From assembly GCA_017935785.1 (NCBI GenBank), contig JAGBGU010000053.1, positions 1 to 52,816 of the forward strand: DNA of 52,816 bases, written 5' to 3'. The stretch is from Bacteroidaceae bacterium (GTDB lineage Bacteria > Bacteroidota > Bacteroidia > Bacteroidales > Bacteroidaceae). The notes beneath the pieces are model-generated. The model did not search any database. It was not told where the DNA came from and worked only from the letters and a program-made list of their open reading frames with translations. Both the position numbers and the translations under genes were made by a program. This document shows positions 1 to 52,816 of this stretch, piece by piece; within the stretch, counting starts at the first letter, position 1, and the number at the start of each line of letters is the position of its first letter.

Positions 1-2
1 CA

Positions 3-2534
3 AAGGCGCTGGAGAAGGAATATTACCGCGACTACCACAAGCTGTACAGCCGTGTGTTCCCCGTATATGACCGCCCCGAAGACCCCGAGAACCCCGAACG
101 CTTCATGACCACGCGCATCATGCGCCGCAAGTTCAAGGACGAGGACAACATTGACCCGCGCACGCTAACATTGACGCTCTTTCCAGAGGGCGGCAACCTT
201 GTGGCCGGCATACCCTGCCGTGTGGCGTATGAGGCGGTATGGAACGACGGCGAATGGCTGGAGGGCACGCTGCAGGTGGCAGGCCAGTCCGTGCCTGTTG
301 TACACAGGGGAAGAGGCGTGTTCACCATAACCGTAAAGGAAGGCGAGGAAGCGGAAGCCGTCTTCCTGACCAAGGACGGGCAGAGCGTAAAGGCCAGACT
401 CCCGCAGCCGCGCAAGGAAGGTGCGGCGCTGAGTGTGTCGGAAGAGACGGACAAGTGGAACATAAGGGTAGCGCTCTCAGCAGGGATACACCCCGACAGT
501 GTGGGCATGACCGTCATGCACGAAGGACGCCTGTCCCACTTCCGCCCCATGAAGGAAAGGGAGAACAGTTTTGTCTTCGGCGCGGAGGAACTGAAGCCCG
601 GCGTGAATCAGGTGACGGTGTTCGACACCAAGGGCGGCATACTTGCAGACCGTCTGTTCTTTGTCTGGGCAAAGGGAATGGAAAGCCCCACGCTGTCCAT
701 GAAACCGGAAAAGGAGGAATACAGGCCCTATGAGAGAATCAGCCTGCAGATTGAGACCCGGCAGAAGGATACGCCCATCTCCGTGGCGGTGCGTGACGGG
801 TTCCAGACTGAAAGTCTGTACGACAACGGCAACATCATGACGGAAATGCTCCTGGCAAGCGAGATAAAAGGCTTCATTCCCGAACCGGGCTGGTACTTCC
901 ATAAGGATGACAAGGAACACCGCCAGGCACTGGACCTTCTGATGATGACACAGGGATGGCGCAGGTTCGAATGGAAGGACATGGCGCTGACAGGGGAATG
1001 GGAACTTACGCAGCCGGCAGAGAAAGCCCCCATCATCATGGGTTCCGTGTTCGACTTTGATGTACAAGGACTTCTTGCAGAAAAAGAAGAACAAAAGAGG
1101 CAAATGGAAAGTGAAAAAAGAAAAATAGAACGTGCTCCAGAGTCTTCCAACAGGGCAAAAGAGGAAACTGCACAAGAGGAACAGACCAAAGAAAAAGATA
1201 AAAAAAGAACCAAATCAGAAAAAGATGAAAAGGAATTGGTTCCAGAACTTATAAATAAAGAACATACAGCCATAAAAGAGACTACAAATGATTTTAATGA
1301 CGCAAACAACCAGGCTTCCCATACTGCACATACGGAATCGGACACATGGAAGGGTTTGCAGCAAGAATATGGACTACGGACAAATTTGAAAAATGAAGTA
1401 AAGGTACATGCAGAGTTGATACACCCTGTTACCCAAGAAGCAATTATAGGAGAAACTGTAACCGATAAGGGGCTCTTTAAAATACAGCTTCCTCGTTTTT
1501 ATGGACAAACTATGTTCTTTCTTTCTGCTGCGGATACTACAAAATGGAAAGCAGGGGAAGAATACACTTGGATACAAATGCTCCATAACGAAATAGACTT
1601 GCCAGAGAGCAAGCGGAGAAAGTTCATTACAGAGTCATCCGAAATGTTTGTCCGTGTATCGTTCCCATATCCGAATTTCATCAAGAAATACAATTTCTTT
1701 CAAACTTCGCTTGCTGACCATGACAGCCAAAATAAGGTTACTTGGAAAGAAGAAGAGGACGGAAGCACCACCATGAATGAGGTAAATGTGCAAGAAAGAA
1801 GACTGAGAGGATTACGCAAATTGAATGAATCGCAGCCTGCACTTCTTATAGATGCCTATGAGGCAAGAAACATGCAATATGATGCCGGGATGATTTTCGC
1901 GCCTATTGCCAGACTTTTTGTCGGAGACTACGGACAAGATGCACCTTACATAATCCCCAGGGAAAATTCCCCAGAGAACGCACATAGGATTTACGAACTA
2001 TATGGCATTGACCAACTCGAAAAGACACGAATGGATCTTGTTGTTCCAGAAGACTCCGCCTTCCACCCCAAGTACTTGAAAGTGTTCGGTAACCGCTATG
2101 GAATTGGCCGTATGCCTACATATTTACAGAATACCAGTAGAATAGATTTTGCCATAGCCAAGTATGGCATATATACAGACTATAGTCCGCGTCTTGAAGG
2201 AAGTAAGCGATATATGGGTTCAAATTTGCCTGAAACTCATATTGCCATGTTCCCTTATCCCAACGAGGAACATCGTGTTGTTTACCGCGACCGCAGATAC
2301 CTCCTTCCCGGCTTTGCCTATCCAGCCGACTACTACAATCCCGACTACAGCAAGCAGACACCGCCCGACAGCGTAAAGGACTACCGCCGCACGCTGTACT
2401 GGAATCCAAACCTGATGCTGGACAAGGACGGCAAGGCTACTATTACATTATATAATAACGCGCGCACGACACAAATCAGCGTGGATGCCGCCGGACAGGC
2501 TGCGGACGGAACTTTGTTGTGGGGGGAGGAGTAA
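3..2534 (+). CDS. Large MG2/macroglobulin-type surface protein, C-terminal part (5' end outside window)
   Basis: The frame is open to the left edge, so this is the 3' part of a longer gene; the GTG at 54 is internal. The visible 840 or so residues show beta-rich repeats (a 'PEGGNLVAG' stretch near residue 60 and a 'SMKPEKEEYRPYERISLQIE' strand near 235), as in Bacteroidetes proteins that join MG2-like domains to a carboxypeptidase-regulatory or TonB-plug-like part. The C-terminus ('YWNPNLMLDKDGKATITLYN') is the closing beta domain common to these proteins. Role inferred: exported envelope protein. Oddity: bases 1070-2290 are clearly AT-richer than both flanks and begin with a Lys/Glu-rich, probably coiled-coil stretch (about residues 350-415), as if the middle was replaced or inserted. 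Family assignment is moderately sure; substrate unknown. Confidence 0.7.
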   Translation, partial: KALEKEYYRDYHKLYSRVFPVYDRPEDPENPERFMTTRIMRRKFKDEDNIDPRTLTLTLFPEGGNLVAGIPCRVAYEAVWNDGEWLEGTLQVAGQSVPVVHRGRGVFTITVKEGEEAEAVFLTKDGQSVKARLPQPRKEGAALSVSEETDKWNIRVALSAGIHPDSVGMTVMHEGRLSHFRPMKERENSFVFGAEELKPGVNQVTVFDTKGGILADRLFFVWAKGMESPTLSMKPEKEEYRPYERISLQIETRQKDTPISVAVRDGFQTESLYDNGNIMTEMLLASEIKGFIPEPGWYFHKDDKEHRQALDLLMMTQGWRRFEWKDMALTGEWELTQPAEKAPIIMGSVFDFDVQGLLAEKEEQKRQMESEKRKIERAPESSNRAKEETAQEEQTKEKDKKRTKSEKDEKELVPELINKEHTAIKETTNDFNDANNQASHTAHTESDTWKGLQQEYGLRTNLKNEVKVHAELIHPVTQEAIIGETVTDKGLFKIQLPRFYGQTMFFLSAADTTKWKAGEEYTWIQMLHNEIDLPESKRRKFITESSEMFVRVSFPYPNFIKKYNFFQTSLADHDSQNKVTWKEEEDGSTTMNEVNVQERRLRGLRKLNESQPALLIDAYEARNMQYDAGMIFAPIARLFVGDYGQDAPYIIPRENSPENAHRIYELYGIDQLEKTRMDLVVPEDSAFHPKYLKVFGNRYGIGRMPTYLQNTSRIDFAIAKYGIYTDYSPRLEGSKRYMGSNLPETHIAMFPYPNEEHRVVYRDRRYLLPGFAYPADYYNPDYSKQTPPDSVKDYRRTLYWNPNLMLDKDGKATITLYNNARTTQISVDAAGQAADGTLLWGEE

Positions 2535-2561
2535 TGAGTAATGAGCGATGAGCACACAAAT

Positions 2562-2772
2562 GTCATCCTGACCATACCTCATTCAAAAAAATATAAGATG
2601 TTTTCGATGAGCGAAGGCGAATAACTTGTTTAACACCGTTCAATTTGCTCACACTCGGCATAGCTCAAGCAAGCTTGGCTTTGCGCTCGTTCAATCGCAA
2701 ATTTCAGGATCTGGCCGAGGACGGAGAAAAGTAAAGGCTCGCGGTGAGATGCTGAAACAAGTTCAGCATGAC
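2562..2772. repeat. MITE-like element, copy 1
   Basis: The ends are inverted: GTCATCCTGACC on the left and GTTCAGCATGAC on the right. The inside matches the element at 51441-51673 over most of its length (shared blocks GAGCGAAGGCGAATAACTTG and TCAATCGCAAATTTCAG). Both copies have CACACAAAT just outside the left end. It has no transposase, so it would need one in trans. Spurious translations contain a HAELVSAS-like peptide, which I recall as common in over-called Bacteroidetes ORFs. Confidence 0.65.
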
Positions 2773-2800
2773 AGAAAGATGAGTGGTGAGCGAAAAAACG

Positions 2801-2874
2801 CAATACGGTGCGTTGGCAAAGACAATACGGATACAATGCGGTGACTTTGCCAACGGCACCGCATTGGCTTTTTT
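2801..2874 (+). terminator. Long hairpin with a competing inner stem, then a T run
   Basis: Arm 2801-2821 pairs with 2845-2866 with one A/G change and one bulge, and GCTTTTTT follows. The loop holds a second copy of the left-arm start (CAATACGG, 2823) and a third (CAATGCGGTG, 2834-2843) that pairs perfectly with CACCGCATTG (2857-2866). Two mutually exclusive structures can therefore form, one a compact terminator. The blocks start at 2801, 2823 and 2845, a 22-bp step. Confidence 0.55.
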
Positions 2875-2876
2875 AA

Positions 2877-2989
2877 GAAGAAATACTGGCTTTTCAGAGC
2901 AGATATACTGCATGGGCCAATGCAGATATACTGCAACGGCTGTAGAAGATATCTTAAACGAGCAATGCAGTACTACTGCTGTTCTAAAT
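2877..2989. repeat. Tandem dyad array, period 22-23 bp (array 1)
   Basis: Five units start at 2877, 2899, 2922, 2945 and 2967. The best three carry the dyad GCAG-N5-CTGC (2899-2911, 2922-2934, 2967-2979); the units at 2877 and 2945 are degenerate. The array ends about 57 bp before the -7 box of the next gene, so it could be an operator set or part of the wider array class seen elsewhere in this window. Confidence 0.6.
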
Positions 2990-3045
2990 GAAGGCAAAAA
3001 AACTTTATTTCTCTCTTTTCCCGTTGCTTGTTCCGTTATTTTTGC

Positions 3046-3053
3046 TAATTTTG
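3046..3053 (+). promoter_or_regulatory. -7 box TAATTTTG for the TlpA-like gene
   Basis: Perfect match to TAnnTTTG, with GTTG 19 bp upstream (3023-3026) as a -33 candidate; 45 bp before the start codon. Confidence 0.65.
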
Positions 3054-3098
3054 CACTCACTAATGCATATAGGACATTAATATAATAATAATTACGAC

Positions 3099-4208
3099 AT
3101 GAGAAAGTTACATTTATGGGCAATGATTCCCGCCCTTTGTCTGGCGGCTTGCACCGAGACAAAGACAAGTACAGAGATTAAGGTAACAGGAGAACTGGGC
3201 GACCCCAAGCCAACGTTCCTTAGAGCCTTTTACACCGGTGATCTCCTTCTGGAATCGCAGGTGGCAGAAGACAGTACCGTTACGTTTGTCATCGACACAA
3301 CGGATGTATACGTGTCTGTGGACCGCACAGCCGACCAGAAGCGCACTTCTGTGTGCAGCGTAATCGCTGACGGCACCCCGGTGGAAGTGACCATCAAGGA
3401 AGGAAAAGGACAGATTACCAAAGGGTCTGAGCAGAACATGAAGTTGGCAGAGGCACGCAGCATGTTCCAGGCCTTGGAAGAAAAGGACGGTGCGCTCAGG
3501 AAGGAATTTGGCGAACTGCATAAAAAGCACAATGGCAACGTTCCCGAAGAAATGGTAAACAGCCTGATGGAGCGCTGGGAAACCTTGGAAGAGGAAATGC
3601 TTGCTGCAAAGAAACAGGCGGTTCTGGGTAATGCGGACAATCTTGTGCCCGTATTCTTCCTGTGCAGATATGCAAGCGATTTAGGTGTGGAGTTTGTGGA
3701 CAGTTTCCTTACTGACTATAAATACAAGGACAGCAAGCAGTTGACCTCTGTGTACCGCATGCTCGAAGGCGAGCGCAACAAGCTGCCCGGCGCTGATGTG
3801 GTAGACTTCGCCGGAAAAGACCTTGAGGACAAAGAGTCTCATCTGACTGACTATGTAGGTAAGGGCAAGTATGTGCTGGTAGATTTCTGGGCAAGCTGGT
3901 GCGGTCCCTGCCGTGCGGAAATTCCCAACATTAAGGCTTGTTATGAGAAGTATCAGGCGAAAGGCTTTGAGGTTGTGGGCATTTCTTTCGACAGCAAAAA
4001 GGAAGATTGGGCGAAGTGTGTGGAGGAAATGGGCATTGCATGGCCTCAGATAAGCGACCTGAAGGGGTGGGAATGCGGAGCCGGCGATATTTATAACGTA
4101 AAGGCAATTCCCGCGACGATTCTCTACGGCCCCGACGGTAAGGTTATCAAATCCGGTATCCGCGGAGAAGAATTAGGAAAGACATTGGCGGAGATCTTTG
4201 GAGAATAA
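3099..4208 (+). CDS. DUF4369/TlpA-like thiol:disulfide oxidoreductase lipoprotein
   Basis: A 369-aa lipoprotein: signal peptide with lipobox LAAC and the lipidated Cys at 18, then a beta-rich DUF4369-like domain (about 25-110), a helical linker (about 120-220), and a C-terminal thioredoxin fold with the active site WCGPC (Cys268, Cys271) and a cis-Pro segment 'VKAIPATILYG'. The family reduces or rearranges disulfides in the periplasm; in Bacteroidales such proteins are abundant and their partners are usually unknown. Transcribed alone, behind array 1 and its own promoter and closed by the terminator at 4239. The domain layout is typical; no oddity inside the protein. Confidence 0.92.
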   Translation: MRKLHLWAMIPALCLAACTETKTSTEIKVTGELGDPKPTFLRAFYTGDLLLESQVAEDSTVTFVIDTTDVYVSVDRTADQKRTSVCSVIADGTPVEVTIKEGKGQITKGSEQNMKLAEARSMFQALEEKDGALRKEFGELHKKHNGNVPEEMVNSLMERWETLEEEMLAAKKQAVLGNADNLVPVFFLCRYASDLGVEFVDSFLTDYKYKDSKQLTSVYRMLEGERNKLPGADVVDFAGKDLEDKESHLTDYVGKGKYVLVDFWASWCGPCRAEIPNIKACYEKYQAKGFEVVGISFDSKKEDWAKCVEEMGIAWPQISDLKGWECGAGDIYNVKAIPATILYGPDGKVIKSGIRGEELGKTLAEIFGE

Positions 4209-4238
4209 TGCTCCGAGTTTCCGGAAAACGGAAAAGAA

Positions 4239-4278
4239 AAACGGTCCGCAACCTTGGATGACAGGTTGCGGACCGTTT
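4239..4278. terminator. Bidirectional terminator between convergent genes
   Basis: A 15-bp perfect stem (arms AAACGGTCCGCAACC at 4239 and its complement at 4264-4278) with a 10-nt loop; A run before and T run after, so it can serve both the TlpA-like gene and the DUF349 gene. Confidence 0.9.
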
Positions 4279-4304
4279 ATTTTGATGAGGAAAGTGCAGA
4301 GGGA

Positions 4305-6137
4305 TTATTCAGCCTCGCCTTTCTTTAGCTGTTCGTCTATGGCGCGAATCTTGTCGGCCAGCAGTGTAAGTTCATTACGCAGGCGGTCTACACGCTTTTT
4401 CATGGTGTCTACCAGGCTGTTGCCTTTTTTACTGCTGATAGAGAGGAAGCCCAGATTGTTCTCGTATGTCTGGATTTCTGTGCGCAGGTTCTCGTAGGCT
4501 CTCATCATGCGGGTACGCTCTACGGTCAGCGATGCGCCCTGTGCCTCGGCCTTGGCTGCCAGCGAATTCTTGAAATTATTCAGGCGGCGGCGTGCCTGGC
4601 TGTTGTTGTATGCCTGGAACAACTCGTCTACAATGGCGCGGTATTGCTGGTAAAGTTTGTCCTTCTCGCGGAATGGTACATGACCGGTGGCGTTCCATTC
4701 TTTTTGCAGTTCCTTTACCTTAGCTATAATGTCCTTGCCGTCATTTTCTGCGGCCAGACCCTTGAGGGATTCTATAATGGACTTTTTCTTTTCCAGATTT
4801 GACATCTGCTCGCCGTGCATTTCTGCCTCGGCCTTCTGTTTCTCCTCAAAGAAATGGTCGCAGGCGGTAATGAAACGGTTCCACAGACTTTCTGCGGCCT
4901 TGCGGGGGATATTTCCAATTTCCTTCCATTCTTTCTGCATCTGTATCAGCGTGTCGGCAGTGGCGCGCCATTCTGTGCTGTTGGTCAGCGCTTCGGCTTT
5001 TTCCACAAGCGCCTTCTTCTTGGCCAGGTTCTGACTGAATGATTCCTTCAGATTATGATAGAAGTTGGACTTCTGCTCAAAGAAACGGTCGCAGGCCTTA
5101 CGGAAACGTTCAAAGATGGCGGTGTTCATCTTTTGGGGAGCATAGCCGATGCTTCTCCACTGAGTCTGCAGTTCAATGATTTTCTTAGTCATCTCGTCCC
5201 ACTGCGCAAAGGTCTTCAGCTCATCCAGGGCAATACCTTCAATCTCAGTGCAGAGCGCTTCCTTCTGAGCCAGGTTGTTTTCTTCTTCAGCCTTGCGGGC
5301 CTCAAAGTGAGCCTGATGCTTTTTACGGATGACGGTGCTGGCCTCTTTGAAGCGGTTCCACAGTTCCTCGCGTATTTCCTTTGCCACAGGGCCAGTTTCC
5401 TTCCATTCCTGGTGCAGGTTCTGCAGCTGGTTGATAGCCGCTACCACATCCTCCTCGTTCTGCAGGGCTTCTGCCTGTTCGCAAAGACGGGTCTTTACCT
5501 CCAGATTCTTGCGGAAGTCGTATTCGCGGAGTTCGTGGCCGAGTTTGAGCAGGTCATAGAACTGTTCTGTATAGAGCTGATAGTTCTTCCACAATTCGGT
5601 GGCGCGTTCTGCGGGAACGGTCTTGATTTCTTTCCATTGGCTCTGAAGCTGCTTGAACTCATCAAAATGCTGGTTGGCGTCTTCGGGGGTGGTGGCCAGT
5701 TGCTGTATGCGGTCCAGTATCTCTAATTTGCGAGCCAGACCTTCTTGTTTTTGACGTTCTACTTCTTCCAGTTCTTTGGCGCGGCGATCGCGGATAATCT
5801 GCATCAGGGCGCGGAATTCGGGTTCTGTGGCATCCAGTTCGGGTACAAAATCCTCGCTGTTTCCGCCCTCGTCCACAAATTGCTGGCGTGCTTGCGCCAC
5901 TTCGGCATTGTGGAACTTGTAAAAGCCCTGTTTAAGTGCCTCAACCTCCTGTTTGTCTATGGGGTTTTCACTGGCAACAATTTCTTTGGCGCGTGCCAAA
6001 ACTTCCTGTTTGTTCTGGGGGGTGCTTACCGTTGTAGATTCCGCAGTTTCCTCAATGGGTGCTGTTTCGGCTACAATGGGTTGTTGAGAAGTCTGCTCAA
6101 TGGCAGTGGTTCCATTCGTCTCTAATGAGTCCATCAT
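4305..6137 (-). CDS. DUF349 domain protein, multiple repeats
   Basis: A 610-aa acidic, almost wholly helical protein. After a disordered Thr/Glu-rich N-terminus (1-60) it carries about five DUF349 units, each with a pattern like 'Q.EWKE.G.VP....LW.RF', for example 'LHQEWKETGPVAKEIREELW' and 'MQKEWKEIGNIPRKAAESLW'. No signal peptide or membrane segment, so cytoplasmic. DUF349 proteins are conserved single-copy genes in Bacteroidetes; the function is not established. The start is MM at 6137/6134. A -7 box lies at 6193-6200. A long coiled-coil scaffold is the safest structural statement. Confidence 0.9.
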   Translation of the reverse strand: MMDSLETNGTTAIEQTSQQPIVAETAPIEETAESTTVSTPQNKQEVLARAKEIVASENPIDKQEVEALKQGFYKFHNAEVAQARQQFVDEGGNSEDFVPELDATEPEFRALMQIIRDRRAKELEEVERQKQEGLARKLEILDRIQQLATTPEDANQHFDEFKQLQSQWKEIKTVPAERATELWKNYQLYTEQFYDLLKLGHELREYDFRKNLEVKTRLCEQAEALQNEEDVVAAINQLQNLHQEWKETGPVAKEIREELWNRFKEASTVIRKKHQAHFEARKAEEENNLAQKEALCTEIEGIALDELKTFAQWDEMTKKIIELQTQWRSIGYAPQKMNTAIFERFRKACDRFFEQKSNFYHNLKESFSQNLAKKKALVEKAEALTNSTEWRATADTLIQMQKEWKEIGNIPRKAAESLWNRFITACDHFFEEKQKAEAEMHGEQMSNLEKKKSIIESLKGLAAENDGKDIIAKVKELQKEWNATGHVPFREKDKLYQQYRAIVDELFQAYNNSQARRRLNNFKNSLAAKAEAQGASLTVERTRMMRAYENLRTEIQTYENNLGFLSISSKKGNSLVDTMKKRVDRLRNELTLLADKIRAIDEQLKKGEAE

Positions 6138-6192
6138 GTGTAGTTTTATCTAAAATATAGGTTATTGTCGATAATCTTCTTACAAAATAAGA

Positions 6193-6200
6193 CAAAAATA
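6193..6200 (-). promoter_or_regulatory. -7 box TATTTTTG for the DUF349 gene
   Basis: Perfect TAnnTTTG on the minus strand, 55 bp upstream of the start codon. Confidence 0.55.
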
Positions 6201-6244
6201 TGTTTGCAACCTAATAAAAACGAAGTTTTTTGCAAAAATAGGCG

Positions 6245-7171
6245 TCAAATCCATGTTTTACGTCTGAAATACCACAATAAAAGTATGGTTACTCCTATGG
6301 TTATGCCCATGGCCAGGGGGAATCCCCACCAGGCATTCTCCATTCCGTTTACGAGGTTCATTCCGAACAGGCTGGCCACCAGTGTGGGGAACATCATCAG
6401 CAGCGTGATACTGGTAAGCATTTTCATGACACCGCTCATGTTGTTGTTGATGATGTTGGCATAGGTGTCCATTGTGGAGTCAAGAATGTTGGCATAGATG
6501 GATGCCGACTCCCGTGCCTGTGACATCTCGATATTGACGTCCTCGATAAGGTCGGCGTCCAATTCGTCTACAGGCAGTTTGAACTTCAGTTTGGAAAGCA
6601 ACGTTTCGTTTCCGCGGATGGATGTTATGAAATAAGTAAGGCTGTCCTGCAGCTTGCTCAGGTTGATAAGTGCGGCATTGTCGATTTTGTGGTCCAGGTT
6701 CTCTTTCGACTTTTCCAGAAGGGTGTTGATTTGCTTGAGTCGCTTAAGATACCACACCGCACTACTGAGAAACAGACGAAACACCATATCCACGGAGTCG
6801 GTAAAGCCTACACCGCGCTTTTGCTGGAAGGATACAAAGTCTATCATCATATTGGTCTCGAAGTTGCAGACCGTTATGCAGACATCCTTGTTCAGTATGA
6901 TACCCAGGGGGATGGTGGTAAAGGGCGTGCGCGATTTCACTTCCTTCACGTACGGGATACGAAGGATGATGAGCACCCATCCGTCGTCAAATTCGTAACG
7001 CGCCCGCTCGTCGGTGTCCGCAATGTCGGAAATGAAATAGTCGGGGATTCCGAGTGTGTTTTCCAGAAAGTCCTTGTCTTCTTGTGTGGGGCAGGTTACC
7101 TGCACCCAGCAGTTGGGTTGCCATTTATCAAGCGTTTTCAGTTCGCCTGTAGTGTGCCAATATGTGCGCAT
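6245..7171 (-). CDS. corA: CorA-family magnesium/divalent cation channel
   Basis: A 308-aa CorA protein: N-terminal cytoplasmic alpha/beta domain (1-150), long stalk helix (about 150-240), TM1 ending in the signature GMN (Gly270-Met271-Asn272), a short periplasmic loop (NLVNGMENAWWG) and TM2, then the basic tail 'RRKTWI'. GMN is the ion-selectivity loop of the pentameric Mg2+/Co2+ channel; the MPEL often following it in enterobacteria is not present, as in many Bacteroidetes homologues. Unusually for this window there is a clear GGAGG 9 nt before the ATG, on a leader of about 225 nt with two mini-ORFs. Divergent and single-gene. Confidence 0.93.
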   Translation of the reverse strand: MRTYWHTTGELKTLDKWQPNCWVQVTCPTQEDKDFLENTLGIPDYFISDIADTDERARYEFDDGWVLIILRIPYVKEVKSRTPFTTIPLGIILNKDVCITVCNFETNMMIDFVSFQQKRGVGFTDSVDMVFRLFLSSAVWYLKRLKQINTLLEKSKENLDHKIDNAALINLSKLQDSLTYFITSIRGNETLLSKLKFKLPVDELDADLIEDVNIEMSQARESASIYANILDSTMDTYANIINNNMSGVMKMLTSITLLMMFPTLVASLFGMNLVNGMENAWWGFPLAMGITIGVTILLLWYFRRKTWI

Positions 7172-7402
7172 GTGTTCAGTCCTCCAGTATTGAATTAGTA
7201 CAGATGTTCTTTGACTCTCCGGGAGAACGTGAGGTTTTATCCATGCTCCCGGCAGTCTACAAGTTCAGGGTTTCCGCGTGATAGTCGTCCATTTTTTTGT
7301 TTTATTTATACTATTAAATCAAGGGCGTAGGGTAATGTGTGAACATATTCCGGTCGTTGGCAATCTGACAGCCTTTTTGCCCCCAATCATTTTTTTCGGC
7401 TG
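7172..7402 (-). other. corA 5' leader with two mini-ORFs and a hairpin
   Basis: On the minus strand an 11-codon ORF (7257-7292, MDDYHAETLNL) is followed 12 nt later by a 22-codon ORF (7176-7244) whose stop lies 4 nt before the corA ATG. CCGGGAG (7219-7225) and CTCCCGG (7246-7252) can pair and would enclose the start codon of the second mini-ORF. Such a layout allows translation-coupled control of corA. That is inference; the mini-ORFs could be chance. Confidence 0.4.
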
Positions 7403-7410
7403 TAAAGTTA
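7403..7410 (-). promoter_or_regulatory. -7-like box TAACTTTA, probable corA promoter
   Basis: One base from TAnnTTTG, with CTTG 19 bp upstream on the minus strand; no other candidate lies closer to corA. Confidence 0.45.
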
Positions 7411-7443
7411 AGGATTTTCCGGAAAATAGCAAGCAAAATGCAT

Positions 7444-7490
7444 AAAAAAAAGGAATAAGGAAGAACGAAAAATGTATTTTGTCCTTCCTT
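7444..7490 (-). terminator. Terminator of the oxidoreductase gene
   Basis: On the minus strand arms AAGGAAGGAC and GTTCTTCCTT pair with one mismatch and are followed by ATTCC and a run of eight T. It lies just beyond the stop codon at 7512. Confidence 0.7.
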
Positions 7491-7511
7491 GTTCTCTGTT
7501 TAGTCCATAAA

Positions 7512-8813
7512 TCACTTTGGCAATTTCCAGGGTTTGCGGTACTCTGGTGTAATGAGCCTGTCGGCCTTCTTGTTGTTAAAAGTGTGTTTGATGTCATCAT
7601 AAACGAGACTTTCTCCTGTGCGTGCGGCGATATTGCCTATTTGGGCATATTTGGCGCAAAGGCTTCCGTTTGTGATGGGGCAGGCCGTATCCTTGTTGCG
7701 CGACTTGATACATTCCAGGAAATTTGTGGTGTGGTCGTAATGGTCGTTGTTTGAGGGTTTGTCTGTTAATGCCTCAATCTTGCCGCCCAGCGGTATGACT
7801 TCCATTCCTTCGCGGTTGACCACCAGTGTGCCGTTGGTCCCCTGAAACTCCAGACCGTAATTCCTTCCATAAGGGCCGGTTTCTATGGCTGTATTGCTCC
7901 AGCGGATATTGAACTTGTCGAATTGGTAGATGACGTTCAGCGTGTCAAAAGTTTCGGAAAGATTGTCGGGGAACGAGAAGTTTCCGCCAGAGGCCGCAAC
8001 TTTGTTGGGCATACCTTTAACGTTCATCCCCCACAAAGCCATGTCCAGAAGATGTACGCCCCAGTCAGTGAGCAGACCGCCTCCGTAGTCCCAGAACATT
8101 CTCCACAGGCCATGGAACCGTCTGGGGTTGTATGTTCGTTCGGGGGCGGGTCCCAGCCACATATTGAAGTCTATGCCTTCGGGAACCGGAGAATCGGGTT
8201 CCGGATTGAGCACGGCGGCATAAGAGAAATTGGCCCAGACATTCACTTGGGCTATGGTGCCAAGCTTTCCGCTGTCGATATAGTCCTTCATCCTTCTCCA
8301 CATTTGCGAGCTACGCTGCTGCTGGCCCACCTGTACTACCTGGCCATAGCGCTGTGCCGCCCTGACCATGATGTCGCATTCTGCTATGCTGTTGGCTATT
8401 GGTTTCTCCACATACACGTCCTTTCCGGCAGAACAGGCGTCTGTCATCATCAGGCAATGCCAATGGTCGGGGGTGCCGATAATGACCGCATCCAGGTCCT
8501 TGCGTTCAAGCAGACGGCGGTAGTCGCCGTAAAGGTCGGGGCGCCGGCCCCAGTTCTTTTCTGCCTCTGCCGCTCGACTGGCCAGGATATTGCTGTCAAT
8601 GTCGCACAAACCTATACAGTTGAGTCCGGGATGGTTCATGGTATCCTGCAGGTTGGACCACCCCATCCCTCTGCATCCGATAAGGGCTATGTTAAGCTGG
8701 TCATTTGCCGAAGTCTTGGCGTTAAGAGTGGCGGCCCGCATAGTATTGGGCAGAATCATTCCCGCTGCCATTGCGGTTGCGGAACGGTGTAGGAAATCTC
8801 GTCGTGTTATCAT
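7512..8813 (-). CDS. Gfo/Idh/MocA-family oxidoreductase with Tat signal
   Basis: The start is set at 8813 because the protein then begins MITRRDFLHRS, a twin-arginine signal; the frame extends upstream without support. 433 aa: Rossmann fold 'LNIALIGCRGMG' near residue 42, the family EKP motif ('VYVEKPIANS'), then the C-terminal alpha/beta domain. Such exported, NAD(P)-binding proteins act on sugars or sugar derivatives; some relatives (GH109) cleave glycosides with bound NAD+. The substrate cannot be told from sequence. It follows rsmA by 19 bp on the same strand, so probably cotranscribed, though the two functions look unrelated. Confidence 0.88.
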   Translation of the reverse strand: MITRRDFLHRSATAMAAGMILPNTMRAATLNAKTSANDQLNIALIGCRGMGWSNLQDTMNHPGLNCIGLCDIDSNILASRAAEAEKNWGRRPDLYGDYRRLLERKDLDAVIIGTPDHWHCLMMTDACSAGKDVYVEKPIANSIAECDIMVRAAQRYGQVVQVGQQQRSSQMWRRMKDYIDSGKLGTIAQVNVWANFSYAAVLNPEPDSPVPEGIDFNMWLGPAPERTYNPRRFHGLWRMFWDYGGGLLTDWGVHLLDMALWGMNVKGMPNKVAASGGNFSFPDNLSETFDTLNVIYQFDKFNIRWSNTAIETGPYGRNYGLEFQGTNGTLVVNREGMEVIPLGGKIEALTDKPSNNDHYDHTTNFLECIKSRNKDTACPITNGSLCAKYAQIGNIAARTGESLVYDDIKHTFNNKKADRLITPEYRKPWKLPK

Positions 8814-8832
8814 GCGTCTATATATTATATTA

Positions 8833-9672
8833 TTAAGGTAATTGTCTGTCCTTGTATTCCTCACTCACGCGGTTGGTGAGCTCGATGAACTGTTGTACGC
8901 TCAGCTGTTCCGGCCTGAGGTTGAATACAGAATCCTGAAGTAACCCGGTATGGTCAGGGATGGGCTTTCCTTCTATGGCGCATTGTGTGTCCAACTCGCC
9001 CAGCAAAGGCTTGATATTGTTCCTAAGCGTTTTGCGGCGTTGGTTGAACGTGGTCTTAACCAACCGTTTGAACAGGCTTTCGTCGCACCCCAGGTCAGTG
9101 GTACTGTTACGGGTCATACGGATGACTGCGCTCTTTACTTTTGGAGGAGGATTGAAAACGTGCTCGTGCACCGTAAAAAGATATTCCACGCTGTACCAGG
9201 CCTGTATCAGCACACTCAGAATACCGTAAGACTTGTTGCCCGGGGCGGCGGCTATGCGTTCGGCCACTTCTTTCTGGATCATGCCCGTACAACAGGGGAT
9301 AAGGTCCTTATAGTCGAGCATCTTGAAAAAAATCTGGCTACTGATATTATAAGGATAGTTTCCGGTAAGCACGAAAGGCTTTCCCTGGAAAACATTTTCG
9401 AGATGCATCTTCAAAAAATCGTCCTCAATTATATTTTCCTCCAGAGAGGGAAATTTTTCCCTCAGGAAGGAGACGGATTCGTAGTCAATCTCCACCACCT
9501 TGACCGTGCGTGGTTTCTGAACCAGGAATTGCGTCATAACACCCATTCCGGGACCTACTTCCAGAACCGGAATGTCCGGACACGAATCCACCGTGTCTGC
9601 AATATCCCGTGCAATGCCCAAATCTGTCAAAAAATGTTGCCCCAAAAACTTTTTCGGCTTAACGAGTCTCAT
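8833..9672 (-). CDS. rsmA: 16S rRNA dimethyladenosine transferase
   Basis: A 279-aa RsmA/KsgA that dimethylates the two adjacent adenines in the 3' terminal hairpin of 16S rRNA using SAM. Seen: 'KKFLGQHFLTD' at the N-terminus, SAM-binding 'VLEVGPGMGVMTQFL', acidic motif 'VVEIDYES', the catalytic NPY-type motif in 'LTGNYPYNISS', and C-terminal 'FNPPPKVKSAVIRM'. Length is normal. Start chosen at 9672 (MRLVKPKKF) because the frame upstream runs through the promoter region. A perfect -7 box lies at 9702-9709, divergent from the next gene. Confidence 0.97.
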   Translation of the reverse strand: MRLVKPKKFLGQHFLTDLGIARDIADTVDSCPDIPVLEVGPGMGVMTQFLVQKPRTVKVVEIDYESVSFLREKFPSLEENIIEDDFLKMHLENVFQGKPFVLTGNYPYNISSQIFFKMLDYKDLIPCCTGMIQKEVAERIAAAPGNKSYGILSVLIQAWYSVEYLFTVHEHVFNPPPKVKSAVIRMTRNSTTDLGCDESLFKRLVKTTFNQRRKTLRNNIKPLLGELDTQCAIEGKPIPDHTGLLQDSVFNLRPEQLSVQQFIELTNRVSEEYKDRQLP

Positions 9673-9689
9673 ATATGCTGATAATTTTA

Positions 9690-9697
9690 TAATTTTG
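9690..9697 (+). promoter_or_regulatory. -7 box TAATTTTG for the flippase-like operon
   Basis: Perfect TAnnTTTG, interleaved with the divergent rsmA promoter; transcription would start a few tens of bases before the GTG starts. Confidence 0.5.
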
Positions 9698-9701
9698 TAG
9701 G

Positions 9702-9709
9702 CAAAGATA
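9702..9709 (-). promoter_or_regulatory. -7 box TATCTTTG for rsmA
   Basis: Perfect TAnnTTTG on the minus strand, 29 bp before the rsmA start. Confidence 0.65.
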
Positions 9710-9740
9710 CAATTTTTCATCAATAAATGTGCATGGAAGA

Positions 9741-10742
9741 GTGAAGAAACTTGTCAATTATACAGTTAAAGGCATATTGCCCATCGTTTTTGCCGTGGCC
9801 ATCCTGTGGTGGATGTACAGGGGATTCTGTTGGGAAGAGGTTTCTACCGCGCTTACTGAAGAGATGTCCTGGACATGGATGCTCCTCAGTCTTCCTTTTG
9901 GCGTGATGGCCCAAGTGTTCCGTGCCTTGCGATGGCGCGAGATGATTGATCCGTCTGAAGGCCGTGTGCGTCTGTCAAGCTGCATCAATGCCATTTACCT
10001 CAGTTATGCCAGCAGTCTGGTTGTCCCCCGCATAGGCGAAGTGTTGCGCTGTGGCGTGCTCAGCAGGCAGGACGGGGTCAGCTTCAGCCGTCTTGTGGGT
10101 ACTGTCATGAGCGAGCGTGTGGTGGATATGTTCATGGTGCTGCTGATCAGTTTCTTTACCATGCTTGTACAAATACCGGTTTTTATGCGTTTCTGCAAAT
10201 ATACCGGACTGTCTTTGGACGGGCTGTTGCACACATTCACATCCACCGGCTACTTGGTTGCCGGCATTTGTGCTCTTGTGGCATTGGTGTCCGGGATATT
10301 CATTATCCATAAACTGAACGTATTCTCCCGCACCCGTACCGTAATTCGCGAATTGCAATCCGGTCTGTTGTCGGTTTTCCGGCTGAAGCGACCGTTCTGG
10401 TTCCTGTTCCATTCTGTGGGCATTTGGGCCTCTTATTATTTGCATTTCTATCTCACATTCTATTGCTTTGACTTTACGGAAAATCTGGGACCGATGGCGG
10501 CGCTTGTGGCTTTTGTGGTGGGTACGTTTGCCGTACTGGTGCCTACGCCCAACGGAGCCGGCCCGTGGCATTTTGCCGTAAAGACCGTGCTGGTGCTTTT
10601 TGGCGTGAGCGCTACAGACGGTGCCATGTTTGCTCTGTTGGTGCATTCCGTACAGACCTTGCTGGTGGCCATGCTGGGGCTTTATGCCCTGGCGGCAATC
10701 GGACTTGGCCGACGCCGTACCTGCCAACCCGTCCCCGAATAG
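9741..10742 (+). CDS. Flippase-like (LPG synthase TM-domain, UPF0104) integral membrane protein
   Basis: About 333 aa with seven to eight membrane segments. Motifs of the lysylphosphatidylglycerol-synthase transmembrane/flippase-like family: 'LLSLPFGVMAQVFRALRWR', 'YASSLVVPRIGEVLRC', 'GTVMSERVVDM' and 'VLVPTPNGAGPWHFAV'. There is no aminoacyl-transferase domain, so it is the flippase half only, thought to move a lipid or lipid-linked molecule across the inner membrane. There is no in-frame ATG; GTG at 9741 gives the family-like MKKLVNY start, and GTG at 9729 is the alternative. 39 bp before pepD, same strand. Confidence 0.85.
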   Translation: MKKLVNYTVKGILPIVFAVAILWWMYRGFCWEEVSTALTEEMSWTWMLLSLPFGVMAQVFRALRWREMIDPSEGRVRLSSCINAIYLSYASSLVVPRIGEVLRCGVLSRQDGVSFSRLVGTVMSERVVDMFMVLLISFFTMLVQIPVFMRFCKYTGLSLDGLLHTFTSTGYLVAGICALVALVSGIFIIHKLNVFSRTRTVIRELQSGLLSVFRLKRPFWFLFHSVGIWASYYLHFYLTFYCFDFTENLGPMAALVAFVVGTFAVLVPTPNGAGPWHFAVKTVLVLFGVSATDGAMFALLVHSVQTLLVAMLGLYALAAIGLGRRRTCQPVPE

Positions 10743-10781
10743 GATAATCCTTAAATTTAAATATTAAAAAACATTAATTTT

Positions 10782-12242
10782 ATGACTACATCTATCAAAG
10801 ACCTTGCACCCCAGTCTGTATGGCGCAATTTTTACTTGCTGACACAAGTGCCTCGTCCCAGCGGACACCTTGCGGCAGTACAGCAATTTCTGCTGGACTG
10901 GGCAGCAGAGAGGGGCATAGAAGCCTTCAAGGACAATGCCGAAAATATTGTTATGCGCAAGCCTGCCACCCCAGGAATGGAAAGCCGTAAGACCGCGGTT
11001 CTCCAGGCTCACATGGATATGGTTCCGCAGAAGTCTGATGACAGCACACATAATTTTGAGACTGATCCCATTGAAACCTATATTGACGGTGAATGGGTGA
11101 AGGCCAAGGGTACAACCTTAGGGGCAGACGACGGAATCGGCGTTGCCGCTATCATGGCAGTACTGGAAGCCACCGATCTGGTTCATGGTCCGTTGGAGGC
11201 TCTTATTACAGCTGATGAGGAAACCTGCATGTACGGCGTAAACCATTTGTCGGCAGATACGTTGAACGGCGACATCCTGCTCAATATTGACAACGAGACC
11301 ATGGGCGAGTTTGTCATCGGCAGCGCAGGCGGAGTGAACATCTCAGCTTCAATGCAATACAAGGAAGTGGCTCCGGAGGAAGGAGACATTGCCGTAAAAG
11401 TGACCCTCAAGAATCTGAGAGGCGGTCACAGCGGACTTGAAATCAATCAGGGCCGTGCCAATGCAAACAAGCTGATGGCACGTTTCGTGCGTCAGGCCAT
11501 TGCAGACGATGAGGCTCGTTTGGCAAGTTGGAACGGCGGCAACATGCGTAATGCCATTCCGCGCACAGCACAGGTTGTGCTGACTATTCCGGCAGAGAAT
11601 CTTGAAGATCTGAAAGACCTGGCTGCCTATTGCGAGGGCGTGTTTGCCAGTGAATTCTACGGCGTTGAGGAGGGAATTTCTCTGACCGTCGAACCAGTGG
11701 AACTGCCTGCCAGCGAAGTGCCAGTTGAAATTCAGGACAATCTGGTTGACGCCCTGATGGCCTGTCATGACGGTGTGCTGCGCAATATTCCAAGCATCCC
11801 TTCTGTGGTGGAGACCAGCAGCAACCTTGGTATTGTAGAGATTGGAGCCGGCGAGGCCAAAGTGCTGATTCTGGCCCGAAGCAGCAATGATACCATGATG
11901 GAGTATATTCAAGAAATGCAGGAATGCTGCTTCAACATGGCTGGCATGAAGGTGGAATACGGTGGTCAGTACGGCGCCTGGCAGCCAAACTTTGAAAGTC
12001 CCATCACGGCCACAATGGTAAAGGTGTACAAGGATTTGTTCCAGGAGGACGCCCAGGTACAAGTTTGCCATGCCGGCTTGGAATGCAGTATCATTGGCGG
12101 TGTGTATCCGCAGATGGATTTGGTAAGCTTTGGCCCCACATTGCGCAGTCCACATACTCCCGACGAGCGTTGTAATATTCCTTCAGTAGAAAAGTTCTGG
12201 ATTTTCTTACAAGCCTTATTGGCACAAATACCCGAAAAATAA
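10782..12242 (+). CDS. pepD: Aminoacyl-histidine dipeptidase (M20)
   Basis: A 486-aa cytosolic di-zinc M20 peptidase of the PepD (beta-Ala-His dipeptidase) type, the usual length. Seen: metal site 'LQAHMDMVPQ', the bridging-Asp motif 'TTLGADDGIGVA', the catalytic Glu pair in 'ITADEETCMYG', and the dimerisation-domain signature 'LRGGHSGLEINQGRANA'. It hydrolyses Xaa-His and other dipeptides. The stop overlaps the next start by one base (TAATG), so it is translationally coupled to ilvA: dipeptide breakdown feeding amino-acid deamination. Confidence 0.95.
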   Translation: MTTSIKDLAPQSVWRNFYLLTQVPRPSGHLAAVQQFLLDWAAERGIEAFKDNAENIVMRKPATPGMESRKTAVLQAHMDMVPQKSDDSTHNFETDPIETYIDGEWVKAKGTTLGADDGIGVAAIMAVLEATDLVHGPLEALITADEETCMYGVNHLSADTLNGDILLNIDNETMGEFVIGSAGGVNISASMQYKEVAPEEGDIAVKVTLKNLRGGHSGLEINQGRANANKLMARFVRQAIADDEARLASWNGGNMRNAIPRTAQVVLTIPAENLEDLKDLAAYCEGVFASEFYGVEEGISLTVEPVELPASEVPVEIQDNLVDALMACHDGVLRNIPSIPSVVETSSNLGIVEIGAGEAKVLILARSSNDTMMEYIQEMQECCFNMAGMKVEYGGQYGAWQPNFESPITATMVKVYKDLFQEDAQVQVCHAGLECSIIGGVYPQMDLVSFGPTLRSPHTPDERCNIPSVEKFWIFLQALLAQIPEK

Positions 12243-13435
12243 TGTTGAATTTAGATAGCTTTTACAAGGCCAGATATGTTCTGAGCCAAGTGATCCGCCG
12301 CACCGACCTGGTGCAGGCCCCTCGTCTTAACCCCGAGGCAGACATTTACCTGAAGCCGGAGAACCTGCAGGTTACCGGTAGTTTTAAAGTGCGTGGAGCT
12401 TGTTACAAGATTTCCCAGCTTACCGATGAGGAGAAAGCACGCGGCGTTATCGCCTGCTCTGCGGGTAATCATGCGCAGGGTGTGGCGTTGGGAGCACAAT
12501 ATAATGGCATCAAGAGCCTCATCTGTCTTCCCGAAGGCGCTCCCATCAGCAAGGTGGAGGCGACCCGTCGTTACGGAGCCGAGATCTGTTTGGTGCCCGG
12601 AGTATATGACGACGCTTATCAGCGTGCCATTGAACTGCGCGACGAAAAAGGTTATACCTTTGTGCATCCTTTTGATGATGAAAATGTAATTGCCGGACAA
12701 GGTACCATTGGTCTGGAACTGCTTGAACAGCTTCCTGACGTAGATACTGTCATCGTTCCCATTGGCGGTGGTGGTCTGGCCAGCGGTATAGCTTTTGCCA
12801 TCAAGCAACTTAACCCCAAAGTACAGGTATGGGGTGTGCAGTCAGCCGGCGCACCCAGTATGTACCAAAGTCTGGTGGACCGTCAGATACTGCGCCTTTC
12901 CAATGTAAGTACAATTGCAGACGGTATTGCCGTAAAGGAACCCGGTGCCCTCACTTACGAGACCTGCGAGAAGTACCTCGACGGTGTGGTAACCGTTACG
13001 GAAGATGAAATCTGTGCAGCCATTCTGGCACTTATAGAACAGCACAAGATGGTGGCAGAGGGTGCCGGTTCTGTAGCTGTGGCGGCAGCCATGTTCAACA
13101 AAGTTCCCGTGGCTGGCAAGAAGGTAATCTGTCTGGTAAGTGGTGGTAATATTGATGTAACCATCCTTAGCCGTGTCATCAACCGAGGCCTTGCCAAGAG
13201 CGGTCGTGTGTTTACCTTTGCTGTGGAACTGGATGACAAGCCCGGCCAGTTCCTGAACGTAAGTTCAATATTAGCCCGCTTGGGAGGCAACATTATCAGT
13301 GTGCATCATGAACGCAACGATGACAGCGCCCGTGTAACTGCCTGTCATTTGCGCGTCAAGGTTGAAACAAGAAACGAGGAACATATAGAAGAAATCAAGA
13401 AAGCACTGACTGCTGAAGGATTTGTAATTATCTGA
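12242..13435 (+). CDS. ilvA: Threonine ammonia-lyase
   Basis: A 397-aa fold-type II PLP enzyme. PLP lysine is Lys49 in 'GSFKVRGACYK'; phosphate loop 'GGGGLASG'; substrate motif 'SAGNHAQG'. The C-terminal 80 residues form one ACT domain ('FTFAVELDDKPGQFLNVSS'). It converts threonine (and serine) to 2-oxobutyrate (pyruvate) and ammonia. Length with a single ACT domain matches the TdcB/short IlvA group, which may serve biosynthesis or catabolism; pepD before and ridA after favour catabolic use or at least coupled detoxification. Confidence 0.94.
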   Translation: MLNLDSFYKARYVLSQVIRRTDLVQAPRLNPEADIYLKPENLQVTGSFKVRGACYKISQLTDEEKARGVIACSAGNHAQGVALGAQYNGIKSLICLPEGAPISKVEATRRYGAEICLVPGVYDDAYQRAIELRDEKGYTFVHPFDDENVIAGQGTIGLELLEQLPDVDTVIVPIGGGGLASGIAFAIKQLNPKVQVWGVQSAGAPSMYQSLVDRQILRLSNVSTIADGIAVKEPGALTYETCEKYLDGVVTVTEDEICAAILALIEQHKMVAEGAGSVAVAAAMFNKVPVAGKKVICLVSGGNIDVTILSRVINRGLAKSGRVFTFAVELDDKPGQFLNVSSILARLGGNIISVHHERNDDSARVTACHLRVKVETRNEEHIEEIKKALTAEGFVII

Positions 13436-13470
13436 CATTTTTTAACATATTAAATTCAAAATAAATAGAG

Positions 13471-13851
13471 ATGAAAGCGATTCATACCACTCAGGCTCCT
13501 GCGGCTATCGGCCCTTACAGCCAAGCGATTGAAGTTAACGGTTTTGTTTTTGCCAGCGGTCAGATTCCCATTGATCCCACAACCGGCGAGTTTGTTGAAG
13601 GCGGAATTCAGGAACAGACCCGTCAGGCACTGACCAATGCCAGCAATATCCTTAAGCAGGCTGGCACAGACCTCGGCCATGTAGTAAAGACTACAGTTTT
13701 CTTGAGCAGCATCACCGATTTTGCTGCCATGAATGAAATCTATGCCCAGTTCTTCAAAGAACCCTATCCCGCACGTAGTGCCGTAGCTGTGAAAGATCTT
13801 CCCAAGGGCGCTTTGGTTGAAGTGGAGGTTCTGGCTGTAAAGTCTGAATGA
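13471..13851 (+). CDS. ridA: RidA-family reactive enamine/imine deaminase
   Basis: A 126-aa YjgF/YER057c/UK114 protein, normal length. Family residues seen: 'GPYSQAI' near the N-terminus, 'SGQIPIDP', the catalytic Arg in 'YPARSAVAV' and 'LPKGALVEVEVLA'. RidA hydrolyses the 2-aminoacrylate and 2-iminobutyrate released by PLP dehydratases such as the IlvA encoded directly upstream (35-bp gap), so the pairing is functional. A terminator follows at once. Confidence 0.96.
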   Translation: MKAIHTTQAPAAIGPYSQAIEVNGFVFASGQIPIDPTTGEFVEGGIQEQTRQALTNASNILKQAGTDLGHVVKTTVFLSSITDFAAMNEIYAQFFKEPYPARSAVAVKDLPKGALVEVEVLAVKSE

Positions 13852-13869
13852 TTTTTCCGCACAAATTCT

Positions 13870-13914
13870 GGTTTGGGGAGTTTGGCACAGTCCAAATCCC
13901 TAAACCTTTTTGTT
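13870..13914 (+). terminator. Terminator after ridA
   Basis: GGTTTGGGGAGTTTGG (13870) pairs with CCAAATCCCTAAACC (13892-13906) with minor mismatch, then TTTTTGTT. CCCTAAACCTTTT, which overlaps the right arm, is repeated exactly 20 bp downstream (13918-13930). Confidence 0.75.
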
Positions 13915-13944
13915 AACCCCTAAACCTTTTGATGTTGCGAAACT

Positions 13945-16900
13945 ATGCGAAACCTGCTATTACTTTTACTATACATTATTATATATAATGGTGTATCGCC
14001 TTTGACGGCAAGAAATTCTGAACCGGCGCACCGTTTGGTGGCATTGCTGGCCAATATGCAAAAAGCCCAGGAGGTTACTCCAGACAGTTTTTATGTTTAT
14101 GCCCGCCTATTGCGTCATGCGATTCTCCACGAGCAGGATTCAGTTTCGCAAGCTGTTTATTCCGCCACATTGGCTCATCTGTATGTTGTTAATTCTTTCC
14201 GCGCCCAGACGGGAGTACGGGAAACTGAAAGTCAGACGGACAGTCTGCAGGAGTGGTCGCGCCAGGAATATCTCCAGAATGCGGCAAACCTTTACGGAAA
14301 GGCATTGGCCCGCCCCGATCAGCTATACGAAGAACCTGTAGGAAAATGGGTGCCGGTTGTAGACAAGCCAAATTCGACCAAGGGGCTTTCCGGTGATATG
14401 CTGAACATGATATGGCATGCGGCGGTCAATGACCTCCCTGCGGTCTATCGCCAGAAAGTCCGTATCCCCACTTATGCCCGGCTGGTGTCCTATTATCGTT
14501 CCAAAGGAAAGTATGGTGAGGCTTTGTCCTTGATGCTGGATTCCTTGGACCGTAATGGTATTACAGCACAGGACAGCACATTGCTTTGTCAACTCAAAGA
14601 AGAGTATGCTTCATATGACGCTTGTGCCGAAGTGTATCTCCGCCTTTCCCAATTGCCCGACCTTACACCAGAGGAGAGAGAAGAGTTTCTGCACCGGGGG
14701 ATAAAGGCTTATCCCGGTTACTGGCGGAAGGACGCATTGGAGAATGCCCTTTTGCAGTTGGCTCATCCCCAGCTCTTATGGAATGGCTTATATGTGTACT
14801 ACCCCAACAGGAAGGTCGAGACGGTACTAAGGGTGCGTAACCTCACTTCTGTCCGTTTCTCTCTCTATCGTCTGCCAATGGCGTTTGATCAGACCCAGAA
14901 AGACATTCTCCGTCAGGTCTATCGTTCAGGAAAACGTATTCATTCCTTTACACATACGCTCCGCAAAGTGAATCCCATAACGGAATATTCCGATACTGTT
15001 TGTTGGCAGACGCCTGGTTATGGCCGCTATGCTTTGGTTATGGAGGCGAAGACTCCCGCCCGCCTTTGTGAGAAAATTGAACCGCAAGTTTCCTTTTTCC
15101 GTGTCAGTTCCATAGGCAGTTATTCTGTAGGATTCCCAGACGGCACTCTCCGTCAGGTGGTAGTGGATGCCCTCAATGGCGCTCCTTTGCGGGGAGTGCA
15201 AGTCCGTTATCTGCAAGAAGGGAAAGACACTTTGCGTCTGCTGAAACAATCATTGACCGATGAACGTGGCATGACTGAGATAACAGTAGGTCAGGGACCT
15301 CGCCACAATATACTGCTTCATCTGAGCAATGGTGCGGACAGCGCATTGGCTCCTCTACCTTTGCAGACGATGTTTTTCCCCCAGACCGGAGTGCAGCGTC
15401 TCAGTTCCGTCCGTCTTTTTACAGACCGTTCCGTTTACCGTCCTGGTCAGAAAGTCTATGTAGCTGCTTTGGCATACGATTCGCAGGGGCATCATGCCGC
15501 TGTGCGTCCGGCACGGGAAATCACGCTGCTTTATTATGATGCCAACCGCCAAAAGATAGCGGAACATACGTTGCTTACCGATTCTTTCGGTGTGGCCAAC
15601 GATTCTATCACCCTTTCATCGTCGTTGTTGCCCGGACAGTTCCGTATTAGTGTCCGCAACGGTTCTTCTTGTGCCTTTCGTGTCGAAGAATACAAACGGT
15701 CCACCTTCTATGTGGAAATGGAACAACCTTCACAGGTGGCTTGGCCGGTAGACAGCATTGCAGTTACCGGTTGGGTGCGAACCTATAGCGGTGTGCCTCT
15801 CGGGAACTCCCGTATAACCGGAACTTATCGCTGGACGAACGGTCTCTGGCGCTACTGGCCTGGAAATGATGATTCTATGCCCCAACAGTCGGATACGATA
15901 TATACGGACAAAGATGGCCGTTTCACCCTGTTTTTGCCCGTAAGCCAGTCTTCGGAATATTTCCGTTGGGGGCGCCGTTTGTCTGTTCAGATAGATGCGC
16001 TTAGCCCTTACGGAGAGGTGCGGGGTAGCAGTCTTTCCGTCCCGTTGTGTTCCGCTCCGCTGCGGCTTCATCTCTCGCTTCCCCGTTGGCAGGAACGAGG
16101 CAACCTTTCTTCGTGGTGTTTCAAACTGCTTGGCCCGACAGATCATCCGGTTCAAGGCATGGTAGATTGTCTTTTGCGTGACAAGAAAGGCAATGTGGTG
16201 TTCCGCTCTCAGATGAATGCAGGAACCGATGCTGTTCCTGCCGGCCTGAAAGAGGTCGCTTCCGGCGATTATCAGTTGCATGCCCATGTCCGTATAGGGG
16301 CAGACACAGCGTCTTGTACGCTTCCTTTCACCTTGTTTGACCTGCAGGATTCCCAAGTTCCTGTGGATACGGCATTATGGATGTATTGCCCGGACGATAC
16401 GTTTGCTCTTTCACGTCCGGCCCGCATACAGTTGGGCAGCAGTCTGGATACGGCCTATGTCTATTGTACGTTAGTTTCACAGGATGGAGTGGGGTTGGAT
16501 ACGCTTATGCGTCTGAGGGATGAGGCACGCCTGCTTGTCCTTCCATATAAGGAAGAATATGGCGACGGTGCCAGGCTGCAGGTAGCACTTTACCATCAGG
16601 GACGTCTTTACCGGGAAAGTCTCCGCCTTTGCCGCGAACTTCCATCCCGTCGGCTTCAGGTACGCTGGCATACTTTCCGTAACCATCTGCAACCCGGACA
16701 GAAAGAGGAATGGCGTCTGACGCTTTTGCATCCGGACGGCACGCCGGTTCAAGCCAACCTTATGTGTGCCCTCTATGATGCGTCCCTGGATGCCATATAC
16801 CCCCATCGCATAGAACTGCCCCTTTATCAGGGTCACCGCATTCCTTCGGTAAGTGTCGGTGACTGGTCCCACTACCCCCATTATTACGATTTCCCGTTCT

Positions 16901-19380
16901 GTCTCAAGTTGAACGATGTGCCCGCCCTTTCCGCTCCCACATGGAATCCGGTTTATTTCAGTGCTCCCTTTGGAAAACCCTCTTTACATGCCGGCATGGA
17001 ATATATGTCAGTGGGCACAACGGCGGTTCGTGCTACGGGAAAGTTGATGAACCGTTCAATGGCGGCGAAGGCTATTCCTGAAGAAGAGGTTGCGTACGAT
17101 GCCACGGCCGATGCTGCTTCGGTAACGACAGAAGCGACAGAAAGCAGACCATCTTCCGAAGTGAGGACAAACAATTCCGAACTGGCGTTCTTCCGCCCCA
17201 ATCTGCGGACAGACCGGTACGGCAATGTAAGCATCGCTTTCACGTTGCCGCAAGGACTTACCCGCTGGCATTTGTTGGGACTGGCCCATACCAAGGATAT
17301 GTTTACCGCCCTGCTGAACGATACGGTTGTGGCATGCAAGGACTTTATGGCGCAAGTCTATCTTCCCCGTTATCTGCGCGAGGGAGATCATGCTGTGCTG
17401 ACCGCCACTTTGCGTAACCTTACCAAAACTGAACAAAAGGGAGAAGCCACCCTGCAGGTGTGTGATGCCTTAACTGAGGAAATACTGCATACCGCCCGTG
17501 TCTCCTTCTCGTTGCAGATGCAGGCTGACAGCACATATCTTTTGCCGTTCCATGTTCCGCAGGGCCGCTCGCTGCTTCTTGTGCGTTGGGTCGGCCGGAG
17601 CACCCTGGCATCAGACGGTGAACAGTATACTTTACCTGTCCTTTCCGATGTGCAGTCTGTTACAGAGACCAAATCGTTCAGTCTGGACCGTCCGCAAAAG
17701 TGGCAGATGGATCTGAAGAAATTGTTTGCTTACAATCATCCTGCTGCAAACGGACGCAGTCTGACCGTAGAGTACACAGCCAGACCCGAGTGGTTGGCGT
17801 TGCAGTCGCTCCCGTCATTGGTAGAGTCTGAGGCAACCGATGTGCTGTCTGTATCTTCCGCTTGTTATGCCGTTACAATGACCCGTAGCATATCACGCCG
17901 CATACCGGATCTTCGCCAGGCTGCTTCCGAATGGATGACCGGTGCGGATTCCGTTTCTGCCACCCTCGGCGGTAACGCCCGGCTTGCAGACCTTCTGATG
18001 CAGGAGATGCCTTGGGTCATGGACGACCGTAACGAGGCTTTGCGCCGTACACGTCTGGCTTCGCTCCTTACTGATGCCTCTTCCCCTTCGCATCTGATGC
18101 AGTTGACACAAAAGTTGGAAACTATGCAACGGCCCGACGGCTCTTTTGCCTGGTATCCCGGTATGGCCGGCAATACATACCTGACCACTGAAGTGCTTCG
18201 TCAGCTTTCGCGTCTGCAGGATTTGTCGGATGAAGAGGATATGCCTCAGATCAGACAACTTCGTGGCGAAATAATACTTCGCGGTTTGCGTTATCTCCAC
18301 CGTACTTTAAGCCGTCAGGCAGAAAGGCAGCAGCTTTCAGCCGAGACACTCCTCCATTTTTTGTCCCTCACAAGCAGAAGCGGCGTACCTCTTCCCAAGG
18401 ACATGGATGCCGATGTGCAGAAATGGAGTGCGCAACTCCGCGGGAAGGCAGAGACGTTGCAGCGCGAGAGCAGGGCCTTGGCGGCTATAGTGCTGAACCG
18501 AACCGGTTACCAGGCTGAGGCACGCAGGCTGATGCCCGAACTCCGCCGTGTAATCAGCCAGGCAGACGGATTTTATTTGGCTTATCCCGGCGGCACCACC
18601 TATCAGCCTGTCCGCAAGGTGCAGAATCATGTTTATGTCATGGAGGCGTTTGCCGAGGTGCTTCCGTCGGATACGGTAGTCATCCGTGGGCTGCAGCAGT
18701 GGCTCATTCAGCAGAAACGCACACAAGATTGGGAACAGCCTATACAGACAGCCGATGCGGTCTATGCCTTGCTGCTTCATTCTCAGGGACAGCTGGCAGA
18801 CGCTTCAACGGACAAGGTTACACTCACGGACAGTCATGGCAGCCACATACTACAAAGTCCCGAAACCCGACTGGGTTATCTGCGCCAGCGTATAGCGTCC
18901 GAAAGCCCCAAAGCATTGAAGGTCGACAAGCGTACTCCGGGTATCAGTTGGGGCGCGGTCTATGCTCAATACCAGATGCCAGTAAGCCTGATTGAATCGC
19001 AGCGCGAAGGGTTGTCCGTGCGGCGTGATGTCAGCCAAGCTGCTGTCAGGGTGGGTGATCGATTGCATGTCAGATACACACTTACCGTTGATTACGATCT
19101 GGAGTATGTGGTACTTTCCGCCCCGCGCATAGCTGTAGCAGAGCCGGCAGTTCCGCATTCAGGCTACGCATCTTGGGGAAATCTTTCTGGATACCGGTCC
19201 GTACACGATGCCCGCACCGACTATTTCTTCGATTCTCTGCCCAAAGGAACCTATGTCATTGAGGAAGACTGGATGATTACGCAACCCGGGACTTACCAAA
19301 CGGGGGCCGCCACCCTGCGTTGTGTCTACGCACCGGAATACCAGTCGCATACTCCCGGCACAACCTTTTCGGTAGAATAG
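13945..19380 (+). CDS. Alpha-2-macroglobulin family protein lacking the thioester
   Basis: An 1811-aa exported protein: signal peptide (1-23), helical N-terminal part, an MG2 domain with the signature 'LFTDRSVYRPGQKVYVAALA' near 488, further MG domains, the A2M core 'FFRPNLRTDRYGNVSIAFTL' near 1080, a helical thioester-type domain (about 1280-1630) and a C-terminal receptor-binding-like domain. Family role: trapping proteases near the outer membrane. At the place where thioester members read (E)C-x-E-Q this protein reads LPSLVESEATDVLSVSSACY, with no Cys-Gln pair, so it cannot bind targets covalently, similar to thioester-less bacterial members. No lipobox seen. Single gene between a terminator and the next promoter. 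Confidence 0.9.
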   Translation: MRNLLLLLLYIIIYNGVSPLTARNSEPAHRLVALLANMQKAQEVTPDSFYVYARLLRHAILHEQDSVSQAVYSATLAHLYVVNSFRAQTGVRETESQTDSLQEWSRQEYLQNAANLYGKALARPDQLYEEPVGKWVPVVDKPNSTKGLSGDMLNMIWHAAVNDLPAVYRQKVRIPTYARLVSYYRSKGKYGEALSLMLDSLDRNGITAQDSTLLCQLKEEYASYDACAEVYLRLSQLPDLTPEEREEFLHRGIKAYPGYWRKDALENALLQLAHPQLLWNGLYVYYPNRKVETVLRVRNLTSVRFSLYRLPMAFDQTQKDILRQVYRSGKRIHSFTHTLRKVNPITEYSDTVCWQTPGYGRYALVMEAKTPARLCEKIEPQVSFFRVSSIGSYSVGFPDGTLRQVVVDALNGAPLRGVQVRYLQEGKDTLRLLKQSLTDERGMTEITVGQGPRHNILLHLSNGADSALAPLPLQTMFFPQTGVQRLSSVRLFTDRSVYRPGQKVYVAALAYDSQGHHAAVRPAREITLLYYDANRQKIAEHTLLTDSFGVANDSITLSSSLLPGQFRISVRNGSSCAFRVEEYKRSTFYVEMEQPSQVAWPVDSIAVTGWVRTYSGVPLGNSRITGTYRWTNGLWRYWPGNDDSMPQQSDTIYTDKDGRFTLFLPVSQSSEYFRWGRRLSVQIDALSPYGEVRGSSLSVPLCSAPLRLHLSLPRWQERGNLSSWCFKLLGPTDHPVQGMVDCLLRDKKGNVVFRSQMNAGTDAVPAGLKEVASGDYQLHAHVRIGADTASCTLPFTLFDLQDSQVPVDTALWMYCPDDTFALSRPARIQLGSSLDTAYVYCTLVSQDGVGLDTLMRLRDEARLLVLPYKEEYGDGARLQVALYHQGRLYRESLRLCRELPSRRLQVRWHTFRNHLQPGQKEEWRLTLLHPDGTPVQANLMCALYDASLDAIYPHRIELPLYQGHRIPSVSVGDWSHYPHYYDFPFCLKLNDVPALSAPTWNPVYFSAPFGKPSLHAGMEYMSVGTTAVRATGKLMNRSMAAKAIPEEEVAYDATADAASVTTEATESRPSSEVRTNNSELAFFRPNLRTDRYGNVSIAFTLPQGLTRWHLLGLAHTKDMFTALLNDTVVACKDFMAQVYLPRYLREGDHAVLTATLRNLTKTEQKGEATLQVCDALTEEILHTARVSFSLQMQADSTYLLPFHVPQGRSLLLVRWVGRSTLASDGEQYTLPVLSDVQSVTETKSFSLDRPQKWQMDLKKLFAYNHPAANGRSLTVEYTARPEWLALQSLPSLVESEATDVLSVSSACYAVTMTRSISRRIPDLRQAASEWMTGADSVSATLGGNARLADLLMQEMPWVMDDRNEALRRTRLASLLTDASSPSHLMQLTQKLETMQRPDGSFAWYPGMAGNTYLTTEVLRQLSRLQDLSDEEDMPQIRQLRGEIILRGLRYLHRTLSRQAERQQLSAETLLHFLSLTSRSGVPLPKDMDADVQKWSAQLRGKAETLQRESRALAAIVLNRTGYQAEARRLMPELRRVISQADGFYLAYPGGTTYQPVRKVQNHVYVMEAFAEVLPSDTVVIRGLQQWLIQQKRTQDWEQPIQTADAVYALLLHSQGQLADASTDKVTLTDSHGSHILQSPETRLGYLRQRIASESPKALKVDKRTPGISWGAVYAQYQMPVSLIESQREGLSVRRDVSQAAVRVGDRLHVRYTLTVDYDLEYVVLSAPRIAVAEPAVPHSGYASWGNLSGYRSVHDARTDYFFDSLPKGTYVIEEDWMITQPGTYQTGAATLRCVYAPEYQSHTPGTTFSVE

Positions 19381-19564
19381 TGCTGCTGAATTCAAATACA
19401 TCTATTTAACGTGAGTTCGACGAAAATTTAAAATATGCGAATAGATAAACGCGGAACAGCAACGATTTCAACAAAAAATAATCAGAGGAATCCGTTCTAC
19501 ATTCAACACCAACCGCTCATTATTTTACATACAAATGGCAATTTTTATTTTTTGGACATTGTTT

Positions 19565-19597
19565 TTTGGCTTATTTGCCCGTTTCATCGTATCTTTA
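19565..19597 (+). promoter_or_regulatory. Promoter of the GT39/GH106/GT2 operon
   Basis: TTTG (19565-19568), 21 bp, then TATCTTTA (19590-19597), one base from the consensus; 19 bp before the ATG at 19617. Confidence 0.6.
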
Positions 19598-19616
19598 CGG
19601 CAAGAAACGCAGAATC

Positions 19617-21068
19617 ATGAACAATTTGCAGAAAAAGAACTTATTCATTCTAATTGTTGTGGCTACGTTAGCCACCCTTCCTTGGTTGGGGTTTTCCGAC
19701 TTTAACACTAAAGGAGAACCACGCGAAGCCATCGTGTCGCTGACCATGCTTCAGCAGGACAACTGGATACTGCCCCACAACAACGGAGGCGAGATGGCTT
19801 ACAAGCCGCCATTCTTCCATTGGTGCATTGCCGCCACCGCCACCGTACTGGGCGGCATGAGCGAGTGGGCGGCACGTTTTCCGAGTGCGCTGGCCTGCAT
19901 ACTGATGCTGGCATGGATGTATGTCTACTATACCAAACGACGGGATGCCGGCACGGCCCTTACGGCAAGCCTCATCTGTTTGGGCTGTTTTGAGATTTTC
20001 CGTGCGGCACACGCCTGCAGAGTGGATATGATGTTGACGTTCTGCATTGTAGGCGCCATATATGCCTTTGCCCGATGGACCGAGCACGAACACCGCAGAC
20101 CTGTACCCTGGCTTGCCATCCTGATGATGAGTCTGGGCACACTGACCAAAGGTCCGGTAGCCATTGTTCTTCCGTGCGGAGTTACAGGTCTTTACCTGCT
20201 GCTGCGCCGCGAGAACTTCTTCCGTGTGTTCTTCAGTCTGGCTGCCACGGCCCTGGCCTCGCTCATTCTGCCGGCCTTGTGGTACTATGCCGCCTACCAA
20301 CAAGGTGGAGAGGAATTCCTGCGGTTGGTAAAGGAAGAGAACATCGACCGTTTCCTGGGGAAAATGAGCTATGCCAGCCACGAGAACGGGCTGTGGTACT
20401 ACTTTGTAATGCTGCCCGCCGGTCTGCTCCCCTGGACGCTGGCACTGCTGCCTGCCCTTAGAAAAAAATGCAGTTTGCGCGAAATCAAGGAACAAATGGC
20501 CAGAATACAACCGCTGGAACTGTTTTCAATGGTAGCCGCCACGGTAATCTTTGTCTTCTATTGCATTCCCAAGAGCAAACGCGGCGTGTATATTATGCCC
20601 ATGTACCCCTTTACGGCCTATTTTATTGCACTGTATATGCAAAAGGCTTTTTCGGCCAAATTCATCAAACGCGCCATCTGCACTGCTGTGGGGCTGTTCA
20701 CACTGGCCTTTGCCGTTGTGCTGCCTTTCTTCATCCTCAACAAGAAGAGCGACCTGGGCACGGCACAGGAAATAGGTCGGATAGTGGGCAACGGCTATCT
20801 GACCAGCCATGTGTCGGGCGGCGCACCGGGAAATCCCATGCATTTCTTTACCATAAACTACTACATGAAGGACAAGGTGGATGTATGGAAGGAAAACGGC
20901 CCTGCACAGGAAGAAGGCTACCTGCTCATTGGCGAAAAGGATGCGCCCGCCTTTATCCAACAACAAAGCGACTACAAATTCAGTCCTGTTGAGTTGAAGC
21001 CCCACCGAAGCTGCGACATAAAACAGAACATACAACTATATCATTTTAAACCTGCCAGATCAAAATAA
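19617..21068 (+). CDS. ArnT-like (PMT/GT39-GT83) membrane glycosyltransferase
   Basis: A 483-aa multi-spanning GT-C enzyme. The N-terminal periplasmic loop has the signature 'FNTKGEPREAIVSLTMLQQD' with the acidic catalytic residue, followed by 'NGGEMAYKPPFFHW' and about ten membrane helices. Such enzymes move a sugar from a polyprenyl-phosphate donor to lipid A or other envelope acceptors; L-Ara4N is the classical donor, but in Bacteroidetes it is unknown. Start taken at 19617 (MNNLQKKN), since the upstream extension crosses the promoter. The stop is 5 bp before the GH106 gene. Confidence 0.88.
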   Translation: MNNLQKKNLFILIVVATLATLPWLGFSDFNTKGEPREAIVSLTMLQQDNWILPHNNGGEMAYKPPFFHWCIAATATVLGGMSEWAARFPSALACILMLAWMYVYYTKRRDAGTALTASLICLGCFEIFRAAHACRVDMMLTFCIVGAIYAFARWTEHEHRRPVPWLAILMMSLGTLTKGPVAIVLPCGVTGLYLLLRRENFFRVFFSLAATALASLILPALWYYAAYQQGGEEFLRLVKEENIDRFLGKMSYASHENGLWYYFVMLPAGLLPWTLALLPALRKKCSLREIKEQMARIQPLELFSMVAATVIFVFYCIPKSKRGVYIMPMYPFTAYFIALYMQKAFSAKFIKRAICTAVGLFTLAFAVVLPFFILNKKSDLGTAQEIGRIVGNGYLTSHVSGGAPGNPMHFFTINYYMKDKVDVWKENGPAQEEGYLLIGEKDAPAFIQQQSDYKFSPVELKPHRSCDIKQNIQLYHFKPARSK

Positions 21069-21073
21069 CAGCA

Positions 21074-24000
21074 ATGAAAAAAAGTATTCTTGCCATAATC
21101 GCCCTTGCAGGAATCTTCCCGGTTTCTGCAAATAACGAAATAGTAAAGGCCGTCCCCGACACAACTCTTTTGCAGCGTCCGTTTGACTCCCAGGACGCCA
21201 CGCTGTTCCAAACACCCAAAAAAATGTTCTTCCCGGAAACGTGGTTCCACTATGTAAACGGAAACGTGGACCGTGCCGGTATAACGGCCGACTTGGAAGC
21301 CATCGCCGCATCCGGTCTGGCCGGCGTACAATTCTTCCACGGCGGAGGGTTTGCCGACGGATGGAAGGGTGTGACAGAACCCGTGTACTGTCTGAGCGAG
21401 AAATGGGAAGACCTTGTCAAACACACCGCAAGCGAGGCAAAACGGTTGGGGCTGCGCTTTACCATGCAGAACTGTCCGGGATGGGCCATGAGCGGCGGGC
21501 CGTGGATTGACTTTGACCATACCATGCGCCACCTTACCTACAGCCGTCTGGATATAAAGGACGGACAGAAGGGCGACATTGTACTGCCCAAGGCCGGAGA
21601 ATCAAAGGACCCCAACCGCGACTACCGCGACATCATGGTACTGGCATTCCCCACCCCATTAGGCGACACACAGGAACCGCTGTTCACCGGCAGATACAAC
21701 TTCAAGCCTACGACTCCTGACGCCCCCAATATCATAGACATCCGTCTGGACAAGCCCACCGTGGCCAGAACGCTGGAATTCTCGCCTATCGACAAGTTCA
21801 ACCACGACTTCGGTGTGGATCCTGGTATCAACCTGCAGGTGGAGGCCATAGACCGTAACGGGCGCGTACACAAGGTGCTGGATACCCCCATGCCCTATTC
21901 AAACTGGCAAGATGCGCACACTATCTCGCTGGCGCTGGCCGAACAGCCTGACTGCCAGCACTACCGTGTACTGATCCATAACCGCCACAACATGAACATA
22001 TCCTCAGTAAAACTGCTCTCCGCCGCACGCAAACAGAACTGGGAAGGCGAGGCCGGATGGACCCTACGCACCATACTGCCCGAAAGCGCTTCGGCAAAAC
22101 AGTCGGCAGAGGCTTATGTAAAGGGCAGCCGCATACTGAACCTGACAGACCGGATGGATGCCGACGGCAAGCTAAACTGGGAAGCCCCACAGGGCGAATG
22201 GACCATCCTGCGCATAGGCCATGTAAATACCCTCCGCCGCAACGGACCGGCTCCGGCCGAGGCCACAGGTTGGGAATGCAACAAACTTGACCCATCAGGA
22301 GCAGCCCTGCACTTCAAGAACTACATAGGCCACATGGCCAACGGACCGGTAAAGGGACTACTGAGCAATATGCTGATGGACAGTTGGGAATGCTATTCGC
22401 AGACATGGACAAAGAACATGCCGCAGGACTTCAACCGCATTGCCAGCTATCCTCTGGAGAAATGGATACCCGCCCTCTTCGGTTTTGTAATTGACAGTCC
22501 GGAAACAACAGCCCGTTTCCTGGTGGACTGGAGAAAGACTCTGAACCATCTGTACGTAAACAACTTCTTCGGCGAGATGAGCCGTTTGGCGCACAAAAAC
22601 GGACTTACCTGTACCTACGAGACTGCCGGAGGCGACATCACACCGGCCGACCCGATGGAGTATTACAAATTTGCCGACGTGCCGATGTGCGAATTCTGGC
22701 AACCGTTCACCAACTTCCTATACAACCGTAATTACAAGCCCATACGCCCCACGGTCTCTGCGGCAAGGATGTACGGCAAACCGCGTGTTTCTGCAGAATC
22801 CTTCACGTCATTCGTACTTACCTGGGACGAACATTGGCAGATGCTCAAGGATGTGGCCAATCAGAATCTGCTGGACGGACTCAGCCACTTTGTATTCCAC
22901 ACCTACACGCACAACCCCGGCGCCAGCAAGTACTTCCCCGGAACCAGCTTCGGAGGCGGAATTGGGAGTCCCTTCCTGCGCGGACAAACATGGTGGAAGC
23001 ACATGCCGGCATTTACTTCTTATCTGGCACGATGCACCTATATGATGGAGCGCGGAAAACCCGTGAGCAGCGTACTATGGTACATTGGCGACGAGTACCA
23101 ACAAAAGCCCGACCAGTTCTATCCCTTCCCCGTAGGCTACCGTTATGACTACTGCAACCCCGACGCCCTGCTTACCCGACTGAGCGTGAAGGACGGACAA
23201 TGGACCACACCCGACGGCATAACCTATCCGCTCCTTTGGATTCCTCAACCCGGACGCATGCAACCCGAGACCGTTGAGCGCCTGCTTGAACTGGTGAAGC
23301 AGGGAGGTGTGCTGGTTGCGGATGCTCCCACCGGCATTGCCACGCTCGGCCAAAGCAACCGCCAGAAGGAACGCTTCCTGGCTGCCGTTTCCGCCCTGTG
23401 GCCCCAATCAGGCCAAAAGGAACGCACCCTTGGACAGGGGCGCGTGCTCAGCGGAATCAGTCTGGAGAATGCCTTGCGGCATCTGAACATTCCGCCTGAC
23501 GTAAACGGGATAGGCAACCAATGGCTGCACCGCAAGACAGAAGGTGCAGACTGGTATTTCGTCTGCGCAGACCGCGAAACTCCGTTCAACGGTGAAGTGG
23601 AGTTCAACTGTACCGGCCGTGTGGAAATATGGAATCCCGTAAACGGAGCCGTCAAGGAAATACCCAGTACCCAACAAGACGGAAAGACCCGCTTGGACAT
23701 CGTACTGTCAAGGGCAGAATGCGCTTTCGTAGTTTTCCATCATGACGGCAAGCCTTCACAAGCCAAACCACAACAGGAGGTTACATCCACCCTGCTTTCT
23801 GAACAGACATGGACCGTATCCTTCCCAGACGGATGGGGCATTGACGCTCCGCTGACCATCACTTCACTAAAACCTTGGCACGAGATGATTTCATCCGCCG
23901 AAGGAAAGGCTTTCAGCGGAACCGCCACTTACCGTACCACCCTGCACATGGACAAGGTGGAGAAAGATGCGAACTATACGCTACAGTTGGGCAACGTAGA

Positions 24001-24265
24001 AATGATTGCCGTGGTACGACTGAACGGACAAGAACTGGGTACATTATGGACCGAACCTTACCAGACCGACATCACCACGGCACTGAAAAAGGGCGACAAC
24101 ACTTTGGAAATAGACGTCACCAGCAGTTGGTTCAACCGTCTGGTCTATGATGCCGGACTGCCCGAAGCGGAACGCAAGACTTGGGTCATCTCCGGACCAA
24201 GAAAAGAAGAAAAGCTGCGTGCAAACGGACTGCTCGGCCCTGTATTTGTCCAGATGGAAAAATAA
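21074..24265 (+). CDS. GH106-like alpha-L-rhamnosidase, exported
   Basis: A 1063-aa protein with a Sec signal peptide (MKKSILAIIALAGIFPVSA). The N-terminus has the GH106 pattern 'PETWFHYVNGNVDRAGITAD' followed by 'LAGVQFFHGG' and 'FTMQNCPGWAMSGGPW'; the TIM-barrel part continues to about 700, and the C-terminus has a jelly-roll carbohydrate-binding-like domain ('ALKKGDNTLEIDVTSSW'). The family hydrolyses alpha-L-rhamnosides, for example in pectin side chains. No SusC/SusD pair lies nearby; instead it sits between two glycosyltransferases, which is unlike a polysaccharide-utilisation locus. The catalytic glutamates were not pinned down. Confidence 0.82.
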   Translation: MKKSILAIIALAGIFPVSANNEIVKAVPDTTLLQRPFDSQDATLFQTPKKMFFPETWFHYVNGNVDRAGITADLEAIAASGLAGVQFFHGGGFADGWKGVTEPVYCLSEKWEDLVKHTASEAKRLGLRFTMQNCPGWAMSGGPWIDFDHTMRHLTYSRLDIKDGQKGDIVLPKAGESKDPNRDYRDIMVLAFPTPLGDTQEPLFTGRYNFKPTTPDAPNIIDIRLDKPTVARTLEFSPIDKFNHDFGVDPGINLQVEAIDRNGRVHKVLDTPMPYSNWQDAHTISLALAEQPDCQHYRVLIHNRHNMNISSVKLLSAARKQNWEGEAGWTLRTILPESASAKQSAEAYVKGSRILNLTDRMDADGKLNWEAPQGEWTILRIGHVNTLRRNGPAPAEATGWECNKLDPSGAALHFKNYIGHMANGPVKGLLSNMLMDSWECYSQTWTKNMPQDFNRIASYPLEKWIPALFGFVIDSPETTARFLVDWRKTLNHLYVNNFFGEMSRLAHKNGLTCTYETAGGDITPADPMEYYKFADVPMCEFWQPFTNFLYNRNYKPIRPTVSAARMYGKPRVSAESFTSFVLTWDEHWQMLKDVANQNLLDGLSHFVFHTYTHNPGASKYFPGTSFGGGIGSPFLRGQTWWKHMPAFTSYLARCTYMMERGKPVSSVLWYIGDEYQQKPDQFYPFPVGYRYDYCNPDALLTRLSVKDGQWTTPDGITYPLLWIPQPGRMQPETVERLLELVKQGGVLVADAPTGIATLGQSNRQKERFLAAVSALWPQSGQKERTLGQGRVLSGISLENALRHLNIPPDVNGIGNQWLHRKTEGADWYFVCADRETPFNGEVEFNCTGRVEIWNPVNGAVKEIPSTQQDGKTRLDIVLSRAECAFVVFHHDGKPSQAKPQQEVTSTLLSEQTWTVSFPDGWGIDAPLTITSLKPWHEMISSAEGKAFSGTATYRTTLHMDKVEKDANYTLQLGNVEMIAVVRLNGQELGTLWTEPYQTDITTALKKGDNTLEIDVTSSWFNRLVYDAGLPEAERKTWVISGPRKEEKLRANGLLGPVFVQMEK

Positions 24266-24302
24266 GAAGCTGTTTAAATTTATAAAGGTTTCTGCAAAAG
24301 CT

Positions 24303-25235
24303 ATGACTGGCGGACAGAAAACACTGAGCGTCATCGTACCTATATATAAGGTAGAAGACACGCTGGACCGATGCATAGAAAGCATTGTGGCACAGAAGTG
24401 CTCCGGAATGGAGATCATTCTGGTAGATGACGGCTCGCCCGACCGCTGCCCAGCCATGTGCGATGAATGGGCATTGCGCGACAGTAGCATCCGCGTCATC
24501 CACAAGGAGAACGGCGGGCTGAGCGATGCGCGCAATGCCGGTATTGATGCGGCACAAGGCGAATTCATCACCTTTACAGATTCGGACGACTACCTTTCTC
24601 CGCACACTTATGCCCCCATAATCGCATACCTTCAGGCACACGAAACGACAGACATCATGGAATTTCCCGTTTCTGTACACGAGGGGGCGGCAAAACAGTA
24701 CCGGCAGACATTCAAAGATGCCGTGTTCGCCAATGCCGCAGAATACTGGCACCAGACAAAAGGGTGGCGACACACCTATGCCTGGAACAAAATCTACCGC
24801 CGGCACCTGTTCTGTACAGAGCGTTTCCCGGCAGGGAAGGTATTTGAAGACATGCACACCATTCCCATGCTCCTGAACAACTGCCGCCATATAGCCACCT
24901 GCTCCACCGGATGCTACCACTATTGCTACAACAGCACCGGCATTGCCGCCAAAGCTGACCATGATGCCGGAGCCTACCGTTCCCTGCTTGAAGCACACAT
25001 GAAAGCCATACAGATACCGGCATTTGCCCTGAACGGGGACGAACGCTATTATCTGGATCTGGTAAACATTCAAATCTATGCCCATGAAATAAGCGGAGAA
25101 AAGCCCGTAATCCCCTTTGTGCGCTTCCGATCCATCCTGTCGTTAAAAACCATCCTCTTCAACATCCTCGGTATCCGGTTTATCTGCTCGTTCAACCGTT
25201 TCATGCGGCAAATAATAAAAAGAAGGAATACATAA
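24303..25235 (+). CDS. Family 2 glycosyltransferase
   Basis: A 310-aa GT-A glycosyltransferase: 'LSVIVPIYKVEDTLDRCIES', nucleotide-binding 'IILVDDGSPD', 'NGGLSDARNAG' and the DxD-type 'FTDSDDYLS'. The C-terminus is basic with no clear membrane span. Start set at 24303 (MTGGQKTLSVIVP); the frame upstream overlaps GH106 and has no family similarity. 37 bp after the GH106 stop, so third gene of that operon. Donor and acceptor unknown. Confidence 0.9.
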   Translation: MTGGQKTLSVIVPIYKVEDTLDRCIESIVAQKCSGMEIILVDDGSPDRCPAMCDEWALRDSSIRVIHKENGGLSDARNAGIDAAQGEFITFTDSDDYLSPHTYAPIIAYLQAHETTDIMEFPVSVHEGAAKQYRQTFKDAVFANAAEYWHQTKGWRHTYAWNKIYRRHLFCTERFPAGKVFEDMHTIPMLLNNCRHIATCSTGCYHYCYNSTGIAAKADHDAGAYRSLLEAHMKAIQIPAFALNGDERYYLDLVNIQIYAHEISGEKPVIPFVRFRSILSLKTILFNILGIRFICSFNRFMRQIIKRRNT

Positions 25236-25315
25236 ATCTTAGCCCCCCAATAACCTTTTTTCTTGTCAGACTAACATTTACCACGCCAAATATTCTTTAT
25301 AAAAAAGAAAAAACG

Positions 25316-25323
25316 TATATTTG
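25316..25323 (+). promoter_or_regulatory. -7 box TATATTTG for the fasciclin gene
   Basis: Perfect TAnnTTTG, 61 bp before the start codon. Confidence 0.65.
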
Positions 25324-25384
25324 CATGCACAAGGGGCAAAAGTGCGCCTCAAATACCGTTTAACAACCTTTAAAATTCAGGCAT

Positions 25385-27511
25385 ATGATAACACCACTTG
25401 GAAAACTGAAAAAGATTCTTTTTGGCTTAATGACAGCGATGGTCTTCATCGGATGTAAGGAACACATAGACATGTCTGCCCGCTATGTCTTTACTGAGGA
25501 AACCGTGTACAGCTATTTATCCAAACAGGACAAATACAGCCAATATGTGGATCTATTGGGCAAGGTAAAAGTAGGTCCCATCTCCAAATCCACACTAAAA
25601 CAGCTATTGGCTGCACGAGGTAACTATACAGTGTTCGCCCCCACCGATGATGCCATACAACTCTATCTGGACACACTTGCCATGAAAGGTATCATAGACA
25701 CGCCAGACTGGAACGGTTTCAGGGATTCCAGTACCCTTGATTCTGTATGCCAGGTTATCGTGTACAACAGCATCATTGACATGGGCGACGACCTTCAGCC
25801 CTACGAAACAGCAAACTTTCCGGTAATGAACAAGGGAGAGTTCCCCCTCTCCAATATGTATCAGCGCAAACTGGTTGTTACCTACTGCGACATACCGGAC
25901 AGCATCTGGATAAACGGTGCAAGCGTGGATGTATATAACCGCGACATACAGACCGAAAACGGTGTAATTCATTGTATGCACAACGTGGTAGCCCCCACAA
26001 ACAACACCCTGGGATACCTTCTGGAAGCTATCTATAACGAAAAGAGGCCAGGATATTACGTTTCCTCCATGCTGGTGAAAACAGTGGGTATGCTGGATAC
26101 GCTCTACAAGTATAGAGACGATGAATATGAAAAGCGCTATCAGGAAGGACTGATTACCAAAACCGTGGAACACACGTCAGGTATCGGCTTTACACAAGGG
26201 AAAGTGCCCGAACATCGTTATTACGGCTATACCTATTTTGCAGAAACAGACTCTTTCTGGCAAAAGGAACTGGGAAAAGAGCCGTTAGACATTACCGTAA
26301 ACGACGTAATGGACTACCTGCAGGCACAAAACCTGTACCCTGACGCCAAGGTGGATGATGACTATGAGCATGAAGACAATCTGCTGAACCGCTTTGTCAC
26401 ATACCATTTCCTGCCCATGCGTCTGGCGGCAGACCGTTTGGTTATCCACTGGAACGAGAAAGGTTACTCCATACATAACAAACAGCCCTCTATCGTAACA
26501 TACGAATACTATACCACCATGGGCAAGCGCCGCTTGATGAAATTCTTGGAAAGCCCGCAAAGCAACGGAGTGTGCATCAACCGTTTCCCCAATATTGACA
26601 ACGGCCGCAAGGGCGAATATATTGAATTGAGTTGCGACCCAGACAAAGTGGGTATCCGCGTAAGTCCGCCCGAAACAGACGGCGAGTTCAATGTCCGCAA
26701 CGGTATCATCTATCCTCTGAACGAGATTCTGGCCTATAAGCCCGAAGTGCGCCGCAATCTGCACAAGGAACGTATTCGCTGGGACATTGCCGCACAAATG
26801 CCGGAACTGATGAACAACGACATCCGTTCCCAATACTACAGCATGGGGCATACCGGTATTCCTTTCAGCAGCGAATACCCTTATCTTGACGATTGCTGGG
26901 TGGAAGACGACAGCTACTATTTCTATTACAACGGATGGGGGTCAACCATGAAGAACTATCAGGGAGACGAACTGAATATCCGCGGTAATCTGGACGTAAC
27001 CTTCCGCCTGCCTCCCGTTCCTGAAGACGGCATTTACGAACTGCGCTTCAATATCCAGAGCGACGGTTATAACCGAGGCATGGTACAGTTCTACTGGGGG
27101 AGCGACCAGGAACGCCTTGCGCCTATGGGTATCCCCATGGATATCCGCATGAGCGGTCTGGAACGCCGCACCACAGCCGGCACCTTCCCCAGCAATGTAG
27201 GATGGGAACAAGATTTGGAGGACGATCAAGACTATAACGCCGAAGTGGACAAGAAAATGCGTAATAACGGATTCATGAAGGGTGCAAACTGCTATTGCGA
27301 TGGCGGAACAGGAATGGCCGTAATGGCACGCGCAGACCCTTTGATTATCCGCCGTATCATCGTGCGGGAACCCATGAAGGCCGACGAGACCTATTATCTG
27401 CGCTTCAAGACCGTACTCGACGATGCCAGCCGCGAGTTCTACGTGGATTATCTGGAATATTGTCCGAAAGAAGTATATGACAACCCCGAAACACCAGAAG
27501 ACATCTGGTAA
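25385..27511 (+). CDS. Fasciclin (FAS1) domain surface lipoprotein
   Basis: A 708-aa lipoprotein with lipobox FIGC (Cys24). FAS1 features: 'YSYLSKQDKYSQYVDLLGKV', 'GNYTVFAPTDDAIQLYL' near 75-95 and 'ENGVIHCMHNVVAPT' near 200; a second, degenerate FAS1 repeat may follow to about 370. The C-terminal half is a large beta domain ending in aromatic-rich strands. In Bacteroidetes such proteins are surface lipoproteins often encoded beside SusC/SusD; here it stands alone. Adhesion or glycan binding is inferred from the fold only. Confidence 0.85.
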   Translation: MITPLGKLKKILFGLMTAMVFIGCKEHIDMSARYVFTEETVYSYLSKQDKYSQYVDLLGKVKVGPISKSTLKQLLAARGNYTVFAPTDDAIQLYLDTLAMKGIIDTPDWNGFRDSSTLDSVCQVIVYNSIIDMGDDLQPYETANFPVMNKGEFPLSNMYQRKLVVTYCDIPDSIWINGASVDVYNRDIQTENGVIHCMHNVVAPTNNTLGYLLEAIYNEKRPGYYVSSMLVKTVGMLDTLYKYRDDEYEKRYQEGLITKTVEHTSGIGFTQGKVPEHRYYGYTYFAETDSFWQKELGKEPLDITVNDVMDYLQAQNLYPDAKVDDDYEHEDNLLNRFVTYHFLPMRLAADRLVIHWNEKGYSIHNKQPSIVTYEYYTTMGKRRLMKFLESPQSNGVCINRFPNIDNGRKGEYIELSCDPDKVGIRVSPPETDGEFNVRNGIIYPLNEILAYKPEVRRNLHKERIRWDIAAQMPELMNNDIRSQYYSMGHTGIPFSSEYPYLDDCWVEDDSYYFYYNGWGSTMKNYQGDELNIRGNLDVTFRLPPVPEDGIYELRFNIQSDGYNRGMVQFYWGSDQERLAPMGIPMDIRMSGLERRTTAGTFPSNVGWEQDLEDDQDYNAEVDKKMRNNGFMKGANCYCDGGTGMAVMARADPLIIRRIIVREPMKADETYYLRFKTVLDDASREFYVDYLEYCPKEVYDNPETPEDIW

Positions 27512-27558
27512 GGAAAGTTTTCGTAATGTTCGACAACGATTAAGGGAAAAGAGAAAGC

Positions 27559-27740
27559 ACGTCTGGAAATTGCGATTTAGCGAGAGCAGCGACAAGTTTG
27601 CCTGAATTAAGCCGAACCGACAAACGAAACAGAGCAGAGGATGCTTGCGTTCTATACCTTGTAAGAAGGGAAACAAAGTCAAAGACGGAAATTTAAAATA
27701 GCCGGGGGCCTAAAAGCCCCCGGTTTTATTATGTCCGCAC
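27559..27740 (+). repeat. Two-hairpin REP-like element split by a MITE-core segment
   Basis: The first hairpin arms ACGTCTGG (27559-27566) and AAAGACGG (27681-27688) are separated by about 114 bp related to the core of the MITE-like elements (27567-27680, block GCAGAGGATGCTTGCG shared with 45.18 kb). The second hairpin (27702-27723, stem CCGGGGGC/GCCCCCGG) is followed by TTTTATT and probably terminates the fasciclin gene. The tail GTCCGCACAATAA matches the copy at 45.09 kb. Confidence 0.7.
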
Positions 27741-27929
27741 AATAATGACGTATGTCAAAATCTTGGAAAGAAACGGTGTGGTAACCTTCCCAAAGCATTT
27801 CGTGAACAATTATGACGAGCACGGGCACGACTCTTATCCCTCACACCCACTTCATGGCGCGTACTTCGCAAAGCATATCTTGGAGTTTTCCGTACCCGCT
27901 TCCAGAAAGGCAGTTTACATTCGGTAATG
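27741..27929. other. Gap without a supported gene
   Basis: A 60-codon frame (27745-27927) exists but has no family likeness; I see nothing else up to the stop codon of the GH36-like gene. Confidence 0.5.
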
Positions 27930-29939
27930 TCAGCGAGTGATGGCAAACACCGCCACATCGCTGGACGGAAGCGTTACCTGGATTTCCCCCTTAATTGTCA
28001 TACGGTTTCCTGTCCACAGTTCTTTTGCCTCGTATGAGGAAGAGGGATTCAATCCGAGGTCTGAAAGAGGCGTTGTCGTTTTCTGTTCATCTTCCGTATA
28101 GTTAAAGACAGCATAATAAGCCTTGTCTTCTCCGTCAATACGGACAAACCGGAACTCCGACTTCTCTCCATTTCCATACACGGGCCGGAAAGCCACTCCA
28201 TTGGCAATGGCATTGATTTCCGCATTTGTCAGGTATTTCATTGCCTTTTCCTTGACCTCTTCCGGCCCTTCGGCGCTAAAGTCGTCTCCTGCAATGAAAA
28301 TACCGGTTATGACACCCGAGGTAACACGCGCACGATTCTCACCGTCCGTAGCCTCTCTCAGCACAATGTGGTCCGGGTCGTTATACTGATACACACGGTC
28401 CATCCACCATCCGTAAGAAAGTGCGTTAAGGGTGTATTCCGTATCCTTTATCTTGTTCCAGGCATCACAGGCAATGCGTCTGGACTGCGCATACTGGGCA
28501 GGGAATATGGGTGAGATGGACAGGTTCATGTACATGTCTCCAAAATACTTGTCCAACAGTTTCATTCCAAAGTTGTATCCCTGTATGCCAGTCTGAATGG
28601 CGGGATTGTGCCACTTGTCAGCTTCCATAGCGCCATGGGTCATGAAGTCCATCTTCACATATTCAAAGCCCACCCGATGAAACAGTTCGGATGTTTTCTT
28701 CATCATAGCCTCTACTGCCGGATGAGTGGGATCCAAGGCATAGGCTCCGTCCAGTTCCTGCGGTTTTCCATTGGCATAGAGGTACACATCCTTGTATTTG
28801 CATCCGGGCACTTCCTGTATCTTGCGCTCCGGATCCTTTCCCCAGTCTGTAAACGGAGTCCAGTACACACCGGCCACCTGGCCGTTGGCTTTGCATCGGT
28901 CTACAAAATCCTTCAGTTCCTCTTCTGAGAAGATGTTCCAACCGGAATCCAGGCCAATATAGACCAAATTGTCCGTATTGGCAAAATGATTGGGCTGCAG
29001 ATTGCGTGCATAAAAGTCAGAGACCTCCAATGCCTTGGGATAGCGGAGATTGAACTGGAGTGCACCCCAACTGTTCCATCCGAAAGGAACCGCCTTGTCC
29101 CATGTCTTGGGTGGAGCCACCGTGGCATTGGCAGAGGCGTATTCTTCCATACCCATGCGCCAGTCGTCAAAACAGCCCAACAGGATTTTGGGCGACTTGA
29201 TGACAGTTCCCCTCAATGCACCATGAGATTTGCTGTCACGGGTTGTCTTGTCTGCCACACCTCCGTAACACTTCAGCGAACCGATGTTGTGTGCATTGCC
29301 ATGTCCCATAACAACAGCCGTTTTCCAATTGTCATGTTCCACCGAACCCACCACCAGCGCATGGCGGTTGTCATTGTTGTACACCGCCGTCACCTCATAA
29401 CTGGTCAGTTCGTCAAACGTAAGCGGACAGGAACGGTATCTGATCCAGCAATCATTATCAAACGGGATGAAAAGAGCGCGGTTGTCCTTGCCCTCAGCCA
29501 AAACCTGGGGCATTTGGTCCACATTAAGCGGTGACATGTAATTGGAAGCCACCTCTTCATCGGAAGACAAGGTGAAATCCGTCAATATATAATCCTTATC
29601 GGGATACACATAAAACGATTGTACCAACGCCGGCAACATTTCATCTGTATAGGATACCTCATACCTGAATCCCTTGCCAAAGACGTCTGCAATTTCTTTG
29701 ACCGACACAGAGCAATCCTCATAATCAAACGTGGTTATGATACTGTCCGACAACTTGTACGCGGCATACAGGTCATCAAAAACGCATAAAGAATCTTTAC
29801 TTATGTCTATACCTCCTGATTTTTTGTCAAGGCTCAGTTCCCAACTGCCGTTTACCAATGTCGTTTCTTCGGCACATCCGGCCAGCGCCAACATTCCGCC
29901 ACACAACCAAGCAGTGATTTTTCCGCTCATTTTCATCAT
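27930..29939 (-). CDS. GH36/GH27-like (clan GH-D) alpha-galactosidase-type lipoprotein
   Basis: A 669-aa lipoprotein (lipobox LAGC). An N-terminal beta-sandwich is followed by a TIM barrel with clan GH-D marks: 'PFGWNSWGALQF', the nucleophile motif 'YVKMDFMTHG' (Asp431) and the probable acid/base in 'RIACDAWN' (Asp492), then a C-terminal beta domain. The family removes alpha-galactosyl or related residues with retention; exact specificity is not readable. ATGs at 29939, 29936 and 29930 are all possible starts. Single gene with its own -7-like box at 29970-29977, convergent with the fasciclin gene. Confidence 0.82.
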   Translation of the reverse strand: MMKMSGKITAWLCGGMLALAGCAEETTLVNGSWELSLDKKSGGIDISKDSLCVFDDLYAAYKLSDSIITTFDYEDCSVSVKEIADVFGKGFRYEVSYTDEMLPALVQSFYVYPDKDYILTDFTLSSDEEVASNYMSPLNVDQMPQVLAEGKDNRALFIPFDNDCWIRYRSCPLTFDELTSYEVTAVYNNDNRHALVVGSVEHDNWKTAVVMGHGNAHNIGSLKCYGGVADKTTRDSKSHGALRGTVIKSPKILLGCFDDWRMGMEEYASANATVAPPKTWDKAVPFGWNSWGALQFNLRYPKALEVSDFYARNLQPNHFANTDNLVYIGLDSGWNIFSEEELKDFVDRCKANGQVAGVYWTPFTDWGKDPERKIQEVPGCKYKDVYLYANGKPQELDGAYALDPTHPAVEAMMKKTSELFHRVGFEYVKMDFMTHGAMEADKWHNPAIQTGIQGYNFGMKLLDKYFGDMYMNLSISPIFPAQYAQSRRIACDAWNKIKDTEYTLNALSYGWWMDRVYQYNDPDHIVLREATDGENRARVTSGVITGIFIAGDDFSAEGPEEVKEKAMKYLTNAEINAIANGVAFRPVYGNGEKSEFRFVRIDGEDKAYYAVFNYTEDEQKTTTPLSDLGLNPSSSYEAKELWTGNRMTIKGEIQVTLPSSDVAVFAITR

Positions 29940-29969
29940 ATTTATTATTATGGTAAGTGAAATATGGTG

Positions 29970-29977
29970 TAAAGTTA
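29970..29977 (-). promoter_or_regulatory. -7-like box TAACTTTA for the GH36-like gene
   Basis: One base from TAnnTTTG on the minus strand, 30 bp before the start codon. Confidence 0.45.
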
Positions 29978-30018
29978 AGGTGTTATCAGATATAAACCTA
30001 TTTGTTCGATATATTTTA

Positions 30019-30162
30019 TATTGCTGTCCGGTAAAAAATTGTCGTCAATAAAGAATTAGGGCTGACACTTCTCACAAGGTATCAGCCCTTTTGGTTATCT
30101 TTGCTTTGGACTAACATAAATATAACCATGGGCAAAGATAGTCATTTTACCGGACAGCAATA
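30019..30162. repeat. Inverted repeat from IS remnants
   Basis: TATTGCTGTCCGGTAAAA (30019-30036) and its complement (30145-30162) face each other across 108 bp. The right copy lies in the start of a transposase-like reading frame, so the left copy looks like the start of a second, inverted copy of the same IS type. Confidence 0.6.
30058..30092 (+). terminator. Hairpin plus T run inside the IS remnant
   Basis: AGGGCTGACAC pairs with GTATCAGCCCT with one mismatch, then TTTT. It could be an IS end structure that keeps outside transcription from entering the transposase. Confidence 0.5.
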
Positions 30163-30187
30163 TTTTGCAATGAGAAAGCCACACTGA
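30128..30187 (+). pseudogene. IS4-family transposase N-terminal fragment
   Basis: ATG at 30128 gives MGKDSHFTGQQYF and a stop after 19 codons. The opening resembles the DUF4372-type start of Bacteroides IS4 transposases (MGK-THF-GQ pattern). The rest of the gene is missing. Identification rests on about 10 residues. Confidence 0.45.
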
Positions 30188-30292
30188 TGCGATGACCGAC
30201 GCAACATGGTGGGATGGGCTACGCAACATGGTGCGAAATCCCCTTGGTACCATATGGCGGAGTGAAGAAACGAAGAGAGCTTGTTTCGCATA
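30188..30292. other. Gap between the IS remnant and the surface-protein terminator
   Basis: No gene or clear signal seen; contains two close copies of GCAACATGGTG (30201 and 30223). Confidence 0.4.
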
Positions 30293-30333
30293 CAAAAAAC
30301 AGGAAGCCGCATTCCATAGAGAACGCGGCTTCC
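30293..30333 (-). terminator. Terminator of the 2301-aa surface-protein gene
   Basis: Perfect 9-bp stem GGAAGCCGC/GCGGCTTCC (30302-30310, 30325-30333) followed on the minus strand by TGTTTTTT. Confidence 0.85.
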
Positions 30334-30361
30334 AAAAGTTATTCGGAATCAGAGGGACGTA

Positions 30362-33300
30362 TTACTTGATAGCCATCTTGTAAGTTCGTCCGTCGCCCTT
30401 GATTACATAGATTCCAGGCTTCAGGTTCATGCCACCAGCCTTGCCGTTGTAAACCACCTGTCCGTTGGTTGTGTAAACGGTTACCACGTCTGACTTGAGT
30501 GCGGGATCAGCCGTAATCTTGTCTATTGCGGTAAGCAGGTCGAAGGTGGGATAGCTTCCTTCTGCCATATCGCACTGCCAGGGAGCGCCCCAGCCTACAA
30601 CTGTGCTCTGCAATGCGGCAAAGTTAGAACCGTCGTAGAAGCTGATACCTGTCTTGGTGTCGGCAGCACCCTGCTTGTTCTCAACCTGTGCATAGAGTGC
30701 AGAAACATTATCCTGAGTAAGAGGTTCATTGTAAATGCGCGCATTTACAATTTCCCAGTTGGCTCCAGCTTCGGGAGTGGGAACTCCGTCCTTGGTGCCA
30801 GTATCCGCTCCAATACCAATCCAGTGGTCAATTTCATTGGCGGGGAATACCATATCGCCCTTCATCTCAACCATCTTAAGCAGCACACCGTTTACATAGA
30901 TGTACATCATCTCTTCTGTCTTATTATAAACACCCACAGCATGGTAGAATACCTTAGAGATGGGATAGATTTCACTTTGTGCCTTTACATAAGCGCCATT
31001 ATGAGTCAGGAAGTCCAAATGACCGCCGTTAATCTCGAATCCGAATCCGCCGCTTGCCATGGCTGAGAACATCTTGGAATTTCCGCCCACCTTGTCATAT
31101 TCGATGGCAAATGTGGTTTCCATAGAGAATCCGTCTGTAAGAGCATTCTTGAAGTTCTCGTTACCGGCATAGTCCACAATGTAGCAGTCTGTGGGATAGG
31201 TTCCCATCTCTGCCTTCATGGTGGCAATGTTGCGTCCGTACTTCTCGCTGTAAACCACTGTGGGTGCACCGTAAGTCTGTACAGTATGCTGCATGGGAGA
31301 AACGTCTGCGGCAGAGCCGTCCTCGTTGAATACGATATCCATCAGGTCGGCTGTAGGCAGAGCTGTTGTCAGGTCGGGAGCCGCATCAACGGTTGTACCG
31401 AAGTTGTTGTCTGTGTTGTTCCAAACCACTACATTTTCATAAGTAGAGGCAGGAGTGTAGGTCTTCTGGCCGCCGCCAACGATACCGCCACCCTTGTTCA
31501 TTGAACCCGCTGCATAAGCCTGGAGGATGGTCAGTTCGCCACGAACACGACCCACCAGTCCGCCGGTATAGTCGGCCTCGCTGGTAATTTCCACATTGGT
31601 GTAGCAGTTCTTGATGTAAGCAGGTCCGCCAACGTTACCTACCAAACCGCCTGCATAGCCAGAAGTCACGTTCAGCTTACCTGTTACCCATACATTGTAA
31701 AGCGTGCTGGTAATCTTCTTGGCATCATTTCCGATATACATGTCATGTCCCATGTAACCGGCCAGAATACCTGTTCCGGAAACATCGGCCTTCACATTCG
31801 CATTCTCGAATCCGACGTTGCGCACATCACCGCTAAGGATTCCGAAGAAGCTGTTGTAGTACTGGCCGGGAACGGTGCAGGAGAAGTTACGGATAACATG
31901 GCCGCAACCGTCAAAGTCGATAAAGTTCTGATATTCTCTTCCGTTAGCTATGTCTGAAGCCACGTTCAGCGGTGTCCAGTCTTCCACTTCGGCCATGTCA
32001 ATGTCGTTCAGAAGCTGTACATAGGTCTTCTTTCCGGCAACCATCTGCTTGCGCAGGTCTTCCATTTCTTCAGCGGTGGCAATCAGGATAGGATCGTCCT
32101 TTGTACCTGTGAACGGAACCATACTACCGGGAACCATTCTTCTCAGTTCTGCAATAGCAGCCTTCATATCTGCTACATCCTGTTCGGTTGCGCTCAGAGA
32201 AGCAATCTTTTCAACCGCAGCGTCACACAAAGCAGTCAGTGCATCAGCCGCAGCCTGCAGTTCGGGATGCTCGTCATAGTAAGAAATACCTTCGTCTGCA
32301 GTGTACAACTGGAATTCACTTACGTTCCAGTAAGCATATCCAGAAGTGGCTTGCAACATATTGAAGCGGATATACTGGTAGCTTCCACCCAACATGATGG
32401 GCTCGGTGTTCTTGAAGTATGCATCGTTTTGGTTAGGAATTTCAGGATACTCAACGACGCAGATTTCTGTCCAGGACTTTTCGTCATCAGGAGTATTGGT
32501 AGCCAGAATTCGAATCTTGTTGGGCGTATCATGCCAGAATTTCTCGGGGGCACCGTCGCCACGGCCAGAGTATTCCATATAGAATCCTCTTACAGCCTTG
32601 TCAAGAGCTACCTGCAGATACTGGGTTCCGGCTCTGAACTGGTCTTGTCCGGCACCAGAAGCGTCTGAGTGGAAGAAGGTCTTGGTACTGCCGTCAAGCA
32701 AGTTCTCAAGACCGCCCTCTGTGCCCCACTGGCAGTTGGTAGAGAACTGGTTGGTGTCATAAATCATGGGCTTTCCGCTCTTCTGCATAATGGGAGCAAG
32801 CAAGTTACGTGCAGTGAGCATAGCCAGACGCAACTCGTTGTTGATACCATCGTAATTAGAATAGCCTCCGTCCACGAGCAGAACCTTCATATGGCTCTGG
32901 TCAAGCACGGGAGAAGCGTCCTCACCAATAGTCTGTTTCCATTCCATACACTCGGGATGCCCCTCATTGGCCTGGTTCAGGATGTAAGCAATCTCGCCGG
33001 TAGCATAGACGTCTGTGCTTACGCTGTTGCGAGAATTGGTCATTGTTCCCAAATAACCACCACTGCGACCGTCACCGGTAACAAATGAGCCAGAGAAGCA
33101 GTAGTCTACAGTACCGAAGCGCTGCTGGTTGTCGTCACGGTTGTCACCTACGATCATACCGGCACGAGAGTAAGGATTGATGAAGTTCTTGTTCTCGAAA
33201 CAAGCACGAACCAAACCACCGTAGTTACCTGCGGCAATACCGCTGACAATCTCACCGGTATGGTTAACGCGTGAATTGATAATGGCGCAGTTTTCAATAA

Positions 33301-36300
33301 GACCGCCAGGGAGGTTCTGTCCGCACAATGCACCGTGACGTCCGGAATAAGCAGCCTTATCACCGAATTCGAATACATAATTGTCTATAATAAGGTTGCG
33401 GATGGTTCCAGAGTTGTTACCGAACACACCGCTGCTCGCATAATTTGAATTATAGGTAGCGGTCAGGTTCTTGATGCTGAAACCGCGTCCGTCAAATACA
33501 CCCTGGTATCCGGGAACGGTAATTTCGCCGCCGGCGCCGTTAAGATTGCCGGGAGTGGCATAGCCGATGGGAGCGTAGAAGGTAACGCCCGTCATGTCAA
33601 TATCATTGAGCAATACGGCGTCCATGGTGTTGCCGATACCTGCGTTAACCAGAGAAGCGAACATGATGAATTCCTTGGCATTACTGAGCTGTGCCACATT
33701 ATTTTCAATTACGGGCATGAATGAGAGTCCTTCGAAGGGATTTACATTCTGAGCCTCTTCCATAGAATAGGCACCATCCAGGTAAGCATTGGTAATGGTA
33801 TTGTAAGATTCGTCCATCTTGCCAGCCTCTGCCTCGGTAATCATTTCGGCAAGGAACATCTCACCGCTGATTTCCTGCAATACCTCGGCCTTGGTCATCA
33901 TGTTTGTATAGGCCATCTTGGTGTCATAGACTTCCTGCATCAGGTCGCCCAGTTCCTTTACCTTAGCCCATTTTTCCTCTACTGTTCCGGCTGCAGATAC
34001 GGTGCCAAGCACCTCGGCCACCTTGTTCTGTGTGGCCATAGCATAGTTGGGAGCGGCATTGGCATTGCCGTTTTCTACGCTGAATGTAGGATACTTCTCA
34101 TTCAGAGTGGTCAGTCGGGCCACCTGGCAAGCCAAAGTGCGGTCAATGGCCTCTTCAGCCAACGGATTGTCAAGTTCGCCACAGTATGTCATGCTGAACG
34201 GGCCAATCCAGGTCTGGTTGGCAGCCTTGCATCCGGGGGTAGAAACACCGATGCTCAGGGTTCCGTCCTCACCTACAAGTGCTACTACGGAATGCTGGTA
34301 CAGACCGTCGCCAAAAGCATAGGCCAGAGCGCTGCTGTTTGTGGGCAGATAACCGATGGTGTTACCCTCAATATCGGTTACGGGCTCGTACTTGTCTGCG
34401 TGTGCAGGGGCGGGATCGGCAGGCTGCATGCCTTCAATCAGGGCGGCAGTATAGACCTTGTTCTCTCCTGCATAGATAAATGAGTTCTGTGCATAAGACT
34501 GGTTATACCCGTCGGCACGATAGGCGGCATTTACCTTCAGTTCGTACACACCGGGGGTCAGGCCGGTAATGGTCTGGCCGAATTCTATGCGTGTCCCGGT
34601 TTCACCGATACGGGTAACACCGGCATCGCCCACGTTGGTAAAGCCAAGTGCATTGTTGTAAGTCCAGCCCTCGTTATTCTTGGCAAAGTCCGCATTCACA
34701 ATCATGCTGGTTACGTCGGCACCTGCCAGGTAACCTGTGGCAATGGCCTTGTCAAGCAGTTGCTGTACAAAAGCGGCCTCGGCTGCTATTCCTTCATTGT
34801 CCAGCAGCAGGTTCTCCATGACATATGCATAAGAACCGTTGGGGAATTGTGTAGAATCGGGTTCAACAGTCTCATTCAGGTAAGTTTCCAGCAATTCACG
34901 GCCGGCACCTCCGAAGTTGGTGTTTTCTGCCATATAGGCTGTCACCTCCTCAACCTTGGCCACGTATGCGGCATAAGCCTTGGCCGACTCAATCATAGCG
35001 GCACGAACCGCCTTCATTTCTTCCAGGATAGGAACAAATTCCTCAAGTGATGCAATGCCTTCGAGCTTTTCAATGAGCGCTGCATACTGTGCCGTGATTT
35101 CTGCCTGGCAAACGGTCTCGTCCATGAATGTGGATTCTTCGTCAACCAACATACTTACGAAGTCTGAAAGGCCGTCGGCAGAAATGTTCTCGTTGGTTCC
35201 GCTCAGAGATACCACTACCAGAGGCTTCTCCTTGTCCAGAACGGGATATTCGTCACCGCCCAACTCCTGACGCCATACGCCATTGGGGTTAAATGTGCTT
35301 CCGTTCAGTTTGTAAGCCACCTCACCGTTCTGGAACGCTTCGGCGCTGACATGGTCCTGACAATTGGTCTTGCCGCCGCCATAACCGCCACTGCGGCCTT
35401 CGCCCGTCACAAAGTTCTGGGAATAGCAGTTGATTACCTTTCCCTTACGAACCTGGTTGTCATCGTAGTTGTCGCCTACGAGCATACCGGCACGGGGATA
35501 AGGATTGATGTTGTTGTTGTATTCAAAGCAGTTCTGAATGGTTCCGCCATAATTACCTGCGGCAATACCGCTGACAATCTCGCCGGTATTTACCACATGG
35601 CTTTCCACCACATAGCAGTTTTCAATAAGACCCTCAACCAGCTGGCCAGCCAAAGCACCGTGACGACCACTGTAACCATTTTCCCAATAATAACCGACAA
35701 CACCCAGATTGCGCACCGTACCGGTTACGGTACCAAACACACCGCTGGTCGCATAAGCGTTATTGACGGTTGCGGTCAGATTGGCAATGGTAAAGCCCTG
35801 TCCGTCAAATTCGCCGGCAAAGCCGCGGTTTGAAATGGGCTGGCCGGTATGGTTAAGCTCATTGGAATTGGCTACGCCGATGGGCACATAGCCTTCAATG
35901 CCGCTCATGTCAATATGGTCTGTAAGGCGCACCTTAACCTCGCGGAAGAAGCCGCTGTTCACACCTTCTGACAGAGTCATCAGATCCTCGGCATTGGTTA
36001 CAAGGTACCATCCTTCTGCATCCTGTTCCAGAGCCAGTTCTGTTCCACCGACAATCTCCAGGTACTCTTCCTTGGTAATGAAATGGATGTTACGGATATC
36101 CAGTTCCACCTCGGCAACAGCGCCCGGGTCTATACGGAAGAACTCTCCCGCCTTGCCCCAATTGAAGCTCTTACGCTGGTCTTCTATGTTCACATACTTC
36201 ATTGTCCAGTCTTCAGCAGCGGGAATATCGAAAGACATCTCGCGTCCGCCGGCAATGGGAGAGAAGAAGAATTCAGCTCCGGAGATATCGGTTGCGGTCT

Positions 36301-37267
36301 TATATTCGAAAGCCACAACGGTCTCGTTGTCCTTAAGGTCTTCCTGCAAGGGAGACAGATGCACATAGGGGTCACCGTCCAATGTCTTGATATGATAATA
36401 ATAAGGCTCAACCTGGGTTAGCTCCATTCCGTGCATGTTCACACCAATCTGGAAATTGCCGTTTGTGGCAGGCACAGCCTCAAACTCCTCGGCTCCGGTA
36501 TCCATGGCCTTTACATTATTATATAGAGTCCCTACCTGGTCTGTGCTGAGCACATCGCCATAGATACGCGCCACGGCTATGTTACCGGCAAAGCCGCGTA
36601 CACATTGGCCGTCAGGATCCACGTCACCGCCGATAGAGAACCACATATTGCCCTCGCCAGCCTCTTTATACATTCCGTCCACATCGAACTTCTTGGCCAA
36701 TACGCCATCCACGTAAACGTTCATCACGCTCTTTTCGGGATTGTGCACAGCCACAATGTGGTAATACTTGCCGCTCTCGGGAACGATACCGCTCGGTACG
36801 ATCTGGGCTTTTCCGCCCACGTTGGCTTCAAACGAAATCTGGTAGCTCTGGCTGCCGTTTCCTACAAAAATCTGGCCGCCACCGCCTTCGTTTGTTGAAA
36901 GGATTGCCGCCTGTTCAGAGCTTACGTCGATAATCTTACTTACCGGACGAACCAGCACCTCCCAGGTAAATCCGTCCTTCAGCGCATCGCGGAAAGCCTG
37001 GTTTTCTTCGTAGTCCACACGGAAATAGCTCTGAGGGATGAAACCCCACACATTGTCACTAAGGCATGCTGTATTGATGCCATACTTGAGGCTTTGCTTT
37101 ACCGTTGGCGTACCAATGGCCTTCACCTCGTTCTTCATGGCGGAAACGTCCTCGGCCGTTCCGTCCGTTTTGAACACCACATCCAGCAAGTCGGCCTGTG
37201 GAACTTGCGCCCACGAAGTCGCCGCTATCATTGCAGTGGTCATCAACGACAAAAATCTACGTTTCAT
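30362..37267 (-). CDS. 2301-aa modular surface protein: LamG, GLUG, discoidin, sorting domain
   Basis: Signal peptide MKRRFLSLMTTAMIAATSWA. Approximate domains: LamG-like (25-255), a GLUG-type beta-helix block (455-650), helical linkers (700-870), a carbohydrate-binding-like beta domain (870-1060), a second GLUG block (1210-1400), an F5/8 type C (discoidin)-like domain (1490-1656), a third GLUG block (1730-1930), a second LamG-like domain (1960-2200), and a C-terminal domain ending in 'NGQVVYNGKAGGMNLKPGIY' with a basic tail, like type IX secretion sorting domains. GLUG blocks 1 and 2 are near copies ('GEIVSGIAAGNYGG' in both, about 770 residues apart). Role inferred: secreted or surface-anchored glycan binding or adhesion; no catalytic domain seen. 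Confidence 0.85.
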   Translation of the reverse strand: MKRRFLSLMTTAMIAATSWAQVPQADLLDVVFKTDGTAEDVSAMKNEVKAIGTPTVKQSLKYGINTACLSDNVWGFIPQSYFRVDYEENQAFRDALKDGFTWEVLVRPVSKIIDVSSEQAAILSTNEGGGGQIFVGNGSQSYQISFEANVGGKAQIVPSGIVPESGKYYHIVAVHNPEKSVMNVYVDGVLAKKFDVDGMYKEAGEGNMWFSIGGDVDPDGQCVRGFAGNIAVARIYGDVLSTDQVGTLYNNVKAMDTGAEEFEAVPATNGNFQIGVNMHGMELTQVEPYYYHIKTLDGDPYVHLSPLQEDLKDNETVVAFEYKTATDISGAEFFFSPIAGGREMSFDIPAAEDWTMKYVNIEDQRKSFNWGKAGEFFRIDPGAVAEVELDIRNIHFITKEEYLEIVGGTELALEQDAEGWYLVTNAEDLMTLSEGVNSGFFREVKVRLTDHIDMSGIEGYVPIGVANSNELNHTGQPISNRGFAGEFDGQGFTIANLTATVNNAYATSGVFGTVTGTVRNLGVVGYYWENGYSGRHGALAGQLVEGLIENCYVVESHVVNTGEIVSGIAAGNYGGTIQNCFEYNNNINPYPRAGMLVGDNYDDNQVRKGKVINCYSQNFVTGEGRSGGYGGGKTNCQDHVSAEAFQNGEVAYKLNGSTFNPNGVWRQELGGDEYPVLDKEKPLVVVSLSGTNENISADGLSDFVSMLVDEESTFMDETVCQAEITAQYAALIEKLEGIASLEEFVPILEEMKAVRAAMIESAKAYAAYVAKVEEVTAYMAENTNFGGAGRELLETYLNETVEPDSTQFPNGSYAYVMENLLLDNEGIAAEAAFVQQLLDKAIATGYLAGADVTSMIVNADFAKNNEGWTYNNALGFTNVGDAGVTRIGETGTRIEFGQTITGLTPGVYELKVNAAYRADGYNQSYAQNSFIYAGENKVYTAALIEGMQPADPAPAHADKYEPVTDIEGNTIGYLPTNSSALAYAFGDGLYQHSVVALVGEDGTLSIGVSTPGCKAANQTWIGPFSMTYCGELDNPLAEEAIDRTLACQVARLTTLNEKYPTFSVENGNANAAPNYAMATQNKVAEVLGTVSAAGTVEEKWAKVKELGDLMQEVYDTKMAYTNMMTKAEVLQEISGEMFLAEMITEAEAGKMDESYNTITNAYLDGAYSMEEAQNVNPFEGLSFMPVIENNVAQLSNAKEFIMFASLVNAGIGNTMDAVLLNDIDMTGVTFYAPIGYATPGNLNGAGGEITVPGYQGVFDGRGFSIKNLTATYNSNYASSGVFGNNSGTIRNLIIDNYVFEFGDKAAYSGRHGALCGQNLPGGLIENCAIINSRVNHTGEIVSGIAAGNYGGLVRACFENKNFINPYSRAGMIVGDNRDDNQQRFGTVDYCFSGSFVTGDGRSGGYLGTMTNSRNSVSTDVYATGEIAYILNQANEGHPECMEWKQTIGEDASPVLDQSHMKVLLVDGGYSNYDGINNELRLAMLTARNLLAPIMQKSGKPMIYDTNQFSTNCQWGTEGGLENLLDGSTKTFFHSDASGAGQDQFRAGTQYLQVALDKAVRGFYMEYSGRGDGAPEKFWHDTPNKIRILATNTPDDEKSWTEICVVEYPEIPNQNDAYFKNTEPIMLGGSYQYIRFNMLQATSGYAYWNVSEFQLYTADEGISYYDEHPELQAAADALTALCDAAVEKIASLSATEQDVADMKAAIAELRRMVPGSMVPFTGTKDDPILIATAEEMEDLRKQMVAGKKTYVQLLNDIDMAEVEDWTPLNVASDIANGREYQNFIDFDGCGHVIRNFSCTVPGQYYNSFFGILSGDVRNVGFENANVKADVSGTGILAGYMGHDMYIGNDAKKITSTLYNVWVTGKLNVTSGYAGGLVGNVGGPAYIKNCYTNVEITSEADYTGGLVGRVRGELTILQAYAAGSMNKGGGIVGGGQKTYTPASTYENVVVWNNTDNNFGTTVDAAPDLTTALPTADLMDIVFNEDGSAADVSPMQHTVQTYGAPTVVYSEKYGRNIATMKAEMGTYPTDCYIVDYAGNENFKNALTDGFSMETTFAIEYDKVGGNSKMFSAMASGGFGFEINGGHLDFLTHNGAYVKAQSEIYPISKVFYHAVGVYNKTEEMMYIYVNGVLLKMVEMKGDMVFPANEIDHWIGIGADTGTKDGVPTPEAGANWEIVNARIYNEPLTQDNVSALYAQVENKQGAADTKTGISFYDGSNFAALQSTVVGWGAPWQCDMAEGSYPTFDLLTAIDKITADPALKSDVVTVYTTNGQVVYNGKAGGMNLKPGIYVIKGDGRTYKMAIK

Positions 37268-37319
37268 GATTTTTCTTGATTTTTGGTTAAAAATTAAATG
37301 AAATTCACTCTATATGATG

Positions 37320-37327
37320 CAAATATA
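37320..37327 (-). promoter_or_regulatory. -7 box TATATTTG for the 2301-aa protein gene
   Basis: Perfect TAnnTTTG on the minus strand, with TTGT 20 bp upstream; 52 bp before the start codon. Confidence 0.7.
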
Positions 37328-37434
37328 ACAAAAATTCACAAACTTGCACAACATTTAGTCCAAAAAACTTCCGGTATGAACCTGAATCGGATTCTAAAAT
37401 ATGTTTAAAGAAATCAAAAACAACCGCAAAAAAC

Positions 37435-37474
37435 GTGTTCCGGCTCTTGTGAAACGGGGAAAGCGCCGGAACAC
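37435..37474. repeat. Hairpin GTGTTCCGG/CCGGAACAC
   Basis: A perfect 9-bp inverted repeat with a 22-nt loop, between the tandem array and the surface-protein promoter. Function unknown. Confidence 0.5.
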
Positions 37475-37534
37475 ACTCGTGACCCACTTTCGTCGGACAT
37501 TTTCTCCCGTCTCAATCTAAAAACAGACTTTATA

Positions 37535-37855
37535 CACTGCAAAGATATAATTTCAAAATGAAATTTCATTTTCACACACTGCGAAGATATAATTTCAAAA
37601 TGAAATTCCATTTCCACACACTGCGAAGTTACAATTTCAAAATGAAATTCCATTTCCACACACTGCGAAGTTACAATTTCAAAATGAAATTCCATTTCCA
37701 CACACTGCGAAGATACAATTTCAAAATGAAATTCCATTTCCACACACTGCGAAAGTACAATTTCAAAATGAAATTCCATTTCCACACACTGTGAAAGTAT
37801 AATTTCAAAATGAAATTCCATTTCCACACACTGCGAAAGTATAATTTCAAAATGA
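37535..37855. repeat. 42-bp tandem array, eight units (array 2)
   Basis: CACTGC/CACTGT recurs at 37535, 37577, 37619, 37661, 37703, 37745, 37787 and 37829, exactly every 42 bp. Each unit holds the dyad AATTTCA-AAA-TGAAATT; in most units the overlapping dyad GAAAT-TCC-ATTTC follows. On the minus strand the unit nearest the surface-protein gene carries a perfect -7 box (TATCTTTG, 37540-37547); the others carry one- or two-base variants (TATCTTCG, TAACTTCG, TACTTTCG). 42 bp is both 14 codons, hence spurious ORFs on both strands, and four helical turns. Confidence 0.9.
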
Positions 37856-37925
37856 CACAATGCCTACCCGAATACGGAAAACGTGTTTTTGAGCCTGTTG
37901 GGCCTTCAGAGCGCCACGAACTATA

Positions 37926-37973
37926 AAAAATACGGTTCTGCCGCCTTTTCCCGACACGCAGAACCGTATTTTT
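37926..37973. terminator. Terminator of the GtrB operon
   Basis: A 16-bp perfect stem (arm AAAAATACGGTTCTGC at 37926) with a 16-nt loop and T runs in both directions; it lies just beyond the gtrB-like stop codon. Confidence 0.9.
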
Positions 37974-38005
37974 CAGACAAGAGATGCTGTCCGACAGAGC
38001 GGAAC

Positions 38006-38926
38006 CTACTTCCCCACCTCGTCCATGACAAAATAATGGGGACGGTGCTTTACCTCCTTATAAATCTTTCCTATGTATTCGCCCGTGACGCCCAGGGCCA
38101 GCAGGAACGTTCCGCCCACAAACCAAAGGGAGACGAGCAGCGAGGTCCATCCCTGTATTGTATTGCCACGCACATGTTCCGCCAACGCCCAAATGATAAC
38201 CCCTAATGCAATAAGGATGAAGACAACGCCAAGTATGAAGATTAGACGCAGCGGCTTGACGCTGAAACTGGTAACGCCGTCCACCGCCAATGAAAGCATC
38301 TTGGACAGGGGATACTTGGACTCGCCGGCTTGGCGTTCCTTGCGGTTGTAATATTCCATCCTGACATTGAATCCCAACAAAGGCACCATGCCGCGCAGAT
38401 ACAAATTGCGTTCCTGATGAGCCAGCAGTGCCGCCAGCGCCCTTTGGCTCAGCAGACGGAAATCAGCATGGTTATATACCGTCTCGCTCCCCAGTGCCTT
38501 CATCAGTCCGTAGAAGGCCTGCGCCGTCCACTTCTTGAAGAAACTGTCCGAAGAGCGGTCGGCACGCACGCCGTAGACAACGTCGGCCCCCTCTGTATAA
38601 TCCATGACCATGCGTCCTATCACATCCACATCGTCCTGCAGGTCTGCATCAATGGACACTATGGCCTCCGCTTCGGCAGCCACATGCTCCATGCCTGCCC
38701 ACAATGCCTGCTGGTGTCCCACGTTATGCGCCAGCCGGACGCCGCGGACCAAGCCATACTCTTCGCTAAGGCGCTGGATGAGGTTCCACGTATTATCGCG
38801 GCTTCCGTCATCCACATACAGGATGCGCGCCGGACGTACAAGATTCTTGATGACTGCAGCCAGTTGGCGAGTGGTTTCTTCCAGAACCGCTTCTTCATTA
38901 TAGCAGGGGACAACGATGTAAATCAT
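38006..38926 (-). CDS. GtrB-like polyprenyl-phosphate glycosyltransferase
   Basis: A 306-aa GT2 with two C-terminal membrane helices (about 225-290). Motifs: 'IYIVVPCYNEEAVLEET', 'ILYVDDGSRDNTW', 'NVGHQQALWAGM' and the DxD 'SIDADLQDD'. GtrB/Dpm-type enzymes load a sugar from its nucleotide onto undecaprenyl phosphate at the cytoplasmic face. Last gene of a four-gene operon and directly after a GtrA homologue, the usual partner for flipping the lipid-linked sugar. Confidence 0.93.
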   Translation of the reverse strand: MIYIVVPCYNEEAVLEETTRQLAAVIKNLVRPARILYVDDGSRDNTWNLIQRLSEEYGLVRGVRLAHNVGHQQALWAGMEHVAAEAEAIVSIDADLQDDVDVIGRMVMDYTEGADVVYGVRADRSSDSFFKKWTAQAFYGLMKALGSETVYNHADFRLLSQRALAALLAHQERNLYLRGMVPLLGFNVRMEYYNRKERQAGESKYPLSKMLSLAVDGVTSFSVKPLRLIFILGVVFILIALGVIIWALAEHVRGNTIQGWTSLLVSLWFVGGTFLLALGVTGEYIGKIYKEVKHRPHYFVMDEVGK

Positions 38927-38929
38927 TTT

Positions 38930-39328
38930 TTAGGCACTGATTGTATTAGCGTGAGACTTCAGGGATTTGAACACATATCTTACCAAAAGAAAATTTACCG
39001 GAACGGCAATGGCATAGACAGGCAGCGGCACCAGCGTCTTGCTGATTCCCGCCCACAGGAACAACTGGAAAAGGGCCATATGGAGCAGGAAGTTTATGCC
39101 GTGCGCGCCCAGCATTCCCGCCAGACGCTTCCAGGTGGGGGTGGTACGGAAGGTAAAATATGCGGTGGCAAAAAAGTTAAAGACAAAACTCAGGACATAG
39201 CCTGCGGCATAAGCCAGTGTGGCCCAGACCACATACATGAGCGCATAATACAGACCATAATGAAGAAGTGTGGCAAGCACGCCCACCACAACGAATCTCA
39301 ACATCTCGCCTATTGCACGTTTCTTCAT
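38930..39328 (-). CDS. GtrA-like family membrane protein
   Basis: A 132-aa protein with four membrane helices and the GtrA signature 'EMLRFVVVGVLATLLHYGLY' at the N-terminus and 'AAGYVLSFVFNFFATAYFTF' after it. GtrA members are thought to flip polyprenyl-phosphate sugars or assist the GtrB reaction. The start overlaps the LtaS-like stop by 4 bp and the stop is 3 bp before gtrB, so the three are translationally coupled. Confidence 0.93.
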   Translation of the reverse strand: MKKRAIGEMLRFVVVGVLATLLHYGLYYALMYVVWATLAYAAGYVLSFVFNFFATAYFTFRTTPTWKRLAGMLGAHGINFLLHMALFQLFLWAGISKTLVPLPVYAIAVPVNFLLVRYVFKSLKSHANTISA

Positions 39329-41253
39329 CGGACTGTGGTCTTTCCTTGTTGTAACAGATATTGTGCGCTCTGAATCATGCTGAACAGATAATTGCGCATC
39401 TCGCTGAAGATGCTGTCCGCACCGTCCGCATTCTTCCCGTCCCTGTAGAAATGTTCCTGTCCGGTAGAAGGTTCGTATACGTAGAACCGGCTGCTGTCAC
39501 GGGCGCAGATTACATTATCCGCCGTATAGAAGGCACAGGGACGCTTTGTCCTGTTCAGGTCCACACCGAAGTTGTGCTGCCGAGCGCCAATCCCCAGCAA
39601 GCCCAGCAGCGTGGGCTGTACATCCATCTGCAAAGCCCATTCCCGGCGGATTTGCGGTGTTCCCCCAGGCACATGAATCATCAGGGGCACATGGTTGTAG
39701 CTTTCGGGGTTGACGCTTTCCGCCTCGCCCACCAGTTTGCCGTGGTCGCCGATGAGCACAAATACGGTATTGGCATACCAGGGCTTCTTGCGAGCCTCAT
39801 CAAAGAACAGGCGCAAGGCCCAGTCGGCATATTCCACAATCTGTGTTTCCTCGTCCTCCGACTTCGGGCGGAAGTGTTCGGGAATCACATAGGGTGGGTG
39901 ATTGCTGATGCTGAGCAGCGTGGCAAAAAACGGTTCGGACTTGCCGTCAAAACGGTCCAGCACCTTCAGGGCATAACGGTACATATAGTCATCCTGCACG
40001 CCGAAACTGTTCACCACCTGCTCCTTGGGATAGTTCTCCTGCGCATAAATCTCGTCATATCCGTTGGTGCGCAGAAAGGCGTTCATGTTGTCATACTGGC
40101 TTTCGTGCGTCATAAAGAAGAGGTTGCGGTATCCGGCCTCGCGCAATGCCGTGGGCAGTCCGGAATATGTCGGGATGTTGCTACCCTTCATCAGATTGCG
40201 GTACATCAGTGCCGGATAGGAGTAGAGCGTAGCATACAGTCCGTGGTTGGTATGGATGCCGGCAGAATAACAGTTGGCAAAGCTCAGACTATTACGGTAC
40301 AGACTGTCCAGAAAAGGCGTCAGGCATTGCTTCTGACCGAATGCCTGCATAAAGTCGGCGCTCATGGACTCCATGAAAATCAGTACCACATTGCGTTTCC
40401 CCTTAATGGTGTCCGCCGGTTGCAGTTCGTATTGCAGCGGTGCGTCCTCCGGTCCCTGACGCTTCAGATAGGCGCGTGTTCTGTCGAGAGCCTCGGCATT
40501 GTCCATCAGATGGAGCAGGGCATTTTCCGGGCGGAAGTCGTCCAGCGTACTGGTCAGCAGGTTGAAGGCCGGGTTCACCCCCAACTGGTTCAGGAACGGG
40601 TCCTGACAATAGTAGGCGGCACTTACCTTAATGGGATTGTACCCCCTGCGTCCCCGTATCCCGAAAAGGCAAAGTCCGATACAGGCCAGCCCCAAAGCCA
40701 ACGCCGGCAGTCTGGCAAGGAACCGCGAAGAAGGGGCCGGCATAACAAACTGCCGCATCCATCTGTTACTGGCCCAAATGAAAACCGTCAGCAGCACAAT
40801 GAAGGCGAGCATGGGCGGATAGTACGATGCCTCGCCAAAAAGCATCCCGAAGGTGGTTGTCCCGTATTCTGCCCAATTCCAGATACTGCTGTTGATATTC
40901 TTGAAAAAATACAGGAAATAAGGGATATTGGCGGCACTTACCGCAAAGGCCACTCCCCAGAGCGCCTGCATCCAGCGCACGGAGCAGACAAGCGGAAGAC
41001 GGCTTCGCAACCCTATTGCGCAGGAGAGGAGAATCACCGCCAACGGCACAATGAGTATGTAACAGGCAATGACATTGTCAAACCACAATCCGTGCAGGAA
41101 TGCAAGACTTTGCAGACCGGCCTTTCCCGCAGAATCCGCGCTGAGCATGGAATGTCCCGCCACAAAAAGGACAAGGCGCAGCACGGCCAGCACAAGAAGT
41201 CCCAGCACATGTACGCCCAGCAAGACAGCCAATTGTAACAGAAACCTTTTCAT
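39325..41253 (-). CDS. LTA-synthase-like (sulfatase-fold) transferase
   Basis: A 642-aa alkaline-phosphatase-superfamily membrane enzyme. Five N-terminal membrane helices (about 1-220) anchor a periplasmic domain with metal site 'NVVLIFMESMSADFM', the region of the catalytic Thr in 'AGIHTNHGLYATL' (Thr335 candidate), 'FFATLLSISNHPPY' and 'FVLIGDHGKL'. Relatives transfer glycerol phosphate or phosphoethanolamine from phospholipid to glycans. A Gram-negative has no lipoteichoic acid, so the acceptor here is probably an LPS, capsule or periplasmic glycan. 4 bp after the GDPD-like stop. Confidence 0.9.
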   Translation of the reverse strand: MKRFLLQLAVLLGVHVLGLLVLAVLRLVLFVAGHSMLSADSAGKAGLQSLAFLHGLWFDNVIACYILIVPLAVILLSCAIGLRSRLPLVCSVRWMQALWGVAFAVSAANIPYFLYFFKNINSSIWNWAEYGTTTFGMLFGEASYYPPMLAFIVLLTVFIWASNRWMRQFVMPAPSSRFLARLPALALGLACIGLCLFGIRGRRGYNPIKVSAAYYCQDPFLNQLGVNPAFNLLTSTLDDFRPENALLHLMDNAEALDRTRAYLKRQGPEDAPLQYELQPADTIKGKRNVVLIFMESMSADFMQAFGQKQCLTPFLDSLYRNSLSFANCYSAGIHTNHGLYATLYSYPALMYRNLMKGSNIPTYSGLPTALREAGYRNLFFMTHESQYDNMNAFLRTNGYDEIYAQENYPKEQVVNSFGVQDDYMYRYALKVLDRFDGKSEPFFATLLSISNHPPYVIPEHFRPKSEDEETQIVEYADWALRLFFDEARKKPWYANTVFVLIGDHGKLVGEAESVNPESYNHVPLMIHVPGGTPQIRREWALQMDVQPTLLGLLGIGARQHNFGVDLNRTKRPCAFYTADNVICARDSSRFYVYEPSTGQEHFYRDGKNADGADSIFSEMRNYLFSMIQSAQYLLQQGKTTVR

Positions 41254-41257
41254 CTCA

Positions 41258-41995
41258 TCAACGGTGATAACGACCCTTGTCTTTTACCAGAATGGCCTTG
41301 AGACGGTCATCTGCCAGCATCATTTTTCCTACGGGATGCAAAAACACCTCCCACTGGACGGAGCGGTGTTTCCAGGTCAGGAACTCAATGTCCCGGTCCT
41401 TGTACTGTCCGCGCAACGTCATGTACCACCAGCCCGGGAATGACAAGGCCCTGACACATCCGCTTGCCGCCACCCGGTCCAGACGGGTAATCACACTGTC
41501 CGTCTGGAAACGGGTCAGTTCGGAAGGCTTGGGCGCGTCCACATAATACGACGTATAGAAATCATGAATGGTCAACAGGCGCATCAGGTCCCATCTGCGG
41601 CTCTCAATAATCAGACGTTCGTGAGCAATGTCATAAGTGCGGCAAAGGCTGTCAAGGCTAAGAAAGAACGCTTCTTTGTTCTCCTCGTCCAGATTCTTCA
41701 CGTCCATCCACATTCTGTTTCCGTCATGCTGCTGAAGATAAGCGAAATAAGGGGCAATGTCCAGCCCGAAGGTGGTGTCCTCATCATGCGTAACGTCCAT
41801 CCGTCCGTTTTCGCGGATACAGACATCCACCTCAATCAAGGCATATTCCCCACCCTTCTCTTCCAGCTTTTCCAAAGAATTGCACCTGTGCAGCCCAATC
41901 TTGTCCGGTCGGCTGCCCACTTGGAACCATGCCCACAGGGAATAGATTACCAAAAGGAATAATATGATGACAAATATAATACGAATCTTTTTCAT
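41258..41995 (-). CDS. GDPD-like phosphodiesterase, membrane-anchored
   Basis: 245 aa: one N-terminal membrane helix (MKKIRIIFVIILFLLVIY), then a TIM-barrel with glycerophosphodiester-phosphodiesterase marks: first catalytic His in 'GLHRCNSLEKL', metal-binding 'ALIEVDVCIREN' and second His in 'DVTHDEDTTFG'. It would hydrolyse glycerophosphodiesters in the periplasm. The start is set at 41995; the upstream frame crosses the divergent operon. First gene of the operon with the LtaS-like gene, so it may trim or recycle the phosphoglycerol product. The barrel is short for the family (about 210 aa). Confidence 0.8.
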   Translation of the reverse strand: MKKIRIIFVIILFLLVIYSLWAWFQVGSRPDKIGLHRCNSLEKLEEKGGEYALIEVDVCIRENGRMDVTHDEDTTFGLDIAPYFAYLQQHDGNRMWMDVKNLDEENKEAFFLSLDSLCRTYDIAHERLIIESRRWDLMRLLTIHDFYTSYYVDAPKPSELTRFQTDSVITRLDRVAASGCVRALSFPGWWYMTLRGQYKDRDIEFLTWKHRSVQWEVFLHPVGKMMLADDRLKAILVKDKGRYHR

Positions 41996-42093
41996 ACTGC
42001 AAAGAAACACATTTTTATCGAGACCATGAAGAATTTGACAACTTATCTTCCATTTTTCAAAGAAAAAGAAGGGCTGAAATGGAAAGAAATGGC

Positions 42094-42101
42094 TACTTTT
42101 G
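42094..42101 (+). promoter_or_regulatory. -7 box TACTTTTG for the GT2/WaaP/GT2 operon
   Basis: Perfect TAnnTTTG, 21 bp before the ATG at 42123; divergent from the GDPD operon. Confidence 0.6.
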
Positions 42102-42122
42102 CACGGTAAATACAAATTCAAA

Positions 42123-42839
42123 ATGGAAAAGCTCCTCATCATCACACCGGTCAAGGATTCCATCCAGACCACACTGGATACCATACATGCCATTATGGAG
42201 AGTCGGATTACCACGCCGCACTCGTACACCATATACAATGACAACTCCACTGCGGAGAATACTGCCATCCTTGAAAAAGAGGCGGAAAAGTATGGTTTCA
42301 GACTGGTGAACATCTGCGATCTGACAGACCACCCCTCGCCCAATTATCTGCTGGTGCTGCAAATGGCGCAACGCGAGGCGCTGGAACAAAACGCCGGCCT
42401 GTGCATTGTGGAAAGCGACGTTACCGTAAAGCCCGATACCCTTCAGCGTCTGTTCGACGGGGCAAAAACACGAAAGGACTGTGGCATAGCCGCCGCCGTT
42501 ACCGTGGACGGGAACGGAGACATCAACTATCCCTACCTTTATGCCAAAGGCCGGGAGAACCAGGAATACGAGACCAAGAAGCACTGCAGCTTCTGCTGTT
42601 CGCTGCTCACCCCCACCCTGCTCAGTCAATTCGATTTCCATCAACTGAACCCTGAAAAGAACTGGTTCGATGTAACCATCTCGCACCAGTCGCAAGCGCT
42701 GGGCCTGCGCAACTACCTTTTCACCACCCTGCCCGTACTGCACCGCCCCCACCAGAGCCGCCCCTGGAAACAGTTGAAATACAAGAATCCGCTGAAATAC
42801 TATTGGCTTAAATTCACAAAAGGACTGGACAAGATATGA
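42123..42839 (+). CDS. GT2-like glycosyltransferase
   Basis: A 238-aa GT-A-like protein: 'LLIITPVKDSIQTTLDTI', 'YTIYNDNSTAENT' and an acidic motif 'LCIVESDVTVKPD' in place of a plain DxD. Ends in a basic, aromatic C-terminus. Start placed at 42123 (MEKLLIITP), in accord with the -7 box. The stop overlaps the WaaP-like gene by 4 bp. Its GC content is like the main genome, unlike the two genes after it. Confidence 0.82.
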   Translation: MEKLLIITPVKDSIQTTLDTIHAIMESRITTPHSYTIYNDNSTAENTAILEKEAEKYGFRLVNICDLTDHPSPNYLLVLQMAQREALEQNAGLCIVESDVTVKPDTLQRLFDGAKTRKDCGIAAAVTVDGNGDINYPYLYAKGRENQEYETKKHCSFCCSLLTPTLLSQFDFHQLNPEKNWFDVTISHQSQALGLRNYLFTTLPVLHRPHQSRPWKQLKYKNPLKYYWLKFTKGLDKI

Positions 42840-43612
42840 TTACAGAAAAACAGATTTGTTCTCTGCACCCTACCACTCTCTATCTTCATCCTCAATATGA
42901 ACACCTCAGAGATTTCATGTATTCCCTGCCTGAAAGATTTTCAACAGGCGAAGGGTTCCTTATACATGACGGTAGAAACAAACTCCGGGAAATCACATAT
43001 AGGGAGGACACTTTTATTGTAAAAGCATATAAAAAGCCAAACATCATAAACCAATGCATATACGGTTTTCTGAGGCATTCAAAAGCGATGAGAGCATTCA
43101 GAAATGCACAGACACTGATAGACATTGGTATCGGCACTCCACAACCTGTCGGATACATCAACATACGCCAAGGCCTGTTTTTCTCAAAAAGTTTTCTTAT
43201 TACACTCAAATCCAAATGCAGGTTCCGCTACGACCAACTTTTTACACAATCTTTTGAAAATGAAGAAATGATCCTCCGCGAAATCGGACATGTAACGGCC
43301 GTTCTTCACAATAATGGTGTTGCCCATCTCGATTATGGCAGAGGGAATATTCTTTTTGACTGGGACGAGAATGGAAAAATCCGCATAGAATTGGTCGACC
43401 TTAACCGTATGAGATTCGGATCGCTCGACATGAAGGCCGGCTGCAAAAATCTTGAACGGCTCCCCGCCACGGCGCAAATGCACGGTTGGATTGCAGAAGA
43501 ATACGCTAAGGAGCGTGGCTTCGACACAGAAAAATGCTATCAACTGATGAGGCATTTCAGAAGCCTGCAGCCCTATCAGGAAAAGAACGAATTCACAAAC
43601 AGTCCCGAATAA
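42836..43612 (+). CDS. LPS kinase (WaaP/Kdo kinase-like)
   Basis: A 258-aa protein-kinase-fold enzyme of the Kdo/WaaP family: nucleotide-binding Lys in 'DTFIVKAYKKP', catalytic loop 'HLDYGRGNILFD' (Asp166, Asn171) and metal motif 'VDLNRMRF' (Asp188). These cytoplasmic kinases phosphorylate sugars of the lipid A-core. Coupled by a 4-bp overlap to the upstream GT2. The gene is visibly AT-richer than its upstream neighbour. Confidence 0.9.
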   Translation: MITEKQICSLHPTTLYLHPQYEHLRDFMYSLPERFSTGEGFLIHDGRNKLREITYREDTFIVKAYKKPNIINQCIYGFLRHSKAMRAFRNAQTLIDIGIGTPQPVGYINIRQGLFFSKSFLITLKSKCRFRYDQLFTQSFENEEMILREIGHVTAVLHNNGVAHLDYGRGNILFDWDENGKIRIELVDLNRMRFGSLDMKAGCKNLERLPATAQMHGWIAEEYAKERGFDTEKCYQLMRHFRSLQPYQEKNEFTNSPE

Positions 43613-43625
43613 AACACACTCCACA

Positions 43626-44522
43626 ATGAAGGTTTTTGTTGTCATCGTCACATTCAACCGAATAGAGTTGCTCAAGCGAAGCATTGAATCCGTACGCGCC
43701 AATCAGCCATTTGGCATTATTGTCATCAACAACGGTTCAACAGACGGCACAAAAGAATGGTTGGACTCACAACCAGACCTTATTGTCATTCATCAGAAGA
43801 ACGTAGGCGGTTCCGGTGGTTTCTACACCGGCATAAAACATGCGTATAACATGGGTGCAGACTGGATTTGGTGCATGGACGACGATGTTTTCCCCAGGAC
43901 CGATTGTTTGAAAAACCTTTTGGAAAACGCCACAGACAAAAACATTGGAATTTTAGCGCCAAGAAGAATAATGGACGGCAAAATATTCTGTCATGACTTC
44001 CAAGGATACAATTTGACCCGTCCGTTTAAATCCATGTACCGCCAACGGCTTGTCAACGAACAAGTCACATCGCCAACCTTTATTGCCGGAACAGCTTTTG
44101 AAGGTCCCTTTATCAGACGTGAGGTCGTGGAAAAAATAGGGCTTCCAAATAAAGACCTGTTCATCTTCTGCGATGACACAGATTATTGCATCCGCACCAT
44201 CCAGGCCGGTTTTAAGATACTATATGTACCACAGGCGCTTATGGACAAACATAAATTTTTCAGTCAAGACTCCTGGGCTGTACGGTCACAAAAGAAAAAA
44301 TGGAAAAGGTTCTATCAAGTACGGAATTCCGCTTATTTAAACCATCATTACGGTCAGACATGGAGTGTCAAATACCTGAGAAGTTTCATTAACGTCCTCG
44401 GCTATATAGTTACGGCATTCTTTACTGCTCCTTTTTCAAAAGCATGGTTCTGGTCCGATATACCCAAATTATGGAATGCTTATTTGGATGGAACAAAAGA
44501 GAAATTAGGCATTATCAAATAA
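43626..44522 (+). CDS. GlfT/rhamnosyl-like family 2 glycosyltransferase
   Basis: A 298-aa GT2: 'VFVVIVTFNRIELLKRSIES', 'GIIVINNGSTDGTKEW', 'NVGGSGGFYTGIKHAY', the metal motif 'WIWCMDDDVFP' and the acceptor/base motif 'FIFCDDTDYCIR'. This pattern is typical of GlfT2-like galactofuranosyl and related rhamnosyl transferases. With a UDP-galactopyranose mutase about 2 kb downstream, Galf transfer is a reasonable guess, not proven. AT-rich like the kinase gene, 13 bp after it. Confidence 0.88.
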   Translation: MKVFVVIVTFNRIELLKRSIESVRANQPFGIIVINNGSTDGTKEWLDSQPDLIVIHQKNVGGSGGFYTGIKHAYNMGADWIWCMDDDVFPRTDCLKNLLENATDKNIGILAPRRIMDGKIFCHDFQGYNLTRPFKSMYRQRLVNEQVTSPTFIAGTAFEGPFIRREVVEKIGLPNKDLFIFCDDTDYCIRTIQAGFKILYVPQALMDKHKFFSQDSWAVRSQKKKWKRFYQVRNSAYLNHHYGQTWSVKYLRSFINVLGYIVTAFFTAPFSKAWFWSDIPKLWNAYLDGTKEKLGIIK

Positions 44523-44540
44523 GTCTGTTCCGCCCCATTT

Positions 44541-44584
44541 TTTACATCGTGATGTAAATGGATTTACATAACCATGTAAATGCA
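44541..44584. repeat. 22-bp dyad array, two units (array 3a)
   Basis: Units at 44541 and 44563, each an 18-bp dyad TTTACAT-N4-ATGTAAA plus a 4-bp linker; the linker region itself forms GTAAAT-GG-ATTTAC, so alternate hairpins are possible. Just after the GlfT-like gene. Confidence 0.75.
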
Positions 44585-44669
44585 ATACGCCGTGAATCAA
44601 GATTTAATATCACTTCACAAACTAACCATTCCCCCTGAATTGAACGGGAGAAGGGAACAATGAACGATA

Positions 44670-44837
44670 TTATTTCCTGTTTGCCTTTAACGTAAAGACC
44701 GGCAGATAGATGAAGATGCCTATTACAGACATCACCAACCCTCCGATTGTGCCGGCTGCCAAAGGAAACCAGAAAGCCTCTTTGCCCGTCCCCACCATAA
44801 AGGGGACAAAACGGGTCCCTCTTCGCAGCCCCGATTT
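44670..44837 (-). pseudogene. RND efflux permease, C-terminal remnant
   Basis: The minus-strand frame ends at TAA (44670-44672) and reads 'VPFMVGTGKEAFWFPLAAGT' then 'IGGLVMSVIGIFIYLPVF', the last membrane helices of AcrB/MexB-type permeases in the Bacteroidetes style. Only about 48 residues of homology remain; the upstream part of the gene (about 1000 codons) is gone, and the homology stops near 44820, just before array 3b. Confidence 0.75.
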
Positions 44838-44946
44838 TTACATCACGATGTAAATGGATTTACTCTTCTATGTAAACGCACTTACATCACTATGTAAATC
44901 CATTTACACTTAAGGGTAAATCCGTTTACATTTTAATGATACCGCC
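44837..44946. repeat. 22-bp dyad array, about five units (array 3b)
   Basis: Units start at 44837, 44859, 44881, 44903 and 44925 (the last degenerate), exactly 22 bp apart. Dyads are TTTACAT-N4-ATGTAAA or close variants. The dyad at 44837 is the exact reverse complement of that at 44541, differing only at the centre (CGTG against CACG). Confidence 0.8.
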
Positions 44947-45031
44947 TTATAAACACAATGCACTGATATTCTATGCTTAATGACACCTGAAAAATTTGGC
45001 TTCCCTTCTGTTTTGAACGGTGAACGAAGAA

Positions 45032-45100
45032 CGTCTGGAAGACGGGAAGTTAAATAGCCGGGGGCTTTTAAGCCTCCGGTTCCTTACGTCCACACAATAA
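45032..45100 (+). repeat. Two-hairpin REP-like element
   Basis: Hairpin 1 CGTCT-GGA-AGACG (45032-45044), linker GGAAGTTAAATAG, hairpin 2 with stem CCGGGGGCTT/AAGCCTCCGG (45058-45079), then the conserved tail GTCCACACAATAA. Confidence 0.75.
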
Positions 45101-45102
45101 GG

Positions 45103-45258
45103 TGTCTGTAAAAATGCGATTGAGCGAGAGTAGAGCCAAGCTTGCTTGAGCTATGCCGAACCGACGAACGAGGCAAGAGCAGAGGATGCTTGCATACTAT
45201 GCCTTGTAAGGAGGAGGAAGACAAAGTCAACGTGAGCAATTTGGACGAAGTCAAAGAC
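45103..45258 (+). repeat. MITE-core segment inside a REP-like hairpin
   Basis: TGTCTG (45103) and AAGACGC (45254-45260) look like the two arms of hairpin 1, pushed apart by about 140 bp matching the inverted MITE core (GCCAAGCTTGCTTGAGCTATG also occurs, inverted, at 2.66 kb). Same nesting as at 27.56-27.69 kb. Confidence 0.6.
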
Positions 45259-45337
45259 GCGGAACGGCAACGTGGCATAATTTTTAAAACCTCCCTTAAG
45301 TGATATTCGTTCAACGTTAAAGGCCGTTGCCGTTTCC

Positions 45338-45430
45338 CGTCTTCCAGACGGCATTATAGGGAGCTATTTGAATCCACGGGTTCAAGAACCCGCGGCTATT
45401 CGCCCTTCGGACTTCGCGTCCTCCAGACGC
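45338..45430 (-). repeat. Two-hairpin REP-like element, inverted copy
   Basis: CCGTCT-TCC-AGACGG (45338-45352), then hairpin 2 with stem ACGGGTT/AACCCG (45374-45395), GGCTATTCG linker, and hairpin 1 GCGTC-CTCCA-GACGC (45416-45430). Confidence 0.7.
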
Positions 45431-45433
45431 ATA

Positions 45434-45856
45434 TTAGGAGTTTTGTTCCATAATTTGGGATAAATAATCAGAAGGGGTTAACACTGGAATCTGTGCAAAA
45501 TCAAAATGTTTGCAGTTCCTGGTTAAAATGATGTCACAATGATTCGCCATGGCGCATTGATATTGTAACATGTCTTCAAAGTCTGTTGCCGGATGAAGCA
45601 ATGCTTGCCTTAACTGATATTCATCCATTGGCAGTGTTTTTAACAAAGCTGACAAATCTGCAATAATACTGTAAAGTTGTTCCTGAGTGTGTCCTTTACG
45701 AGCAATATATGCAGCATTTGCCATCGTCAAAAAAGACACCTCTAAATCTACTTCGCCGTTTTCCCCAAGTTGAAGGACACTGGCAGCATCTTCTGCACCT
45801 TCTCTTTCTAAAATGAGGTCTAGAATGACATTCGTGTCTAAAAATATCCTTTTCAT
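45434..45856 (-). CDS. PIN-domain ribonuclease toxin (VapC-like)
   Basis: 140 aa, a full PIN domain: first acidic residue in 'KRIFLDTNVILD' (Asp7), second cluster 'ATDFEDMLQYQCA' and third 'CDIILTRNCKHF'. PIN toxins cleave RNA, often tRNA, in a metal-dependent way. The start overlaps the stop of the upstream small gene by 4 bp (ATGA), the classic antitoxin-toxin order. Flanked on the downstream side by repeat elements, which fits a mobile accessory module. Confidence 0.88.
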   Translation of the reverse strand: MKRIFLDTNVILDLILEREGAEDAASVLQLGENGEVDLEVSFLTMANAAYIARKGHTQEQLYSIIADLSALLKTLPMDEYQLRQALLHPATDFEDMLQYQCAMANHCDIILTRNCKHFDFAQIPVLTPSDYLSQIMEQNS

Positions 45857-46098
45857 TTATTCATGAGATAAGCTAAACGGTCATCTTCTTCTATTTGTTG
45901 TTGAGTTATTCCTTTGGCTACACCACGAAGACGTTGGATGCGTTGGGAATAGACTTGTTGGGAAGGAGTTGTTGTTTCTTCTTTTACTTCTTTATAGAGA
46001 GAAATATTTACCACTCCTTTCAACATTTCAATAGCTTTCATTATCTTCGGAGCTATGGAATTATCATCTAATGTAACAAGAATCTGTGTCATACGCAT
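45853..46098 (-). CDS. Antitoxin partner of the PIN toxin
   Basis: 81 aa; an N-terminal beta-alpha segment ('MTQILVTLDDNSIAPKIMKA') then a charged C-terminus that should be flexible and bind the toxin ('QQQIEEDDRLAYLMNK'). No classical ribbon-helix-helix motif recognised, so the family name is left open; role inferred from order and overlap. Start at 46098 or 46092 (MTQIL). A perfect -7 box precedes it. Confidence 0.75.
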   Translation of the reverse strand: MRMTQILVTLDDNSIAPKIMKAIEMLKGVVNISLYKEVKEETTTPSQQVYSQRIQRLRGVAKGITQQQIEEDDRLAYLMNK

Positions 46099-46121
46099 CT
46101 GCTTTTTATGGTTACTTGATG

Positions 46122-46129
46122 CAAAGATA
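46122..46129 (-). promoter_or_regulatory. -7 box TATCTTTG for the PIN module
   Basis: Perfect TAnnTTTG on the minus strand, 23 bp before the antitoxin start. Confidence 0.65.
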
Positions 46130-46357
46130 GATGTTTTTATTCAATAACAATATGATAAAGCCGAAAATTGAAGCACGTTATTATTTTCACGTCACTTATT
46201 TGGCAGAAATATTATGGATATGAAACAATTTGCAACAAAAAAATTGAACTCTTAACCACAAATGCCCCAAAAAGCTTAGCGCCTTCTAAATAAAAAGTAG
46301 AACAGAAAACTCTTTTTCCTCTCTATTCTCCGGTGTTTCGCTGCACGCTTGGCGGCC

Positions 46358-47503
46358 CTACAATCCCTTCTCCATCCTGACCAATTGCATGGCGCGTTCT
46401 ATAGTGGGCGCCATGTCATAGTATTTGTATTCGGCCAGACGGCCGGCAAAGATTACGTCCTCTTCCCGGGCGGCCAGCTCCATGTACTTCTGCAGCAGAC
46501 CGGTGTTGCGCGGATCGTTCACCGGGTAATAAGGTTCCATACCGGGCTTGTACTCCGTGGAATACTCCTCGCTCACCACTGTCTTGGGGCAAGCATACAC
46601 ATCGGGGCCGAACATCTCAAAATGCTTGTGTTCGATGATGCGCGTATAGGGTTCGCAGTGCGAGGTGTAGTTCACCACCGCATTGCCCTGGTAGTTGGGG
46701 GTGTCCTCCACCCGTGTACGGAACGTAACCGTGCGCCAGTCGAGCCGTCCGAGCGCATAACCGAAGAACTCGTCAATGGCACCGGTATAGACCAGCTTTC
46801 TTGCATATTTCCTCCATTCGCGGTAGGGCGACCGGAAGAAGTCCGTATCCGTCCGGCATTCCACGCCCCGGAGCAGACCTTCTATCAGCCTGTTGTATCC
46901 CCCGACTGGTATTCCCTGGTAACGGTCGTTGAAATAGTTGTTATCAAAAACCATGCGCACAGGCAGCCGTTTGATGATAAAGGCCGGCAGTTCGCTGCAC
47001 TTGCGTCCCCACTGCTTTTCGGTGTATTCCTTGATGAGGATGCCGAAGATGTCCCGTCCCACCAGCGTAAGCGCCTGTTCCTCCAGATTCTGCGGTTCCC
47101 TTCCGCCCAGCGCTTTCAGAGCCTCTCTGCGCTGTTCCTCAATCTTTGCCTCGGCCTGGGCCGGTGTGGTCACACCCCACAGCCGGTTAAACGTATTCAT
47201 GTTAAAAGGCAGGTTGTAGAGCGTTCCCCTGTAGTTGGCCACGGGCGAATTGGTGTAACGGTTGAATTCCACGATGGAGTTCACAAAGTCCCACACTTCC
47301 TTGTTGGAGGTGTGGAAGATGTGCGCGCCGTATTTGTGTACGTTGATTCCCTCCACCTGCTCGCAATAAAGATTACCCCCCAGATTGGGCCGTTTGTCAA
47401 TGACCAGACAACGCTTGCCCAACCGTGTGGCAAGATGTGCGAATGTGGCACCCATCAGTCCGGAGCCCACAATCAGACAGTCATACATTTCCTTGCTCTT
47501 CAT
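46358..47503 (-). CDS. glf: UDP-galactopyranose mutase
   Basis: A 381-aa FAD enzyme that turns UDP-galactopyranose into UDP-galactofuranose. Seen: dinucleotide-binding 'CLIVGSGLMGATFAHLA', 'LGGNLYCEQVEGINVHKYGA', 'NLPFNMNTFNRLWG', the active-site region 'YTEKQWGRKCSELP' with the Arg-bearing 'PVGGYNRLIEGLL', and C-terminal 'FAGRLAEYKYYDM'. The start is 47503; the frame upstream is not conserved. Transcribed alone from its own promoter. The GT2 at 43626 is the closest candidate user of UDP-Galf. Confidence 0.96.
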   Translation of the reverse strand: MKSKEMYDCLIVGSGLMGATFAHLATRLGKRCLVIDKRPNLGGNLYCEQVEGINVHKYGAHIFHTSNKEVWDFVNSIVEFNRYTNSPVANYRGTLYNLPFNMNTFNRLWGVTTPAQAEAKIEEQRREALKALGGREPQNLEEQALTLVGRDIFGILIKEYTEKQWGRKCSELPAFIIKRLPVRMVFDNNYFNDRYQGIPVGGYNRLIEGLLRGVECRTDTDFFRSPYREWRKYARKLVYTGAIDEFFGYALGRLDWRTVTFRTRVEDTPNYQGNAVVNYTSHCEPYTRIIEHKHFEMFGPDVYACPKTVVSEEYSTEYKPGMEPYYPVNDPRNTGLLQKYMELAAREEDVIFAGRLAEYKYYDMAPTIERAMQLVRMEKGL

Positions 47504-47527
47504 GCTGTTTTTTCCTTGATAACACTG

Positions 47528-47535
47528 CAAAAATA
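47528..47535 (-). promoter_or_regulatory. -7 box TATTTTTG for glf
   Basis: Perfect TAnnTTTG on the minus strand, with TTGT 19 bp upstream; 24 bp before the start. Confidence 0.7.
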
Positions 47536-47643
47536 TCCCTAATCTTCCAAATAAACAAGTTCCGGACACATTTATATTAACATAAAAGCATCACACAGCG
47601 CCACAATCGTGCATAACGCTTTCCTTTTCCCGATAAAAATGCC

Positions 47644-47651
47644 TATCTTTG
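47644..47651 (+). promoter_or_regulatory. -7 box TATCTTTG for the GH-A hydrolase
   Basis: Perfect TAnnTTTG, 27 bp before the start codon; divergent from glf. Confidence 0.65.
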
Positions 47652-47678
47652 TGAGGAAATCATTCTAAATACCGACTC

Positions 47679-49556
47679 ATGACAAGACTGTTCTCCCTTA
47701 TCGCATTGCTTGGCTGCCTTATGCAAGCTGTGGCGCAGCCCTATTTCCCCTGCACCCCGCGGCTGGACAACCCTTATGGCGTATGCACCCACATCACCCG
47801 TCCGGGATGGGACTACGAGATTCGCGACAACGAGCTGGACATTGCACGGAATGCCGGTATAGGCTGGGTGCGGTCGGATCTGGACTTCGGCAACTTCTTT
47901 ACCTCGTACACCACCGCCAACCCCGACTTGTTCCGGAACGTCCTTAACAGTACGGACCATTACGGAACGAACCTGCTGGGCATCCTTACCCGTATGGGCA
48001 AACAGTCATGGGACGATCCGCAATACGCCCGACTGGTGGAAATGATGGCCAAGACCTACGACGGACGCATCACACACTGGGAGGCACAGAACGAAGTGAA
48101 CCTTATCAGAGGGGTGGATGACCTGTGCCGCAAATACGTAGGCGTACTGAAAACCACCTACGAGACCCTGAAGAAAGTAAACCCCAAGAACGTGGTGCTG
48201 ACAAGCGGATTCGGCGAACTGCACGAGCCTTTCCTCAGCGACTTCTCCCGTCTGGGCGGATGGAAATACTGCGACGTGTTCAACTTTCACACGTATTTTA
48301 CCCCAGAAGGACTCATCCCCTGCTTTGAACGGCTTAAGGAAACCATGAACCGCGACGGGTGGGAACGTCCGGTGTGGCTTACCGAATGCGGTATGCACAC
48401 GGCCAACGACCGCCAGAACTCCGCCGGTTTCCTTTCCGACCTGCTGCCTGCCGCGCTCAAGCGCATCGGCAAAGAGCCTCGGAAGACTGCGGTGGGCGTG
48501 CTGCGCGACGCGGAAAGCGGATACAATGTGCTTACGGATGATGATGCCGACTACCTGCTCCGCCCCCACTTCCGCCGGGTGGCCTTCATCTCCCTTCAAC
48601 AGCTCCAGGGACTTTCCGTCAGGGACGTGCCCGTGCTGGTGGCTGCCGCCGACGAATATTTCCCCGGCACCCGCTTCCCTGCCCTGCTCGACTATGTGCG
48701 CAGGGGAGGAACAATTGTCCTGGCCGGCGGAATGCCCTTCTATTACGACGCCCATACCCCCGACGGCATCTTCCTGAACCGGAAAGAGCTGGGCACAAGC
48801 CTTTACCGGCAGCTGCACATGGCGCCAGCCACACGGTGGGAAGCCCCCGCAAGCCGGGAACCGCTTACCGAAGTGCCGCCCCTTTGCGAAAGGAACACGG
48901 ACATTGCATTCTCATACGGATGGACTCCCACCAAGGACTCGCCGGCCCGCTACCTGTCCGACGCCAATCTGCATCCTGGGGACAGCCTCATCCCCCTCAT
49001 TTCGGCCGGAACCGCACATCTGCGCTACCCCATTGCCGGCATATACAAATTGAACAGCGAACTGAAGGGCAACATCATCTTCCAGACCCGCATGTATGCC
49101 AAAATATCCAGCAACAAGGAGGCCGAACAGGCACGGCGCGTACCACGGCTCTATCTCATTGCCTTCTCTTACGGAGTGGACAAGGTGTTCTGGTACAACC
49201 TGCGCAGCCGCGAGAAAGACCCGGCCTACAGCGAAGACAACTTCGGGCTGCTGCACAGCGACCTTAGCGACAAGCCGGCCATGAAGGCCTACCGCACCCT
49301 GACGGAAATGTGTCCCGACGGAAGCACCCGCCCCACGCTGACAGTAACCGACGGCCTGTACCACGCTACATGGAGCCGTCCGGACGGCACTGCGGTACAT
49401 GCCCTGTGGGCGCCCACAGGAAACAAAACGGTGCGGATAAAGAAACACAGCCGCATCAAGGTATATGACCACCTGGGGAACCGCCAGCATCTGAAAGGCA
49501 AGACTTTGGATGTCAAAGAAGGTGTGTATTATGTTGAAGGGGATATTACACATTGA
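47679..49556 (+). CDS. Clan GH-A glycoside hydrolase-like exported protein
   Basis: 625 aa with a signal peptide ending near 'LMQAVAQ'. A TIM barrel (about 30-270) has the clan GH-A pair: acid/base Glu in 'ITHWEAQNEVNL' and nucleophile Glu in 'PVWLTECGMHT'. A second alpha/beta domain (about 270-400, 'VRRGGTIVLAGGMPFYYD') resembles a glutamine-amidotransferase-like fold, and a beta domain closes the protein. The GH number (GH5/GH39-like) and substrate are not assigned. Placed next to glf, it may act on the bacterium's own glycan or on host or dietary glycans. Confidence 0.78.
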   Translation: MTRLFSLIALLGCLMQAVAQPYFPCTPRLDNPYGVCTHITRPGWDYEIRDNELDIARNAGIGWVRSDLDFGNFFTSYTTANPDLFRNVLNSTDHYGTNLLGILTRMGKQSWDDPQYARLVEMMAKTYDGRITHWEAQNEVNLIRGVDDLCRKYVGVLKTTYETLKKVNPKNVVLTSGFGELHEPFLSDFSRLGGWKYCDVFNFHTYFTPEGLIPCFERLKETMNRDGWERPVWLTECGMHTANDRQNSAGFLSDLLPAALKRIGKEPRKTAVGVLRDAESGYNVLTDDDADYLLRPHFRRVAFISLQQLQGLSVRDVPVLVAAADEYFPGTRFPALLDYVRRGGTIVLAGGMPFYYDAHTPDGIFLNRKELGTSLYRQLHMAPATRWEAPASREPLTEVPPLCERNTDIAFSYGWTPTKDSPARYLSDANLHPGDSLIPLISAGTAHLRYPIAGIYKLNSELKGNIIFQTRMYAKISSNKEAEQARRVPRLYLIAFSYGVDKVFWYNLRSREKDPAYSEDNFGLLHSDLSDKPAMKAYRTLTEMCPDGSTRPTLTVTDGLYHATWSRPDGTAVHALWAPTGNKTVRIKKHSRIKVYDHLGNRQHLKGKTLDVKEGVYYVEGDITH

Positions 49557-49702
49557 ATTATAATAGACCGTCTGTCAGCACACTTTCATAAACAATCGGA
49601 ACACTTAGCTTATTCTCTGCCTGTTTCAAAATAATCAAACGCCCTAATTATTGGTGTATAGATATAAAAAAGGCACCAAGCGCCAATATTCATTAAATAA
49701 GT

Positions 49703-49733
49703 TTTGAGGTATCAGAATTAAAGTCTATATTTG
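49703..49733 (+). promoter_or_regulatory. Full promoter TTTG-N19-TATATTTG
   Basis: TTTG at 49703-49706 and TATATTTG at 49726-49733, exactly the Bacteroidetes consensus spacing; drives the DUF4160/DUF2442 pair. Confidence 0.8.
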
Positions 49734-49757
49734 CATATTATAAAACACAGAGCAGGC

Positions 49758-49994
49758 ATGCCTACAATATTAGTAATATTCGGATTAAGATTCTATTTCT
49801 TCGCCAATGAACATCTACCAATCCATGTTCATTTGGAAAATGGAGACGGAATCGCAAAGATTGCCCTTGAGCCAGAAATAGAATTAGTTGAAAACAATGG
49901 CATCAAACCCAAAGACATCAAAAGGGCTATATGCATTGTTGAACAATACAAAGAAGAATTCATAGAAAAGTGGAAAGAATTTCACGGTGAATAA
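49758..49994 (+). CDS. DUF4160 domain protein
   Basis: 78 aa; start at 49758 gives the family-typical opening 'MPTILVIFGLRFYFFANEHL' followed by 'PIHVHLENGDGIAKI', the DUF4160 core with conserved His residues. The function is unknown; it is commonly encoded just before a DUF2442 gene, as here, and the pair has been suspected to be a toxin-antitoxin-like module. Confidence 0.88.
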   Translation: MPTILVIFGLRFYFFANEHLPIHVHLENGDGIAKIALEPEIELVENNGIKPKDIKRAICIVEQYKEEFIEKWKEFHGE

Positions 49995-50010
49995 TATAAG
50001 ACATACTACT

Positions 50011-50427
50011 ATGGCTAAAATTGAAAAACTTTGGTTTGATTCTGGCAGAATATGGATTACGACAGACGAAGGGCAGACACTTAGTCGGCCATTGGAAGCA
50101 TTTCCAACGTTGAAGGATGCTACAGAAGGCCAACGGCTATCCTTCAAAATTGGCAGATTTGGCAACGCCATCAGATGGGAAGAAATAGACGAAGACATTC
50201 ATATCAGTAATTTCTATGAGACAGAAGAACCAGACTATGACAACGAAATTGCAAAAATTTTCCATAGGTTCCCCCAGTTAAATATCTCTGAAGTGGCACG
50301 AAGTATGGGTGTCCACAAAAGTCTGCTTGCCAAATTTATATATGGCATAAAGGTGCCAAGCGAAGAAAGAAAAGCACAAATCAGACAAACTCTTCGTCTG
50401 CTTGGGCAGGAATTAATGACCGTATGA
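50011..50427 (+). CDS. DUF2442 protein with C-terminal helix-turn-helix
   Basis: 138 aa. The N-terminal DUF2442 part ('IEKLWFDSGRIWITTDEGQT', 'SRPLEAFPTLKDAT') is followed by a helix-turn-helix-like segment near 90-130 ('ISEVARSMGVHKSLLAKFIY'). This supports the DNA-binding, autoregulating partner in the DUF4160/DUF2442 pair. ATG at 50011 is preferred over the GTG at 49987, which overlaps the previous gene. Confidence 0.85.
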   Translation: MAKIEKLWFDSGRIWITTDEGQTLSRPLEAFPTLKDATEGQRLSFKIGRFGNAIRWEEIDEDIHISNFYETEEPDYDNEIAKIFHRFPQLNISEVARSMGVHKSLLAKFIYGIKVPSEERKAQIRQTLRLLGQELMTV

Positions 50428-50819
50428 TTGATAAAAACGTTTGCTGATGAATGTATTGCCAAACTACTACTCACCATGCCACTTTCTGAATTGAAGAGCA
50501 GAACCACCTTCCGCGGACTTAATCCCATTGCTTCTGAAAGTGTTCTCACAGCTCTTCGCCGTCGGCATCTGTCCTGTTCATGAAGTTCTGCAGACCTTTT
50601 TAACCCAAACCAGTCAATAGGCTCTTACACGCTAATGGTCGATTTGGGTTAAATAAGAACGGAAACAGACAACGGACTTTGTTTTGGATTTAACCGTTTA
50701 GAGTCCAAGAACTGATTGTCAAACTTTTTTACTTCTGCCCACCAATCACATGTGGTTTCAATATGAACAGAAATTAACCAAATATAGTTCAAAAACAAAC
50801 CTGATTCACCTTAAAATAC
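50428..50819. other. Gene-free stretch with an inverted repeat
   Basis: No supported gene. TTTAACCCAAA (50599-50609) and its exact complement TTTGGGTTAAA (50643-50653) form an 11-bp inverted repeat whose starts are 44 bp apart. A 35-codon frame from 50488 (MPLSELKSRTTF) has no family I know. Confidence 0.4.
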
Positions 50820-50929
50820 AGCCCTACTGGGAAAAAATAAATTTCCAACTGAGAAAAAATAATTTTCCAGTTGGGAAATAATATTTTTCCAACTGGTCAT
50901 TTCCGGCTTTCCAACTGGATTCCTCCGGA
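50820..50929. repeat. 22-bp dyad array (array 4)
   Basis: Units at 50842, 50864, 50886 and 50908, exactly 22 bp apart and each starting TTTCCA; a degenerate unit precedes at 50820. The first two contain the dyad TTTCC-N5-GGAAA or a near match; CCAACTGG and CCAGTTGG alternate, so neighbouring units can also pair. Confidence 0.75.
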
Positions 50930-51132
50930 AATATGGTTTTGTAAAGATTTTTAATGGTACACGGATTATTTTTTTGACAAAAGAACATAAGAACATATTT
51001 TTCTCTTTTCGTGTGACGTCTCTATAGGGCAAGATGATGCCAAAGGGACGATTAAGCAAGCGAAAAAAATCAGCATATCCGATGGAACGGAATAGGGTTT
51101 CCCTACCTTGTACAACAAACCGTTGCCGATTC
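50930..51132. other. Gap without a supported gene
   Basis: AT-rich, no family-like frame; the 83-codon frame starting at 51034 runs into the REP-like repeats. Confidence 0.4.
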
Positions 51133-51231
51133 CCGTCTTTGCAGACGGCGGATGTGTGGGATACGCTTGAGTACCACGGGTTCAAGAACCCGCGGCTATT
51201 CGCCCTTTCGGGCATCGCGTCCTTCAGACGC
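51133..51231 (-). repeat. Two-hairpin REP-like element, inverted copy
   Basis: Hairpins CCGTCT-TTGC-AGACGG (51133-51148), stem ACGGGTT/AACCCG (51174-51195) and GCGTC-CTTCA-GACGC (51217-51231); closely matches 45338-45430. Confidence 0.75.
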
Positions 51232-51263
51232 CCTCGTTTATATATAATTACGGAAAAAGGAAA

Positions 51264-51330
51264 CGTCTGGAAGACGGGAACATGAATAGCCGGGGGCTTT
51301 CAAGCCTCCGGTTTTTATAATGTCCGTACA
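51264..51330 (+). repeat. Two-hairpin REP-like element
   Basis: CGTCT-GGA-AGACG (51264-51276) and stem CCGGGGGCTT/AAGCCTCCGG (51290-51311), then TTTTTATAATGTCCGTACA. Confidence 0.75.
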
Positions 51331-51336
51331 TAGATG

Positions 51337-51385
51337 GCGTCTGAAAGACGCGAAGTTAAATAGCCGCGGACTTTTAAGTCCGTGG
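51337..51385 (+). repeat. Two-hairpin REP-like element, changed stems
   Basis: GCGTCT-GAA-AGACGC (51337-51351) and stem CCGCGGACTT/AAGTCCGTGG (51364-51385). Both stems differ from the neighbouring copy on both arms, so pairing is kept. Confidence 0.75.
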
Positions 51386-51440
51386 AAGCCAAGACATACG
51401 CCTACAGAAAACCGTCTCTGTTTTTTTGACACACACAAAT

Positions 51441-51673
51441 GTCATGCTGACCATACCTTATACGATTAAAGATATTTCGATGAGCGAAGGCGAATAACTT
51501 GTTTAACTTTGTTCTATTTGCTCACGCTCGGCATAGCCCAAGCAATCTTGGCTCTGCTCTTGCTCAATCGCAAATTTCAGCATCTGTCCGCGGTGAGGTT
51601 ATAGAAACGGCTCGCTGTGAGATTCTTAACTAAATTCAGGATGACGTATAGAATGAAGTATGGTCAGGATGAC
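51441..51673. repeat. MITE-like element, copy 2
   Basis: 16-bp terminal inverted repeats with one mismatch: GTCATGCTGACCATAC at the left end and GTATGGTCAGGATGAC at the right. The core matches 2562-2772. It has no coding capacity. Confidence 0.75.
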
Positions 51674-51799
51674 TTTACGACTTTAGATTACTGAGAGCCA
51701 ATCAACAACCACAATTGATAAAGTAACCCCCATACACTAAAAACACTTCCTAAAGCGTAACAATTCGCTCGTAGAATATTTTATTACGACTTTTTTTTG
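51674..51799. other. Gap before the last gene's promoter
   Basis: Nothing recognised; AT-rich. Confidence 0.4.
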
Positions 51800-51807
51800 T
51801 ATTTTTG
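51800..51807 (+). promoter_or_regulatory. -7 box TATTTTTG for the EreA/ChaN-like gene
   Basis: Perfect TAnnTTTG behind a T tract, 46 bp before the start codon. Confidence 0.65.
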
Positions 51808-51853
51808 CAGCTGGATTGAGACGACTCTATCCATAAAAATTAAAGCATTATAA

Positions 51854-52684
51854 ATGAAAAAGACAATCCTTTTAATAATCATAGCAGGGTGTGCGATAAC
51901 AAGCTATGCCCAAAATTCGGAATTAAATGATTATGTCAATTATATAAAAGGCAATAATTGTAATCCTGTTGACTATATATTCAATTTGTTTGAGAAATCC
52001 GATATTGTCGTAATTGGCGAGCGAGACCACAGGGACACCACGCAGTACGAACTGATACTAGACTTGTTGAGAGACCCGCGATTTGCCAAAGAGATAGGCT
52101 ATGTGTATACCGAGGTCGGGTGTGTAAACAGGACAAAGAATGCAAACAAATTACTCTGTGGAAGGTACAAAAGCGACAAAGCATTCAACGAGGCCCTTTA
52201 CACATATCTTCGCAACGAAGATTTCAATCCCTTGTGGGATAAGTACAATCGTGTCCAGTTTTTGCGGGGACTCTATGAAATCAATCGTAGTAGCAAGAAT
52301 AAGATTACGTTAGGACTGACGGATTGCAATTTTTCATGGAAGAAAATAAAGACTGCTGAGGAATACAGAAAATTTGACTACTCTCCCGCTTGTGCATATC
52401 GTGACTCAACGATGTGTTTCCATTTTGCCAAGATGTATGCAAAACAGAAACCCAAGAACGGCAAGCGAAAGGCTTTGATTATAACCAATCATCCTCACGC
52501 TCTAAATGCCACTTTTGAAGGAAAGGACTATCACCGCCAAGGCAAATGGCTCAAAGAACGGTATGGCAACGACAACGTAAAAATCGTAATGCTTAACTGG
52601 ACAGAGTACACGCATTCTAACGACCAACAGACTCCATTGGTGGCTGACGGCCTATGGGACGCAGCTTTTGAGGTTGTGAAATAA
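51854..52684 (+). CDS. Exported EreA/ChaN-like protein, possibly C-terminally short
   Basis: 276 aa with an N-terminal signal; both a lipobox-like IAGC (Cys13) and a signal-peptidase I site after SYAQ are possible. The body resembles erythromycin-esterase/ChaN-like proteins: 'DIVVIGERDHRDTTQYELIL', 'GYVYTEVGCVNRTKNANKLL' and 'ALIITNHPHALNATFEG'. It ends soon after 'VADGLWDAAFEVVK', a place where I would expect such proteins to continue, so an early stop is possible. Function unknown; not evidence of macrolide resistance. Confidence 0.6.
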   Translation: MKKTILLIIIAGCAITSYAQNSELNDYVNYIKGNNCNPVDYIFNLFEKSDIVVIGERDHRDTTQYELILDLLRDPRFAKEIGYVYTEVGCVNRTKNANKLLCGRYKSDKAFNEALYTYLRNEDFNPLWDKYNRVQFLRGLYEINRSSKNKITLGLTDCNFSWKKIKTAEEYRKFDYSPACAYRDSTMCFHFAKMYAKQKPKNGKRKALIITNHPHALNATFEGKDYHRQGKWLKERYGNDNVKIVMLNWTEYTHSNDQQTPLVADGLWDAAFEVVK

Positions 52685-52718
52685 GCACATAGAGAAATAA
52701 GAATACAATATCAAATGG

Positions 52719-52753
52719 AAAGCGTGTAGCTCAATGAGTTACACGCTTTTCTT
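52719..52753 (+). terminator. Terminator of the last gene
   Basis: AAAGCGTGTAGCTC pairs with GAGTTACACGCTTT with one mismatch, followed by a T run. Confidence 0.8.
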
Positions 52754-52756
52754 GTT

Positions 52757-52788
52757 TTTGGCCGTACACAATAATATTGCTATCTTTG
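52757..52788 (+). promoter_or_regulatory. Promoter TTTG-N20-TATCTTTG pointing out of the window
   Basis: TTTG (52757-52760) and TATCTTTG (52781-52788) match the consensus and spacing exactly; the gene it drives starts beyond the right edge. Confidence 0.75.
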
Positions 52789-52816
52789 CGTTATTATTAT
52801 AAACATCTGTACCTTA

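Follow-up and report, generated by a model that had tools for sequence, protein, structure and literature searches.

Three of the four tandem arrays in the window, a 52,816-nt stretch of a Bacteroidaceae contig, are copies of dispersed intergenic elements (array sites at 2877, 44837 and 50826). Such sites are many beyond these four, and they form part of a larger class. We read the 21-22-bp class as miniature dispersed elements that carry phased sites, which a dimeric DNA-binding protein may bind, and give this reading a probability of roughly 40%. Its observed basis is the dispersal of the elements, their constant spacing, the conserved half-sites and variable spacers of one family (F6), the avoidance of gene starts and units that differ between lineages.

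Tandem arrays with a common period

A first-pass annotation had described four arrays of mutually unrelated unit sequence, and their coordinates and periods all proved correct when the dyads were re-located. Array 1 carries GCAG-N5-CTGC at 2899, 2922 and 2967 and a GAAG..CTT variant at 2945 (steps of 23, 23 and 22 bp), while array 2 repeats AATTTCA-N3-TGAAATT seven times from 37549 to 37801 at steps of exactly 42 bp. Array 3 has TTTAC-N8-GTAAA at 44541, 44563, 44837, 44859 and 44903, and array 4 has TTTCC at 50842, 50864, 50886 and 50908, in exact 22-bp steps. The overlapping second dyad ascribed to arrays 2 and 3 was recovered, as GAAATTCCATTTC in the former and as GTAAA-N4-TTTAC in the latter (44554, 44850, 44894 and 44916). 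One dyad per unit is, however, a loose description of array 4, in which a single unit (50864-50878) has the full TTTCC-N5-GGAAA dyad. The four arrays are real and beyond chance, because a TRF scan (score 60, period at least 10 bp) of 709,787 bp from the own genome found 65 arrays, whereas the scan of one first-order Markov shuffle of that DNA found none. Within the window, Rfam 15 gave no family over its gathering score and a tRNA search found none; a CRISPR array is ruled out, since the whole unit repeats, with no unrelated spacers between repeats.

The period is 21-22 bp in 30 of the 65 arrays and 41-42 bp in 11, TRF units below 10 bp and overlapping lower-scoring rows being left out of all period counts. 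When arrays from this genome and two of its close relatives are grouped into families, with genes called by a home-made codon-usage caller, 22 of 45 intergenic families have a period of 21-22 bp (7 of 41-42 and 1 of 83), versus 2 of 11 among the genic ones. Visual inspection of the seven period-21 families showed that three consist of a 7-bp unit in triplicate, which makes 19/45 the cleaner figure. Periodic arrays also recur in related genomes, as the first-pass annotation implied: 12 of 16 other same-genus genomes sampled, drafts included, carry 21-, 22- or 44-bp arrays, with mostly different units. The 21-22 type makes up 11/16 arrays in G012 and 13/28 in G016, both incomplete drafts, and 18/43 in 14 more same-genus genomes; 200 kb of E. 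coli K-12 held no such arrays. That repeat length is quantised to the helix in so many families of unrelated sequence speaks for a physical constraint, not for common sequence ancestry.

The proposal that one plan with different sequences reflects one process at many loci therefore stands for the spacing, which is the feature common to the class. It does not extend to the dyad, which is enriched but not universal, or to the 42-bp array, which differs from the 22-bp ones. In an array-level test, restricted to arrays that have a gene on either side and lie neither in coding sequence nor between divergent genes, the dyad stands out in 31/71 arrays (p <= 0.05). We rely on this test and not on the weaker one of consensus units, which was positive in 5 of 39 families of period 20-23 (34 were not), 6/19 further same-genus units, 0/10 units of period 41-44, 0/19 of other periods and 2/23 genic units.

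Dispersed elements in the window

The F1 element (50717-50979, plus strand; 263 bp) is dispersed by BLAST, has sharp ends in an alignment of 25 copies and short terminal inverted repeats (TGTCAAA/TTTGACA), and encloses a 97-bp array core (50822-50918, plus strand) with TTTCC half-sites at 22-bp intervals. Three related genomes give 30, 33 and 46 BLAST matches, and the 25 loci aligned are those of the 109 matches that the search returned as loci. The core is 97 bp long without indel in 25/25 copies and, among own copies, has the lowest substitution rate of the element (0.045 per site versus 0.163 and 0.126 in the remainder); because the F1 and F6 alignments draw on some of the highest-scoring matches, they overstate conservation. 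With regard to MITE features, short inverted ends occur in F1 only among the families studied, and no target duplication is clear by eye in the 25-copy alignment. F1 has no match in plasmids, in 40 other genomes of the phylum or in G033. In G032, the 3.8-kb locus L186, where the orthologue of the 51854-52684 gene lies, contains no F1 match; its flanks fail to align, and the difference could be either a gain or a loss.

Two F6 copies lie inside a 1.8-kb space (44523-46357) between convergent GlfT1-like and glf genes, which locus comparison puts at about 30-40 bp in both relatives. One is a dispersed element (44834-44958, plus strand; BLAST and a 20-copy alignment) with alternating TTTAC and GTAAA half-sites and a dyad centre each 11 bp, and the other is a partial copy of two 22-bp units (44541-44584, plus strand; BLAST and dyad positions). 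A stretch at 44655-44836 (minus strand) looks like the end of an efflux-pump gene, a likeness that Pfam did not confirm. F6 gives 15, 18 and 15 BLAST matches in the three related genomes and none in phages. From these 48 matches 24 loci were fetched, a pattern needing the first unit yielded 22 copies, and 20 were aligned, leaving out L161:1222, which has two units only, and L178, in which one base is deleted. Nine half-sites are invariant through the 20 aligned copies from three genomes while the spacers vary; over 48 units TTAC and GTAA hold 2.0 bits, and spacer positions 0.34-1.19.

The third dispersed site is the 94-bp F7 array core (2887-2980, plus strand; BLAST), with GCAG-N5-CTGC and GAAG..CTT dyads at a spacing of 22-23 bp that includes single-base indels. 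F7 has 15 matches in G000, 28 in G031 and 21 in G032, and both relatives carry it at the orthologous locus, where the right flank is shared. The core of a further family, F2, is free of indels at 8/8 loci. Unit number and spacing are thus kept in the F1, F2 and F6 cores, with almost no indels.

This constancy bears on whether the arrays are neutral minisatellites, made by slippage or unequal exchange, with the helix or the replication machinery setting the preferred lengths, an origin that we hold to be improbable for the class. F1, F2 and F6 each keep their unit order from locus to locus and between species, and no other part of the F1 element is as conserved as its array. Slippage does not predict the gene-start avoidance described below, although selection against insertion there could yield it. 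The account does fit the 42-bp class, and the number of 23-nt repeats is reported to vary in P. gingivalis (PMC4596501).

We assign the 42-bp array (37534-37855; TRF, 7.7 near-identical copies, 96% match) to a subclass of its own and regard it as a true minisatellite, with a period of four helical turns, in an intergenic mosaic like that around the other sites. Alignment with loci L027 and L028 of the two relatives places it in an own-lineage segment (37470-38000, edges approximate) that is absent between their orthologous genes. Contig C79 of the same genome has two related arrays (82%), and none was found in 30 related genomes. In clade arrays with periods of 41-43 or 83-84, copy number ranges from 2.7 to 10.4 (median 7.5) at a median match of 89%; the number varies among 42-bp arrays, unlike in F1 and F2. 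A simple terminator scan of 37250-38050 returned none; by eye, a hairpin with T-runs lies at about 37925-37974.

Gene context and RNA folding

Among arrays flanked by two called genes, to which the placement counts apply, 1 of 43 in the clade lies within 100 bp of a gene start (10.6 expected), as do 7 of 44 in the other same-genus genomes (13.7 expected). Divergent intergenic regions are not avoided (5/43 versus 7.4 and 8/44 versus 6.9, respectively). In the other same-genus genomes, 24/44 arrays are within 100 bp of stops (12.8 expected), and where the upstream gene is known, copies lie 3′ of a co-oriented gene in 23/27 cases for F1 and 17/17 for F7. Placement behind genes would suit an RNA role, in which arrays transcribed at gene 3′ ends fold into one or several long hairpins that protect or end the upstream transcript. 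Against dinucleotide-shuffled controls, all six arrays gave the better fold (z -2.9 to -8.5; 0 or 1 of 200 shuffles as good), mostly one predicted long hairpin spanning the array, so that the arrays may have an RNA role. In F1, 89.7% of cells in the long stem are paired, and three pairs have changed on both sides versus 0-1 when the stem is slid.

Several observations nonetheless lead us to consider the RNA role unlikely as the explanation of the class. Rows of palindromes fold in this way even without selection. When units were permuted in arrays of at least three units, the clade showed a preference for native order (mean rank 0.345, n = 53, each copy of a family counting separately), whereas the other genomes showed almost none (0.469, n = 48). 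Pairs of the F1 stem are lost in as many as 14 of 23 rows, the F6 half-sites are invariant, with no covariation, and sense-strand mispairs are less often G-T (37) than A-C (77). One spacing in unrelated families would also go unexplained, unless 22 represents two A-form RNA turns.

A proposed phased-site model

In the phased-site reading, the core of an element would be a row of about four sites, 22 bp or two helical turns apart, on which a candidate dimeric protein would dock side by side along one DNA face. Each unit family may have its own protein. We count in favour of this reading the period excess, the fixed F1 and F2 architecture, the F6 half-sites, the dyads of the array-level test and the avoidance of gene starts. 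Counted against it are the 40/71 arrays in which the dyad is not significant, the F7 indels, the F6 deletion in L178, the strong predicted RNA folds and the absence of avoidance of divergent regions. In B-DNA, moreover, two turns predict 21 bp, and most arrays here have 22.

More doubtful is the wider proposal of a new class, the phased-site element, in one Bacteroidales genus: rows of three to five sites at two-turn intervals, behind genes, whose units are replaced from species to species but whose spacing does not change. Such a class would imply dimeric DNA-binding proteins that evolve fast, each co-evolving with a separate set of arrays across its genome. If a protein does bind these rows, they would make up a large unmapped binding network, away from promoters, in one group of gut bacteria.

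Comparison with known systems

In plasmid iteron arrays and tandem operators, between three and seven sites recur at intervals of about 21-23 bp and are bound on one helix face; such rows sit at one origin or promoter, whereas the arrays here are dispersed and away from gene starts. The nearest known systems are REP/BIME and the BrickBuilt and 464 repeats of P. gingivalis, each of which departs from the arrays in at least one defining feature tested.

REP/BIME and REPtrons, as described in PMC3733652 and PMC6006769, are likewise short extragenic palindromes of lineage-specific sequence on one plan, with several families per genome. The arrays could accordingly be REP-like palindromes mobilised as single-stranded hairpins by a Y1 (RAYT or IS200-like) transposase, a prospect that we rate as slim. 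They are species-specific, extragenic and often 3′ of genes, and Y1 transposases occur in G000 (4), G031 (2) and G032 (3). An F1 or F9 array lies within about 0.4-0.8 kb of three IS200-like copies, and a true RAYT (NF047646, 94.9 bits) about 1.5 kb from an F6-like array in all three genomes. A whole gene separates that RAYT from the array, however, and by eye other hairpins flank it directly. Two array-rich genomes, the incomplete drafts G012 and G016, have no Y1 transposase match (PF01797), and a REP role leaves the rows at fixed 21-22-bp helical spacing unexplained. No GT[AG]G or CGTC tag is apparent by eye in the consensus units; the atypical REPs of subclass 2.6 TnpA-REP in Bacteroidetes are likewise described as lacking it (PMC6006769).

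The first-pass annotation knew of no named element class of this description, which is only partly right, as close analogues exist in P. gingivalis. The account in PMC4596501 presents BrickBuilt and 464/PgRS as dispersed intergenic elements of roughly 10-20 copies per genome, with predicted long stem-loops and internal repeats of 23 and 41 nt, respectively; a 22-nt repeat is also mentioned for W83. Compared by published description, F1, F6 and F7 resemble them in their Bacteroidales host, dispersed intergenic position, internal tandem repeats and unrelated units. Repeat number is reported to vary from 1 to 22.8 in BrickBuilt (PMC4596501), whereas it is fixed in F1, F2 and F6, and the BrickBuilt ends are IS5-type GAGACC.. 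repeats, in contrast to the TGTCAAA/TTTGACA of F1. Here, too, many families per genome are built on one spacing, and a phased-site class would widen the context in which the 23- and 41-nt repeats of P. gingivalis are seen.

Results

The window spans the whole of contig G000:C86, one of the 90 that make up a draft genome of 2.95 Mb. Its four tandem arrays, at 2877–2989 (array 1), 37535–37855 (array 2), 44541–44584 with 44837–44946 (array 3) and 50820–50929 (array 4), have the positions and the periods of 22 or 42 bp that the first-pass annotation assigned to them. The dyads also described there stand out plainly in the first three arrays; a full dyad occurs in just one unit of array 4, whose TTTCC half-sites recur at exact 22-bp steps. 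The four arrays are members of a larger class. At a score of 60, TRF found 65 arrays in 709,787 bp (24%) of this genome: 6 of period 21, 24 of period 22, 11 of 41–42, 3 of 83–84 and 21 of other periods. As a check on chance origin, this DNA was shuffled once with a first-order Markov model, and no array reached the threshold. Autocorrelation of intergenic DNA, the scan suggested earlier, peaks at lags 21–22 and 41–44 here and at 22 and 44 in the same-genus genomes G012 and G016; our genome has a baseline of 2 per lag, which appears in the shuffle too and probably reflects N runs.

Periods of 21–22 bp account for 11 of 16 arrays in G012 and 13 of 28 in G016 (200 kb each), and for 10/17 and 16/26 in samples of G031 and G032. 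These two Bacteroidaceae bacterium MAGs, from the cecum of cattle and buffalo, are the closest named relatives as judged by one protein (88% and 87% identity) and with our genome form the clade. Across 14 further same-genus genomes (396 kb), 18 of 43 arrays had this period, five had 44 and one had 42. At least one array of 21, 22 or 44 bp was present in ten of these 14, and none was found in the 20–40 kb sampled from G001, G006, G011 and G014. Two genomes from other families of the order gave 6/19 arrays at 21–22 bp, with a median of two copies, while five stretches from the phylum (100 kb) yielded one array, of a period outside these classes, and 200 kb of E. coli only one, of period 98.

Arrays were clustered into families so that copies were not counted separately. 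In 1.1 Mb of the clade, 22 of 45 intergenic families have period 21–22, seven 41–42 and one 83; 2 of 11 genic families fall at 21–22. On visual inspection, the repeat in three of the seven families of period 21 is itself a 7-bp unit in triplicate; without these the figure is 19/45. Elsewhere the share at 21–22 is 11/18 in G016 (10 without one family of 7-bp triples), 2/4 in G012, 1/3 in G020 and 0/7 in G026. The unit sequences vary by species (GACCCATGCGCATGGGTC in G003, CCCCTATAGGG in G005, CTTCATCGCGATGAAG in G013, TGTCTCACGTGTGAGACA in G010, GGTTAACC in G012), and one family is common to G008 and G012.

The array of F1, the family of array 4, measures 97 bp with zero indels in all 25 copies aligned from 109 matches. 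Its differences per site are 0.045 against 0.163 (left) and 0.126 (right) in our genome, and 0.067 against 0.166 and 0.218 in G031 and G032. In F6 (array 3) the half-sites TTAC and GTAA carry 2.0 bits over 48 units, with spacers at 0.34–1.19; nine half-sites show no variation across the 20 copies aligned, the first two partly owing to the search pattern and with L178, a copy bearing a one-base deletion, excluded. The F2 core is free of indels at 8/8 loci, one of which has a degenerate first unit. The pattern in F1, F6 and F2 resembles that of sites recognised by sequence and set a fixed distance apart. F7 (array 1) is less strict, with spacings of 22 and 23 and single-base indels; one of its dyads is altered on both arms across species, from GCAG..CTGC to GAAG..CTTC. 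In the F1 alignment (A1, columns 44–60), the unit 3 loop occurs as CCAGTTGG, CCAACTGG and CCTGTTGG; the first two are reverse complements of each other, suggesting that the loop has inverted at the palindrome.

The families are dispersed. BLAST matches in G000 (our genome), G031 and G032 number 30, 33 and 46 for F1, 15, 28 and 21 for F7, and 15, 18 and 15 for F6, counts that include some single places matched on both strands. F1 measures 263 bp, ends in short inverted sequences (TGTCAAA/TTTGACA) and has unrelated outer flanks; F6 spans about 125 bp, and F2 and F3 extend barely beyond the array. Both relatives have F7 at the orthologous location. Neither has F6 behind its GlfT1-like orthologue (98% aa), where glf follows within about 30–40 bp, versus 1,835 bp in the window. 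The 42-bp array is likewise missing at its orthologous site in both; downstream of it, the start region of a 2301-aa protein with Laminin_G_3 domains (30362–37267, minus strand) aligns well to both relatives. Pooled with those of 83–84 bp, the 42-bp arrays have a median of 7.5 copies and 89% match, and in their behaviour they resemble minisatellites with a period of four helical turns, separate from the 22-bp class.

Because a number of F1 matches fall close to or at the end of a contig (G000:C3, C17, C55, C51, C85 and C20), the draft assembly is probably interrupted by these elements. F1 copies are often bordered by degenerate 7-bp repeats (CTCATCG-like), inverted between the two sides (L025 15615–15680, L022 401–456), and this unit in triplicate makes up some period-21 arrays. 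The intergenic mosaics hold a further dispersed module, built around CATCCTGAACTTGTTTCAGGATCTG, at locus L008 (13125–13251, as a tandem pair) and at about 2700–2770 of the window.

REP-like spread by a Y1/RAYT transposase was weighed as a route. Y1 transposases number four in G000, two in G031 and three in G032, and none was found in the incomplete drafts of G012 and G016. The one true RAYT tested is bordered by different hairpins, and a gene separates it from an F6-like array about 1.5 kb away, so these data do not establish RAYT-driven spread. This RAYT gene (L254, L255 and L256) is conserved in three genomes with, by eye, its own flanking hairpins; the motif tried for these occurred 0 times in the sampled DNA, so this RAYT may be without dispersed REPs. 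One IS200-like transposase is present in three copies (L215, L216 and L218, on G032:C23, G000:C74 and G000:C5), each with a 21- or 22-bp array about 0.4–0.8 kb away (F1 twice, F9 once).

Arrays of period 20–23 or 44 avoid gene starts. Of 43 clade arrays, one is found 100 bp or less from a start, ten are that close to a stop and 30 are nearer a stop than a start, where random placement in intergenic DNA predicts 10.6, 9.4 and 21.3, respectively. The corresponding counts among 44 arrays from other same-genus genomes are 7 (13.7 expected), 24 (12.8) and 26 (21.7). No avoidance of divergent spaces by these arrays was seen. Start avoidance was not found for arrays of other periods, of which 7/14 in the clade lie near a stop (3.1 expected). 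The upstream gene, where known, is co-oriented for 23/27 F1 and 17/17 F7 copies, and for 14/24 F6 copies, two places being counted on both strands.

The arrays may act as RNA. A dyad beats column-shuffled arrays at p ≤ 0.05 in 31/71 arrays (60 shuffles each). All six arrays folded as RNA outscore almost every shuffle, in most cases by forming a single long hairpin, a shape that a row of palindromes tends to take in any case. Permuting the units showed a preference for the native order in the clade (mean rank 0.345, n = 53) and almost none in the other genomes (0.469, n = 48). Covariation along the long F1 stem is weak, and its pairs are disrupted in as many as 14 of 23 rows; on the sense strand of 49 arrays G–T mispairs are rarer than A–C (37 versus 77). 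An RNA role would leave the fixed spacing unexplained.

Discussion

The arrays are best read as rows of phased sites for a putative dimeric DNA-binding protein; the rows would have spread as miniature elements and be kept away from promoters. Among titles and abstract openings, few from subscription journals, a genus-wide array class with a single spacing was not found; related work includes PMC5771137, PMC3733652 and PMC6006769. Close analogues are known from P. gingivalis, with its BrickBuilt (23 nt) and 464/PgRS (41 nt) elements and, in W83, 22-nt repeats (PMC4596501).
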